From Symploca sp. SIO2E9 (GTDB lineage: Bacteria > Cyanobacteriota > Cyanobacteriia > Cyanobacteriales > Coleofasciculaceae), in assembly GCA_010692645.1 (NCBI GenBank), contig JAAHGS010000039.1, positions 1 to 50,053 on the forward strand: DNA of 50,053 nt, given 5' to 3'. The notes under the pieces are model-generated. The model was not told the origin of the DNA and ran no database searches. It saw only the letters and a list, made by a program, of their open reading frames with translations. Both the position numbers and the translations under genes were made by a program. The first letter of the stretch is position 1; every line of letters begins with the position of its first letter. Below, in pieces: positions 1 through 50,053 of this stretch.

Positions 1-1
1 C

Positions 2-1078
2 GAAAGGGCGATATCAATATCTGCCCTTTCGGGAAGTGATACTCAAAAGCTGGAGCAAGCAGGGCGGCAAGTACTTCAAGCCCTAGATGAAAGGGTCACT
101 TTAGCTCGCTTCCGCCCTGATGCTGATCAACCGCAACCCGAAATACAAATATTACCAGATTGGGAACGCTTAGCGCAATTTGGTTTAACTGCTCAGGAAA
201 TTGGAGACACGATTGAGACGGCTATTGTTGGTTCAGTACCGACACAATTACAACGGGGAGAGCGCTTAGTTGATGTGCGAGTACAACTTAATCAAGAAGC
301 CGTGCAGCGTGCCTCGCAGTTAGAGCAATTGCCTTTATTAGTAAATAACAATCGTATGCTCCGTTTGGGAGATGTTGCTACTAGCGTTAAGGGTACTGCT
401 TCTGGTGAAATTCAACGAATTAATCAGCGGCAGGTGTTTCTAATTGCTGGCTCTCTGGCTGAAGGGGCTACTCTCTCCCAGGCAATCGCTGAGACTGATA
501 GTGTACTAGCTGATTTAGAGTTACCTACTGGTGTTAGTATCCTGCCGAGTTCCACTGCCGAGACGAATCGGCAATTACAAACTTCCTTGAAGGTTCTGGG
601 AGGATTAGCGACGTTTTTAGTATTTGTAGTGATGGCATTACAGTATAACTCACTGATTGACCCTTTAGTAATTATGCTGACGGTACCATTAGCTCTGGCT
701 GGTGGAATTTTAGGACTTTATCTTACTCAAACAGCGATTGGGGCAACAGTACTTGTAGGTGCAGTGCTATTGGTAGGGATTGTGGTTAATAATGCGATTA
801 TTATGGTGGAGTTGGCAAACCAGATTTATCAACAGGAAAAAGTTGACCACACTACAGCGATTTTGAAGGCTGCTCCTAGACGCTTGCGACCAATTTTAAT
901 GACTACAATTACTACAGTTTTAGGATTGTTTCCCTTATCGTTGGGAATTGGGGAAGGTTCGGAGTTTTTGCAACCACTAGGAGTTGTGGTGTTTTCTGGT
1001 TTGTCTTTGGCAACGCTGTTGACTTTGTTTATTATTCCTTGTTTTTATGTTCTGCTTCGTGACATTCTTCACTACTAG
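2..1078 (+). CDS. RND-family efflux permease, C-terminal part (5' end outside window)
   Basis: This is the C-terminal part of an inner-membrane RND (AcrB-like) drug/metabolite-proton antiporter. The frame is open from base 2, so the true start lies before the window; the GTG at 275 is internal. Residues before it include a docking-domain stretch (ETAIVGSVPTQLQRGERLVD) typical of the periplasmic part. The second half has the usual block of hydrophobic helices, with VFVVMALQYNSLIDPLVIML, GIVVNNAIIMVELAN and RRLRPILMTTITTVLGLFPL matching the conserved TM10-TM12 region of the family. It stops at TAG 1076-1078 with no membrane-fusion or TolC gene following, so partner genes, if linked, must lie upstream. 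A 1-kb gap separates it from the polyketide cluster and nothing ties it to that pathway. Family assignment is firm; the substrate cannot be told. Confidence 0.9.
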   Translation, partial: ERAISISALSGSDTQKLEQAGRQVLQALDERVTLARFRPDADQPQPEIQILPDWERLAQFGLTAQEIGDTIETAIVGSVPTQLQRGERLVDVRVQLNQEAVQRASQLEQLPLLVNNNRMLRLGDVATSVKGTASGEIQRINQRQVFLIAGSLAEGATLSQAIAETDSVLADLELPTGVSILPSSTAETNRQLQTSLKVLGGLATFLVFVVMALQYNSLIDPLVIMLTVPLALAGGILGLYLTQTAIGATVLVGAVLLVGIVVNNAIIMVELANQIYQQEKVDHTTAILKAAPRRLRPILMTTITTVLGLFPLSLGIGEGSEFLQPLGVVVFSGLSLATLLTLFIIPCFYVLLRDILHY

Positions 1079-2086
1079 ATAATATTAATTGTTACAAGAG
1101 ATTATTTATAAAGTAAACATTAAGGTTTCCTGTGCTTCCAGCAATGCTCAACTGAAGGAGTAAATTTGCAAAGTAAAGAGGTGATCAGAGTTCAGAATAA
1201 TCTTAAGATTTTATTTATAAATAAACTTTGAATATATGTTAATTTTATTTTCCATAAAACTTTAGATTTGAGCATACTTTTATTGGATTATTATGGTATT
1301 TTATCCCTCATCTACAGTACCCCTTCAGAGGGCAATTTTCTTTTCTGCTGACGTGAGCAGTTGAAGTATCTCTTAATAAAACACTGCTTCTAAATACTTC
1401 CCATTTTTTTGCCAATCTCTTCCCCAAAATTTTCACTTTTGAGGTCTAGATTTTATCTTGCAAGCATTGCATTGCTCCGATGTATAAATTGCAAAGGATG
1501 ACAATGCTAGGCAAATACAAATAAAGTTGGGTCACTATTGGCGTACCGACGTACAACGGTGAGGGATGCCCCAAAAGAGTCTTAAGTATAATTATGACTT
1601 TTACTTTTGGGGGAGTTTATTTTATTTTTTGCGGCTTTTAATGGCTTAGTTGCAAGTATTAGTTGTTGTCTGTTTTCCCTGTATCAAGACCATTTTTAGT
1701 CCTTGGCGTTGAAGGTTTATCTTAATCGACTGCAATCCATCAACAGCTTACTAAGAAAAGGTTTGAGGAAAACCGATTTCTAATTTAAAAGCAGATAGTT
1801 ACAGATTTTCTTACATTTAGTATTTCTCCATAAACTTGTCAAAAACAAGCATCTTGCTTTGTACAAGTATAGATACTCCATCATGAGTACTATTTGTATT
1901 TAAGTCTTAATATACTTCTTAAGCTTTCTACTCAAATATGTCCAGTAAAAGTGATTGAATTTACTGTTTCTCGACATTGAGAAAGTTAGGGTTATCTACA
2001 ATCCCCCACCGGCTAATAGATTTGCAACTCTTGTCATTCACTAAGCTGATTAAAGTTCATTACTGGAAGATGGTGGAGGTTAACCG
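1079..2086. other. Gene-free stretch of about 1 kb before the lipid/polyketide cluster
   Basis: No convincing coding frame is present on either strand. The stretch is AT-rich and contains one clear hairpin (1569-1612) followed by a T-rich tract. It probably holds the promoter and 5' leader of the cluster. A good Shine-Dalgarno (GGAGG, 2075-2079) lies 7 nt before the ATG at 2087. I found no GTA-N8-TAC (NtcA-type) site. Confidence 0.6.
1569..1612 (+). terminator. Hairpin with T-rich tail (terminator or leader attenuator)
   Basis: The arms CCCCAAAAG (1569-1577) and CTTTTGGGG (1604-1612) are perfectly complementary. AGTC (1578-1581) can pair with GACT (1596-1599), lengthening the stem across a short bulge. 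The following bases include TTTATTTTATTTTTT. It lies about 490 bp after the RND gene and 475 bp before the synthase gene, so it could end readthrough or sit in a long synthase leader. Confidence 0.4.
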
Positions 2087-5000
2087 ATGATTGCTTCAGG
2101 GATTGATGCTGGTCTAGCACAACTCAAAGACAACGTAGACAACTTTGAAAAGGCTCTTATAGAGCTTATACAAGCAAAGAAAATGATGTCTGAAAAACCT
2201 AAAAACTTGGTGGATATCAACCACTTCAAGCAAAATCGCCAACCTAGTCAACTGCAACAAACTCCAATTGCCATTATCGGCATGGCATCTGTCTTTCCTC
2301 AAGCGGGAAATTTGCAGGAATACTGGCAGAACATCATTGATGAAGTGGATTGTATTACCGATGTCCCCCCTTCTTACTGGGATGTCGATGATTACTATGA
2401 CCCCGACCCCAGAAAACCTGACAAGACCTACTGCAAAAGGGGCGGATTCATCCCAGAAATTGACTTTAACCCCATGGAATTTGGGTTACCTCCCAATCTC
2501 CTGGAAGTAACTGATGTTTCACAGTTGCTATCACTAGTCATTGCCAAACGGGCAATGGAAGATGCCGGTTACGGTCAAACTCGGGACTTTAATCGAGATC
2601 ATACTGGTGTCATTTTAGGCGCTGCTGTGGGAAGGCAAATTGCCACTCCCTTTTCAGCTAGACTGCAATTTCCGATTTGGGAAAGAGCCCTCAAAAACAG
2701 CGGACTCTCCGACGAAGACACACAAAAGATTATCGAGAAAATCTCATCATCTTATGTGCAGTGGAATGAGAATGCTTTCCCTGGCATGCTTTCCAATATC
2801 GTTGCTGGCAGAATTGCTAATCGACTGGATTTTGGGGGAACCAATTGCACACTTGATGCAGCCTGTGCCAGCTCTCTAGCAGCCCTGAGAATGGCAGTCA
2901 CTGAGTTGCTCACAGGTCAGTGCAACATGGTACTAACCGGGGGTGTTGATATTGATAACTCGATCTTCGCTTACACCTGTTTTAGCAAAACCCCCGCTCT
3001 TTCCTTCAAACAACAGACTAGACCATTTGATGCTGAAGGCGATGGGATGATGATGGGTGAGGGCATTGGCATGATGCTTCTCAAGCGTCTGGCTGATGCC
3101 GAGCGAGATGGGGATAAAATCTATGCAGTCATCAAGGGAGTTGGCACTTCCAGTGATGGCAAATATAAGAGCATCTACGCCCCTCGTCCAGAAGGGCAAG
3201 TCAAAGCCTTAAATCGCGCTTATCAGGAGGCAGGCTTTTCTCCTGCAACTGTTGGTCTAGTTGAGGCCCACGGTACAGGTACCATGGCTGGAGATCCAGC
3301 TGAATTCAAAGCTATAAAACAAGTTTTTGGCGAAAACAACCCGAAAAAACAATATATTGCCCTCGGCAGTGTAAAATCGCAGATTGGACATACCAAAGCT
3401 GCAGCTGGTGCAGCGAGCTTAATCAAAGTTGCTTTGGCTCTGCACCACAAAACCTTACCACCTACAATCAACATTAATAAGCCCAATCCGAAACTGGGTA
3501 TTGAAGACTCACCATTCTACTTGAATACCACAACTAGACCCTGGATTCGTGCCGAAGGGGCACCACCGAGACGAGCAGGAGTCAGTTCTTTCGGTTTTGG
3601 TGGCACTAACTATCACATCGTTCTGGAAGAATATCAAGATGAACAGGATCAGGTCTATCGTTTAAACAAAACCCCCCAGCCAGTGCTACTACAGGCATCA
3701 ACACCTGAACAGTTGTTGAGCCAGTGCCAAGAACTTCTGGGTAAACTGCAATCTGAGGCTGGGGATAAGCACTATCAAGAACTGATTGATCAGTGTAAAT
3801 CTATAGAAATTCATCTCACTAGTTCTAGAGTCGGGTTTGTTGCCGATTCTCTGAGTGAGGCATGTAAAAAACTGCAAATTAGCATTGACTGGCTCCAAAA
3901 TAAACCCCAGTTGGAAGCATGGGAACATCCTCAAGGGGTGTTCTTCCGCAAAGTTGGCTTAGAGGTTCAGGGTAAAGTCGTTGCTCTATTTTCTGGTCAA
4001 GGTTCCCAATACCTAAATATGGGCCGGGAACTGGCAATTAACTTCCCTTATCTGCGGCAAGCCTACAGCTATATGGATAATCTGCTGCTGCAAGATAACC
4101 TCAAGCCCATATCAGAAGTGGTTTTCCCTAACCCTGTGTTTGAACCAGCTCAAGAAGCTGCCCAGCTCGCTCTATTGCAGCGTACAGAATATGCACAACC
4201 AGCTATTGGCTGTTTGAGTGCAGGCATGTACAAGCTCCTACAGCAGGCAGGATTTAAACCCGATTTCGTCGCCGGCCATAGCTTCGGAGAACTGACAGCT
4301 CTTTGGGCAGCAGAAGTTTTGAGTGACGAGGATTACTTGTTCCTAGTCAAAGCCAGAGGTCAAGCCATGGCCACGCCGGATGACCCCAAAGTTGATGCTG
4401 GAACCATGCTGGCGGTGAAAGGGGATGTCAGTAAGATTGAAGCCGTGGTTAAGAATTTCCCCCAAGTCACCATTGCTAATTGGAACTCTAATAAGCAGCT
4501 TGTCTTAGCAGGGGTCAAATCGGAAATAGAACGGTTGCAGTCAACTTTAAAAGAGCAGGGATATCATACCGTACCGTTACCGGTTTCAGCTGCTTTTCAC
4601 ACCTCCCTGGTTGCCCACAGCCAAGAACCCTTTGCCAAAGCAGTACTCTCAGTAACTGCTAAAAGCCCGAAAATCCCGGTTTACACCAATGTGACAGGGA
4701 AGCATTATCCAACTGAACTTCAAGCTATCCAAGAAAACCTACAGAAGCATCTGAGTAACCCGGTATTCTTCAAGCAAGAGATCGAAAATATCTATGCCCA
4801 AGGCGGTTATTGCTTCATTGAATTCGGACCCAAGAATGTTCTAACCAACCTGGTGAAGGATATTCTCAGCGATAAACCCCATCTAGCAATTGCCTTAAAT
4901 GCCAATCGCCAGAAAAATAGCGATCGCCAATTGCGGGAAGCTGTGATGCAGTTGCGAGTGGCCGGTTTGCCTTTGCAAACACTTGACCCCTATCAACAGT

Positions 5001-6463
5001 TGCAGCCAGTACCTGAAGCTGAAATGGATCCGAAACACAAGTTGTTGAATGTCCGCTTAAGAGGTACTAACTATGTCAGCGACAAAACTAAAAAGGCCTT
5101 TGAGAAAGCCTTGTATGACGGGTATCAGGTGAAAGTTGCTAGCCCTCAAACTGAGGCAACTGTAGCAGATACTAGAGAGGTTCTTGAAAAAGCCTTCCAA
5201 AAAGGTCATCACCAGCCATCGAGCCAACCCCAGTCTGAGGAAATTTCTGTGGTTCAATCGAGCTCGCCCTTAGCTACAACTAATACTTCTGCCAACACTC
5301 CTAAACCAATTCGGACTCAGCCAATGTCAACACCATCTGTTAACTACCAACGTGTTTTAGAAAGCTTTGAGTATAGCATTGCTCAGATTAATCAACATCA
5401 AGGTGAAACTATACAGGTTCACGGGCAGTATCTGAATCATCAGATGGAATATGCCCGCATCTTCTTTCACCTCATGCAGCAGCAGGCTAGCTTATTTGTT
5501 AACGGCAATAGTGCTAATCAACCGGTGGAGACACAGTTAGCTGTACTCGCTAGTCTAGAGCGCAGCATGATTAAGTTTCAGGAGCATCAAGCTGGTACTT
5601 TGCGTGTTCATGAGCAAACCCTCAACCATCAAGTTGAATACGCCAAAAATCTATTCCGACTGACGCAGCAACAGTGTCAGATGCTGATGGGCGGTGCTGC
5701 GATTGAGTACCACTTACAACCAACCGAGTCTGTAGCCAAGGTTGCCGCAATTGAGGATAATTCCAGTTCTACTGCTCTAAGTGCACCTATCTCTGAGCTA
5801 GTAATGAATCCTGAGCAAGTTACCAGCAATGGTCATAGCTCACCAGCAGAGCCAGCAATTTCGGTGCCCTCAACACCACTACCTCTGGTTATGGATAAAG
5901 TAGCCCCCAGCCCTGAGAAAGTATTTAGTAACGGCAATGGCTCCCAACCAGTTTCAGAAAGCCCCGTACCAGCGACACGAGCTATGGTTATGGAAACTTT
6001 AGCTCCCAGCCCTGAGAAAGCTTTCAGTAATGGCAATGGTCATAGCAATGGTAATGGTCATCACAATGGCAATGGCTCCAAAACCGTCGCCGAAGTTACT
6101 GTCCCTGCAACAGTAGAACCTGTAAAAACAGAGCCTGTGAAAACGGTAACGGAGACTCCCGCAGTCGCCATCGACATTGACATTGATAACCTCAAAGATA
6201 CTTTGTTAGAGGTGGTTGCTGACAAAACTGGTTATCCCCCTGAGATGCTGGAACTAGATATGGATATGGAAGCTGATTTGGGGATAGATTCAATTAAGCG
6301 GGTGGAAATCCTAGGGGCAATACAAGATAAATTCCCTGGTTTGCCCAAGCCGGATCTTGAAGAGCTCGCAGAAATAGAAATGCGCACTCTGGCTCAAGTC
6401 ATTGATTTTATCAAAGAACTCGCACAAGGGGGTTTAAAAAAAAAAGAACTGCAGCCAGCCTGA
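2087..6463 (+). CDS. Iterative polyketide/lipid synthase, KS-AT-ACP (PfaA/HglE type)
   Basis: This synthase condenses and loads acyl units for a long acyl chain. The ketosynthase spans about residues 58-515 with an intact triad: Cys260 (DAACASS), His395 (EAHGTGT) and His435 (GHTKAAAG). The acyltransferase spans about 630-930 with Ser732 in GHSFGE and a His near 838 (AFHTS). A linker holds two copies of a roughly 55-residue Gln/His-rich helical repeat (about 1086-1140 and 1148-1203), then a low-complexity NGNGHSNGNGHHNGNG stretch. One ACP ends the protein, with phosphopantetheine Ser1402 in LGIDSIKR. PfaA-type relatives usually carry several ACPs followed by a ketoreductase; here there is one ACP and the frame closes 18 bases after a run of ten A (6436-6445). 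The next frame continues the family, so this may be a frameshifted longer protein. The start is supported by GGAGG 7 nt upstream. Hgl-like rather than EPA/DHA synthase is inferred from context. Confidence 0.93.
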   Translation: MIASGIDAGLAQLKDNVDNFEKALIELIQAKKMMSEKPKNLVDINHFKQNRQPSQLQQTPIAIIGMASVFPQAGNLQEYWQNIIDEVDCITDVPPSYWDVDDYYDPDPRKPDKTYCKRGGFIPEIDFNPMEFGLPPNLLEVTDVSQLLSLVIAKRAMEDAGYGQTRDFNRDHTGVILGAAVGRQIATPFSARLQFPIWERALKNSGLSDEDTQKIIEKISSSYVQWNENAFPGMLSNIVAGRIANRLDFGGTNCTLDAACASSLAALRMAVTELLTGQCNMVLTGGVDIDNSIFAYTCFSKTPALSFKQQTRPFDAEGDGMMMGEGIGMMLLKRLADAERDGDKIYAVIKGVGTSSDGKYKSIYAPRPEGQVKALNRAYQEAGFSPATVGLVEAHGTGTMAGDPAEFKAIKQVFGENNPKKQYIALGSVKSQIGHTKAAAGAASLIKVALALHHKTLPPTININKPNPKLGIEDSPFYLNTTTRPWIRAEGAPPRRAGVSSFGFGGTNYHIVLEEYQDEQDQVYRLNKTPQPVLLQASTPEQLLSQCQELLGKLQSEAGDKHYQELIDQCKSIEIHLTSSRVGFVADSLSEACKKLQISIDWLQNKPQLEAWEHPQGVFFRKVGLEVQGKVVALFSGQGSQYLNMGRELAINFPYLRQAYSYMDNLLLQDNLKPISEVVFPNPVFEPAQEAAQLALLQRTEYAQPAIGCLSAGMYKLLQQAGFKPDFVAGHSFGELTALWAAEVLSDEDYLFLVKARGQAMATPDDPKVDAGTMLAVKGDVSKIEAVVKNFPQVTIANWNSNKQLVLAGVKSEIERLQSTLKEQGYHTVPLPVSAAFHTSLVAHSQEPFAKAVLSVTAKSPKIPVYTNVTGKHYPTELQAIQENLQKHLSNPVFFKQEIENIYAQGGYCFIEFGPKNVLTNLVKDILSDKPHLAIALNANRQKNSDRQLREAVMQLRVAGLPLQTLDPYQQLQPVPEAEMDPKHKLLNVRLRGTNYVSDKTKKAFEKALYDGYQVKVASPQTEATVADTREVLEKAFQKGHHQPSSQPQSEEISVVQSSSPLATTNTSANTPKPIRTQPMSTPSVNYQRVLESFEYSIAQINQHQGETIQVHGQYLNHQMEYARIFFHLMQQQASLFVNGNSANQPVETQLAVLASLERSMIKFQEHQAGTLRVHEQTLNHQVEYAKNLFRLTQQQCQMLMGGAAIEYHLQPTESVAKVAAIEDNSSSTALSAPISELVMNPEQVTSNGHSSPAEPAISVPSTPLPLVMDKVAPSPEKVFSNGNGSQPVSESPVPATRAMVMETLAPSPEKAFSNGNGHSNGNGHHNGNGSKTVAEVTVPATVEPVKTEPVKTVTETPAVAIDIDIDNLKDTLLEVVADKTGYPPEMLELDMDMEADLGIDSIKRVEILGAIQDKFPGLPKPDLEELAEIEMRTLAQVIDFIKELAQGGLKKKELQPA
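6436..6445 (+). other. A10 homopolymer at the end of the KS-AT-ACP frame (candidate slippage or frameshift site)
   Basis: Ten consecutive A lie just after the ACP. With nine A the reading frame runs without a stop through 6446-6536 (residues such as PRAPVRLKFLPKPD) and straight into the ketoreductase N-half at 6537. The break is therefore a -1 nt event at the homopolymer. It could be an assembly error, a true mutation, or transcriptional slippage. Confidence 0.75.
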
Positions 6464-6536
6464 GTCTCAACAGCTCTCAATAGAACATAACATTCCACGC
6501 GCTCCTGTCAGACTGAAGTTCTTACCTAAACCCGAT

Positions 6537-7202
6537 ATGTTGGATTTCACTTTACCTGAAAACCACATTTGCCTACTGAGTGATGATGGTTCCCAGACTA
6601 CATCTACTTTAGTTGAGTCTCTGACGGAGCGTGGTTGGAAACTAGTGGTACTAAGTTATCCCCAATCTATAATTGCCCAACAGTCACCTTTACCTGAAGG
6701 TGTCAAGCGAGTAGAACTCAAAGAGCTAAGCGAGGCTCATTTGCAACAACAGTTAGCGACAATTACAGAGAACTACGGCCCCATTGCTGCTGTTGTGCAT
6801 CTCCATCCTTGTTTTCAGGGAACTAAAAGCGAAGGAATCCGTTTTCTGGAAGCAGAAAAAGATATTCTCAAGCAGGTCTTTTTCCTAGCTAAACACCTTA
6901 AGCAATCTCTTAATCAGGCTGCATCTCAAGGACACAGTTGCTTTGTAAGTGTTACTCGCCTTGATGGAGAATTCGGTTTTACCGGCAAAGTTAATTATAG
7001 TCCGATCAGCGCTGGACTATTCGGATTGACAAAAACCCTCAATCATGAATTTAAATCCGTGTTTTGTAGGGCAATTGACCTCAGTCCAGAGGTAAATTCT
7101 GAACTCTCAGCCCAATACATTATTTCTGAATTACATGACCCCAATTATCATCTAGCTGAAGTTGGGTATGGTTCTCAAGGAAGAACTACTCTGATTAGCT
7201 AG
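6537..7202 (+). CDS. Ketoreductase N-terminal (structural) half, probably detached from the KS-AT-ACP protein
   Basis: The 221 residues match the non-catalytic Rossmann-like subdomain that precedes a catalytic ketoreductase in PfaA/HglE-type synthases: ENHICLLSDDG near the start, then AAVVHLHP, GHSCFVSVTRLDG and GLFGLTKTLNHE. It has neither the NADPH-binding glycine motif nor the catalytic Ser/Tyr; those are in the next gene. The ATG at 6537 has no good Shine-Dalgarno. The same frame is open upstream to the A10 run at 6436 and encodes family-like sequence, so independent translation from 6537 is doubtful and fusion to the KS-AT-ACP protein is the likelier ancestral state. It stops at TAG 7200-7202, three bases before an inverted-repeat element. 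Confidence 0.7.
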   Translation: MLDFTLPENHICLLSDDGSQTTSTLVESLTERGWKLVVLSYPQSIIAQQSPLPEGVKRVELKELSEAHLQQQLATITENYGPIAAVVHLHPCFQGTKSEGIRFLEAEKDILKQVFFLAKHLKQSLNQAASQGHSCFVSVTRLDGEFGFTGKVNYSPISAGLFGLTKTLNHEFKSVFCRAIDLSPEVNSELSAQYIISELHDPNYHLAEVGYGSQGRTTLIS

Positions 7203-7204
7203 TT

Positions 7205-7318
7205 GTTAATGGTTCATTGTTCATGGTACGCACTACGCGCATGCTGCGCAAACATGGTTCATGGGATTAGTATTCGGCAATTGTGACATACCTTCCCAAT
7301 GAACAATGAACTGTTAAC
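7205..7318. repeat. 114-bp inverted-repeat element between the two ketoreductase halves
   Basis: The left arm 7205-7224 (GTTAATGGTTCATTGTTCAT) and the right arm 7299-7318 are complementary at 18 of 20 positions. The interior holds a smaller palindrome-like GCGCATGCTGCGC. The motif GGTTCATTGTTCAT recurs at 16205-16223 and around the Uma2 genes (41555-41585, 42190-42215, 42820-42845), so this is a dispersed repeat family. It codes for no protein and is MITE-like in form. Confidence 0.7.
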
Positions 7319-7383
7319 GAATCATCAAGCTGATTCAAAGATTAGATAATTTTTCATACAAATCCAATTAAGAAGGAGGGTTT

Positions 7384-9117
7384 ATGAGTCGAGAAGTTCA
7401 AATTAATTCCTCATCTGTTTTTCTCGTCAGTGGTGGTGCTAAAGGAATTACAGCTAAATGTGCGATTCAATTAGCTAAGCGTTATCAATGCAAATGGATT
7501 TTACTTGGTCGCTCAGAGTTTTCTGGAGATGAGCCGTCTTGGGCTAAGGATTGTTTTGATGAATCCGAATTGAAAAAACGGATTATGCAATACTTTCTTG
7601 CTCAAGGGAAAAAGCCTGTCCCTATGGAAATACAAAGGGTATACAAAGAAATTACTTCTAGGCGAGAAATTCAGAACACGCTGCAAGCTTTTGAGCAAGT
7701 AGGAAGTCAGGCAGAATATTTGAGTGCAGATGTAACTGATGTGAATGTTCTGCAAGAAAAGTTGCCTACTGTAGTTGAACGCCTTGGTCTAATTACGGGT
7801 ATTATTCACGGAGCTGGTAACTTAGCTGATAAGTTAATTGAAAAGAAAACAGAGCAGGATTTTGACAAGGTTTATAATGCCAAAATCAAGGGTTTAGAAA
7901 ATCTGTTGCAGTGCGTACCTGTCAATCAACTTGATTACTTAGTTCTATTTTCTTCTGTTGCTGGTTTCTGTGGTAATGCGGGGCAAGCTGACTACGCTCT
8001 CGCTAATGAGATTCTTAATAAATCGGCTCACCTGGTTAAACAGCACAATCCCAGTTGCCATGTAGTATCAGTTAATTGGGGTCCTTGGGATAGTGGCATG
8101 GTGACTCCGCAATTAAAGAAAGCTTTTGCAATGCGTGGTATTGAGGTAATTCCGATTGATGTCGGTACGCAAATGCTGGTTGAGGAGCTTGAAGCCAAAC
8201 ATCAGGGCACGGTGCAAGTGGTAATTGGGAGTACAGTGCCGATGCCAGCGAAGGATCCAGATTCTGAGCTGCGTACTTATCATATCCATCGCCAATTAAG
8301 GCTCGACAATAATCCATTTTTGCATGACCACGTAATTGCTGGTTCTCCGGTTCTGCCCTTTACCTGTGCTATTTCTTGGATGGCTAGTACTAGCGCCCAA
8401 CTCTATCCAGGTTATCAATGTTTTTGCTGCGAAAATACTAAGGTTTTAAAGGGCATTGTCTTTGATGAAAATCTGGCAAGTGACTACACTTTAGACGTTA
8501 AGGAAATTGCTAAAACTAAGGAAGAAATTCAGTTAGAAACGAAGATTTGGAGTAAAAATACACAGGGCAAAGTTCGCTATCATTTCAGTACTCAGGTTAA
8601 GCTGCGGCGAGAAATTCCAGAGGCTCCTGTTTATGATCGATTAAATCTTGATCCGGATAATCAAATTGCTGGTTATCGGGAAGCATTTTATCAAAATGGA
8701 CCAGAATCTTTATTCCATGGATCTGCTTTTCAGGGAGTAGAAAAAGTTTTAAATATCAGCCCTGAAAAAATTACTGTGCAATGTCTGGTAGAACGCCTGG
8801 GAGAAAAGCAGCAGGGACAATTTCCTATCTATAATATCTGTCCTTATATTGCTGATGTTCAGACTCATCCTGTATGGCTATGGTTACAGCATTTTCATCA
8901 GTCAGGCTGTTTACCGGCAAAATTAGGTAAATTTGAACAATTCGCTGCAGTTCCCCATGGAAAACCTTTCTATACTTCTATGGAATTTAACTCTAAGACT
9001 GAGACGAGTTTGAATGTTAATGTGATTACTCATGATCAGCAAGGAAAAATTTACTCGCGTATTAGTGAAGCACAGGCAACTATTTTTCCGCTGACGGCAA
9101 TTCACGGTGCAGTTTAG
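7384..9117 (+). CDS. Ketoreductase (catalytic half)-dehydratase protein of the lipid synthase
   Basis: The protein reduces beta-keto acyl-ACP and then dehydrates the beta-hydroxy product. Residues about 10-290 form an SDR-type ketoreductase: the NADPH loop SGGAKGITAK (16-25), LLGRSE, SADVTD and IIHGAGN, with catalytic Ser190/191 (FSSVAG), Tyr204 and Asn208 (QADYALANE). Residues about 300-570 form a double-hotdog dehydratase with His316-x3-Gly320-x4-Pro325 (HVIAGSPVLP) and a second motif around PESLFHGSAFQGV. The structural half of the ketoreductase is encoded just upstream, so the two polypeptides probably have to pair. The start is backed by a strong AAGGAGG a few bases before ATG 7384, which argues for separate translation. 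All catalytic residues I can check are present. Confidence 0.9.
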   Translation: MSREVQINSSSVFLVSGGAKGITAKCAIQLAKRYQCKWILLGRSEFSGDEPSWAKDCFDESELKKRIMQYFLAQGKKPVPMEIQRVYKEITSRREIQNTLQAFEQVGSQAEYLSADVTDVNVLQEKLPTVVERLGLITGIIHGAGNLADKLIEKKTEQDFDKVYNAKIKGLENLLQCVPVNQLDYLVLFSSVAGFCGNAGQADYALANEILNKSAHLVKQHNPSCHVVSVNWGPWDSGMVTPQLKKAFAMRGIEVIPIDVGTQMLVEELEAKHQGTVQVVIGSTVPMPAKDPDSELRTYHIHRQLRLDNNPFLHDHVIAGSPVLPFTCAISWMASTSAQLYPGYQCFCCENTKVLKGIVFDENLASDYTLDVKEIAKTKEEIQLETKIWSKNTQGKVRYHFSTQVKLRREIPEAPVYDRLNLDPDNQIAGYREAFYQNGPESLFHGSAFQGVEKVLNISPEKITVQCLVERLGEKQQGQFPIYNICPYIADVQTHPVWLWLQHFHQSGCLPAKLGKFEQFAAVPHGKPFYTSMEFNSKTETSLNVNVITHDQQGKIYSRISEAQATIFPLTAIHGAV

Positions 9118-9118
9118 C

Positions 9119-9238
9119 AGAGATGGGGAGAGGGGGAGACGCTCCAGACGCGGAGAGGGGGAGACGCGGAGAGGGGGAGACGCGGAGAGGGGGAGACAGG
9201 GAGACAGGGAGACAGGGAGAGGTGGAGAGGGGGAGATG
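9119..9238 (+). repeat. G-rich tandem repeat tract in the 335-bp gap before the KS-CLF-AT gene
   Basis: Units of the GAGAGGGGGAGACGCG type are repeated about three times and pass into GAGACAGG units. This fills the first 120 bases of the gap 9118-9452. The rest (9239-9452) is AT-rich with no gene seen and probably carries a leader for the gene at 9453. Confidence 0.85.
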
Positions 9239-9452
9239 AAAATCTCTAGTCTTCAATCTTTAACTGATTTTTAGGACAGTTTCAGGGAATTACTTCTAAT
9301 TGTAATAGTGTTTTTCGTTTGACTGTAGTAAGCCTAACTCCTAAATTATTCAACTCCTGTTAGGGCAGCTTCTCGTAAAGTGAGGCACGACTGAATCCTA
9401 CTTCTAGACAGTTTTAAGCAATTAATTATCAAGCATAGGTAGAAAATTTTTT

Positions 9453-12400
9453 ATGGAAAAAATAGCGATTATAGGATTATCTTGTCTCTTCCCTGATGCC
9501 CAAAATCCTGAAGAATTTTGGCGCAATCTTATGGGACAAAAAGATTCAAAGTCTTTGGCGATGGCTGAGGATTTAGGAGTTGATCCTGCTTACTTTTATG
9601 ACCAGGATAAGTCAAAGGCTGATCAGACTTACTCTTTGATGGGAGGGTATATCCGCGATTTTCAGTTTAATACTGATGAATATGCTTTGCCTTCGGAATT
9701 GATTGCGGGTTTAGATCCAATCTGCAAAGGTTCGCTTTATGTAGCTAAACAAGCTTTACAGAGCAGCACTTATCTAGGTAATGCAGAGGTTCTTGCTAAA
9801 TGCGGTGTAATCTTGGGAAATCTCTCTTTCCCTACTAAGTTTTCTAATCAACTGTTTGCACCTATTTATCAGCAGACGATTGAACCTGCCCTCAGAGAAT
9901 TGGTGCAGCAAGAAAGTCTTCAGTTGCAAGCTTTGCCGATGACGGCTCAAGCTTCTGCCTATAATGCGATGACTTCTAGCTTGCCGTCGGCGATTGTTGC
10001 TCAAGCTTTATCTCTGGCTGGTATTAATTTTTCTCTTGATGCTGCCTGCTCGTCATCTCTGTATGCTGTGGATTTGGCATCTCATTATTTGCGATCGCAC
10101 CAGGCTGATTTAATGTTAGCAGGAGCGATTAGCTATAGCGATCCTCTGTTTATTCGGATGCTATTTTCTGGTGTTCAAGCTTATCCCAGTAACGGTATCA
10201 GTAGCCCCTTGGATAAGTCATCAAGAGGCTTGACTCCCGCTGATGGTGTGGGCATGCTGGTACTAAAACGCTATAGCGATGCTCTGCGTGATGGCGATCG
10301 CATTTATGCTACGATTTGCTGTACAGGACTATCGAATGATGGTAGGGGTAAACACCTCCTTAGTCCTAATCAGCAAGGACAAACTCTGGCTTTTGAAAGA
10401 GCTTATACTCAAGCAGGTATCACTCCTCAAGATATTGATTATTTAGAATGTCACGCCACTGGCACTCTGCTGGGAGATAGCACTGAACTAAGTTCGATTG
10501 ATGCTTTCTTCGGTAAATATCAAGCTTCTCCTCTAGTAGGTTCGGTAAAATCTAATGTCGGACATTTGCTCACAGCGGCTGGTGTTGTCGGCATGATTAA
10601 AATTATTTTAAGCATGTCTAAGGGGGTAATTGCGCCGACAATTAATTTAAATGAGCCGATGAGTTCTCCTAACCAGGTAATTTCACCGGAGCAAATTGTT
10701 ATAGCTGCGACTCCTTGGCCTAATAAAGACTCTCCTAAACGCGCTGCAATTAGTGCTTTTGGTTTTGGTGGTACTAATGCTCATTTGATTCTTGAACAGC
10801 CAAACCAGCCTCAAGCCATGCCTGATATTTGGGCTGAAGATTCTGAGCCCATGGCAACTACTAAAATGGCAATTGTGGGCATGGATGCCTTGTTTGGTTC
10901 CTGTGATGGCTTGGATGCTTTTGACCGTAGTATTTATGAGGGTAAACAGCATTTTATTCCCTTACCTCCTAAGCGCTGGAAGGGAATAGAACAGCAGGAA
11001 AAGTTGCTTAAAAACTATGGTTTTGAAGACTCTCAAGCACCTCTGGGCGCGTATATTCAAGATTTTGAAATTGATACTTTGCGTTTCAAAATACCGCCCA
11101 ATGAAGTTGAGAAACTAAACCCCCAACAATTACTAACTATCAAGGTTGCTGATCGTGCTCTGCAAGATGCGAAACTGGAGGAGGGAGGTAATGTGGCGGT
11201 GATTATCGCCATGGAGACTGATCCTGCAATTCATCAGCTACAGGAACGTTGGCATCTGCCTTGGCAAATTGAACAAGGCCTTACTAAAGAAAGTCTGTCT
11301 TTACCTGACGAGCAACTTTCTCAACTGCAAACTATCCTTAAGGATAGCATTCATCACCAAGCCGGAACCAGTGAATATGTAGGTTATGTGGGCAATATTA
11401 TTGCTAGTCGCATTTCCTCTGTCTGGAATTTTAATGGTCCTGCCTTTACCCTCAGTGCTGGCGAAAATTCCGTCTTCAAAGCCCTAGAAGTAGCGCAAAT
11501 GTTAATCTCCTCAGGGGCAGTAGAGGCTGTGGTTGTTGGGGCAGTAGATTTAGCTGGCGGCCCTGAAAATATCTTATTACGAAACCAACTTGCCAAAATT
11601 AATACAGGCGCACAGACTCTTAGTTTCGATGAAAAGGCTAATGGTTGGATGCCCGGTGAAGGTGCTGGGGCAGTTGTCCTCAAGCCTCTAGAGGCAGCTA
11701 AGCAAGAACAAAACCGCATCTATGCAGTGATTGATGCTATCAGTTTGCTGCAGTCAACTCAAGCACAAGCAAAAGTATCAACTCTCAACAACTTCCCTGC
11801 ACTACCTAATTCCGAGGCAGTAAAAAAAGCTTGTCAACAGGCATACCAGTTAGCAGGTATTCAACCTAAAGATATTAACTATCTGGAAGTTTTTGGTAGT
11901 GGAATACCCCAAGAGGACAAGTCAGAGATTGAGGGTTTAGTTGAGGCTTATCGAAGCTCTGATACAGATTTGAGTTGTGCGATTGGTTCTGTCAAAGCTA
12001 ATATCGGTCATACCTATGTCGCTTCGGGGATGGCTAGCTTAATTAAAACTGCACTTTGCCTTTATCATCGTTATATTCCTCCAGTACCAAAATGGTCTAG
12101 TCCGAAGCTGCCAGAGGTTTGGCAGGGTAGTCCTTTCTATGTAGATACAGCAGCAAAGGGCTGGTGTCTAGCTTCAGAGGCGACGAAGCGAGTTGCGGCG
12201 ATTAATGGTTTGGGAGTAGATGGCACTTACGCCCATTTGATTTTATCGGAGGAGTTGAGTCAGACTGAGCGCAGCAGCAATTATTTGCAGCAAATGCCTT
12301 TCTACTTATTCCCAATTGCTGCAGATGAGAGTTCAAGCTTACTAGAGCAGTTAAGTACTCTCGAAAAAACCATTACCGATTGCGATTCTCTACCTATTGC

Positions 12401-14441
12401 TGCCAGTGAAACCTTTGCAGCTTTTCAACAGCAGCGCCAAGCAACTTATAAACTGGCGATTCTTGGCAAAGATAAGGTTAGTTTGGGGCGGGAAATTAAG
12501 CGTGCTTTCCAAGGTATTCCTAAGGCTTTTGAGCAAGGCAAAGACTGGCAAACTCCTGGTGGTAGTTACTTTACAGCTAAGCCAGTGGGCAAAGATGGCA
12601 AAATTGCTTTTGTTTACCCTGGTGCTTTCAATGCTTATTTGGGAATCGCCCGAGATTTGTTCCGGCTATTTCCTAAACTCTTTGATGACTCCGCAGCCCA
12701 AAGCGCTGATAGGCCCTTGACAAAGCTGGAAAGACTATTTTGTCCCAGAAGTTTGCATAAATTTTCAAGAAGGGAACTAGAGGCTCTAGAACAAGAATTA
12801 TTGGATAATGGTTTGGGCATGCTGGAGGCTGGTGTTGGTCTTTCCGGGTTCCTGACTACTGTGATGAGGGATTATTTCCAAGTTCAGGCAGATTGTACCT
12901 TTGGCTATAGCCTAGGCGAGATTAGCATGATTTGTGCTCAGGGAGTTTGGGCAAGTTTTCACGAAGTTGGAACTGCTCTAAACTCTTCCCCTCTATTTGG
13001 TTCAAGGCTTTCTGGTTCTAAAGATGCGGTGCGTGAGTATTGGGGATTATCCCAGGAGCAAGATAGTCGCAGCCCAGATTTTTGGAGTACCTACGTGCTA
13101 ATGGCTCCGGCAGAGGAGGTTAGAGAATGTGTGCAGCGTGAGGAACGCGTCTATTTAACTCATGTTAATACGCCTACAGAAGTGGTGATTGCTGGCGATA
13201 AACAAGCCTGTCAAAGAGTTAAGCAAACCCTCAAATGTGAAGGTTTCAGTTTACCTTTGGATCACGTACTTCATTGTGAGGCAATGCGTTCTGAATATGA
13301 CGAAATTGTCAAAATCAACACTTTGCCCATTCAAAATACACCGGAGACAGTTTTTTATTCGGCGGCAGATTACCAACCAGTTAAACTTGAGAGCAAGTCA
13401 ATCGGTCACAATATTGGCAAAGCCCTCTGTCAACAGCTTGATTTTCCTCGGTTGATTAATCAAGTTTATGAAGATGGTGCCAGAATCTTTATTGAGGCTG
13501 GTGCTGGCGGTACTTGTTCTCGATGGATTGATGCCAACCTTAAAGACAAAGAACACCTAACTGTTACCCTTGACAAGCGAGGTGCAGATGAGCATGGTTG
13601 TTTGCTCAGAGCCTTAGCGAGACTCCTGTGTCATGGAGTTGCTCTCGATTTGTCACTACTTTATTGTCAGCTACCAGCAGCTTCGACGCGCCAAAAATCA
13701 ATAGTTAAAACTATCACTTTGGGTGGAGAGCAGATTCAGGCGAAGATTTTGAGCGAGAGTAATAAGGCAATCTTCAAAGATGTAGTTTTCCAAGCTCTTT
13801 CTCAAGAGGATAAAGCACAGCAATTTCTGGGCAATGGTAATGAATCTGAAGTAATAGAGGCAACAGGGAATAGGGAACAGGGAATAGGGAACAATGAGAC
13901 GGGGATTACAATTCTAACTGATTACGGTATAGAAGTTGGGGATTCTAACGCTTACTCCCTTTCATTGCCTCCGAAGCAGGCAGCAATTGGGCATGAAAAA
14001 GATTCTGCCCTCACCCTGGAGCCTCCTGCCTTTTCTGTTGAGAATCCAACTGATGATAAAAATTCTGTAGATGAATTGTATTCAAATTCTGCGCCCGCAG
14101 AAATTCCCGTAAAAGGTGACATTAGTAACAATCTTGAGCCGGCAATAAACTTACAATCTTACCCAGAAATCAAGAGCAAACAGGAAGATCATCAACAACT
14201 TACGATTCCTAAAGCAACAATTTCCAGTTCGGTTGGTGCAATCGATTCTCCTAGTTTGCTTAACCCTTACTATCAACAGCTGAGCGAAAAAAATTCCGGT
14301 CTTAGTCAAACCTATAATGCTTTTCTACAGGCACGAAAGGAATCGCTCAAGCAAATGCAAGAAATTATTCAGAGTCAAATCAACTTCTCCCAACAATTAC
14401 TAGAGAAAGAATCTGTAGTTCCCAATAGGGATAACTCCTAA
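9453..14441 (+). CDS. Ketosynthase-chain length factor-acyltransferase protein (PfaC/HglC-like)
   Basis: This is a second condensing subunit. The first ketosynthase (about 1-455) is intact: Cys199 (DAACSSS), His334 (ECHATGT) and His371 (NVGHLL). The second KS-like domain (about 470-935) has lost catalysis: the Cys position is Glu671 (SAGENS) and the first His is Phe814 (EVFGSG), while His853 (IGHT) stays. This is the expected state of a chain length factor. The third domain (about 1035-1375) is an acyltransferase of the PfaB/Hgl kind with Ser1153 in GYSLGE, where the usual His of GHSxGE is Tyr. The C-terminal third is a disordered linker that includes a segment made of a genomic repeat (13865-13904) and ends in a Gln-rich helical tail (about 1600-1662) like the linker repeats of the first synthase, perhaps a docking element. 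PfaC relatives carry dehydratases after the CLF; here the dehydratase is in a separate protein. Confidence 0.9.
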   Translation: MEKIAIIGLSCLFPDAQNPEEFWRNLMGQKDSKSLAMAEDLGVDPAYFYDQDKSKADQTYSLMGGYIRDFQFNTDEYALPSELIAGLDPICKGSLYVAKQALQSSTYLGNAEVLAKCGVILGNLSFPTKFSNQLFAPIYQQTIEPALRELVQQESLQLQALPMTAQASAYNAMTSSLPSAIVAQALSLAGINFSLDAACSSSLYAVDLASHYLRSHQADLMLAGAISYSDPLFIRMLFSGVQAYPSNGISSPLDKSSRGLTPADGVGMLVLKRYSDALRDGDRIYATICCTGLSNDGRGKHLLSPNQQGQTLAFERAYTQAGITPQDIDYLECHATGTLLGDSTELSSIDAFFGKYQASPLVGSVKSNVGHLLTAAGVVGMIKIILSMSKGVIAPTINLNEPMSSPNQVISPEQIVIAATPWPNKDSPKRAAISAFGFGGTNAHLILEQPNQPQAMPDIWAEDSEPMATTKMAIVGMDALFGSCDGLDAFDRSIYEGKQHFIPLPPKRWKGIEQQEKLLKNYGFEDSQAPLGAYIQDFEIDTLRFKIPPNEVEKLNPQQLLTIKVADRALQDAKLEEGGNVAVIIAMETDPAIHQLQERWHLPWQIEQGLTKESLSLPDEQLSQLQTILKDSIHHQAGTSEYVGYVGNIIASRISSVWNFNGPAFTLSAGENSVFKALEVAQMLISSGAVEAVVVGAVDLAGGPENILLRNQLAKINTGAQTLSFDEKANGWMPGEGAGAVVLKPLEAAKQEQNRIYAVIDAISLLQSTQAQAKVSTLNNFPALPNSEAVKKACQQAYQLAGIQPKDINYLEVFGSGIPQEDKSEIEGLVEAYRSSDTDLSCAIGSVKANIGHTYVASGMASLIKTALCLYHRYIPPVPKWSSPKLPEVWQGSPFYVDTAAKGWCLASEATKRVAAINGLGVDGTYAHLILSEELSQTERSSNYLQQMPFYLFPIAADESSSLLEQLSTLEKTITDCDSLPIAASETFAAFQQQRQATYKLAILGKDKVSLGREIKRAFQGIPKAFEQGKDWQTPGGSYFTAKPVGKDGKIAFVYPGAFNAYLGIARDLFRLFPKLFDDSAAQSADRPLTKLERLFCPRSLHKFSRRELEALEQELLDNGLGMLEAGVGLSGFLTTVMRDYFQVQADCTFGYSLGEISMICAQGVWASFHEVGTALNSSPLFGSRLSGSKDAVREYWGLSQEQDSRSPDFWSTYVLMAPAEEVRECVQREERVYLTHVNTPTEVVIAGDKQACQRVKQTLKCEGFSLPLDHVLHCEAMRSEYDEIVKINTLPIQNTPETVFYSAADYQPVKLESKSIGHNIGKALCQQLDFPRLINQVYEDGARIFIEAGAGGTCSRWIDANLKDKEHLTVTLDKRGADEHGCLLRALARLLCHGVALDLSLLYCQLPAASTRQKSIVKTITLGGEQIQAKILSESNKAIFKDVVFQALSQEDKAQQFLGNGNESEVIEATGNREQGIGNNETGITILTDYGIEVGDSNAYSLSLPPKQAAIGHEKDSALTLEPPAFSVENPTDDKNSVDELYSNSAPAEIPVKGDISNNLEPAINLQSYPEIKSKQEDHQQLTIPKATISSSVGAIDSPSLLNPYYQQLSEKNSGLSQTYNAFLQARKESLKQMQEIIQSQINFSQQLLEKESVVPNRDNS
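13865..13904 (+). repeat. GGGAATA/GGGAACA short tandem repeat inside the KS-CLF-AT coding region
   Basis: Four units of the GGGAATA/GGGAACA type sit in frame and encode a GNREQGIGNNE-like stretch in the linker after the acyltransferase. The same repeat type is otherwise intergenic in this window. The frame is kept open, so the insertion is tolerated. Confidence 0.7.
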
Positions 14442-14533
14442 TCAAAACAGTCAGTTGGGGATGAGTAATTATCAGAAGTTTTGATGCCAAACAGCGAACA
14501 AACTGCTGGTTCTAAATTGGAGGATTCAAAAGC

Positions 14534-16195
14534 GTGAATAACGGAAAATCGTTACTAAATGGAAATCATAAAAGCCAGCAATCATTTAGTTGTCCTAAAG
14601 CTCAAAATCAGGTTTTGCCAAATATTTTAGATGCTGTATCTTTTGATGAGGCAGGTATCAAGGCAAAACTGCTGAATTTAGATAAGCCCTGTTATATTGT
14701 CAGGTCTAAGGGACAAGTCGGCGTCACTCATGAAGGCTACTTGAGTCATGCGGATCAAAGTGATGGGAAGCTAGTAGAAATGCTGATGGCTTCTCCACCA
14801 ATTTCAATTCAACAGTTGGGTGATCGTTCTTTTCTATCATTTTACGGCGTTAAATATGCTTACGCCACTGGGGCAATGGCAAGCGGTATTGCCTCTGAGG
14901 AATTGGTCATTGCTCTCGGGAAAGAGAAAATTTTGAGTTCCTTTGGTACTGGTGGTTTATCCCTGGAGAGAATAGTCTCAGCAATTGAACGTATTCAACA
15001 AGCACTTCCTCAAGGTCCATATGCCTTTAATTTACTGCACAATCCCCATGATCAGAGTGCAGAAAGAAGGACGGTGGATTTATTTCTAAACTATGGTGTC
15101 AGAGTTGTAGAAGCCTCTGCCTTTTTAGATTTAACTCCCAATATAGTTTATTATCGAGCCGCTGGTTTGAGCCTCAATAGGGAAAATCAAATTGAGATTC
15201 ACAATAAAGTGATTGCCAAACTTTCCCGGCGGGAAGTTGCTACCAAATTTCTCCAACCTGCTCCTACCAAAATTCTTGAAGAACTAGTCAGCCAAGGTTT
15301 AATCACTGAGTTACAGGCAAATTTAGCTCAAAAAGTACCTATGGCTGATGATATCACTGTCGAGGCAGATTCCGGCGGTCATACAGATAATCGTCCCCTA
15401 GTGTGTCTGTTGCCTTCTATCCAAGAATTGAGAGACGAAATTCAAGAAAAATATCGCTACCCAACACCTGTGAGAGTGGGAGTAGCAGGAGGAATTGGCA
15501 CTCCTCAATCAGCATTGGCTGCTTTTATGATGGGCGCTGCCTACGTTGTAACTGGCTCAATTAACCAGTCTTGTGTGGAAGCGGGAGCTTCTCAACATAC
15601 TAAGAAATTACTAGCTCAAGCCCAAATGCCTGACGTGATGATGGCTCCGGCGGCAGATATGTTTGAGATGGGAGTCAAGCTGCAAGTTCTTAAAAAAGGA
15701 ACTATGTTTCCTTTGCGGGCTCAGAAACTCTATGATTTGTACAAAGCCTACGACTCAATTGAAGACATTCCCCAATCGGAAAGAGAGAAGGTCGAAAAAC
15801 AAATTTTTAGAGAGAGTCTGCAATCAGTTTGGGAGAAAACAGTAGATTATTTGTCTCAACGCAATCCCCAGAAATTAGCTAGAGCAAACAACAATCCCAA
15901 AATGAAAATGGCTTTGATTTTTCGTCGCTATTTAGGATTATCTTCTCGTTGGTCTAGCAGTGGAGAAAAAGGCAGGGAAATTGACTATCAAATCTGGTGT
16001 GGTCCAGCCATGGGTGGCTTCAATGACTGGGTGACGGATTCTTATTTAGCAGAGCCAAGCAATCGCAAAGTGGCTGATATTGCTTTCCATATTATGAATG
16101 GATCTGCATTTTTGTACCGGATGCAAAACTTAAAAATTCAGGGACTACAAATGCCTATTCAATACGGTAAGTATAAGCCAGTTCCACTGAAATGA
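14534..16195 (+). CDS. PfaD-type enoyl reductase (FMN TIM-barrel, nitronate-monooxygenase-like)
   Basis: This is a trans-acting enoyl-ACP reductase of PUFA/heterocyst-glycolipid synthases. The 553 residues match the usual PfaD length. An N-terminal extension (about 25-110) precedes the FMN-binding barrel, in which LSSFGTGGLS, GVAGGIGTPQSALAAFMMGA and VVTGSINQSCVEAG are visible. The PfaD-specific stretches MPDVMMAPAADMFEMGVKLQ and PLRAQKLYDLYKAY follow. It starts at GTG 14534 with GGAGG at 14519-14523 (10-nt spacing). It follows the KS-CLF-AT gene by 92 bp and is very probably in the same transcript. Because it can act or be skipped in each cycle, it helps set the degree of saturation of the product; a saturated or partly saturated chain is an inference. 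Confidence 0.93.
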   Translation: MNNGKSLLNGNHKSQQSFSCPKAQNQVLPNILDAVSFDEAGIKAKLLNLDKPCYIVRSKGQVGVTHEGYLSHADQSDGKLVEMLMASPPISIQQLGDRSFLSFYGVKYAYATGAMASGIASEELVIALGKEKILSSFGTGGLSLERIVSAIERIQQALPQGPYAFNLLHNPHDQSAERRTVDLFLNYGVRVVEASAFLDLTPNIVYYRAAGLSLNRENQIEIHNKVIAKLSRREVATKFLQPAPTKILEELVSQGLITELQANLAQKVPMADDITVEADSGGHTDNRPLVCLLPSIQELRDEIQEKYRYPTPVRVGVAGGIGTPQSALAAFMMGAAYVVTGSINQSCVEAGASQHTKKLLAQAQMPDVMMAPAADMFEMGVKLQVLKKGTMFPLRAQKLYDLYKAYDSIEDIPQSEREKVEKQIFRESLQSVWEKTVDYLSQRNPQKLARANNNPKMKMALIFRRYLGLSSRWSSSGEKGREIDYQIWCGPAMGGFNDWVTDSYLAEPSNRKVADIAFHIMNGSAFLYRMQNLKIQGLQMPIQYGKYKPVPLK

Positions 16196-16204
16196 TTGGT
16201 GCTT

Positions 16205-16223
16205 CATGGTTCATTGTTCATTG
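16205..16223. repeat. Solo copy of the GGTTCATTGTTCAT dispersed repeat
   Basis: CATGGTTCATTGTTCATTG matches one arm of the inverted-repeat element at 7205-7318. It lies just after the enoyl reductase stop. No matching opposite arm is close by, so this is a partial copy. Confidence 0.55.
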
Positions 16224-16305
16224 TTTAAGCTCGATGGAATTAATAATGAACACTACTTTGATTACTGGATTTACGCTCTAAATTTTCTTTCAAAAATAGA
16301 ACATC

Positions 16306-17274
16306 ATGGAACTCAAAGACAAAACTATCCTGATTACAGGTATTGGTAATTATCTCGGATTGCGGACAGCTGAGATGGCTCTTGAACGTGGTATGAAGGT
16401 ACGTGGTGTGGAACCTTCACCGGAGGATGCTAAGAAGGCTCAAGCTCTCGGAATAGAAGTAATTGTTGCCAGTACTACTGAACCCGAGGCCTTGGAGAAG
16501 GCTTGCCAGGACGATACAGATATTGTTTTTCATACGGAAAATATGATCGATCCAGGTGGTCCTATTGAACCTTTTCGTCAAGTAAATGTTGTCGGAACAA
16601 TTAATGCTGCGACGGCTGCTAAAAAAGCTGGTGTTAAGACTTTTCTTCATATTTCTACTGTCATGGTCTATGGCTTTAAGTTTCCTAAGGATGTGACTGA
16701 AGATGGACCTTTGCGAAGTGATAAGAATCCTTTGTGTCAGTCTAAAATTGAAGCTGAACAGGAAATCTTAAAGTTTAATAATCCGCCTGAATTGGGAGTG
16801 ATTATTATTCGTCCAGGGGATATTTATGGACCTGGTGCTTATACTTGGGTACTCCAGCCTTTGGATTTGATGGAAAGAGAGCATTTTGTTCTGGTTAATG
16901 GCGGTCGTGGTATTCTCAATCATGTCTACTTGGATAATCTGATCGATGCTTGTTTTCTCGCCATAGAAAAAGAGATGTATGGTGAAGCTTTCAATATTAC
17001 CGATGGCGTCAAAACGACCTGTGCTCAATTCTACAATAAATTGGCTCAAATGACTGGTCACCCCAAGCCAATGGCGATGCCAGCTATTGCTGTCAAAACT
17101 GCCCTTCAAGTTCAAGGCAAAGAAATCGGTTTGATGCCGGAAGCTGTTAATTTTCTGACTCGCTCCCATACCTATTCTATTGAAAAAGCTCGACAGTTTC
17201 TTGGCTATGAACCAAAAATCAATCTTGATGAAGGTATGGCACGTACCACTGCTTGTTTGCCAGTGAAACTATAG
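16306..17274 (+). CDS. Extended SDR (NAD-dependent epimerase/3-beta-HSD-like) with the catalytic Tyr replaced
   Basis: The 322-residue Rossmann protein has the nucleotide motif TGIGNYLG (11-18), an HISTVMVYGF serine segment and the IIRPGDIYGPG and NHVYLDNL blocks of the extended SDR family. In the YxxxK pair the lysine stays (Lys147) but the tyrosine is Leu143 (NPLCQSK); its paralogue at 21799 has NPYCQIK. Loss of the Tyr normally abolishes oxidoreductase activity, so this protein may bind ligand, pair with its paralogue, or use another acid. Its place between the enoyl reductase and a carrier protein gene suggests a role in the same pathway. Upstream Shine-Dalgarno is weak. Function beyond the family is not known. 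Confidence 0.85.
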   Translation: MELKDKTILITGIGNYLGLRTAEMALERGMKVRGVEPSPEDAKKAQALGIEVIVASTTEPEALEKACQDDTDIVFHTENMIDPGGPIEPFRQVNVVGTINAATAAKKAGVKTFLHISTVMVYGFKFPKDVTEDGPLRSDKNPLCQSKIEAEQEILKFNNPPELGVIIIRPGDIYGPGAYTWVLQPLDLMEREHFVLVNGGRGILNHVYLDNLIDACFLAIEKEMYGEAFNITDGVKTTCAQFYNKLAQMTGHPKPMAMPAIAVKTALQVQGKEIGLMPEAVNFLTRSHTYSIEKARQFLGYEPKINLDEGMARTTACLPVKL

Positions 17275-17409
17275 CGTTTCTCTATCTGGTGAAGTACTTT
17301 CGTTGTGGGGAGTAGGGAGTGGGGGGTGGAGGCAAAAAAATTGAATGTACTTCATCAATTTGAGAAACACTATATAACTTTTCTCAGCCAATCTTTTTCG
17401 GAGGTTAAT

Positions 17410-17832
17410 ATGAATCAACCAACTACCAAAGCTAACCTTAAGAGTCCTCTGGCCGCAGAACTAATTCAAGAGTGGCTAATCGCTAATATTGCCGAACAAA
17501 TTGGAGCAGAAGTTGATGAAATCGAGACCAGTGAGCGCTTAGACAGCTACGGTTTAGATTCAGCACAAGCAATGCTACTTGCTGCGAAACTAGAGGAATT
17601 TTTAGGATTTGAACTTTCTCCTACCCTGGTGTGGCATTACCCCACAATTGAAGCCTTTTCTGAGCGTTTAGCTGAAGAATCTCAAGATGTAGATTCAAGA
17701 GTACTTGAACAAGTCGATAGCGACAAACTGGCTCAAATGCTCTCAGAAATTGAGCAGCTATCGCCAGAAGAAGTTTACACAGCAGTTGCCACTGAAAAAC
17801 AGTTGATTAAGGAGAAGAACTTCAATGACTGA
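17410..17832 (+). CDS. Free-standing acyl carrier protein
   Basis: This 140-residue carrier protein has phosphopantetheine Ser51 in YGLDSAQ, in a four-helix domain of about residues 13-95, followed by an acidic, Gln-rich tail that ends at the reductase start. The frame is open back to 17305, but that part is a G-rich repeat tract (17306-17332); the ATG at 17410 has GGAGG just upstream and gives a normal N-terminus. The gene overlaps the thioester reductase by 8 bases, so the two are translationally coupled and this ACP probably presents the finished chain to that reductase. Anabaena HglB carries a similar carrier domain fused to its reductase; here it is split. Confidence 0.9.
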
Positions 17833-19198
17833 TCTGGAAAAACGGCTGGCAAAGCTTTCGCCCTTAAAAAGACAACTGCTGTTGCTGCAGCTGAAAAAGG
17901 AAACCGGGGTTGTGCCACGAAGAAGTATGTCGGCTATAGAGTCACCAATAGCCCTGGATTTGAAAGCTGAAGCTGTCTTAGATCCTAGTATTTGTCCCGA
18001 AGCTTTGCTACCTTATAAACCTGTAACTGAGCCTCTTTACATCTTGTTTACTGGGGGAACAGGCTTTTTAGGAGCTTTCTTAATTGAAGAGCTTTTACAT
18101 AGTACTCAGGCAGATATCTATTGCTTGGTACGGGCTGCTGATGCAGTTCAAGGTAAGAAGCGATTACAACAAAACCTGGAAAAATATAAAGTTTGGAATG
18201 ATGATTTTAGCTCTAGAATTATACCAGTTCTAGGAGATTTATCAAAACCAAAGTTCGGTCTTGACGCCCAAAAATTCCAAGCGCTGGCTGGCAAAATTGA
18301 TACTGTTTATCACTCAGCAGCATTGTTGAATTACGTTTATCCCTATTCAGCAATGAAACAGGTTAATGTTCTGGGAACACAAGAAGTTTTGAGATTTGCT
18401 TGCCAAGTTAAACTCAAGCCCGTCCATTATGTTTCCAGCGTGGCAGTGTTTGAATCTTCTGTTTATGCTGGTAAGGTCTTGACAGAAGAGGACTGTATAG
18501 ATGAAACTGAAGGAATGTTTCTGGGCTACTCTCAGACTAAATGGGTTTCTGAAAAGTTAGTCGAGATTGCTCGCGATCGCGGTTTACCAGTTGTTATCTA
18601 TAGACCTCCTTTTATTGCAGGTCACAGCCAAACAGGTGTCACCAATACAGATGATTTTATCTGCTTGATGTTCAAAGGCTGTATTCAAATGGGAATTGTT
18701 CCCGATTTGGACTATCTGTTAGATGCTTCTCCTGTAGATTATGTGAGTCAAGCAATTGTTTATTTATCGAATCAGAAACAATCGCTAGGAAAAGTTTTTC
18801 ACTTGCAGCAGCCCCAACCCATGCACTTGAGATGGTTTGTTGATTGGGTTCGCTCTTTTGGTTATCCAATTCAACTGGTTTCCTATGAACAATGGCAAGA
18901 AGATTTAAAAGGTTACATAGGTTCTCCAGAACATCCTTTGTATACACTACTGCCTTTCTTGTTTGAGAAGTGGTCTAGTGAGCAACTGACTATCCCTGAG
19001 TTGTATTTGCAAAAAAGAAGACCCAAAATCAGCTGTCACCAAACCCTTGATGCTCTCTTTGGTTCTGGCATTGTCTGTCCACAACCAAATTCAGAAGTAC
19101 TCGATATTTACTTATCCTACTTCATCGAAAGTGGTTTTCTGAGTGTTGATGACCTCAGGAACATCTCAAAAAAACTGGCTGTATTGAGCGAAGTATAG
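17825..19198 (+). CDS. Thioester reductase (HglB-like, NAD_binding_4 type)
   Basis: This enzyme releases the chain from the carrier by NAD(P)H reduction of the thioester to an aldehyde or alcohol. A helical N-terminus ([20 protein letters not shown]) is followed by a Rossmann domain with TGGTGFLG (76-83), [33 protein letters not shown] and the catalytic Tyr235-x3-Lys239 (YSQTK). The block [16 protein letters not shown] is typical of the reductase domains of carboxylic acid reductases and HglB. Heterocyst-glycolipid clusters use such a reductase to make long-chain fatty alcohols, which is the basis for inferring a fatty alcohol product here. Active-site residues look intact. Confidence 0.92.
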
Positions 19199-19249
19199 TA
19201 AGCAAGATTTTTGTTGAAGTCAATTTCTAACAGAGGCGAAAAAGATTTT

Positions 19250-19555
19250 ATGAGCCCACTAACTATGGATCCTAATGTCGTAACCACTCTTACCGCAGAA
19301 GCTATTCAAGACTGGCTGGTTACCAATATTGCTGAACAGCTGGGAGTCACACCTGATGAAATCGATGTCCAAGCGCATTTAGATAGCTTGGGGCTAGATT
19401 CAGCGCAAGGTATGATCATTGCTAGCAAAGGAGAAAATTTTCTGGGATTCCCGATTTCTCCCCTGCTATTGTTGCATTACCCTACAATTGAAACTCTTTC
19501 TGAGCGCTTATCTGAAGAAATTGCAGGTTCGGAATCAGAATTTTTGGAGATTTGA
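19250..19555 (+). CDS. Second free-standing acyl carrier protein
   Basis: This 101-residue paralogue of the ACP at 17410 also has its phosphopantetheine serine at position 51 (LGLDSAQ) and shares the NIAEQLG and HYPTIE segments, but lacks the long C-terminal tail. A TTG at 19211 would add 13 residues; ATG 19250 with AGAGGCG upstream lines up with the first ACP and is preferred. Having one carrier on each side of the thioester reductase suggests different partners, or different chain intermediates, but which is which cannot be told from sequence. Confidence 0.88.
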
Positions 19556-19623
19556 AGAAGGTATAAGGCTCCGAGGCTCCAAGGGAATATTCAGCATTAG
19601 GATTCAATCCCAACTGAATACAA

Positions 19624-19641
19624 GCCGCTTCTGGAAGCGGC
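19624..19641 (+). terminator. Small hairpin with pyrimidine tail after the second ACP
   Basis: GCCGCTT (19624-19630) and AAGCGGC (19635-19641) form a perfect 7-bp GC-rich stem with a 4-nt loop, followed by AGATTCTTTCCCTTTGTT. It lies in the 214-bp gap 19556-19769, which has no gene. It probably attenuates transcription into the TubC-docking gene. Confidence 0.5.
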
Positions 19642-19769
19642 AGATTCTTTCCCTTTGTTCCCTTTCACCTCGCCGGTTAGCACCTGCAATTGGACAAAAA
19701 AAACCTTCTGTCCCCTGCTCTGTGCCGTTCTACCTTTCCCTTTGATAACTACTGGAGAATTTGAGAACA

Positions 19770-21623
19770 ATGAACGCATCTGAACTGTTAACCAACCTCA
19801 CACAACAAGGTATCCAGTTGTGGGCTGATAATGAAAAACTAGGTGTTCGTTCCCCACGGGGAGTTATGACACCAGAGCTGCGCCAAGAACTAGCTAAGCA
19901 CAAGCCAGAAATTTTGGCATTTCTACGTGGTAATGACCTCTCTGATTGCTCTACTTCTACCTCTCCTAGTGATGAACTAACTCTGCAAACTATTGGTCGC
20001 TTAATTGGAGGATTTGGCAGTCAATCAACCACTGAGTATAAGCAACCCATTGTTGATCCTCAAGTAATGGCAAGCAAGCTCAAAGTTGTGTTTAGACCTT
20101 TGCCGAAGGGTTACAATAATCAAAGCATTATTAAATTTAGAGAAGAATTAGAACTCAAACTGCGCAACTATGGGGTGCAAATTGAACCTTGGGAACTAGC
20201 AACAACCGAATTTCACTATGACATCAAGATTCCCTTCTTTAACTTCAAAAAAACTTTTAATACCAGAGTAGTCAAGGCTGGGACTGATGCCGTAATTGAT
20301 ATTGAAAGACCTCCTTCTTTAATTAGTAAAGCTAAAGAATTTGCTGCTGAGAGACTGTATGAATTTTACTCTCACTTTATTCTGAAGAATCAAAAATTAT
20401 CCGTTACCAGAATTGCCACATTGATCGGTTGGGCTGTAGAACATGCAGCTAAATATATTGAAGACCCAACCAATACTCAGGTGATTACCCTCACCGATTT
20501 AGATCCAGAGTTTACTAATCCCCAAATCCCCTACCAACAGAAAATAGGACTTGGCTTAAACACTCTAGTCAGAACCTTTTCTGAAATTGTGATTGGAGTG
20601 TCTAATGACAAAATCTCTATCTTAAATATGAATCTCTCAGATTCTATTTTTCCTCAAGATGAATTAGATGGCTTTGTTTTAAAATCGCTAATACCAAAAA
20701 TATTTGTCCCCATAGCTCCTGTTCTCCTGAATCGGTTTGAATTAGGGCAATACGATCCTCAGGCATCTGTTTATGCAGCTAGCTTGGTAACTTTGAGTAA
20801 AGAACTGGCACCAACAGGTCTATTTCCTCCTGGTTTCAAGTTGAGTGAATTGATTAAAAGAAAGTCCCATAGAGATATTATTAATGTAATTGTTAATGGC
20901 AGAACTGGTGTCTCTTATGGCTTTGTAGCCTATGCAGAACCACCGCAATACATTGGTGCTAAGGAGATAACTGAGAATGAGTGGGAAGGTCTAGCCACTG
21001 TTAAGGGATTTAGTAATGATCAAGTACGTCAAAATGAAATTAATAGACGCTATGTCAAACTCAAAATAGGAACAGAATATGTATTTAAACAGATACCAGA
21101 TATTTGGCTAGTAAGTGCTCGTTCAGGCTCGAATAAAACTAATTTGAGTCTGGATAATGACATTGTGAGAATTGGTTTGAGAGATAGATTATTCCTGCAA
21201 TTACCTCAGGGAATTGACCAGGCAAAAGTAGACATTAAACCTTCTTACGATCTTTATGTAATGCTGGGCATGGCTCTTTCTGCAGCTTTGTATACACCAG
21301 AATTAATTAGAGATGGTGCGCCCATGGTTCACTTCCACGGCTATCCTGCCCGCGACTGGTTTCAAGATAATGAATATTGTGTGGGTGTCCACAATCCTTC
21401 AGTACCTTGTGGCACCTATGAATCAGGAGTGTTTAACTTTCTAGGTATTCATAGTTTGTCGTCTCAATCTGATGGCAAAATAGCCTTAGTAAGTTTGGTA
21501 GAACCAGACCACGGCACTAATTTTATCGCACCTAATTTGGAGTATTTAGTAGCAAGACTCAAAGCTGGCTGCCAACAGGGAAAAATTGAACTAGGTGGCA
21601 AACATTTTGTTTCTCTAAAATAA
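19770..21623 (+). CDS. Unknown 617-residue protein with an N-terminal TubC-type docking domain
   Basis: Residues 1-53 (MNASELLTNLTQQGIQLWAD, later ELAKHKPEILAFLR) match the TubC N-terminal docking domain, which in NRPS/PKS lines mediates subunit docking. I do not recognise the remaining 560 residues. They show no carrier, condensation, adenylation or SDR motif and no clear membrane helix. Stretches rich in His, Cys and aromatic residues stand out near the C-terminus (MVHFHGYPARDWFQDNEYC, then NPSVPCGTYESGVFNFLG), which could be a ligand or active site. A docking domain on a protein without synthase domains suggests an accessory enzyme recruited to the synthase. The start is ATG 19770 rather than TTG 19761, on spacing from GGAG (19754-19757). 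A 13-bp hairpin follows the stop. Confidence 0.85.
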   Translation: MNASELLTNLTQQGIQLWADNEKLGVRSPRGVMTPELRQELAKHKPEILAFLRGNDLSDCSTSTSPSDELTLQTIGRLIGGFGSQSTTEYKQPIVDPQVMASKLKVVFRPLPKGYNNQSIIKFREELELKLRNYGVQIEPWELATTEFHYDIKIPFFNFKKTFNTRVVKAGTDAVIDIERPPSLISKAKEFAAERLYEFYSHFILKNQKLSVTRIATLIGWAVEHAAKYIEDPTNTQVITLTDLDPEFTNPQIPYQQKIGLGLNTLVRTFSEIVIGVSNDKISILNMNLSDSIFPQDELDGFVLKSLIPKIFVPIAPVLLNRFELGQYDPQASVYAASLVTLSKELAPTGLFPPGFKLSELIKRKSHRDIINVIVNGRTGVSYGFVAYAEPPQYIGAKEITENEWEGLATVKGFSNDQVRQNEINRRYVKLKIGTEYVFKQIPDIWLVSARSGSNKTNLSLDNDIVRIGLRDRLFLQLPQGIDQAKVDIKPSYDLYVMLGMALSAALYTPELIRDGAPMVHFHGYPARDWFQDNEYCVGVHNPSVPCGTYESGVFNFLGIHSLSSQSDGKIALVSLVEPDHGTNFIAPNLEYLVARLKAGCQQGKIELGGKHFVSLK

Positions 21624-21627
21624 TAGA

Positions 21628-21656
21628 CCTCTGGCAAAAGATACTTTTGCCAGAGG
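21628..21656 (+). terminator. 13-bp perfect hairpin after the TubC-docking gene
   Basis: CCTCTGGCAAAAG (21628-21640) and CTTTTGCCAGAGG (21644-21656) pair perfectly around a 3-nt loop. There is no T run after it, so it may act as a 3'-end stabiliser or a processing site as much as a terminator. It divides the cluster into two parts. Confidence 0.6.
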
Positions 21657-21663
21657 CGACTTA

Positions 21664-21706
21664 AAGAGAGAGAGGGGGATGGCTCGGGGAGATGGGGAGA
21701 GTCGCT
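21664..21706 (+). repeat. G-rich GGGGAGA-type repeat tract
   Basis: It contains GATGGCTCGGGGAGATGGGG, which occurs again identically at about 26247-26270. It lies in the gap before the second SDR gene. Confidence 0.7.
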
Positions 21707-21798
21707 TTGTTCCAAGTCAAAAACATCAATTCAAAAGTCAAAACTGAATAATTCTTACTCTTGACTTTCCCAACTTGTGCAAAAATTATATTGATGCG

Positions 21799-22791
21799 AT
21801 GAACCTTAACAACAAAACCATTCTAATCACCGGGATTGGCAGTTTTATCGGCTGGCGTGCTGCTGAGTTAGCCCGAGAACGGGGGATGAAGGTTCGAGGA
21901 CTACAGCGCTCCAAAGATAAAGTAAAAGTGTTACAGCAACACCTAGGTGCTGAAGTCATTGTTGGTAGTGTCAACAATCCTGTTGCGGCTAGAAAAGCTT
22001 GCCAGGGAGCAACAATAGTTCTACATACAGCAGGTGTTACCCAGGAAAATGCCTCTTTAGAGCAATTTCGGGCGGTGAATGTTGGCGGGACAATTAATAT
22101 GGCTAAAGTCGCTATGCATTCTGGAGTCAAAGCCTTTGTGCATCTTTCTAGCAGTATGGTCTACGGATTTAACTATCCTGATCATGTCACAGAAAGAGGT
22201 CCACTTTGTCGAGAAGATAATCCTTACTGTCAGATAAAAATAGAAGCTGAACAGAAGCTTTTGCAACTGAATACCCCGCGCAATTTTGGCATCATTATTA
22301 TTAGACCAGGAGATGTTTACGGACCAGGAAGCATACCCTGGACAATTCGACCGTTGTTATTAATGCGCAAAAGATCATTCTTGTTAGCCAACGGTGGACA
22401 AGGTGTAATGAACCATGTTTACATCGACAATCTAATTGAGGCAATTTTCCTTGCCTTAGAAAAAGAGGCATACGGAGAAATTTTTAACATCACTGATGGA
22501 CAAGAAACCTCCTGGAAAGAATATTTTACGCGCCTAGCTGAAATTGCTGATCTACCCGCACCTTTGTCTATGCCAGCAAGTTTAATCAGGTTACCAATTC
22601 AACTGCGCCGCTTAGGACAGAAACTTCTTGGCGAGAATATCGATACTTTACCAGCGTCCGTAGATTTGCTGACTCGCCCCTATGCTTATTCTGTTGAGAA
22701 AGCTCAAAGTCAGCTTAGCTACAAACCCAAAATATCCCTGGAAGAGGGATTGAAGCGGACGCAGGAATGGCTTAGAAAAGCTGACATCTAA
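21799..22791 (+). CDS. Extended SDR (NAD-dependent epimerase/3-beta-HSD-like), catalytic residues intact
   Basis: This protein of about 330 residues is a clear paralogue of the one at 16306 along its whole length: TILITGIGSFIG, VKAFVHLSSSMVYGFNY, IIIRPGDVYGPGS and NHVYIDNLIEA. Unlike that paralogue it keeps Tyr and Lys of YxxxK (NPYCQIK), so it should be an active NAD(P)-dependent oxidoreductase, perhaps on a keto or hydroxy group of the lipid. A TTG at 21775 opens the frame 8 codons earlier; ATG 21799 aligns with the paralogue start and is preferred, though no strong Shine-Dalgarno is visible for either. Reaction and substrate are not known. Confidence 0.87.
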   Translation: MNLNNKTILITGIGSFIGWRAAELARERGMKVRGLQRSKDKVKVLQQHLGAEVIVGSVNNPVAARKACQGATIVLHTAGVTQENASLEQFRAVNVGGTINMAKVAMHSGVKAFVHLSSSMVYGFNYPDHVTERGPLCREDNPYCQIKIEAEQKLLQLNTPRNFGIIIIRPGDVYGPGSIPWTIRPLLLMRKRSFLLANGGQGVMNHVYIDNLIEAIFLALEKEAYGEIFNITDGQETSWKEYFTRLAEIADLPAPLSMPASLIRLPIQLRRLGQKLLGENIDTLPASVDLLTRPYAYSVEKAQSQLSYKPKISLEEGLKRTQEWLRKADI

Positions 22792-22940
22792 AATCTGATT
22801 GAAGATAGCTAAAAAGTTCACTACTAACAGAATACTAGGCTCAAGCAAGTACAACATATCTAAGCCTGGTCTAAATCTTCAACAATCTGTCGAGAGTATT
22901 TGAGTCTTCACCCTTTGCCCCCCATTTGGAAACAAAAGTC

Positions 22941-24173
22941 ATGGTTCAGAAAGAAACTCAGCCCTTACCCAAACCTATAGGTCGTCAGTTGTTCATGGCT
23001 TCGGCAGTGACTTTGGCTTTAGCAGCTGCAGGCACGTGCTCAGTCCTAATCTACAGCTTCCTGCAAAATCGAGCCACTACTACCCAAAGTTTGGCGCAAA
23101 CTCCTCTAGAGACTACTCCTGTCCTCAGCAAGGTTGCTGCTTTAGGACGTTTAGAACCTGAAGGCGGAATCACAGAAATCTCTGCTCCTGCACCTAATTC
23201 CAGTGATGGTGCAGTAGTCAAGGAGGTTTTGGTTAAGAAAGGGGATCGTGTTCGCGCTGGGCAATTGGTGGCAATCCTCAATAATCGGGAGCAGCGACAA
23301 GCTACTTTAGATCAGGCTAAAGCAGAAGTGGAAATAGCTAAAGCTAATTTAGCTAGAGTTAAGGCAGGGGCAAGACATGGTGATATTAATGCTCAAAAGG
23401 CGACAATTACTCGCCTAGCAGCTGAATTGCGTGGACAAATTGCTTCTCAACGGGCAAGAATTACTGCCTTAAAAGCAGAAGTTGGCAATGCCGAAGTCGA
23501 TTATGGTCGCTATGAATACTTGCAACAAGAAGGTGCAATTTCTGCTTCTGAGTTAGACCAAAGACGCTTAAAAGTAGATACTTCCCGAGAGCAACTTAAA
23601 GAAGCTCAAGCTGCGCTTGAACGCACGGTAGAAACTTTAGAAGAACAGCAGCGTCAAGCAAAAGCTACCCTTAATAGTATTGCTGAAGTTCGCCCAGTGG
23701 ACGTGCAAGTAGCACAGGCAGAAGTGGATGGGGCGATCGCTGCAGTTAAACGAGCTCAAGCTAACTTAGATTTATCTTACATTAAGGCTCCTGTAGACGG
23801 TCAAATCATCGAAGTCATTACCAAAGCTGGACAAATTCAAGACATCGATGGAATTCCTAGAATAGCTAAAATTGCTAAAACAGAGCAAATGTCGGCAATC
23901 GCGGAAGTTTATCAAACCGATGTTGGCAAAGTGAGGATAGGTCAAGAGGCAGTTATTACTAGCCAAGCTTTCCCAGAAAAATTGCGGGGTAAAGTTGCAG
24001 AAATTGGTCTACAAGTTGATAAACAAAAAGTCTTCAGTACTAACCCGATGGCAAATACAGATAACAAAATAGTTAAAGTGAAAGTTATTCTCAATCCAGA
24101 AGATAGTCAGAAAGTTGCAGCTTTCACTAATCTACAGGTGGAAGTACTTATTAATACAGAGACTCAACAGTAA
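22941..24173 (+). CDS. devB: DevB-type membrane fusion protein
   Basis: This is the periplasmic adaptor of an ATP-driven efflux pump. One N-terminal membrane segment (about 17-40, LFMASAVTLALAAAGTCSVL) anchors it. A biotinyl-lipoyl-like half follows (GAVVKEVLVKKGDRVRAGQL), then a long alpha-helical hairpin rich in Ala/Glu/Lys/Gln (about 115-265), then the second lipoyl half (LSYIKAPVDGQIIEVITKAG) and a beta-barrel. In Anabaena, DevB works with DevC, DevA and a TolC-type outer-membrane protein to export heterocyst glycolipids; the match and the synthase next door suggest export of the cluster's lipid. The frame is open from TTG 22926; ATG 22941 gives a usual N-terminus. No TolC gene is in the window. 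Confidence 0.92.
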   Translation: MVQKETQPLPKPIGRQLFMASAVTLALAAAGTCSVLIYSFLQNRATTTQSLAQTPLETTPVLSKVAALGRLEPEGGITEISAPAPNSSDGAVVKEVLVKKGDRVRAGQLVAILNNREQRQATLDQAKAEVEIAKANLARVKAGARHGDINAQKATITRLAAELRGQIASQRARITALKAEVGNAEVDYGRYEYLQQEGAISASELDQRRLKVDTSREQLKEAQAALERTVETLEEQQRQAKATLNSIAEVRPVDVQVAQAEVDGAIAAVKRAQANLDLSYIKAPVDGQIIEVITKAGQIQDIDGIPRIAKIAKTEQMSAIAEVYQTDVGKVRIGQEAVITSQAFPEKLRGKVAEIGLQVDKQKVFSTNPMANTDNKIVKVKVILNPEDSQKVAAFTNLQVEVLINTETQQ

Positions 24174-24280
24174 ATATCAATTTACATCAAGCCATTTTGT
24201 CTAGTTGGCGAGGCGGCGTACTTTCTTTACAACCTAGAATTTTTCAATTAAAATTCACTTCATTTTCAGAAGATTGAGCC

Positions 24281-25453
24281 ATGATTTTATCTATCCCCAT
24301 AGCTTGGCTACAACTAATTCACAAAAGAGTCCGTTTCCTGGCAACTTTAGCAGGTTTGGCTTTTATTGTGATTCTGCTGTTTATGCAGCTTGGTTTCCAA
24401 GATGCTCTTTATGCCAGTGCTACTCAAGTGCATAACAGTTTACGAGGAGACTTATTTGTCATCAGTCCACAATATATATCCTTGACATCTCAGCAAAGTT
24501 TTCCTAGAGCACGTCTGTACCAAGCTCTAGGCTATGAAGGAGTGGATTCAGTCACGCCATTGTATCATGAATTTGGCAAGACAAAAAGTATTGATACGGG
24601 ACAAAAAAATCCGATATTTGTTTTTGGAATTGGTTTGGATTCAGTGACTTTTGATTTGCCTGAAATTAATCAAAACTTAGATAAACTCAGAATCCCAGAC
24701 CAAGCCTTATTTGACCGCAATTCTCGACCAGAATTTGGTCCAGTTGCTGAGAAATCGGAACAAGAAGAAGTCGAAATTGAAGTATCTTATTTCAATGATT
24801 TAACACTTGCTAGTAGGTTAAAAATAGGTGGTTTATTCACTCTTGGGGCTTCTTTCGGAGTTGACGGCAATTTAATTGTCAGTCAATCAACTTTTTTGAA
24901 TATTTTTGATTACCGTAAAGCCGATTTTATAGATATTGGTTTAATTAAGCTTAAGCCTGGTGCTGATATCAAAAAAGTGCAGGCGATCCTTGAGGCACAT
25001 TTGCCCAAAGACGTCAAAATTCTTACCCGCCACGAATTTAGTGAAGTTGAAAAAAGCTATTGGAACATCAGAACACCAATTGGCTTTGCCTTTCAGTTAA
25101 TGGTTACAATGGGTTTTGTTATTGGTGTTGTTGTTGTTTATCAGGTTCTCTACAGCAACATTTCCAGCCATTTGGTTGAGTATGCAACTCTCAAAGCTAT
25201 GGGGCATACCCAAAACTACTTGCTGAGAGTGGTATTTCAGCAAGCTGTAATCTTAGCTGTTTTAGGTTATATACCAGGATTTGCTTTGTCTTTAGGTCTA
25301 TATGATCTTGCCGAGACTGGCACCCATTTGCCATTTTTTATGCACTTACATCAGGCATTAGTGGTGTTATTTTCGACAATTTTCATGTGTTCTATTTCCG
25401 GTTTTCTTGCCATGAACAAACTGCGTTCTGTAGATCCAGCTGACATTTTCTAG
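24281..25453 (+). CDS. devC: DevC-type ABC exporter permease
   Basis: This inner-membrane permease has the MacB/FtsX-like layout: one membrane helix at the N-terminus (about 18-40, LAGLAFIVILLFMQLG), a large periplasmic domain of about 220 residues, and three C-terminal helices (about 265-385). LVEYATLKAMGHTQNYLLRV is a family-typical cytosolic segment. The 390-residue length is normal for DevC. It lies between devB (107 bp upstream) and devA (24 bp downstream), giving the usual devBCA order. Confidence 0.93.
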   Translation: MILSIPIAWLQLIHKRVRFLATLAGLAFIVILLFMQLGFQDALYASATQVHNSLRGDLFVISPQYISLTSQQSFPRARLYQALGYEGVDSVTPLYHEFGKTKSIDTGQKNPIFVFGIGLDSVTFDLPEINQNLDKLRIPDQALFDRNSRPEFGPVAEKSEQEEVEIEVSYFNDLTLASRLKIGGLFTLGASFGVDGNLIVSQSTFLNIFDYRKADFIDIGLIKLKPGADIKKVQAILEAHLPKDVKILTRHEFSEVEKSYWNIRTPIGFAFQLMVTMGFVIGVVVVYQVLYSNISSHLVEYATLKAMGHTQNYLLRVVFQQAVILAVLGYIPGFALSLGLYDLAETGTHLPFFMHLHQALVVLFSTIFMCSISGFLAMNKLRSVDPADIF

Positions 25454-25477
25454 AATTTTAGATAACTGACTAGACTA

Positions 25478-26179
25478 ATGCATCCAGAACATATTGTCTC
25501 TATTCGCAATCTTAATCAATACATGGGGTCTGGTTCATTCCGCCAGCAAATATTGTTTAAGATCAATTTAGAAATTAAACCTAGGGAAATTGTGATTATG
25601 ACTGGGCCTTCTGGCTCAGGTAAAACTACTTTGCTGACTTTAATTGGTGGTTTACGTTCTGTTCAGGAAGGAAGTCTTAAGTTTCTCGATTGGGAGCTTC
25701 ATGGAGCTTCTCAACAAAAACTAGTGCAAGTTCGTCGCCATATTGGTTACATTTTTCAGGCTCACAACTTGCTAGATTTCTTATCAGCTCGGCAGAACGT
25801 ACAAATGTCAATGGAATTGTGGAAAAATGTTCCTGAAAAGGAGGCAAAAGCTAGATCAGAAGCTGTACTAGAAGCTGTGCAATTAGGCGGCAAAGTCAAT
25901 TCACTACCTCAGCAGCTTTCAGGGGGACAAAAGCAACGGGTAGCTATTGCCCGCGCTTTAGTCAGCAACCCCAAATTAATTTTAGCTGATGAACCTACTG
26001 CTGCCTTAGACGGCAAAACTGGTCGAACAGTTGTAGAGCTAATGCAAAAACTTGCTAAGGAACAGGGATCTGCTCTCTTGATTGTGACTCATGACAACCG
26101 CATTTTAGATGTTGCTGATCGTATCATCACTATGGAGGATGGTTATCTTCAACAAAAAGTTCTCACGAATAAAGCATAG
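25478..26179 (+). CDS. devA: DevA-type ABC exporter ATPase
   Basis: This is the ATPase of the exporter: Walker A GPSGSGKT (43-50), Q-loop in [11 protein letters not shown], signature LSGGQ (147-151), Walker B LILADEP (167-173) and a switch His in VTHDNR. The 233-residue length is typical. It is the last gene of devBCA; a 512-bp gap follows before the carbamoyltransferase. Confidence 0.95.
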
Positions 26180-26691
26180 AGTTACTCTGACCAATAAGCT
26201 ATCACGCATTAAGAGTGTGTATTCAATAAGAGTGGAGGAGGGGGGGATGGGGGGATGGCTCGGGGAGATGGGGAGATGGGGAGAAGAATTCTCATAGAAC
26301 CAGAAAATATAAGTTTTAAATGCACACTCGCTTTAGCTAGATACAGTAATCATAGTTTTGAGCCTCTGAACAAAATGACCAGACTTAAATGTGATTGACT
26401 AAACTAAAACCCGCTAGATATTCCACTTATCTGTAAAGTGATGATTGTACAGATAAATTAACAGCAGTCATTTAAAACTTCACAAATAAATATTAACGTT
26501 CAGACCACGACAAGGTCAAGTTTTATCAAAATTAATTAAAAAAATTGCCAGCAAAAACACATAATCTCTAACTGGTAAGCTGGTAACTCAGACAAGACTA
26601 AATTCTTTGATGATGCTCCTCAGATAATTATTCACAATCGCTCCTCAAAAACGATTTTAATTGTTAACTATCAGAACCAGAGGTAATATAA
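26180..26691. other. 512-bp gap between devA and the carbamoyltransferase
   Basis: There is no convincing gene. It contains a G-rich repeat tract at about 26234-26284 that shares GATGGCTCGGGGAGATGGGG with the tract at 21664, and a palindromic site at 26427-26456. The remainder is AT-rich and probably holds a separate promoter for the carbamoyltransferase. Confidence 0.6.
26427..26456. promoter_or_regulatory. Inverted repeat TTATCTGTA-N12-TACAGATAA, candidate operator
   Basis: The two 9-bp arms (26427-26435 and 26448-26456) are perfectly complementary with a 12-bp spacer. It is not followed by T and lies about 235 bp before the carbamoyltransferase start. A regulator site is the likelier reading; a structured leader is possible. 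Confidence 0.35.
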
Positions 26692-28866
26692 ATGTCGCGA
26701 GTTTTTGGAAGATATGGACCGGCTCATCCCTGGCTAGGTAAGTTGGTATTTGAAACTACCAAACCGCTGATGAAAACTCTCTTTGCCGCTCGTAATTTCT
26801 ATCACATGGATAGTCGCTATACCCGTGAGCGCATTGTTTCGATGCAAGCCAAGCTGAATAGGAAAGAGCGAGTTTATCTGATCGGAATTGGGCCTAGTGG
26901 TCATAATTCCGGAGTTGCCCTAATTGAAGTTTCTTTGGAGCAAGGAATCAAGCTCATTTGTAATGAGGAAGAAGAAAGGTACACCGGAATTAAACACTAT
27001 GCCGGTTATCCAAAATATAGCGTTGATTCAGTTAGTAAGCGCATGAGAGAAATCGGTATTGAACCGAAGGATATTCATGCTTGCCTTGCTAGTTGGAACT
27101 ATATAGATTTTGTTCCCTTCGGTTTGCGTGCAGTTTGTGAACATCTACCCTTGAGTTTATCTCTTTCCCTGCCTTCGTCTTCGCAAAAGTTTAACCATAT
27201 TCATATTCAAAAGGCTGGTGAAGTTCCTCAACGTCTGGGCAAACAACTGGGTTTAGATGGACCAATGCCAATTATCGGCATGTGCCACCACGACAATCAT
27301 GCCTATTTCTCCTATGGCGTTTCTCCTTTTAACCGTAGCCAAGAGCCAGTGATGGTTACTGTACTCGATGGCTTTGGTGATAATGGCTCAATATCACTTT
27401 ACCTTGCAGAAAATAACCAGCTCAAGCGTTTGCGTAGTAATGATAGCATGATGGACTCGCTGGGCATACTCTACAGCATGATAAGTTCTACCCAGGGCGG
27501 TTGGACTACATTAAGTAGCGAAGGGCGCTATATGGGTGCTACTGCCTGGGGCAATAATAACCGCCTCACCAATCCCTACTATCGACAACTGCGCCAGCTA
27601 ATTTATTTTGGCAATGAAGGTCAAGTTTACCTCAATCGTGCAATGACCAATTGGCACCAATGGGGTCAACTAAGACCTTACAATAGTATTCTCAAAGAGA
27701 TTCTCGGAGAGCCTATCCCTGCCAAAGATATGTGGAATCCCGATGCTATTTTGCGGGTTGAGGATGTTACACACTCACCAATTACCCAGGAGCGCTTGGA
27801 TAAGGCAGCTGCTACTCAATTAGTGTTTGAGGATGTTTTATTCCATATAATCGACTATCTAATTCGTACAACTGGAAGCAACAAACTAGTTATGACTGGG
27901 GGAACCGCTCTCAACTGTGTTGCCAACATGCGGTTGCTGGAACATTTTGATCAGTCTTACTATCAGCGCTATTTCGGCAAAAATACCCATTTACACCTCT
28001 GGGTGCCGCCTACTCCTGGTGATGCTGGTGTGGCGATGGGGGCAGCTTATAATTTTGCTCTGACTAACGGCGTGCCAACTGGTGAGAAGCTACAACATGC
28101 CTTCTACTGTGGCACTCCTCCCAGCACTGCCAGTATTCGTCAAGCCCTTAAAACCACTGAGGAAATTGCTTACATGTCCTTAGGCAATGTGAATTGCCCC
28201 CAGCAGCGAGAAGAGATTGCTGATTTAGCCGCTTATATTATTGCTCAGGATGGTGTGTTGGGATTTTTCCAAGGTGCAGCAGAAACTGGACCACGAGCAC
28301 TTGGTCACCGTAGTATTGTTGCCAATCCCTGCAACCCTGATAGCCTGGAAAATATTAATGAGTTAGTCAAGTTTCGGGAAAGGATTCGCCCACTGGCACC
28401 CATGGCAACCTACGAAGCAGCCCAGCGTTACTTTGAACTCTCACCAGGTGCTAGTGATGACAACTATAACGCCTACAACTATATGGTACTGACTACTAGG
28501 GCTCGTCCGGAGAGCTATCAGCTGATCCCAGCAGTGATTCACCACGACGGTACATCCCGAGTTCAGATTGTCAGGAAGAGTGATTCTTTCACTTATGCTT
28601 ATCTCAAAGCTATGGGGCGTCGATTGGGTGTAGAGGTTTCTGTTAACACCTCTTTAAACGTAGGTAGTCCAATCGTTCAGAATCCGGAACAAGCTTTGCA
28701 GGCGCTGAAGCGCTCTAAAGGGATGAGTGGTTTAATCATGATTGGGGCTGAGGGGAATGTCTTTGTAGCTTGGCATGACGTTCTAAGTCCACCCAAAGAT
28801 GCTGGGGAGTGCCTACTAGCTTGGTATCGCCAGTGGCAAGCTGAGTCAGCAGTAGTTCTAGTATAG
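26692..28866 (+). CDS. O-carbamoyltransferase (NodU/CmcH/TobZ family)
   Basis: The family transfers a carbamoyl group from carbamoyl phosphate, through carbamoyl-adenylate, to a hydroxyl of a small molecule. After an N-terminal extension of about 65 residues the first domain opens with LIGIGPSGHNSGVALIE. The metal-site motif HHDNHA lies at 199-204, then VTVLDGFGDNGS and VMTGGTALNCVANMRLL. The second domain has GFFQGAAETGPRALGHRSI and FRERIRPLAPM, the conserved YrdC-like active-site block. Length (724) exceeds the usual 570-620 because of the extension. Placed after devBCA on the same strand, it suggests the lipid or its head group is carbamoylated; that link is an inference. The TAG stop overlaps the end of a MITE-like element. 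Confidence 0.92.
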   Translation: MSRVFGRYGPAHPWLGKLVFETTKPLMKTLFAARNFYHMDSRYTRERIVSMQAKLNRKERVYLIGIGPSGHNSGVALIEVSLEQGIKLICNEEEERYTGIKHYAGYPKYSVDSVSKRMREIGIEPKDIHACLASWNYIDFVPFGLRAVCEHLPLSLSLSLPSSSQKFNHIHIQKAGEVPQRLGKQLGLDGPMPIIGMCHHDNHAYFSYGVSPFNRSQEPVMVTVLDGFGDNGSISLYLAENNQLKRLRSNDSMMDSLGILYSMISSTQGGWTTLSSEGRYMGATAWGNNNRLTNPYYRQLRQLIYFGNEGQVYLNRAMTNWHQWGQLRPYNSILKEILGEPIPAKDMWNPDAILRVEDVTHSPITQERLDKAAATQLVFEDVLFHIIDYLIRTTGSNKLVMTGGTALNCVANMRLLEHFDQSYYQRYFGKNTHLHLWVPPTPGDAGVAMGAAYNFALTNGVPTGEKLQHAFYCGTPPSTASIRQALKTTEEIAYMSLGNVNCPQQREEIADLAAYIIAQDGVLGFFQGAAETGPRALGHRSIVANPCNPDSLENINELVKFRERIRPLAPMATYEAAQRYFELSPGASDDNYNAYNYMVLTTRARPESYQLIPAVIHHDGTSRVQIVRKSDSFTYAYLKAMGRRLGVEVSVNTSLNVGSPIVQNPEQALQALKRSKGMSGLIMIGAEGNVFVAWHDVLSPPKDAGECLLAWYRQWQAESAVVLV

Positions 28867-29065
28867 GGTTTGCTGAAAAAGTTTTTTTGGTGAGGAGTCT
28901 CTTCGCCAGGAGTCAGGAGTCAGGAGAGGAACTCAGAATAATCTAGACAATTTAAAAGTACATGGGTTTTGAAGCTAGAGAAACTTATTTCTTGCACTTT
29001 ATCAACTTGAAATCAAGGGTAAACCATTTATTTATAAAGGTTTTAGACTTATTCAGTAAGCCCTA
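28864..29065. mobile_element. 202-bp MITE-like element with imperfect terminal inverted repeats
   Basis: The left end TAGGGTTTGCTGAAAAAGT (28864-28882) and the right end, read on the other strand from 29065, TAGGGCTTACTGAATAAGT, agree at 16 of 19 positions, with TA at both outer edges as in IS630/Tc1-type insertion. No transposase is encoded. A single related end (TTAGGGCTTCCTGAATAAGT) lies near 40866-40885. The left TA-G forms the carbamoyltransferase stop codon. Inside is a CAGGAGT repeat. Confidence 0.6.
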
Positions 29066-29169
29066 AATACTGATGAGCTTCTGCGATGAGCTTCTGCTCA
29101 CAATGAACTGATGAAAATTATCATCCCTTCTGCCCTCGGAACCTCCTGCCTTATTTGAAAATGAGAAGC

Positions 29170-29578
29170 ATGGATATGAACGAAACAGAGGCTATTTTCC
29201 GGATCGTATTGCGCAATCTTACCTTATCTAATTGGTTAGATTTGTTACCAGAAGCTCAGCAACAGATGTTTGAAGAAGTTGCCAAGTTAATCAGCTGCGA
29301 TGCTCTACCGCTAGGCAAAAAGCAACAGCTGACAATGAGTTTAGATGCACTTTGCAGCTGTGTTAATCAGGTACATAGAAACAGAATTAGTCAACTCTTG
29401 GTACTTTCAGCAAGTTATAGCAATGCGTGCTCAGGTGTTGACAAATTCAAGGGGCGAAGAATTGCGAAAACTTTTATCTAACAAGCTTTTTCATCCCCTG
29501 TTCCCTGTTCTCTGCGTGCAGCGCTATAGTTTCTGGTACAATGCGATTGTTCTTGGTTGGGAACAATGTCAAAATTGA
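29170..29578 (+). pseudogene. Small protein gene of unknown function, probably frameshifted
   Basis: The first frame (MDMNETEAIFRIVLRNLTLS... to about LTMSLDALCS) reads like a real helical protein, then turns unconvincing after about 29355. The next frame over carries on with protein-like sequence (VLIRYIETELVNSWYFQQVI, then AMRAQVLTNSRGEELRKLL). A single-base shift near 29350-29365 would join them into one product of about 110 residues. I do not recognise the family. Confidence 0.4.
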
Positions 29579-29614
29579 ACTGTATCTGAGCTGTTTGTTT
29601 TCTAGCACTTACCT

Positions 29615-29864
29615 ATGTCTGCCCTTCAAGCTAAAGACCTGGAGAAACTACAGGCAGAATATCCCGACTATCGCAAAGATCAAGTCTTTCTTGTCGCTGG
29701 GGTCAAAAGTAGGAATCCTGCTTAATCCAGAACAACATACTATAGAGATTTATCGCCCTGAACAAGAAGTTGTGAGATTGGACGATGGTGATGTTTTAGA
29801 AGTCCCTGATTTACTTCCTGGTTGGAAGGTTGCAGTTACCGACTTGTGGCCGCCAGAGTTTTAG
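29615..29864 (+). pseudogene. Remnant of a Uma2/DUF820 gene with an internal deletion
   Basis: An N-terminal piece from ATG 29615 (MSALQAKDLEKLQAEYPDYR) resembles a Uma2 start and soon reaches a stop. In another frame the C-terminal piece (VGILLNPEQHTIEIYRPEQE, then DLLPGWKVAVTDLW) is a clear Uma2 end. The middle of the domain, over 100 residues with the catalytic acidic residues, is missing, so the gene cannot make an active Uma2 protein. Confidence 0.6.
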
Positions 29865-29911
29865 TGTCTCTGCCATGCTGCGCAGCTATCAGTGGAGAGC
29901 TTTCCTGACAT

Positions 29912-30532
29912 CTATTGGTGGGGAAATAAAACCTTTCTAAAAGTCATGGATATTCTTCTATTTCTCATGATATTTATACCATTGTATGTGTCTTTGTCAC
30001 TGGCATCAATTCCATGTAACCAATGATATCTAGCCGCTCCCTGTAAGACCAATAAACTACCAGGCCATAACATTAATTGCGCCTTTTCTTTAGTTTGATA
30101 TTGCGTAAAATTCATCACACATTGACTTAAAAAACTAAGTATAAAAATCGTGCTATCAAAGCAGGGTATACAGTCAATATGATTTTTACAACCTTGTCCT
30201 GGCTGATATTCATTGATAAGTAATTGATCAGGAAGTACTGCTATTGAAAAGTCATGAGAGAGTCGTTTGGCAAGGCTGTTTGCCCAATCTGGCAAAGCCC
30301 CCCAGTACTGTGAGGAGACAATTACACCATCTAGATGTTCATAGGTATATCCATATTGCTGAATCCTTCTTTGTAATTCTACTGACCATACTTGTTGCTC
30401 AATAGTATTTAGCAATTTCTCTTGTTCTTCAAGGTTAATATAATCTGGAATGTAGGTCATTCCAGTAATTTTTGATGCTTCAGATTCTATGAGATTATTG
30501 AGTTTTAAATCTTCTGCGTTTAGATGTAACAT
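29912..30532 (-). CDS. AlkB-like 2-oxoglutarate/Fe(II) oxygenase
   Basis: This 206-residue enzyme has the AlkB fold: an MTYIPDYI start, LLINEYQPGQGCKNHIDC with iron ligands His118 and Asp120, the third ligand His170 (ARYHWLHGI), and the 2-oxoglutarate-binding Arg region NRRISMTFRK. The family oxidises alkylated bases, proteins or small molecules; the natural substrate is not evident. It follows the TfuA-like gene by 31 bases on the same strand, so the two are probably co-transcribed, which points to a joint pathway rather than routine DNA repair. The end of the window region 29880-29911 holds no clear terminator. Confidence 0.85.
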   Translation of the reverse strand: MLHLNAEDLKLNNLIESEASKITGMTYIPDYINLEEQEKLLNTIEQQVWSVELQRRIQQYGYTYEHLDGVIVSSQYWGALPDWANSLAKRLSHDFSIAVLPDQLLINEYQPGQGCKNHIDCIPCFDSTIFILSFLSQCVMNFTQYQTKEKAQLMLWPGSLLVLQGAARYHWLHGIDASDKDTYNGINIMRNRRISMTFRKVLFPHQ

Positions 30533-30563
30533 TGTTGATTAGTAGAGGGTTATTTGAGATTGT

Positions 30564-31943
30564 TTAGTTTTCCAATGCTGAGTTATTTTCCTGGTTTTGA
30601 ATTACTTTTCTAGCTAGATGCGATCGCAATAGTTCTAATTTCAGTAATTCGGGACTTAAAAAACCAGCTTCTTTGAGCCAATCATCGCGGAGGCTAACCC
30701 GGCAGCCAGTAGATTGCTGATGCTCTATAGCTAATTGCAATATAGTCAGGTCATCATTGTTTTCTTCACTAAAATTGGGATAATTTTTTTGAATAATCTT
30801 TTCTCTGGAGGCGGCGGCATCAGCGCATTCTTGGTAGCGATTTTCCAGGCGCAATTCATCCAGCAAAATCTTTGTATTCTGTTCATAAGATTTCTTAGTC
30901 ATTAACCACTTTTGTAACTGGTGAGAGCGAGCTATCTCAGACATCAGTTGTTTAAACTCCTCTAGCGTTAGGTCATTTTGCACTAGCCAATCTGCAAAGG
31001 CTTCCTCTTCAGTCAGGTTATGCTGGTAACGAAAGTGTTGGCTTTGCTTATCAACTTCGACTTCAGTGGCTTTAACCCCCAAAAAATCAGCTAAAATCTG
31101 AACCAAGGCTCGATTACAAGCATGCAAATTAATTTGCTCAAAGTCAGGTAGATGTAAGGTTGCGTATCCGGCAATATCGCCTAGAGGTACATTTGTATTA
31201 TTCCGCTTTACTGTCCTGTCTCTGTGGTAGAGTGTGGCAAAAAACTGATTGCGTTTTAGATCAAAGTTTGGTGTTACTTTCGGCAGCGGTTTTGGTAAAT
31301 CTTTAATAGTTTCTAGTAGTAAAATTGCATCTTGGCGCTTGATATCTACATATTTTTCCTTGACAAAAGTTTCTATTGCTACTAAGTTATCTCCCAATAA
31401 TCCTGCTGCAGTAGCTTGTCGGAAGATAACAGAAAAAGTACGTTCAGGAAAGTAAATAGATTTAGCGATCGCAGTTAGTTGTTCACTTAAATTATTACTG
31501 ATCATGCCTTCAGCTTGAGCGCGACGAAAAGTCGCTCTGACATTGACCATCGGTTCTGATAGAGGGCGGTATTTTGTATCTTCTTGTCCATGAATCAGGG
31601 CAACTTCATCATCATCAATTAGTTCTCCACTGGCGTACATTCGGTAAATTTCGCCTACTCCCACCATGCCAAAATCACTAGTTTCAGCTGCCCGCAAAGC
31701 GCCCATACTGCTGGCTCCGTAGACAGCAATTTCCTGTTGCAGAGCATACAAAATTTCTTTGTGCCATACGGAGGGATAACTAAGAAAAACACCATCAATC
31801 AGACCAATAATATCGGGTTTGTAGGTAGTTACAGCACTAATTAAGTCTGATTGTTTTGCTGGAGGAAGATAGACAGCATCCAAAATTTCTCTGGCTTCTG
31901 TTATCGGGAGTGATGGACCTAAAAAGATGATAATTTTATTCAT
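30564..31943 (-). CDS. TfuA-like protein with a long C-terminal extension
   Basis: Residues 1 to about 190 form a TfuA-like core: KIIIFLGPSLP at the start, DIIGLIDGVFLSYPSVWHKE, then YGASSMGALRAAE (75-87) and DDDEVALIHG (110-119). TfuA proteins usually act with a YcaO enzyme to install thioamides, supplying the sulfur step. The remaining 270 residues are charged and helical; I do not recognise a domain there. The start codon overlaps the stop of a short upstream frame by 4 bases (ATGA), a sign of translational coupling to a gene that is now short or lost. No YcaO gene is in the window, so either it acts with one elsewhere or has another job. Confidence 0.85.
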   Translation of the reverse strand: MNKIIIFLGPSLPITEAREILDAVYLPPAKQSDLISAVTTYKPDIIGLIDGVFLSYPSVWHKEILYALQQEIAVYGASSMGALRAAETSDFGMVGVGEIYRMYASGELIDDDEVALIHGQEDTKYRPLSEPMVNVRATFRRAQAEGMISNNLSEQLTAIAKSIYFPERTFSVIFRQATAAGLLGDNLVAIETFVKEKYVDIKRQDAILLLETIKDLPKPLPKVTPNFDLKRNQFFATLYHRDRTVKRNNTNVPLGDIAGYATLHLPDFEQINLHACNRALVQILADFLGVKATEVEVDKQSQHFRYQHNLTEEEAFADWLVQNDLTLEEFKQLMSEIARSHQLQKWLMTKKSYEQNTKILLDELRLENRYQECADAAASREKIIQKNYPNFSEENNDDLTILQLAIEHQQSTGCRVSLRDDWLKEAGFLSPELLKLELLRSHLARKVIQNQENNSALEN

Positions 31944-32134
31944 AGATAAGAGTCAAAATTCTCCTCCTGCTGTTCGATGAATACTTCTCTAGGATTACCT
32001 CCAGTCTTACATTCAAGCACAGCTGAGTACTTAATTTGAGCCAAAGCGGCAGAAAATGTTGGGTTGTCATTGCTGTATTCCTTATTTAGCAAGGAATGCA
32101 GCCAATGGACAAGTCGTACTAAGCCAATACTCAA
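31940..32134 (-). CDS. Short frame coupled to the TfuA-like gene, possibly the 3' remnant of a larger gene
   Basis: The 64-residue frame starts at TTG 32134, with an in-frame stop eight codons upstream, and ends by ATGA overlap with the TfuA-like gene. The overlap suggests it is, or was, a real coding end. In known operons the gene before tfuA is often ycaO, but I see no YcaO motif here and cannot claim one. A short inverted repeat (CCAATAC/GTATTGG, 32124-32149) sits at its start. Confidence 0.35.
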   Translation of the reverse strand: MSIGLVRLVHWLHSLLNKEYSNDNPTFSAALAQIKYSAVLECKTGGNPREVFIEQQEENFDSYL

Positions 32135-33167
32135 TTGTACTAGTATTGGTACTCAATATGGTTTTTTGTATGAAAAAACACATAAAGCTGATTCAGCAGC
32201 GAGCGGAGTTGATGTGATTTTATAGCGCTTTTCAATTGAGTGAGGTACAGCTTGTTGAAGGAAGAGGGGGAGAAGGGGGGAGGGGGAGAGGGGGAGAGGG
32301 GGAGAAATTATTCTTGTGAACCGACTTTTATCCGAGAGCTTTGAGGCGTTGTACTTCATTCAAATGAAAACTGCTATCATTCCCCAGGTATCTACGACAA
32401 GCTCGGGCAAAACTGTACTGAGTGATATTTTCAACCCACCTTCCGCACTTCAATTTGTAGTACGAAGGAACACAGAGTAATCGACCTTCTGGCAGGTAGA
32501 GAGAGCTGTAACTTGTTAACTGGGCAAACTGAAAACCCATCCCAGAGTTCATCTGAGTGGGGTTTTTGTTTGTTTCCAAGATGGTAGATGGTTTCCAACT
32601 AATTCGATTTAACCCAATCGGTAGGGAATAGAATAGTTCAACAGTGCAGTTTTTTATTATGTTGATATAGAGTTGTTTTTAAGCTAAAAAAATACAATAA
32701 GAGTATATTTAATTTTAATTCATATATTTATAAAGTAGATTATTTGAGGAACAAAACCAAATCATCCTGGTCTATCGTATTGAATCTGAATATTGTCAAA
32801 GTAACCTATTTTAATTGACATACTCCCAATGAAAATACAGTTCATCAACTATATTCCCGACATCTGCCTAACAGATTATTCGTACTCTATAAATAGGAAT
32901 ATTTTTTTTTCTCCCTCCTAATAAGAATTGGAGGGGGAGATGGGGGAAATGAGGAAACTAGGGAAAAAAATCTTTTGGGATGTCTTGACGATAGTTCTTT
33001 GGTCTGAGAACTAAAAAAGTTGTACTTTATCCTGGTGAAAACTGCTATTGAAAGTTGTTTGGGGTTTAAATCTCCATTCGACTTGTTCCCTCTCTCTGCG
33101 TCTGGTGTGTCTTCACCTCCCTACTAATGCCGGATTCTTTAGTTAAGTAATTGCACACAAGGATTAG
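32135..33167. other. Gene-free stretch of about 1 kb with G-rich repeats
   Basis: It contains a GGGGGAGA repeat tract at about 32262-32307 and a shorter one at about 32930-32970. An 83-codon minus frame (32328-32579, TTG start) exists but has no recognisable features. The rest is AT-rich. The last part should contain the promoter of the cellulase gene at 33168, which I cannot place. Confidence 0.6.
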
Positions 33168-36100
33168 ATGATGAATACATCTGCTCTCGATATTAACTTC
33201 AAACTCAACAGTGACTGGGGAGATGGTTTTAGCGGCAAGATCTCCATTGCTAACAAGGGTAAGAAAGAACTCGACGATTGGATTCTCAAGTTTGAATTCC
33301 CCTACGAGATTACCCAAATTTGGAACGCTGAAATTGTCAGCCGTGTCGGAAATCAATACACCATACGTCACGCCTCTTGGAACAGCAATATTTCTCCAGG
33401 AACTAACGCTTCCTTTGGTTTTCTCGCCACCCCTGGCAACGTAACTACTAAACCAAGTAACTATGTTCTCAATGGAGAAGTTATTGGTACGTCTTCCTCA
33501 ACGCCGACGCCACAGCCAACACCACAACTCTCAGTGGGAGATGTTAGCGTCCTCGAAGGGGATAATAGTGTTGCCCAATTCAAGGTTCAACTCTCGGAAG
33601 CTAGTGACAAAACAGTTGAGGTCAAATATTCTACCCTTGGTGAGACGGCAGTCGCTGGCAAAGACTTCAGGGGAGTTTCTGGAGGACTTAAATTTGCCCC
33701 TGGTGAAACTGAGAAGATAGTTTCAGTTAAGCTCAAAGATGATCTGCAAATCGAAGCTGACGAAACCTTCGCTCTTAAGCTCTCCAAACCCAAAAATGCA
33801 GCCATCGCTGAGGCTGAGGGTGTTGCCACGATTATTGATGATGACCAATCCTCATCAACCAAACCATTGCCCCAAATCTCGATTGAGGATCTTAGCTTTC
33901 AAGAGGGAGACACTGGCAATAGCAATCAGCAAATCAGCGTCAAACTCTCACAAGCTAGCAATGAGAAAATCAGCCTCAAGTATACTACTGCCAATGGCAC
34001 TGCCAAGGCTGGTTCTGATTACATTGCTACTTCCGGGACTTTAAGCTTTGAGCCTGGGGAAACCACTGGTACTATTGAAGTGCCAGTATCTGGTGATAAC
34101 AAGGTGGAAGCTGATGAAACTTTTACACTCAAGCTCACCAACCCTAAAAATGTGACCATCGGGGATTCTCAAGTCAAAATTACCATCCTCAACGATGACA
34201 CTAACTCCCCACCACCAGTAGATAGCAATCCTGGTAACCAAGGTGATACAGGAAATAACCCCACCCAAATCGAGCCAGGTAAAACTTATTCTGGTGAAGG
34301 TACATTCTATGGCGCAACTGGAGCAGGACACTGTAGTTTTGATGCAACGCCCCACAATCGCATGGTTGCGGCGATGAATGCAGTGCAGTATAATAAATCC
34401 CAGGCTTGTGGCGCTTATGTTGAGGTCTCTGGACCCAAACAAGAAGCAGGAGCTGATCCAGTGGTGGTGAGAATCACCGATGAGTGTCCAGAGTGTGAGC
34501 CTGGAGATATTGATCTTAGTACAGAAGCCTTCAAGTTAATTGCTGATCCCGTTGCTGGCCGTGTACCCATCAGTTGGAACTTGGTGAATCCTAATCTTGC
34601 TGCTCCAATTACCTATCATTTCAAAGAGGGAAGTAATCCCTATTGGACAGCTGTTCAAATTCGCAATCATAACGCTCCGATCGCTAGTGTCGAATTCCAA
34701 AACAATAATGGACAATGGGAAGCTCTCGAACGCAAACCCTACAACTATTTTGTTGAACCAACTGGCGTGGGTTCTGGACCAATAACCCTTCGCGTCACCG
34801 ATATCAATGGAGAAAGAATTACTGACACCGGCATTATTCCTGTCGCCGGTAATGAGGTTCTCAGTAGTACTCAGTTTGCTCTAGATGGAGAAGTCGCTAC
34901 TACGCTTTCCTCGCCGCTAATACCACAAATCTCAGTGGGAAATGTTAGTGTCCTCGAAGGGGATCGTGGCAATAGTATTGCCCAATTCAAGGTTCAACTC
35001 TCGGAAGCTAGTGACAAAACAGTTAGGGTTAAATACGCCACCTTTGGCGAGACGGCAGTTGTTGGCAAGGACTTCAGGAGAGTCTCTGGACGACTGAAAT
35101 TTGCCCCTGGTCAAACCGAGAAGACAGTTTCAGTTAAACTTAAAGGCGATCGTCAAGTGGAAGCTGACGAAACCTTCACTCTTAAGCTCTCCAATGGCAA
35201 AAATGCGGCAATTTCTAAGGCTGAGGCTGTCGGCACGATTATTAATGATGACCAATCCTCAACCCCAAAACTGCCCCAAATCTCGATTGAGGATTTCAGC
35301 TTTCAAGAGGGAGACAATGGCAGCACTAATCAGCAAATAAGCGTCAAACTCTCAGAAGCTAGCAATAAAAAAATCAGTCTCAAGTATAAGACTGTCAATG
35401 GCACTGCTAAAGCTGGTTCCGATTACACTGCCACTTCCGGAACTTTGACCTTTGAGCCTGGGGAAACCACTGGCACCATTGAAATACCAGTATCTGGTGA
35501 CAAAAAGGTGGAAGCTGATGAAACTTTTACACTCAAGCTCACTAACCCTAAAAATGTGACCATCGGGGATTCTCAAGTCAAAATTACCATCCTCAACGAT
35601 GACAATGACTCCCCACCACCAGTAGATAAACCCTCTACCCCCCCAAAACTAGGAACTGGAGCCTTCAACTACGGTGAAGCCTTGCAGAAATCTTACCTAT
35701 TTTATGAGGCTCAACGTTCTGGTAAACTACCTGAAGATAATCGCATTTCATGGCGTGGTGATTCTGCCCTTGACGATGGCGCTGATGTTGGTCGTGACCT
35801 CTCTGGCGGTTACTATGATGCAGGGGATCATGTTAAATTTGGCTTACCGATGGCTGCCTCGATGACCATGCTCGGTTGGGGCGTAACTCAATACCGCAGC
35901 GCCTATAAACAAAGTGGTCAGCTTGATGAAGCCTTAGATGCGATTAAGTGGGGCACTGATTACATTCTCAAAGCCTACGATTCCAAAAATGACAACAATC
36001 CAGGAAATGATGTCTTTTGGGGACAGGTTGGCAGTGGCAATACTGATCACGCTTACTGGGGAGCTCCTGAAAATATGAATATGGAGCGGCCTTCCTTCAA

Positions 36101-37052
36101 AATTGACGCTCAAAACCCTGGTTCTGATTTAGCTGGTGAGGCTGCTGCCGCCCTTGCTGCTGCTTCCATTGCCTTCCGCCCCACTAACCAAGCCTACGCC
36201 GATAAACTTCTAGAGAATGCCGAGCGACTATATAATTTTGCCGATACCTATCGCGGCAAGTACTCCGACTCCATCACTGATGCTCGCAACTTCTACAATT
36301 CTTGGAGTGGCTATAATGATGAACTAGGCTGGGGTGCTAGCTGGTTGCATAAGGCAATTGAGGCAACTGGGAAAAAGGATACCTTATATCTCAATAAGGC
36401 GAAAAGTTTCTATCAGGGTATTAATCAAGGATGGACTCAAAATTGGGACGATAAATCCTATGGTACTGGTATTCTCCTCGCTCAAGAAACAGGTGAGACC
36501 AAGTATCGTAACGATGTTGAAAAATGGCTCAATCACTGGACAGATAAAAGTGGCGCTGGCATCACCTACACCAAAGGTGGGTTGGCTTGGCTCAACCAGT
36601 GGGGTTCCCTACGATACACTGCCAACACGGCTTTCCTGGCAGCAGTCTATAGCGACACAGTCAATGATTCCAATGGTCGTTACACTGAATTTGTTAGGGA
36701 GCAAATCGATTATATTTTGGGCGATAATCCTAACCAGTTCAGTTATCTAGTTGGTTTTGGCGATAGCTTCCCTATCAACCCTCACCACCGTGCTGCCTCT
36801 GGAACTAATGACGCTGGTGCCCCCCAACCCAATCGCCACACTCTTTATGGTGCTCTCGTGGGTGGTCCTTCCTCACCTAAGGATAATGCCTACCGAGATG
36901 AGCGCACCGACTTTATTGCTAATGAAGTAGCTCTCGACTACAATGCTGGCTTTACAGGTGCCTTGGCTGCTCTATACGATGACTTCGGCGGAAAGCCTCT
37001 CGGCGATGCAGAGCTTATTTCCCACATTAACCGCAACAACCAAACTTTTTGA
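33168..37052 (+). CDS. Multidomain cellulose-active protein: CBM2, two Calx-beta, expansin, two Calx-beta, GH9 endoglucanase
   Basis: Domains in order: a CBM2-like cellulose-binding module (about 5-110); Calx-beta repeats (about 120-227 and 235-345, with VLEGD/QEGD and EADETF motifs); a bacterial expansin-like module (about 371-570) with a double-psi barrel (GTFYGATGAGHCSFD, then RITDECPEC) and a CBM63-like half (YWTAVQIRNHNAPIASVEFQ); two more Calx-beta repeats (about 586-694, 702-813); and a GH9 catalytic domain (about 833-1280). GH9 residues are intact: Asp884 and Asp887 (YDAGDHVKF), His1206/His1207 with Arg1208 (PHHRAASG) and Glu1253 (NEVALDYNAG). It should loosen and cut beta-1,4-glucan. 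No signal peptide is visible: the CBM begins at the start, and stops close the frame upstream. Secretion by a route without a classical signal is an inference. Two 0.7-kb Calx-beta blocks are near-identical duplicates. Confidence 0.92.
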   Translation: MMNTSALDINFKLNSDWGDGFSGKISIANKGKKELDDWILKFEFPYEITQIWNAEIVSRVGNQYTIRHASWNSNISPGTNASFGFLATPGNVTTKPSNYVLNGEVIGTSSSTPTPQPTPQLSVGDVSVLEGDNSVAQFKVQLSEASDKTVEVKYSTLGETAVAGKDFRGVSGGLKFAPGETEKIVSVKLKDDLQIEADETFALKLSKPKNAAIAEAEGVATIIDDDQSSSTKPLPQISIEDLSFQEGDTGNSNQQISVKLSQASNEKISLKYTTANGTAKAGSDYIATSGTLSFEPGETTGTIEVPVSGDNKVEADETFTLKLTNPKNVTIGDSQVKITILNDDTNSPPPVDSNPGNQGDTGNNPTQIEPGKTYSGEGTFYGATGAGHCSFDATPHNRMVAAMNAVQYNKSQACGAYVEVSGPKQEAGADPVVVRITDECPECEPGDIDLSTEAFKLIADPVAGRVPISWNLVNPNLAAPITYHFKEGSNPYWTAVQIRNHNAPIASVEFQNNNGQWEALERKPYNYFVEPTGVGSGPITLRVTDINGERITDTGIIPVAGNEVLSSTQFALDGEVATTLSSPLIPQISVGNVSVLEGDRGNSIAQFKVQLSEASDKTVRVKYATFGETAVVGKDFRRVSGRLKFAPGQTEKTVSVKLKGDRQVEADETFTLKLSNGKNAAISKAEAVGTIINDDQSSTPKLPQISIEDFSFQEGDNGSTNQQISVKLSEASNKKISLKYKTVNGTAKAGSDYTATSGTLTFEPGETTGTIEIPVSGDKKVEADETFTLKLTNPKNVTIGDSQVKITILNDDNDSPPPVDKPSTPPKLGTGAFNYGEALQKSYLFYEAQRSGKLPEDNRISWRGDSALDDGADVGRDLSGGYYDAGDHVKFGLPMAASMTMLGWGVTQYRSAYKQSGQLDEALDAIKWGTDYILKAYDSKNDNNPGNDVFWGQVGSGNTDHAYWGAPENMNMERPSFKIDAQNPGSDLAGEAAAALAAASIAFRPTNQAYADKLLENAERLYNFADTYRGKYSDSITDARNFYNSWSGYNDELGWGASWLHKAIEATGKKDTLYLNKAKSFYQGINQGWTQNWDDKSYGTGILLAQETGETKYRNDVEKWLNHWTDKSGAGITYTKGGLAWLNQWGSLRYTANTAFLAAVYSDTVNDSNGRYTEFVREQIDYILGDNPNQFSYLVGFGDSFPINPHHRAASGTNDAGAPQPNRHTLYGALVGGPSSPKDNAYRDERTDFIANEVALDYNAGFTGALAALYDDFGGKPLGDAELISHINRNNQTF
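33525..34205 (+). repeat. Calx-beta pair, first copy of a 0.7-kb direct duplication
   Basis: This block and the one at 34924-35610 are closely similar at the DNA level, including long identical runs. Together they bracket the expansin module. The duplication is recent enough that synonymous sites have diverged little. Confidence 0.8.
34924..35610 (+). repeat. Calx-beta pair, second copy of the duplication
   Basis: Second copy of the 33525-34205 block, with the same order of two Calx-beta units and the same ending (GTCAAAATTACCATCCTCAA). It differs by small changes such as an extra two-codon insertion after GAAGGGGAT. Confidence 0.8.
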
Positions 37053-37056
37053 AATC

Positions 37057-37092
37057 TTCCCCATCTCTCTAGGTGGATGGGGAGATGGGGAA
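37057..37092 (+). terminator. Hairpin after the cellulase gene, formed partly by a G-rich repeat
   Basis: TTCCCCATCTC (37057-37067) and GAGATGGGGAA (37082-37092) make a perfect 11-bp stem with a 14-nt loop, starting 4 bases after the stop. The right arm is part of a GGGGAGA-type repeat, so a mobile repeat seems to have become, or supplied, the 3' end structure. Confidence 0.55.
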
Positions 37093-37193
37093 AACAAGCA
37101 AGAGAGTGTGGAAACAGAGGGGAGATTTTTGTATAAGTAATAAGTAATAAGTAAATCAATTATTACTTAAAACATTTAGATGATCGATATCAA

Positions 37194-38372
37194 TCATCGT
37201 TCTTTAATTTGCACTTGTCGGTTGAAGAGGTTCATACTGATGGAGATGATTAGGCTAATAATTAGATAGATTGCTCCAATTATCAAGATTACTTCGACTT
37301 CTTTGTTGGTTTGATTTAACGTCGTATTGGCAATAGAATAAAAGTCAGGAAAACCAATAGCGATCGCTAAACTGGAATTTTTAGCCAGGTTGAGGTATTG
37401 ACTGGTCAATGAGGGAATGATTACCCTCAGTGCTTGGGGTAAGATTACCAGTTGCATTATCGTACCTGATTTTAATCCTAAGGCTCTTGCTGCCTCCCAC
37501 TGCCCTTTGGGTACTGCCTGAATTCCCGCTCTGACTATTTCGGCAATGAAACTGACTGTATAGACTACCAATCCAGTCAGGAGTGCACAAAACTCAGGAC
37601 TCAGTTGCAATCCTCCTTCTAGTTGTGCGTCTGTAGTAACTCGGGGTAAGTTCCACAAAAATGGTGCCGATTGAGTGACAATCAAGGCAATAATCAGGGC
37701 AGTGATGATCATACCTGAAGTCCATAGTATTATTCTACCAGGCTTGCCTTGTTCTACTCTCAGGTGCCCCCGCCAGCGCCAAACTAAAGCTGCGATAATT
37801 ATTCCTATACTCAATAATATCAGCCAAATTCCTGTAGCTGTATTGCTTGTCAACCAGGGTAGGGCTATAGCTTTCTTGGTTAAGTAGATTGAACCTGGTA
37901 GCGCGATGCTAGTTTCTGGCAACGGCAATTGTAAGAAAACTGCAGAGTACCAGAATAACAGTTGCAAAAGTAAGGGAGTATTGCGAACAATTTCAACATA
38001 TACGAGGGCAAGATTGCGCAGTAACCAGTTATCAGAAAGACGAGCAATCCCTACAAGTAAGCCAAAAATTGTGGCAAGGATAATGCCAAAGACCATTATA
38101 CGTAAGGAGTTGAGCAAGCCCACAACCATGGCTCGACCAAAGCTGTTCGAGCGTTCATAATTAATTAGTCTCTCACCAATATCAAAAGATGCTTGGGAAT
38201 CGAGAAATTCAAATCCCAAGGGCCTACCTAATAGCTGCCGATTGTAAATCAGGTTGTCTGTGAGAATTATCACCGTCGCTACAACCAGTAGCACAGCAAT
38301 TGCCTGTAGAGCTATTTTCCAGAAGCGGGAATCCCGCAATAGTTGAGGGAGGTTTTGGGGTTTTAGTGCCAA
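37194..38372 (-). CDS. natG: Polar amino-acid ABC transporter permease (NatG/AapQ type)
   Basis: This 392-residue inner-membrane permease of the His/Glu/Gln family has a helix at about 20-40, a conserved loop (LLGRPLGFEFLDSQASFDIG), then the transport core from about 83 (GLLNSLRIMVFGIILATIFG). EIVRNTPLLLQLLFWY and the EAA loop WEAARALGLKSGTIMQLVIL contact the ATPase. The insertion between the first helices and the core is typical of AapQ/BztB/NatG, not of short permeases. It follows the binding protein on the minus strand by 128 bp. The usual partner permease and ATPase are not next to it; the cellulase terminator lies just beyond, so they must be encoded elsewhere. Confidence 0.88.
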   Translation of the reverse strand: MALKPQNLPQLLRDSRFWKIALQAIAVLLVVATVIILTDNLIYNRQLLGRPLGFEFLDSQASFDIGERLINYERSNSFGRAMVVGLLNSLRIMVFGIILATIFGLLVGIARLSDNWLLRNLALVYVEIVRNTPLLLQLLFWYSAVFLQLPLPETSIALPGSIYLTKKAIALPWLTSNTATGIWLILLSIGIIIAALVWRWRGHLRVEQGKPGRIILWTSGMIITALIIALIVTQSAPFLWNLPRVTTDAQLEGGLQLSPEFCALLTGLVVYTVSFIAEIVRAGIQAVPKGQWEAARALGLKSGTIMQLVILPQALRVIIPSLTSQYLNLAKNSSLAIAIGFPDFYSIANTTLNQTNKEVEVILIIGAIYLIISLIISISMNLFNRQVQIKER

Positions 38373-38500
38373 GCGGGTTTTATCCTGTTGAGGAGAGCTA
38401 CTTATTCCTATTAATTAACATTAACGAATCTGTTGATGCTAATTGTATTGCCTTCGATTGAATTTCTATAGTTTACTAATATCAAAAGAACCTTCCCAGT

Positions 38501-39568
38501 TCAACGAAACGGTGGTGCATACATTAAACCGCCCTTTGCCCAAATCTGGTTTTGACCACGCTCCAAATTGAAGGGGGTTTTGGCACCGAGATTACGGTCA
38601 TAAATTTCACCGTAGTTGCCCACTTTTCTAATTGTTTGTGTCATAAAATCTTTGCTGAGACCTAACTGTTCACCCAAATCTTCCTCTGTCCCCAAAAAGC
38701 GTTTAACTACTGGATCTTCGCTACTTAGAAACTGATCGATATTTTGAGAATTTATTCCGAGTTCTTCGGCTTCAATCAAACCATAGATCACCCACTTAAC
38801 AGTATCAAACCACTGCGAATCGCCCTGTTTCACTGCTGGTGCTAGAGGCTCTTTAGACATCACAGCTTCAAGAATGATATGTTGATCTGGTTTGGGTAAT
38901 ACACTGCGGCGAGAAACTAATTGAGAACGATCAGTCGTGACTCCTTCGCAGCGTTCTTGCTCGTAGGCAGCAAAGGTGGCATTGACTTCTTCAAAGACGA
39001 GCGGTGTATATTTAATACCTAGCTTACTCATTTGATCTGCTAAGTTCTGTTCAGTTGTAGTTCCTGTCTGGACGCAGATTGATTTGTTTTGTAAATCTTG
39101 CAAGTCGGTGATGCCGGAGGCTTTTTTCACCATCATCGCCTGACCATCGTAGAATACAGTAGGTGCAAACTCCAGACCTGCGGAAGTATCACGCTTAATT
39201 GTCCAAGTGGTATTGCGGCTGAGGATATCTACCTCCCCAGAAAGCAAGGCTGCAAATCTTTCCTTGGCATTGAGATTGCGGAACTCTACAGCATCTGGAT
39301 CATCAAACATAGCAGTAGCGATCGCACGGCAGATATCTACGTCTAGTCCAGAATATTTACCCTGTTGATTGACGTAGCTAAACCCAGGTAATTCACCACT
39401 AACACCGCAAAGGAGCTTGCCGCGCTCTTTAACTTTATTTAACAAACTTGAACTTTGGGCAGTGCCACCTGCGGGAGTAGAGTTGCCATTAGAAAAGCTT
39501 CTACAAGCTGCTAGGGGAGTAATCAGGAGCATTATCAATACTAGCAGCAGGGAACTGGATTTACGCAT
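38501..39568 (-). CDS. natF: Polar amino-acid ABC transporter binding lipoprotein (NatF/AapJ type)
   Basis: This 355-residue binding protein starts with a lipoprotein signal: basic MRKSS, hydrophobic core, and lipobox LAAC with Cys22. The mature part has the periplasmic binding fold: KERGKLLCGVSGELPGFSYV, LDVDICRAIATAMF, FAALLSGEVDILSRNTTWT and a C-terminal YGEIYDRNLG. Together with the permease downstream it forms the first two genes of a NatFG-type uptake system. In Anabaena NatF transports acidic and neutral polar amino acids; the substrate here is inferred from that family. Confidence 0.9.
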   Translation of the reverse strand: MRKSSSLLLVLIMLLITPLAACRSFSNGNSTPAGGTAQSSSLLNKVKERGKLLCGVSGELPGFSYVNQQGKYSGLDVDICRAIATAMFDDPDAVEFRNLNAKERFAALLSGEVDILSRNTTWTIKRDTSAGLEFAPTVFYDGQAMMVKKASGITDLQDLQNKSICVQTGTTTEQNLADQMSKLGIKYTPLVFEEVNATFAAYEQERCEGVTTDRSQLVSRRSVLPKPDQHIILEAVMSKEPLAPAVKQGDSQWFDTVKWVIYGLIEAEELGINSQNIDQFLSSEDPVVKRFLGTEEDLGEQLGLSKDFMTQTIRKVGNYGEIYDRNLGAKTPFNLERGQNQIWAKGGLMYAPPFR

Positions 39569-40287
39569 AAATTTCTTCGTATTTTCGTCTTTCCCAAAAA
39601 AATTGGTCTCAAGTTTTCTGTAGGGTGGGTATTGTTCAAGAATATCTCAAGTATGGAAATCGAGTTTTTTGATCGGATTTGATCCATAGTCCAGATTATG
39701 GTATGATACAAGGCAGATTTAATAAAATCCTGATTATCATATAAAAAAAATAATTTAACTATAGCCTTTGCCTATGCAGGGTTATATTGCTGAGTATCAA
39801 GCAACTAATAACTGACTACAGCTTTGTTTAATTCACAAACATGATTTGCTCTAGTGCTTTCTCAAGTCACTTTGAGAATTAGACCTCTAGAAGCGTTTCT
39901 AATCGTAGGTTCCAATAGTAGCGGAATTGGCTTGATTTGCTTGATAGTAAAATCTTAGCTGAGTAATTTGAAACTCAGCAGTTTAATAGCGTTTCAACTC
40001 AAGAGTAAGCTTTGTTGTCAAGCTTAGTCATGCAATTTTTTGGGCAAGTAACTAGCCTTCTGGATAACTCTGAAAATAGCAGCAAGAAGCACTAGTGGCT
40101 GTTTTGAACACCACTACAGCAGATCGATTAGCTTGAGCAGATTTTAGTAGATGTTAATTTTTAGTTCACTTTTGACAAACAACTGAAAAACCTGATAGTC
40201 TTTCGGGACTAGAGATACGAGAATTACTCAAGTTAAGCTGCCAAGACTTAGTTTCCTACAGAGTCTGCTAATTTGCTCTTGCCTTGG
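39569..40287. other. Gene-free stretch of about 720 bp upstream of the binding-protein gene
   Basis: It is AT-rich and I see no gene, RNA or repeat that I can support. The part nearest 39569 should hold the natF promoter on the minus strand; TATGGTATGATACAAGG at about 39700 is only a weak candidate on that strand. Confidence 0.5.
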
Positions 40288-40500
40288 CTAATAGCGCTGT
40301 TGAGCTAGATCTCGGATTAAGGATAATCGATTATGGAGATAGTCGCTTAAAATGTGAGTTTGTTCATGATTGAGAGTTTGATCCTGCTTGAGTTGATGTA
40401 GTAACCACTGCACCAAGCTGGGATCATCTAGCTTGAGTATAAAATTTGCCTGAGTCTTTTCGATTAAAGACCATAACTGACGCAGCATCGTGGGAGTCAT
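40288..40500 (-). CDS. Small conserved cyanobacterial protein of unknown function
   Basis: The 70-residue protein (MTPTMLRQLWSLIEKTQANF at the N-terminus, RLSLIRDLAQQRY at the end) has the even, amphipathic make-up of a small folded helical protein and resembles hypothetical proteins seen in other cyanobacteria. It has no membrane segment or Cys. ATTACC-type G-poor sequence precedes it; AGGAG (AAGGAGA, reading the minus strand at about 40508-40514) serves as ribosome-binding site. Function is unknown. Confidence 0.7.
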   Translation of the reverse strand: MTPTMLRQLWSLIEKTQANFILKLDDPSLVQWLLHQLKQDQTLNHEQTHILSDYLHNRLSLIRDLAQQRY

Positions 40501-40965
40501 AAAAAATCTCCTTACTAGATAAACACTCTTACAAAGCAGTGAAAGTGGTCAGCTGTTCCGTAAAAACCTTACGGTCATCAGTGTAACTAAGGATCTTAAG
40601 AATTACTTAAGAATTAAGTCATCCTTCTTACGATAACTGATTTAGAGACCCCATGGGGAGAATCAGACGAGATTGAAACAAGAGTTACCAGAGAATGAAA
40701 CAAGAGTTATCGGATCATTAACAAAAGGATCAATTGCTTGACTTATGACTTAAATTGAGGTATGCAAAACTAGTGCAGGGGAGATGGGGAGAAGAAGTTA
40801 AAGACGCGGGGATACGGGGACTCAAAGCGAGTGGTAAATCGAGGCAGTTGTTAAGTAAAAATACTTAGGGCTTCCTGAATAAGTCTGGTGGTAAGGAGAG
40901 GTAGCTCTTAGCAGGGAGCAGGGAGTAGGGAAAAGCCGATAGTTCTAAGCTTGATTATCCATACT
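40501..40965. other. 465-bp gap with dispersed-repeat fragments
   Basis: No gene is seen. It holds two direct repeats (40671-40688 and 40693-40710, both with TGAAACAAGAGTTA), G-rich tracts at about 40777-40830 and 40913-40934, and a single MITE-like end near 40866-40885 (TTAGGGCTTCCTGAATAAGT). It looks like a landing zone for small repeats. Confidence 0.6.
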
Positions 40966-41538
40966 TTACCAAATTGGTTCAAGATTGAGTTCAAAACCAG
41001 GCAGAATATCTTCTCCAGATAAACTCATAGGAGAATCAAGAATTTCAACTTCTTGATTTTGTCGATAAATTTCTACTTGCCGAGATTGACAATTAATTAA
41101 CCAACCTAAACGAGTTCCATTTTCTCGATACTCTTCCATCTTCTGACGAATTGCACTCAAACTATCACTGGGAGAGAGCAATTCAATCACGAAATCAGGG
41201 CAAAGGGGAAGAAATTTATTTTGCTGTTCAGTCGTCAAATTATTCCATCGCTCTAAGGGTATCCAAGCAACATCAGGGGAACGATTTGCACCATTGGGCA
41301 GTGTGAAGCCAGTAGAGGAATCAAAAACTTTGCCTAGTTTATTTTTTTCATTCCAAATCCAAAGTTGAGCAGTTAGTCCAGCATTGCAATTCCCTGTGTT
41401 TCCCCCTGTGGGTGGCATAATAATTAAATCTCCTTGGGCATTGCGTTCAAATCTCAGATCCTGGTTATCTTGAGATAGCTGATAAAATTGCTCGTCTGTT
41501 AATTGAATAGATTGGCAGTTAATTGTGAAGGTTGTCAT
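40966..41538 (-). CDS. Uma2/DUF820 family protein, copy 1
   Basis: This 190-residue protein belongs to the Uma2 family, a PD-(D/E)xK nuclease-like fold abundant in cyanobacteria and with unproven roles. It starts with ITLTDEQFYQL-type sequence and has the candidate active-site residues Asp in SPDVAWI and Glu in FVIELLSPSD, then Lys in RQKMEEY. It is the last of three tandem copies, 52 bp after the next. It differs from copies 2 and 3 most in residues about 48-75, and also in SPDVAWI against SPDASWI. Confidence 0.9.
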   Translation of the reverse strand: MTTFTINCQSIQLTDEQFYQLSQDNQDLRFERNAQGDLIIMPPTGGNTGNCNAGLTAQLWIWNEKNKLGKVFDSSTGFTLPNGANRSPDVAWIPLERWNNLTTEQQNKFLPLCPDFVIELLSPSDSLSAIRQKMEEYRENGTRLGWLINCQSRQVEIYRQNQEVEILDSPMSLSGEDILPGFELNLEPIW

Positions 41539-41590
41539 AATAAATCATTTTTTAGTTGATTGTTCATTGCGATGAACTGTGAACCATACT

Positions 41591-42163
41591 TTACCAAATT
41601 GGTTCAAGATTGAGTTCAAAACCAGGCAAAACATCTTCTCCAGATAAACTCATAGGAGAATCAAGAATTTCAACTTCTTGAGTTTGTCGATAAATTTCTA
41701 TTTGTCGAGATTGGCGATTAATTAACCAACTTAAACGAGTTCCATTTTCTCGATACTCTTCCATTTTCTGACGAATTACCGCTAAATTATCACTGGGAGA
41801 GCGTAATTCAATTACAAACTCAGGGCAAAGAGGAATAAATTGCTTCTGCTGTTGAACACTCAAATTATTCCATCGTTCTAAGGATATCCAAGAAGCATCA
41901 GGAGAACGATTCGCACCATTGGGCAGTTTAAAACCTGTGGAAGAATCAAAGGCAATGCCAGTACCATTGTTATCTGCCCAGTTAAATAATTGCTGGGTAA
42001 TTCTACCATTTCTGTTTCCTGTCTCTCCCCCTGTGGGCGGCATAATGATTAGTTTCCCAGTAGCAGTGCGTTCAAACTTTAAATCTCGGTTATCCTGAGA
42101 TAGCTGATAAAATTGTTCGTCTGTTAATTGAATGGATTGGCAGTTAATTGTGAAGGCTGTCAT
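41591..42163 (-). CDS. Uma2/DUF820 family protein, copy 2
   Basis: Also 190 residues and nearly identical to copy 3 outside residues about 50-75 (GRITQQLFNWADNNGTGIAF here). The candidate acidic residues are present (SPDASWISL, FVIELRSPSD), with Lys in RQKMEEY. Short spacers with the GTTCATTG repeat separate it from its neighbours, and the spacers are themselves similar, so the duplicated unit included flanking DNA. Confidence 0.9.
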   Translation of the reverse strand: MTAFTINCQSIQLTDEQFYQLSQDNRDLKFERTATGKLIIMPPTGGETGNRNGRITQQLFNWADNNGTGIAFDSSTGFKLPNGANRSPDASWISLERWNNLSVQQQKQFIPLCPEFVIELRSPSDNLAVIRQKMEEYRENGTRLSWLINRQSRQIEIYRQTQEVEILDSPMSLSGEDVLPGFELNLEPIW

Positions 42164-42229
42164 AATAAATTATTTTTTAGTTGATGGTTGATGGTTCATT
42201 GTTCATTGCCATGAATCGTGAACCATACT

Positions 42230-42802
42230 TTACCAAATTGGTTCAAGATTGAGTTCAAAGCCAGGTAGAATATCTTCTCCAGATAAACTCATAGGAGAAT
42301 CAAGGATTTCAACTTCTTGATTTTGTCGATAAATTTCTATTTGTCGAGATTGGCGATTAATTAACCAACCTAAACGAGTTCCATTGTCTCGATACTCTTC
42401 CATTTTCTGACGAATTGCCGCTAAATTATCACTGGGAGAGCGTAATTCAATTACAAACTCAGGGCAAAGAGGAATAAATTGCTTCTGCTGTTGAACACTC
42501 AAATTATTCCATCGTTCTAAGGATATCCAAGAAGCATCAGGAGAACGATTCGCACCATTGGGAAGTTTAAAGCCAGTAGAAGAGTCAAAAGCTAGTCCCA
42601 AATTATTCTGACGACTCCAAGCTTGAAGTTGGTACGCTATTTCTATATTACGGTTGCCAGTTTCTCCTCCTGTGGGTGGCATAATAATTAGTTCTCCAGT
42701 AGCAGTGCGTTCAAACTTTAAATCGCGGTTATCCTGAGATAGCTGATAAAATTGTTCGTCTGTTAATTGAATGGATTGGCAGTTAATTGTTAAGGTTGTC
42801 AT
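42230..42802 (-). CDS. Uma2/DUF820 family protein, copy 3
   Basis: 190 residues when started at ATG 42802, which aligns with the MTxxTINCQ starts of copies 1 and 2; the frame is open to 42838 but that part is dispersed-repeat sequence. It differs from copy 2 almost only in residues about 50-75 (IEIAYQLQAWSRQNNLGLAF). It is the first gene of the tandem array on the minus strand. Function is unknown; a transposon-linked or nuclease role has been proposed for the family. Confidence 0.9.
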   Translation of the reverse strand: MTTLTINCQSIQLTDEQFYQLSQDNRDLKFERTATGELIIMPPTGGETGNRNIEIAYQLQAWSRQNNLGLAFDSSTGFKLPNGANRSPDASWISLERWNNLSVQQQKQFIPLCPEFVIELRSPSDNLAAIRQKMEEYRDNGTRLGWLINRQSRQIEIYRQNQEVEILDSPMSLSGEDILPGFELNLEPIW

Positions 42803-43193
42803 AATAAATTGAGTTTTTGTTGATTGTTCATGGTTCATGGTTCATTAGCCTATAAGCCATCAGCTATTAACCATGAACCAGAGTTTATATTCTATTGTGA
42901 CATTACTACTGATTGCGATCGCACTATATTTTACCTGACGATATCGCAGAGCTCCTGTAGGTTGGGTAGAGCGATAGCGAAACCCAACTCTATCTAACTG
43001 CTCTGACCATGTCAGTTAATAGATACCTTGAGATTTCAGATTAGTGGGGAGGAGGTACGAAAGCTAACCTATGAGCTTAGAAAATTTTCTATCAATAGGT
43101 TACAATTATATTATACTATTATTCTTGTAACCTCATCCAAGTTGAGAGATATACTAAAACTAGTTCATTAGTTTATATCAAGTCAAATATCAT
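42803..43193. other. 391-bp gap between the Uma2 array and the DUF262 gene
   Basis: It contains GGTTCATGGTTCATTAG-type dispersed repeat (about 42822-42846), a HIP1 palindrome (42915-42922), a hairpin-forming repeat GTTGGGT/ACCCAAC (42961-42988) of a kind scattered in cyanobacterial genomes, and the inverted repeat at 43098-43132. No gene is seen. Confidence 0.65.
43098..43132 (+). promoter_or_regulatory. Inverted repeat GGTTACAA-N19-TTGTAACC around a -10-like TATACT
   Basis: Perfect 8-bp arms at 43098-43105 and 43125-43132 enclose an AT-only stretch with TATTATACT. It lies 62 bp before the DUF262 start. The layout fits an operator over the promoter of the gene pair and so autoregulation, as in toxin-antitoxin operons. 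The promoter's -35 box is not clear. Confidence 0.45.
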
Positions 43194-44336
43194 ATGTCCA
43201 TAAGCACAAACATAATGCCAAAAATAGAAATAACAGAAGAAAGAAAAGAAGAAGCAGAAGCAGAAATTCGTGAAAAAAGAAAGCCTGTTGATTACACCAC
43301 AATCGAATATCCTATTGAAATAATTGTCCAAAAATATTCAGATGGAATAGACGATGACACCAACGAATTATTTATTCCAGATTATCAAAGAGAAATGGCT
43401 TGGAACAACGATGTCCAGTCTAAATTTATTGAATCTGTACTCTTAGGTTTACCAATACCCTATATTTTTGTTGCTGATGTCTCAGATGAAGAAAAAGAAA
43501 ATGATGCGCGTCTAGAAATAATAGATGGCACACAACGCATTAGAACCTTAGCAAATTTTTTAACAAACAAATTAGAATTAAGTAATCTTAAAAAGTTAGA
43601 GAAATTAAACTGTTTTACTTTTGCTGATTTACCACTTTCTCGTCAGAGACGTTTTAAGCGAAATACTATTCGGATGATTCAATTAACTGAAGAGTCTGAC
43701 GAAGAAGTACGTAGAGATTTGTTTGAGCGTATCAATACAGGAAGTGTCGAACTCAATAAGATGGAAAAAAGAAGAGGTATTCAACATGGAAAATTTCTAG
43801 ACCTCATAGAGGAATTGTCACGTAATGAAAAATTTCTTAAATTGTTATCTTTTCCAGATGCAGACATTAGAAGACGTGATCCTCAAGAATTTGTTTTGCG
43901 TTTTTTCGCATTTTTAAATAACTATAATAACTTTCCTAGTAAAAGTAAAGTTCATGAATTTCTTGATGAATATTTAATTCAGCGTAACGAAGAACTCGAT
44001 AAATATAAATCTGAAGAACTAGCTAGAGAAATCGAAAAAATGAAAACTACTTTTTTGTCGATGTTAGAATTTGTAGAAAATAATATTCCACATGTTTTTC
44101 ATGTTTATGTGAAAAATCAAAAGAAATATCAACCAACAACTCGCATCAAATTTGAGTCTATTGCTGTAGGTATTGCTCTTGCACTAAGAGAGAATAAAAA
44201 ACTTAATCCAAGCTCGACAGAATTCTTGAATTCAGAAAAATTCAAAGAATATACTAAAGCTGATGCAAGTAGCTCTAATAATAAAGTAGTTCGCCGTATT
44301 GAATACGTGCGTGATCAACTTTTAGAAAAATCATGA
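43194..44336 (+). CDS. DUF262 (ParB/GmrS-like) protein
   Basis: This 380-residue protein has the DUF262 fold: FIPDYQREMAW (60-70), DGTQRIRTL (111-119, the variant of the DGQQR nucleotide-binding/hydrolysis motif) and FERINTGSVELN. DUF262 domains occur in restriction-like and anti-phage proteins, such as GmrSD, where they hydrolyse nucleotides. It overlaps the next gene by 4 bases (ATGA), so the two are coupled. The pair is AT-rich and codon use differs from the flanking genes, which suggests horizontal gain. A second ATG at 43215 may be the start; neither has a clear Shine-Dalgarno. Confidence 0.88.
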   Translation: MSISTNIMPKIEITEERKEEAEAEIREKRKPVDYTTIEYPIEIIVQKYSDGIDDDTNELFIPDYQREMAWNNDVQSKFIESVLLGLPIPYIFVADVSDEEKENDARLEIIDGTQRIRTLANFLTNKLELSNLKKLEKLNCFTFADLPLSRQRRFKRNTIRMIQLTEESDEEVRRDLFERINTGSVELNKMEKRRGIQHGKFLDLIEELSRNEKFLKLLSFPDADIRRRDPQEFVLRFFAFLNNYNNFPSKSKVHEFLDEYLIQRNEELDKYKSEELAREIEKMKTTFLSMLEFVENNIPHVFHVYVKNQKKYQPTTRIKFESIAVGIALALRENKKLNPSSTEFLNSEKFKEYTKADASSSNNKVVRRIEYVRDQLLEKS

Positions 44337-45031
44337 AAGAAAAAAGCATATTATTTCAAGACTTCGATGAGCGTACCAGAGAAGTTAGTAAGTACTTGAT
44401 GTTAATTAAAAATCTAGAGCAGGGAACAATTCAATTAAGTATGGGTGTTAATAAACAAAAAATACGAAAAATCGAATCTGATTTAGAAAAAACTTTAAAA
44501 GCTACTAGTTTCTTGCTATTGTATAACTTGACAGAATCTACAATGCGGAATGCGATTGAGATAATTTTTGATGAACTTAGTAAAGAAGGTATTTCTTTTG
44601 ATAAAATCAGAAAAGAAATAAAGGTAATTATCATAAAAAATATTCAAAATAACCATTCACCTGAGAATTTATTAAATAAAATAAATACAATTGCTGTTGA
44701 TATAATATCCGCTAGCTTTGATAGAGACAAATTATTTTCTGGTAATCTTGATGCAAAAAAGATCAGAAAGACAGCTGAAACCTACGGATTTTCATGCAAA
44801 ACTGACTCTCGTAAGACTGGAAATGGTAGTGATTTGCTTACTGTTAAAATTCATAGAAATGATTTAGCCCATGGCGTGAAGTCTTTTAAGGAAGTCGGAA
44901 AAGATGTAAGCGCAGATGAATTGTTAAAAATAAAGAAAAAAGTAGTTAGTTACTTAAAACAAATATTACAGAACATAGAAACATATTTAGCTAATAAAGA
45001 ATACTTGAATTCTTCTACAGAAACATTGTAA
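44333..45031 (+). CDS. HEPN-domain nuclease (MAE_28990/MAE_18760 type)
   Basis: This 232-residue helical protein carries the HEPN RNase motif R-x4-H as Arg175-His180 (HRNDLAHG) near the C-terminus, with a long basic helical N-terminal half (TLKATSFLLLYNLTESTMRN). It belongs with HEPN-like nucleases first noted in Microcystis and linked with DUF262 partners. The coupling to DUF262 fits a two-gene defence or toxin-antitoxin unit in which this protein is the toxic RNase. Which phage or stress triggers it is not known. A hairpin shared with convergent chlH ends the unit. Confidence 0.85.
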   Translation: MKEKSILFQDFDERTREVSKYLMLIKNLEQGTIQLSMGVNKQKIRKIESDLEKTLKATSFLLLYNLTESTMRNAIEIIFDELSKEGISFDKIRKEIKVIIIKNIQNNHSPENLLNKINTIAVDIISASFDRDKLFSGNLDAKKIRKTAETYGFSCKTDSRKTGNGSDLLTVKIHRNDLAHGVKSFKEVGKDVSADELLKIKKKVVSYLKQILQNIETYLANKEYLNSSTETL

Positions 45032-45044
45032 TTTACTTAAAATT

Positions 45045-45073
45045 AGAGAGACGCTCCAGTGAAACGTCTCTCT
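45045..45073. terminator. Bidirectional hairpin between the HEPN gene and chlH
   Basis: AGAGAGACG (45045-45053) and CGTCTCTCT (45065-45073) pair perfectly around an 11-nt loop, 13 bases after the HEPN stop and 20 bases before the chlH stop. It can act on both convergent transcripts. The loop contains CTCCAG as in the repeat at 9140-9150. Confidence 0.6.
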
Positions 45074-45093
45074 AACAAGAGCTTAGAGCAAGA

Positions 45094-48000
45094 CTATTCT
45101 ATACCTTCAATCCTATCTTCAACATCCTGATACAACTGGCGCAACCTATCCAAATTACTCTCACTAGTCTCCCAATAACCACGACCATTAACTTCCAATA
45201 AAGTCGATACCACCTTACGGAAAGAATGAGGATTAAGATTCATTAAGCGCTGACGCATTGCCTCATCCTCAATAAAAGTAGTATTCACATCCTCATACAC
45301 CCAATTATCAACAGCACCAGCAGTAGCGGACCAACCCATAGTATTAACTAAGCGTTTTGATAATTCCCGCACACCTTCATAGCCGTGATTAAGCATACCC
45401 TCGTACCACTTAGGATTGAGTAACTTAGTGCGGGCATCCAGACGCACGGTTTCGGATAGAGTACGTACTTGAGCATTAGCTGTTGTCGTATCAGCGATAT
45501 AGGAAGCTGGAGTCTTACCATCCTCCCGCAGACTTGCCACAATTTTAGTGGGATCAGAATCAAAGTAATGGGAAACATCGGTAAGACTAATCTCGGAAGA
45601 GTCTAAATTTTGGAAAGTCGCATCAGCCGTTTTCAATGCCGCCTCAAAAACTTTCCTGTCGTCTGCCATGGTGCCTGGGTTATCGGAATTGAAGGCAAAA
45701 GACTTCCGCTTCAGGTACATATCCTGTAACTCAGATTCGCTTTCCCAAGTGCTATTTTCCACTGCCAAATTAACATTGGCAGCATAGGAGCCAGAAGCAT
45801 TGGAGAAAACGCGAGTCGCTGCTTGCCGTAGATTAATTCCCATTTCCGCCGCCTGCTGTGAGGCGTGTTTACGGACAAAATTCATTTCTGGTGGCTCCTG
45901 TGCCTCAGCCGCCATTTTCACAGCTTGATCCAACAGATTCATCTGGTTTATAAATAAATCGCGGAAAACACCAGAACAGTTAATTACTACATCAATTCGA
46001 GGACGTCCCAATTCTTCTAGAGGAATCAATTCTAACTTGTTAACCCTTCCTAAAGCATCCGGCACTGGCCTAACACCAACCATCCACATAATTTGTGCCA
46101 GAGATTCCCCATAAGTCTTGATATTATCAGTACCCCAGAGCACACAGGCAATAGTTTCTGGCCATTTGCCTTCGTTTTCTTCCCGCTGCCGCGCCAACAA
46201 TCTGTCTACTACAACTTTGGCAGATTTTACTGCTGCCATTGTGGGAATTGATTGGGGATCAAGGGCGTGGATATTCTTGCCAGTGGGTAATACATCAGGA
46301 TTGCGGATGGGATCCCCACCAGGACCAGGAATTACATATTCCCCTTCTAAAGCTTTGAGCATTGCCCCTAATTCATTATCGGCAACAATTTGCCCTAGGC
46401 AGAATTCGAGATATTCAAATAGGGGTTTAATTGGTTCAGAGTCGATATTGTCATAACCTGCATCTAGCAATGCCTCCATCCAGGGAGTACGCTTGCGCAG
46501 ATTAAAGAAGTTAAGACTAGCAACTTTAGAAACACGCCCCTCTGCATCTACTTGGGCTTCAACTAAAGCGCCGACAGCGGTGCGGGTTGCCTCTGTGATT
46601 TGCTGCAATAACTCGACATCTTCTAAGATGCCTTTATCGTTATTTTGGTAAATCTCATCGATATCACGTCCTAGACTTTCAGCAATAATTCGAGGCAGAC
46701 CTTTGATTTCTTCTTCAGAACGGTCTAAGCTAGCGATATTGACTAAAGTTGCGATCGCTTCTGCTGCTGTCGGTGGTTTACCAATTACATGTAATCCACA
46801 GGGCAAGAGGCGTGATTCAATTTCCATCAAACGCCGATAAACCTGCCCTACAATTAAATCTCTCTCCTCACTACTCATCTCCTTGGCATCTTTATCTGGT
46901 AAGTCAATATCCTTATCCAGATTCACCAAGCGAGACTTATCTAAAATCGTATTAACAATCGGAATACCTCGACCAGTTTCTTTTAAAGTTTGATAGGAAG
47001 CAATTAACTCGCTTAATTCCTTCAAACCCTTATAAAGGCCAGCATTTTCAGCAGGTGGCGTCAGGTAAGATATTGTCGCTGCATAACTGCGGCGCTTGGC
47101 AATAGTCGCCTCACTAGGATTATTGGCGGCATAGTAATAGAGATTAGGGATAGAGCCAATTAAATTATCTGGATAACATTCTCCAGACATCCCCATCTGC
47201 TTACCCGGCATAAACTCCAGGGAACCGTGAGTACCAAAGTGCAATACTGCGTCTGCTTCCCAGATTTGTTCGAGGTAGGTGTAATAGGCAGCAAAGCCAT
47301 GATGGGGGCTAGCTGAGCGAGAAAATAGCAACCGCATCGGGTCCCCCTCATAACCAAAAGTAGGCTGAACACCGATAAAAACATTGCCAAACTGCTTGCC
47401 GTAAACTAACAAATTTTGTCCGTCACTGTTAAGATGCCCTGGCGGAGGACCCCAGTTTTCCTCTAAGCGCGTCGAGTAGGGAGTCAATTGTTCATACTCT
47501 GGCACTGACATGCGGTAAGCGATATTCAGCTCTGGGCTAGCGTATTGAGCTTGGGCATCATGAATCACCTCTTGCATCAGTGCCTCTGCTGATTCCGGTA
47601 ATTCTTGAACATCGTAACCGTTGTGTTTAAGGGCTTCCATAACTTTATAGATGGAACCAAACACATCTAGATAAGCAGCAGTACCGACATTACCCTTATC
47701 CGGCGGGAAACTAAAAACAGTAATCGCTACTTTCTTATTCAATTTTGGCTTACGGCGCAAATTAGCCCACTTCATCGCACGCTGGGCTACTGCTTCAATC
47801 CTATCTTGGAGAGCGATCGCTTTTCCTGTAGTACCATCCCTGCCAGACATAATAATTGGTTCAATCGCCCCATCCAATTCAGGAATAGCAATTTGCAAAG
47901 CCACTTGAATCGGATGCAATCCCAAATCACTCTCTTCCCATTCCTGTGTGGTTTGGAACACTAGGGGCAATGCCACCATATAAGGCCGATTCAACCGCTT

Positions 48001-49098
48001 CAGGGATTCAATTGCCTTCGGATGATCTTGCCTAGCAGGACCTCCCACCAGAGCAAAGCCAGTTAGGGAAACTACACTATCAACGAGGGTAACTCCCCCT
48101 TGCCCATCCTTACCAACTGGTTTGTCATAGAAATAGGCATCAACTGGCTTGGAGAAGTCTAAACCACCAGCAAATACTGGGAGTACACGAGCGCCCATGG
48201 CTTCAAGTTCCTGCACTATTGCCACATAATGGGCATCATCACCAGTTACCAAGTGGGTGCGCTGTAGCACTAAACCAATACAGGGAGCGAGGGGATCCTT
48301 CAAATCAGCAGGGATATCCTGACGGCTTTGGTACCAGTTGAGGTATTCCTTGACATCCTCAAACATCTCCGCTGCCAAGGGGTGCCAAATACCCATATCC
48401 GGGTAAACCACTGGATCCTTGAATTGTAGAGAAGAGACATTTCGCTGCTCTACATTTTTGATCACGTATTTATCTGCTAACATCAGCAGAAAGTTCTCCA
48501 AGTTATCTGGAGAGCCTCCTAGCCAGTACTGGAAGCTCAGCATAAAATTACGGGCATCCTGCGCCTTGTCAATCGGCATGTACTTCAGGACCTTCGGCAA
48601 AGTTTGCAATAGCTTCAGCATGCCGTCTTGGAAGGAAGACCCAGATTTTTCTTTACGCTTGCGCATAAACTGGGCAATGGCACTTTTAGATTGACCTAAC
48701 TGTGCCATGGAGAAACTGCCCAATTTATTCAGGCGCATTACCTGCGGCATCGAGGGAAAGACTACGGCAGCATCAAGACGATCACGATGTGGCGTCACTG
48801 CTGCTACAACTTTTTCTGCCAAATCTTCGATAAAAATTAGTGAAGCAATAAAGATATTAGCTTGGGCGATATCCCGCTTAAAATCTTCATAGTTGTCACT
48901 GTCGCGGAGTTCCTCAATTAGATATCCGCTAATTTCAATAGCTACATTCTGGTTATTTTGGTTAATTTGGCGAACAGCAGCTGATAATGAACTTTGATAC
49001 TGTGCTTCTAACACGACATAGACCACCTTGAGCAAATGACGCCCCTGAAGGTCATCGGGTGCTATGTGTCGAATGGTGGACTTGACGCTTGTGAACAT
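45094..49098 (-). CDS. chlH: Magnesium chelatase subunit H
   Basis: This is the large porphyrin-binding subunit of magnesium chelatase, which inserts Mg2+ into protoporphyrin IX in the first committed step of chlorophyll synthesis, with ChlI and ChlD. The 1334-residue length is that of cyanobacterial ChlH. Family segments include [60 protein letters not shown] and [20 protein letters not shown]. No internal break is seen. It is divergent from the lipid-A-disaccharide-synthase-related gene across a 375-bp gap that must carry its promoter. Confidence 0.98.
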
Positions 49099-49473
49099 GC
49101 AGCTCTTGCTCCTTATGATGCGGGTTCTCTTCTCTTGGTGTAGATTGCCTAGGAGTGAGGGCGCTAGGTGCGGGTAAAAATTTGATGATCACTACCTTCT
49201 AGGGAAACAAGGTGTTTACACGCCCTTATGTAATCACTCACTATTGCTAAACTCAGTTTTTGGCAACTTATGTGTTTCTACCAAACAATAATGAACTGAT
49301 GTCGGTTTCGGCTATTATCCGACACAATTCGATATAAAATTTGATATATTTGTTTACACTTTTTGATAACTTCTGAAGCGATCACTCAAGACTTTTTTAC
49401 AAAAATAAACAAAATAAAATATTGACTTAAATCATTTTTAATGTTAAAGAATAAAAATTAATAGGGAGGACAT
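49099..49473. other. 375-bp divergent gap between chlH and the LpxB-related gene
   Basis: It is AT-rich, with promoters expected on both strands. On the + strand TTGACT (49422-49427) and TAAAGA (49445-49450) are 17 bp apart and 30 bp before the GTG start, a candidate sigma-70 promoter. On the minus strand a chlH promoter is not clear. Confidence 0.45.
49422..49450 (+). promoter_or_regulatory. Candidate promoter of the LpxB-related gene
   Basis: TTGACT and TAAAGA with 17-bp spacing; the -10 match is moderate. Confidence 0.3.
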
Positions 49474-49479
49474 TTGCTG

Positions 49480-50053
49480 GTGCCAGCAACTGATATTTTA
49501 ATTCTCTCAAATGGACCAGGGGAAATAGTAACTTGGGTAAGACCTGTAGTCAAGGCGCTGCGACAACTTTTAGGAGAGAATCGCGATAAAGTACGTATCT
49601 CGGTAGTACTCTCACCTTGTCCTCATGGCACGGGAAAAGAGGCTGAGATTGTAAATTCTTATCCAGAAGTGGATCGAGTTCAAGGTGCTGAGTATTTCTT
49701 TGGCTTTTTCCTGCGGGGAGTAACATTACAAAACTGGGACTGGCGCAAACATGGTGTTGTGATTTTTTTGGGGGGCGACCAATTTTTTCCTGTTGTCATT
49801 GGTTCTCGCTTGGGCTATCGCACCGTTGTTTATGCTGAGTGGGAAGCACGTTGGCACCGTTGGATCCACCGCTTCGGTGTTATGAAACCAGAAATTATTG
49901 CCAAGGCTTCAAAAAAATATAGCCACAAATTCACCGTGGTAGGGGATTTAATGGCGGATGTGGCTCTTGAGGGAGAGGGGGAGAGGGGGGGATGGGGAGA
50001 GGGGGAGAGGGGGAGAGGGGGAGAGGGGGAGACGGGGAGACGGGGAGAGGGGG
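49480..50053 (+). CDS. Lipid-A-disaccharide-synthase-related protein (LpxB-like), 5' part, cut by window end
   Basis: This is the start of a cyanobacterial glycosyltransferase-like protein related to LpxB: ILILSNGPGEIVTWVRPVVK, SVVLSPCPHGTGKEA, VIFLGGDQFFPVVIGSRLGY and TVVYAEWEARWHRWIHRFGV. The family's exact reaction is not established. GTG 49480 has GGAGG (49465-49469) ten bases upstream; TTG 49474 is too close to it. After MADVALEG (about 49951) the frame runs into a G-rich 8-bp repeat and stays open to the end, coding Gly/Glu/Arg-rich sequence. Whether the gene recovers its normal sequence beyond the repeat cannot be seen. Confidence 0.85.
   Translation, partial: MPATDILILSNGPGEIVTWVRPVVKALRQLLGENRDKVRISVVLSPCPHGTGKEAEIVNSYPEVDRVQGAEYFFGFFLRGVTLQNWDWRKHGVVIFLGGDQFFPVVIGSRLGYRTVVYAEWEARWHRWIHRFGVMKPEIIAKASKKYSHKFTVVGDLMADVALEGEGERGGWGEGERGRGGEGETGRRGEG
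49971..50053 (+). repeat. GGGGGAGA tandem repeat inside the LpxB-related gene
   Basis: Units of 8 bp (GGGGGAGA with ATGGGGAG and ACGGGGAG variants) run to the window edge. Three units equal 24 bases, so in this frame the tract reads through as E-R-G-R-G-G-E-G with no stop. Its true length is not visible. Confidence 0.85.

What the first reader, a model, noticed from the sequence alone, without database searches (positions are those of the whole stretch)
2087..28866. A heterocyst-glycolipid-like synthase cluster with its own DevBCA exporter and an added carbamoyltransferase
The set of KS-AT-ACP, KR-DH, KS-CLF-AT, PfaD reductase, thioester reductase and DevBCA matches the logic of heterocyst glycolipid making and export. 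Here it is joined by a NodU/CmcH carbamoyltransferase, two SDRs, two free ACPs and an unknown TubC-docking protein. No glycosyltransferase is seen in the window. This points to a long-chain alcohol with a carbamate rather than, or besides, a sugar head: a lipid class I do not know as described. The product is inference; the gene content is direct.
Basis: partly seen in the sequence, partly recalled or inferred. Interest (0 to 1): 0.85.

Follow-up and report, generated by a model that had tools for sequence, protein, structure and literature searches.

The report
Heterocyst-lipid-type cluster with carbamoyltransferase
A cyanobacterium carries a gene cluster like the one that builds the oxygen-proof lipids of heterocysts, but without the usual sugar-adding enzyme and ending instead in an enzyme that adds a carbamate group, so it may make and export a long-chain lipid of a kind I could not find described.

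Summary
Window 2087-28866 encodes one hgl/PUFA-synthase-type island: KS-AT-ACP, a KR part, KR-DH, KS-CLF-AT, PfaD, ACP, thioester reductase, two SDRs, DevBCA and a NodU/CmcH-type carbamoyltransferase. A congener, inferred to be Symploca sp. SIO3C6, has the same genes in the same order. About 28 kb (1352-29417) is 89-92% identical, the flanks are not shared, and CmcH is under purifying selection (dN/dS 0.068), so CmcH belongs to the unit. Three Nostocales islands that I take as canonical hold homologs of every synthase gene, DevB, DevC and the second SDR (probably HgdA), but neither CmcH nor TubC620. hgl islands without hglT in non-heterocytous cyanobacteria are already published (PMC11804610). 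New here are CmcH, clustered with PfaD in 2 of the 11 genomes found to have both, and an ACP-TubC module. The 'unknown TubC protein' is a conserved family (53 loci): docking domain, middle domain, class II aldolase-like fold. Its neighbouring carrier has a matching docking tail in 50 of 50 loci where one was assigned. A carbamoylated, exported long-chain lipid is the best reading, but no chemistry was tested and the combination is known from one genus only.

The parts
1352..2086 (+). conserved upstream region of the island (leader/promoter region)
   Evidence: ~90% identity to the sister genome begins at 1352 (a weaker piece, 82%, at 1091-1191); no GTAN8TAC (NtcA-type) box in 1079-2086
2087..6463 (+). 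HglE-type KS-AT-ACP, 1458 aa
   Evidence: dN/dS 0.081
6537..7202 (+). KR part, 221 aa, matches PfaA 1757-1976; part of the large HglE ORF in three Nostocales islands
7384..9117 (+). KR-DH, 577 aa
9453..14441 (+). KS-CLF-AT (PfaC/PfaB-like), 1662 aa
14534..16195 (+). PfaD-type enoyl reductase, 553 aa; the only PfaD found in this genome at E <= 1e-30
16306..17274 (+). SDR1, epimerase/3beta-HSD type, 51% identical to SDR2
17305..17832 (+). ACP175, overlaps the thioester reductase gene by 8 bases; ACP and TER are one ORF in the Nostocales islands (HglB-like)
17825..19198 (+). thioester reductase (TER), 457 aa
   Evidence: dN/dS 0.041
19211..19555 (+). ACP114 with C-terminal acidic-hydrophobic docking tail (ends SESEFLEI)
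19761..21623 (+). TubC620: TubC_N (beta-hairpin) docking domain 8-56, middle domain ~101-320 (CoaB-like fold, weak), class II aldolase-like domain ~332-620; the ATG at codon 4 is the likelier start
21775..22791 (+). SDR2, counterpart of the SDR beside DevB/DevC in Nostocales islands (HgdA-like by gene order)
   Evidence: paper PMC6692557
22926..24173 (+). DevB/HgdB membrane fusion protein
24281..25453 (+). DevC/HgdC permease
25478..26179 (+). DevA ATPase
26692..28866 (+). NodU/CmcH-type carbamoyltransferase, 724 aa, divergent (25-32% to the other cyanobacterial homologs over 300 residues or more, apart from the congener's), motifs HHxxHA 199 and GPRALGHR 533 present
29161..29481 (+). small conserved ORF of unknown function, last gene of the shared block (identity ends at 29417)

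Best explanation
A hgl-type (PUFA-synthase-like) island in a nifH-bearing, Symploca-like (by recall non-heterocystous) cyanobacterium. HglE, the KR/DH proteins, KS-CLF-AT and PfaD build a long, largely reduced acyl chain with a retained beta-hydroxyl. The HgdA-like SDRs may set interior hydroxyl or keto groups, or prepare a sugar nucleotide. The ACP175-TER pair (a split HglB) releases the chain as an aldehyde or alcohol. A parallel carrier, ACP114, docks through its C-terminal tail onto the docking domain of TubC620, an aldolase-like enzyme that works on the carrier-bound chain or joins a small unit to it. CmcH, encoded behind DevBCA, carbamoylates a hydroxyl of the product (chain or head group), and DevBCA exports it to the outer envelope. 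Shown: gene content, shared synteny, selection, the pairing of docking domain and tail in sequence, no HglT ortholog found. Inferred: every chemical step, and that CmcH acts on this lipid.
For: Gene content and intact motifs. A congener has the same genes in the same order. The block 1352-29417 is 89-92% identical and the flanks are not; dN/dS is 0.04-0.19 across all 16 genes tested, CmcH 0.068. DNA next to CmcH in the congener lies on another contig in the window's genome (C101:76521-81704), so CmcH and the small ORF stayed with the island while the surroundings changed. Three Nostocales islands hold homologs of every synthase gene, ACP-TER, DevB, DevC and SDR2, followed by glycosyltransferases in the two whose next genes I scanned with Pfam; here CmcH follows DevBCA instead. 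No HglT ortholog found in the genome. One PfaD, so one such island. Precedent: in Nostoc CAVN2 a carbamoyltransferase gene, CabL, distinguishes the carbamidocyclophane cluster from the otherwise similar cylindrocyclophane clusters, matching carbamate in the product (PMC4728517 passages).
Against: CmcH is separated from devA by 512 bp, the longest gap in the cluster, so it may be its own transcription unit. It is found in such an island in one genus only. NodU-type enzymes also act on sugars, antibiotics and other substrates (recalled; the PDB relatives include antibiotic enzymes). No NtcA-type box was found, and promoter and terminator matches are about or below the number expected by chance. 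Related non-heterocytous strains without hglT still glycosylate their diols (PMC11804610). No product is known.
Confidence: 0.55

Rival explanations
1. The island makes an ordinary HG analog (C24-type 1,3-diol or its glycoside, with an unlinked glycosyltransferase) and CmcH carbamoylates its sugar head group or is a minor decoration, much as NodU decorates a lipid-linked oligosaccharide (recalled).
For: HG analogs, free and glycosylated, in non-heterocytous strains whose islands lack hglT (PMC11804610). [quoted passage not shown] The genome has 17 matches to a GT4-type glycosyltransferase elsewhere.
Against: No glycosyltransferase family was hit in the block, and three glycosyltransferases of a Nostocales island find nothing in it. 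ACP114-TubC620 is not part of the three Nostocales hgl islands read.
Confidence: 0.25
2. CmcH is an independent gene next to the island, acting on an unrelated substrate.
For: 512-bp gap. Of the nine other genomes found to have both a PfaD and a CmcH-like protein, eight have them on different contigs or more than 200 kb apart, and in the ninth, G094, they lie ~28 kb apart.
Against: Same order in two species, with strong purifying selection and loss of flank synteny just outside CmcH and the small ORF. The window CmcH is a lineage of its own (25-32% to the other cyanobacterial ones over 300 residues or more).
Confidence: 0.15
3. The island is a specialised-metabolite cluster (for example a phenolic or resorcinol-type lipid) rather than an envelope-lipid island, as may be true of other TubC620-bearing clusters.
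For: TubC620-bearing loci elsewhere carry a weakly AurF-like protein (22.5 bits, under its cut-off of 29.6; CylC-like by recall), beta-propeller proteins, KAS III-like, type III PKS-like and PapA-like genes.
Against: None of those tailoring families was hit in the window ORFs scanned, apart from a sub-threshold ACP_syn_III match inside the KS-CLF-AT protein. The window keeps TER, the HgdA-like SDR and DevB/DevC as the Nostocales hgl islands do.
Confidence: 0.1

Closest known systems
hgl island of heterocytous cyanobacteria (heterocyst glycolipids), Anabaena PCC 7120 type
   Same: HglE/KR/DH/KS-CLF-AT/PfaD/ACP-TER synthase, HgdB-HgdC-type exporter parts and an HgdA-like SDR (compared with three unnamed Nostocales genomes, not with Anabaena 7120 itself)
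   Different: no HglT ortholog found; ACP and TER split; devA within the unit; second SDR, ACP114-TubC620 module, CmcH and a small ORF added
hgl islands of non-heterocytous cyanobacteria making HG analogs (C24 1,3-diols), PMC11804610
   Same: hglT absent, ABC exporter genes in the island; the PfaD tree places the window outside the branch (98/94) that holds the three Nostocales islands used here as canonical
   Different: carbamoyltransferase and TubC620; the main text of that paper has no match for 'carbamo' or 'docking'; its supplements were not seen
carbamidocyclophane cluster with CabL, Nostoc CAVN2 (PMC4728517)
   Same: a carbamoyltransferase gene added to an otherwise known polyketide cluster, giving carbamate in the product
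   Different: paracyclophane scaffold; the gene is called putative and was found by bioinformatics in that paper
TubC_N (beta-hairpin) docking domain proteins and their C-terminal short linear motifs (PMC9113145)
   Same: docking domain at the N-terminus and a matching tail on the neighbouring carrier protein
   Different: attached to an aldolase-like domain; [quoted passage not shown]
class II aldolase/epimerase fold (FucA, RhaD, AraD; also pyruvic oxime dioxygenase, NovR)
   Same: predicted fold of TubC620 332-620 (best Z 13.6, rmsd 2.9, 176 aligned); invariant D497, H524-x-H526, H584 spaced like the metal site (spacing recalled)
   Different: no match to a Pfam aldolase family at E <= 5 in 34 members; fused to docking and middle domains

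Membership tests
hgl island (PMC11804610: homologs of at least 7 of 19 Anabaena 7120 island genes, clustered) | clustered synthase genes HglE, KR, KR-DH, KS/CLF/AT, PfaD, ACP-TER | tested here: met
   matched at 51-72% to islands of three Nostocaceae-type genomes, G097, G191, G129; names mapped by content, Anabaena 7120 itself was not compared
hgl island | hgdB/hgdC exporter parts and hgdA-like SDR | tested here: met
   DevB 48-49%, DevC 55-58%, SDR2 58-63%
heterocyst glycolipid pathway proper | HglT glycosyltransferase in island or genome | tested here: not met
   best hit in genome 31%, against 76-78% between Nostocales; query is a GT4 gene of the G097 island, HglT by position and recall; its matches in G191 and G129 read through one stop each, not examined
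heterocyst glycolipid pathway proper | heterocyst-forming host | tested here: inconclusive
   same genus as a genome inferred to be Symploca sp. SIO3C6, held non-heterocystous by recall; nifH present; morphology not testable
NodU/CmcH carbamoyltransferases | Carbam_trans_N plus Carbam_trans_C, metal and nucleotide motifs | tested here: met
   the meaning of the motifs is recalled
NodU equivalog | NF041651 score over cut-off | tested here: not met
   102.8 bits, cut-off 1000
DevBCA exporter | TIGR02971, TIGR01185, TIGR02982 over cut-off, adjacent | tested here: met
beta-hairpin docking domain / short linear motif pair | TubC_N domain and C-terminal acidic-hydrophobic tail on the partner carrier | tested here: met
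   TubC_N in 34 of 34; tail in 50 of 50 assigned carriers of 53 TubC620 loci, 0 of 15 other carriers, 2 of 688 other ORFs (the pattern was chosen after seeing the tails, and a stricter second pattern gave 45 of 50, 0 of 15, 1 of 688); binding not tested
class II aldolase/epimerase superfamily (for TubC620 C-terminal part) | fold | tested here: met
   Z up to 13.6, 176 residues, on a model of mean pLDDT 74.9; Foldseek E 8e-4 at best, TM-score 0.48 by target length
class II aldolase/epimerase superfamily (for TubC620 C-terminal part) | detectable sequence homology to a curated family | tested here: inconclusive
   no aldolase Pfam match at E <= 5; no aldolase in the PDB profile search
class II aldolase/epimerase superfamily (for TubC620 C-terminal part) | metal-site residues and aldol activity | not testable with these tools
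   D497, H524, H526, H584 invariant in 34 sequences; geometry and activity not examined

The most novel reading that the evidence does not exclude
The island makes a new class of exported envelope lipid. A hgl-type long-chain hydroxy chain on ACP114 is handed to TubC620, a docking-domain aldolase-like enzyme that joins a small (for example triose-type) unit by a carbon-carbon bond, giving a head group without a glycosyltransferase, and CmcH then caps it with carbamate before DevBCA exports it. TubC620 would be a carrier-docked class II aldolase-like enzyme, a combination I did not find in the passages read, used by many cyanobacterial lipid clusters.
Probability: 0.12. Interest if true: 0.85.

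Novelty: new variant of a known kind. Interest (0 to 1): 0.55.

Why it matters
Heterocyst glycolipids are used as biomarkers, and their origin from older, non-heterocyst lipids was proposed in 2025 (PMC11804610). An island of that kind in which the sugar-adding step seems replaced by a carbamoyltransferase would show that the same chain-building and export machine carries different head groups, and it gives an exact mass-spectrometry prediction to test. The TubC620 family, marked in Pfam only by its docking domain, gets a predicted fold, a predicted carrier partner and a short list of testable chemistries in some 50 cyanobacterial genomes.

Tried and rejected
Not supported: recent transfer of the island from canonical Nostocales hgl islands. 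In the PfaD tree the window and its congener fall outside the branch (98/94) that holds those islands, four same-family copies of Moorena type (that name is my guess, no call names them) and seven TubC620-bearing rows; their own nearest grouping is weak (84/49), the tree is of one gene and its root is the midpoint. Transfer between TubC620-bearing lineages is not excluded. In one search two rows (L124 = G094 and L170 = G116) were labelled as lacking TubC620 although they have it; with the labels mended the counts are 48 rows with and 17 without, and 4 changes against a shuffled mean of 15.3, 0 of 500 shuffles as low (a first try at this, stopped with an error).

Rejected: CmcH as NodU proper (NF041651 far below cut-off). 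Rejected: G094 as a third case of CmcH in the island; its CmcH-like gene (29-32%) lies about 20 kb beyond the DevC end with other ORFs between, which were not annotated.

Led nowhere: an NtcA-type box upstream of the island or before CmcH (none); promoter and terminator scan (8 promoter-like against 7.5 expected, 1 terminator-like against 3.6); a complete empty site of the island in the window's genome, as only one flank of the congener's island could be placed on C101, one piece of that flank maps to C351, and the other flank was not found in the 40 kb of C101 read. The middle domain of TubC620, folded alone, gave a poor model (pLDDT 66); its best match was a CoaB-type protein (Z 8.1) and Foldseek had nothing at E <= 0.001, so the CoaB-like reading is weak even though CoaBC also came up for the whole model (Z 10.8). 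A profile search of the PDB with the middle domain found nothing at E <= 5. A first version of the docking-tail count failed because my carrier pattern missed nearly all carriers; one search replaces it. No carrier was assigned in 3 of the 53 TubC620 loci: L017, L019 and L054. Literature searches for a carbamoylated hgl-type lipid or an aldolase in such a cluster showed no such paper in their listings; one search was too wide to be a test. Most subscription papers and all supplements were out of reach, so absence in print is only as wide as those searches. The supplementary table of PMC11804610 that lists the 35 non-heterocytous genomes could not be read, so I cannot say whether this genome is among them. 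CmcH and TubC620 were sought in 291 class and 20 family genomes, and close relatives of TubC620 in one pattern-based scan, not in every genome held.


Full report
OBSERVATION. The window is contig C317 of a 7.75 Mb, 383-contig genome. Active-site motifs are intact: KS cysteines in HglE and in the first KS of the 1662-aa protein, loss of the cysteine in its CLF, GHSFGE and GYSLGE in the two AT domains, ACP serines, HVIAGSPVLP in the DH and YALAN in the KR. Motif meanings are recalled. DevB, DevC and DevA each score over the cut-off of the Dev-specific models. The carbamoyltransferase carries both Pfam domains, aligns with GdmN, novobiocin carbamoyltransferase and TobZ and keeps HHDNHA at 199 and GPRALGHR at 533.

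EXTENT OF THE UNIT. A scan of named genomes with the 620-aa TubC protein returned Symploca sp. SIO3C6 at 91%, and 52 further loci, nearly all Nostocales, at 58-69%. Comparing its 54-kb stretch with the window, DNA identity of 89-92% runs from 1352 to 29417 with gaps of up to about 280 bases and stops on both sides apart from short pieces. Sixteen genes have dN/dS between 0.041 and 0.186; CmcH 0.068, with dS 0.455 (Nei-Gojobori counts in a script). DNA that flanks CmcH in G306 lies on contig C101 in the window's genome, away from the island. So the island, CmcH and the small ORF kept together while the surroundings changed. Only one flank could be placed.

WHAT KIND OF ISLAND. Islands of three genomes of family f6 (G097, G191, G129; taken as Nostocaceae), which I take as canonical from their content, were read. 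They have HglE with the KR part in the same large ORF, KR-DH, KS/CLF-AT, PfaD, then ACP and TER in one ORF, and on the other side DevB, DevC and an SDR 58-63% identical to the window's SDR2. None has a CmcH or TubC620 match in the 40 kb read. Beyond the SDR come a GT2 gene and a second GT2-type gene in G097 and G191, and in G097 a GT4 gene that is likely HglT (by position, recalled), with 76-78% matches close by in the other two genomes. From gene order (hgdB-hgdC-hgdA) the SDR is likely HgdA; [quoted passage not shown] The window thus has every synthase part, a split ACP+TER, DevBCA and two HgdA-like SDRs (51% to each other), but no HglT ortholog was found in the whole genome (best 31%) and no glycosyltransferase in the block. 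It has one PfaD at E <= 1e-30, so one such island. nifH is present.

WHAT IS ALREADY KNOWN. A 2025 study of about 3,600 cyanobacterial genomes reports hgl islands in 35 of 2,279 cyanobacteria outside the heterocytous clade, all without hglT, and finds C24 1,3-diols, free and glycosylated, in two such strains (PMC11804610; parts 1-5 of 8 of the text read, plus passages). So a hgl-type island without hglT in a Symploca-like organism is not a surprise. That paper's main text has no match for 'carbamo' or 'Symploca'; its supplements were not available to me.

HOW RARE IS THE CARBAMOYLTRANSFERASE. In 291 genomes of the class, 42, the window's own included, have a CmcH-like protein at E <= 1e-20; apart from the window's own, identities are 26-40%, the higher values over part of the protein. 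In the family, 12 of 20 genomes match (own included) at E <= 1e-15, and only the congener is close (93%; the rest 31-45%, the highest over short stretches). In a tblastn of the fetched loci the others reach 25-32% over 300 residues or more. PfaD was searched in 44 genomes and found in 24. Eleven of these 24 also have a CmcH-like protein. The two lie in one cluster only in G000 and G306; in G094 they are about 28 kb apart with a different CmcH type, and in the other eight they are on other contigs or more than 200 kb away, with fragmented assemblies a caveat. A useful precedent is the carbamidocyclophane cluster of Nostoc CAVN2, where the presence of CabL is described as a striking difference from the otherwise related cylindrocyclophane clusters (PMC4728517, passages).

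THE TUBC PROTEIN. TubC620 is a family, not an orphan. Twenty of 291 class genomes (the window's included) have a full-length member, 54-66% identical in the other 19, and one search lists 53 loci. Most of these lie beside hgl-type or other PKS genes in the flanks held. It is absent from the three canonical-type islands read, and in the family only G000 and G306 have it full length. It has DevBCA close by in G094, G195, L020, L024 and L046 as well; none of these shows a CmcH match beside the exporter in the stretch held. The carrier protein just upstream ends in a short acidic-hydrophobic tail in 50 of 50 loci where a carrier was assigned (of 53), against 0 of 15 other C-terminal carriers and 2 of 688 other ORFs of the same loci (the pattern was set after looking at the tails). 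This is the pattern expected for a short linear motif that docks on a beta-hairpin docking domain (PMC9113145, passages), and TubC620 begins with that domain in 34 of 34 members. In the window ACP114 has the tail and ACP175 does not, so the two free ACPs probably serve different partners: ACP175 the TER, ACP114 TubC620. The predicted structure (mean pLDDT 74.9) matches class II aldolases and epimerases over residues 332-620 (Z 13.6, rmsd 2.9, 176 aligned). Asp497, His524, His526 and His584 are invariant in 34 sequences and are spaced like the metal ligands of that superfamily (spacing recalled). The same fold also hosts oxygenases such as NovR, so the chemistry is open. There is no sequence-level support for the aldolase reading from Pfam or the PDB. 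The middle part is undecided.

MECHANISM. The most likely course is: chain building by HglE, KR, DH, KS-CLF-AT and PfaD; adjustment of oxygen groups by the HgdA-like SDRs; release by TER; work of TubC620 on an ACP114-bound chain; carbamoylation by CmcH; export by DevBCA. Only the parts list, the docking-tail pairing in sequence, the shared synteny and the selection are shown. That CmcH acts on this lipid rests on position, co-conservation and the CabL precedent. A 512-bp gap before CmcH speaks for some independence. A sugar is not excluded.

VERDICT. Confirmed as an observation, partly supported as an interpretation: a new variant of a known kind of island, with a testable new lipid and with a docking-aldolase-like protein family that reaches well beyond this window.

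Noticed in passing
window 33168-37052: A 1294-aa protein combines CBM2, an expansin-like pair (DPBB_1 and a weak Expansin_C match, under its cut-off), Calx-beta repeats and a family 9 glycoside hydrolase: an expansin-cellulase fusion in a cyanobacterium.
   Followed up: no
window 29912-31943 (- strand): A 2OG-Fe(II)/AlkB-like oxygenase next to a 459-aa TfuA protein (NF033432 over cut-off); no YcaO family was hit in the 29 window ORFs scanned, and the TfuA C-terminal half is unassigned.
   Followed up: no
window 43194-45031: A GmrSD_N-domain protein overlapping a HEPN (MAE_28990-like) protein: looks like a small defence or toxin-antitoxin-type pair.
   Followed up: no
window 40966-42838: Three Uma2-family genes in tandem, plus a Uma2 fragment at 29541-29864 just beyond the island.
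   Followed up: no
L112 (G306:C46), positions about 14208-14316 of the locus: A repeat of about 105 bp, with more than 20 matches in the window's genome, sits between the flanking genes and the island in the congener; it may mark how the island moved.
   Followed up: partly
L003, L004, L006, L011, L012, L029, L030, L053: TubC620 clusters of other cyanobacteria carry weakly AurF-like, beta-propeller, KAS III-like, halogenase-like (by looking at the sequence) and glycosyltransferase genes, so the same ACP-TubC620 pair serves quite different clusters.
   Followed up: partly
G178:C1:2267552-2269181 (L155): The PfaD gene a few kb from TubC620 in one genome of family f6 is broken by several stops: a decaying island.
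   Followed up: no
window 49971-50053: The end of the window matches, several times over, the congener's intergenic stretch between KR-DH and KS-CLF-AT: a shared short repeat.
   Followed up: no
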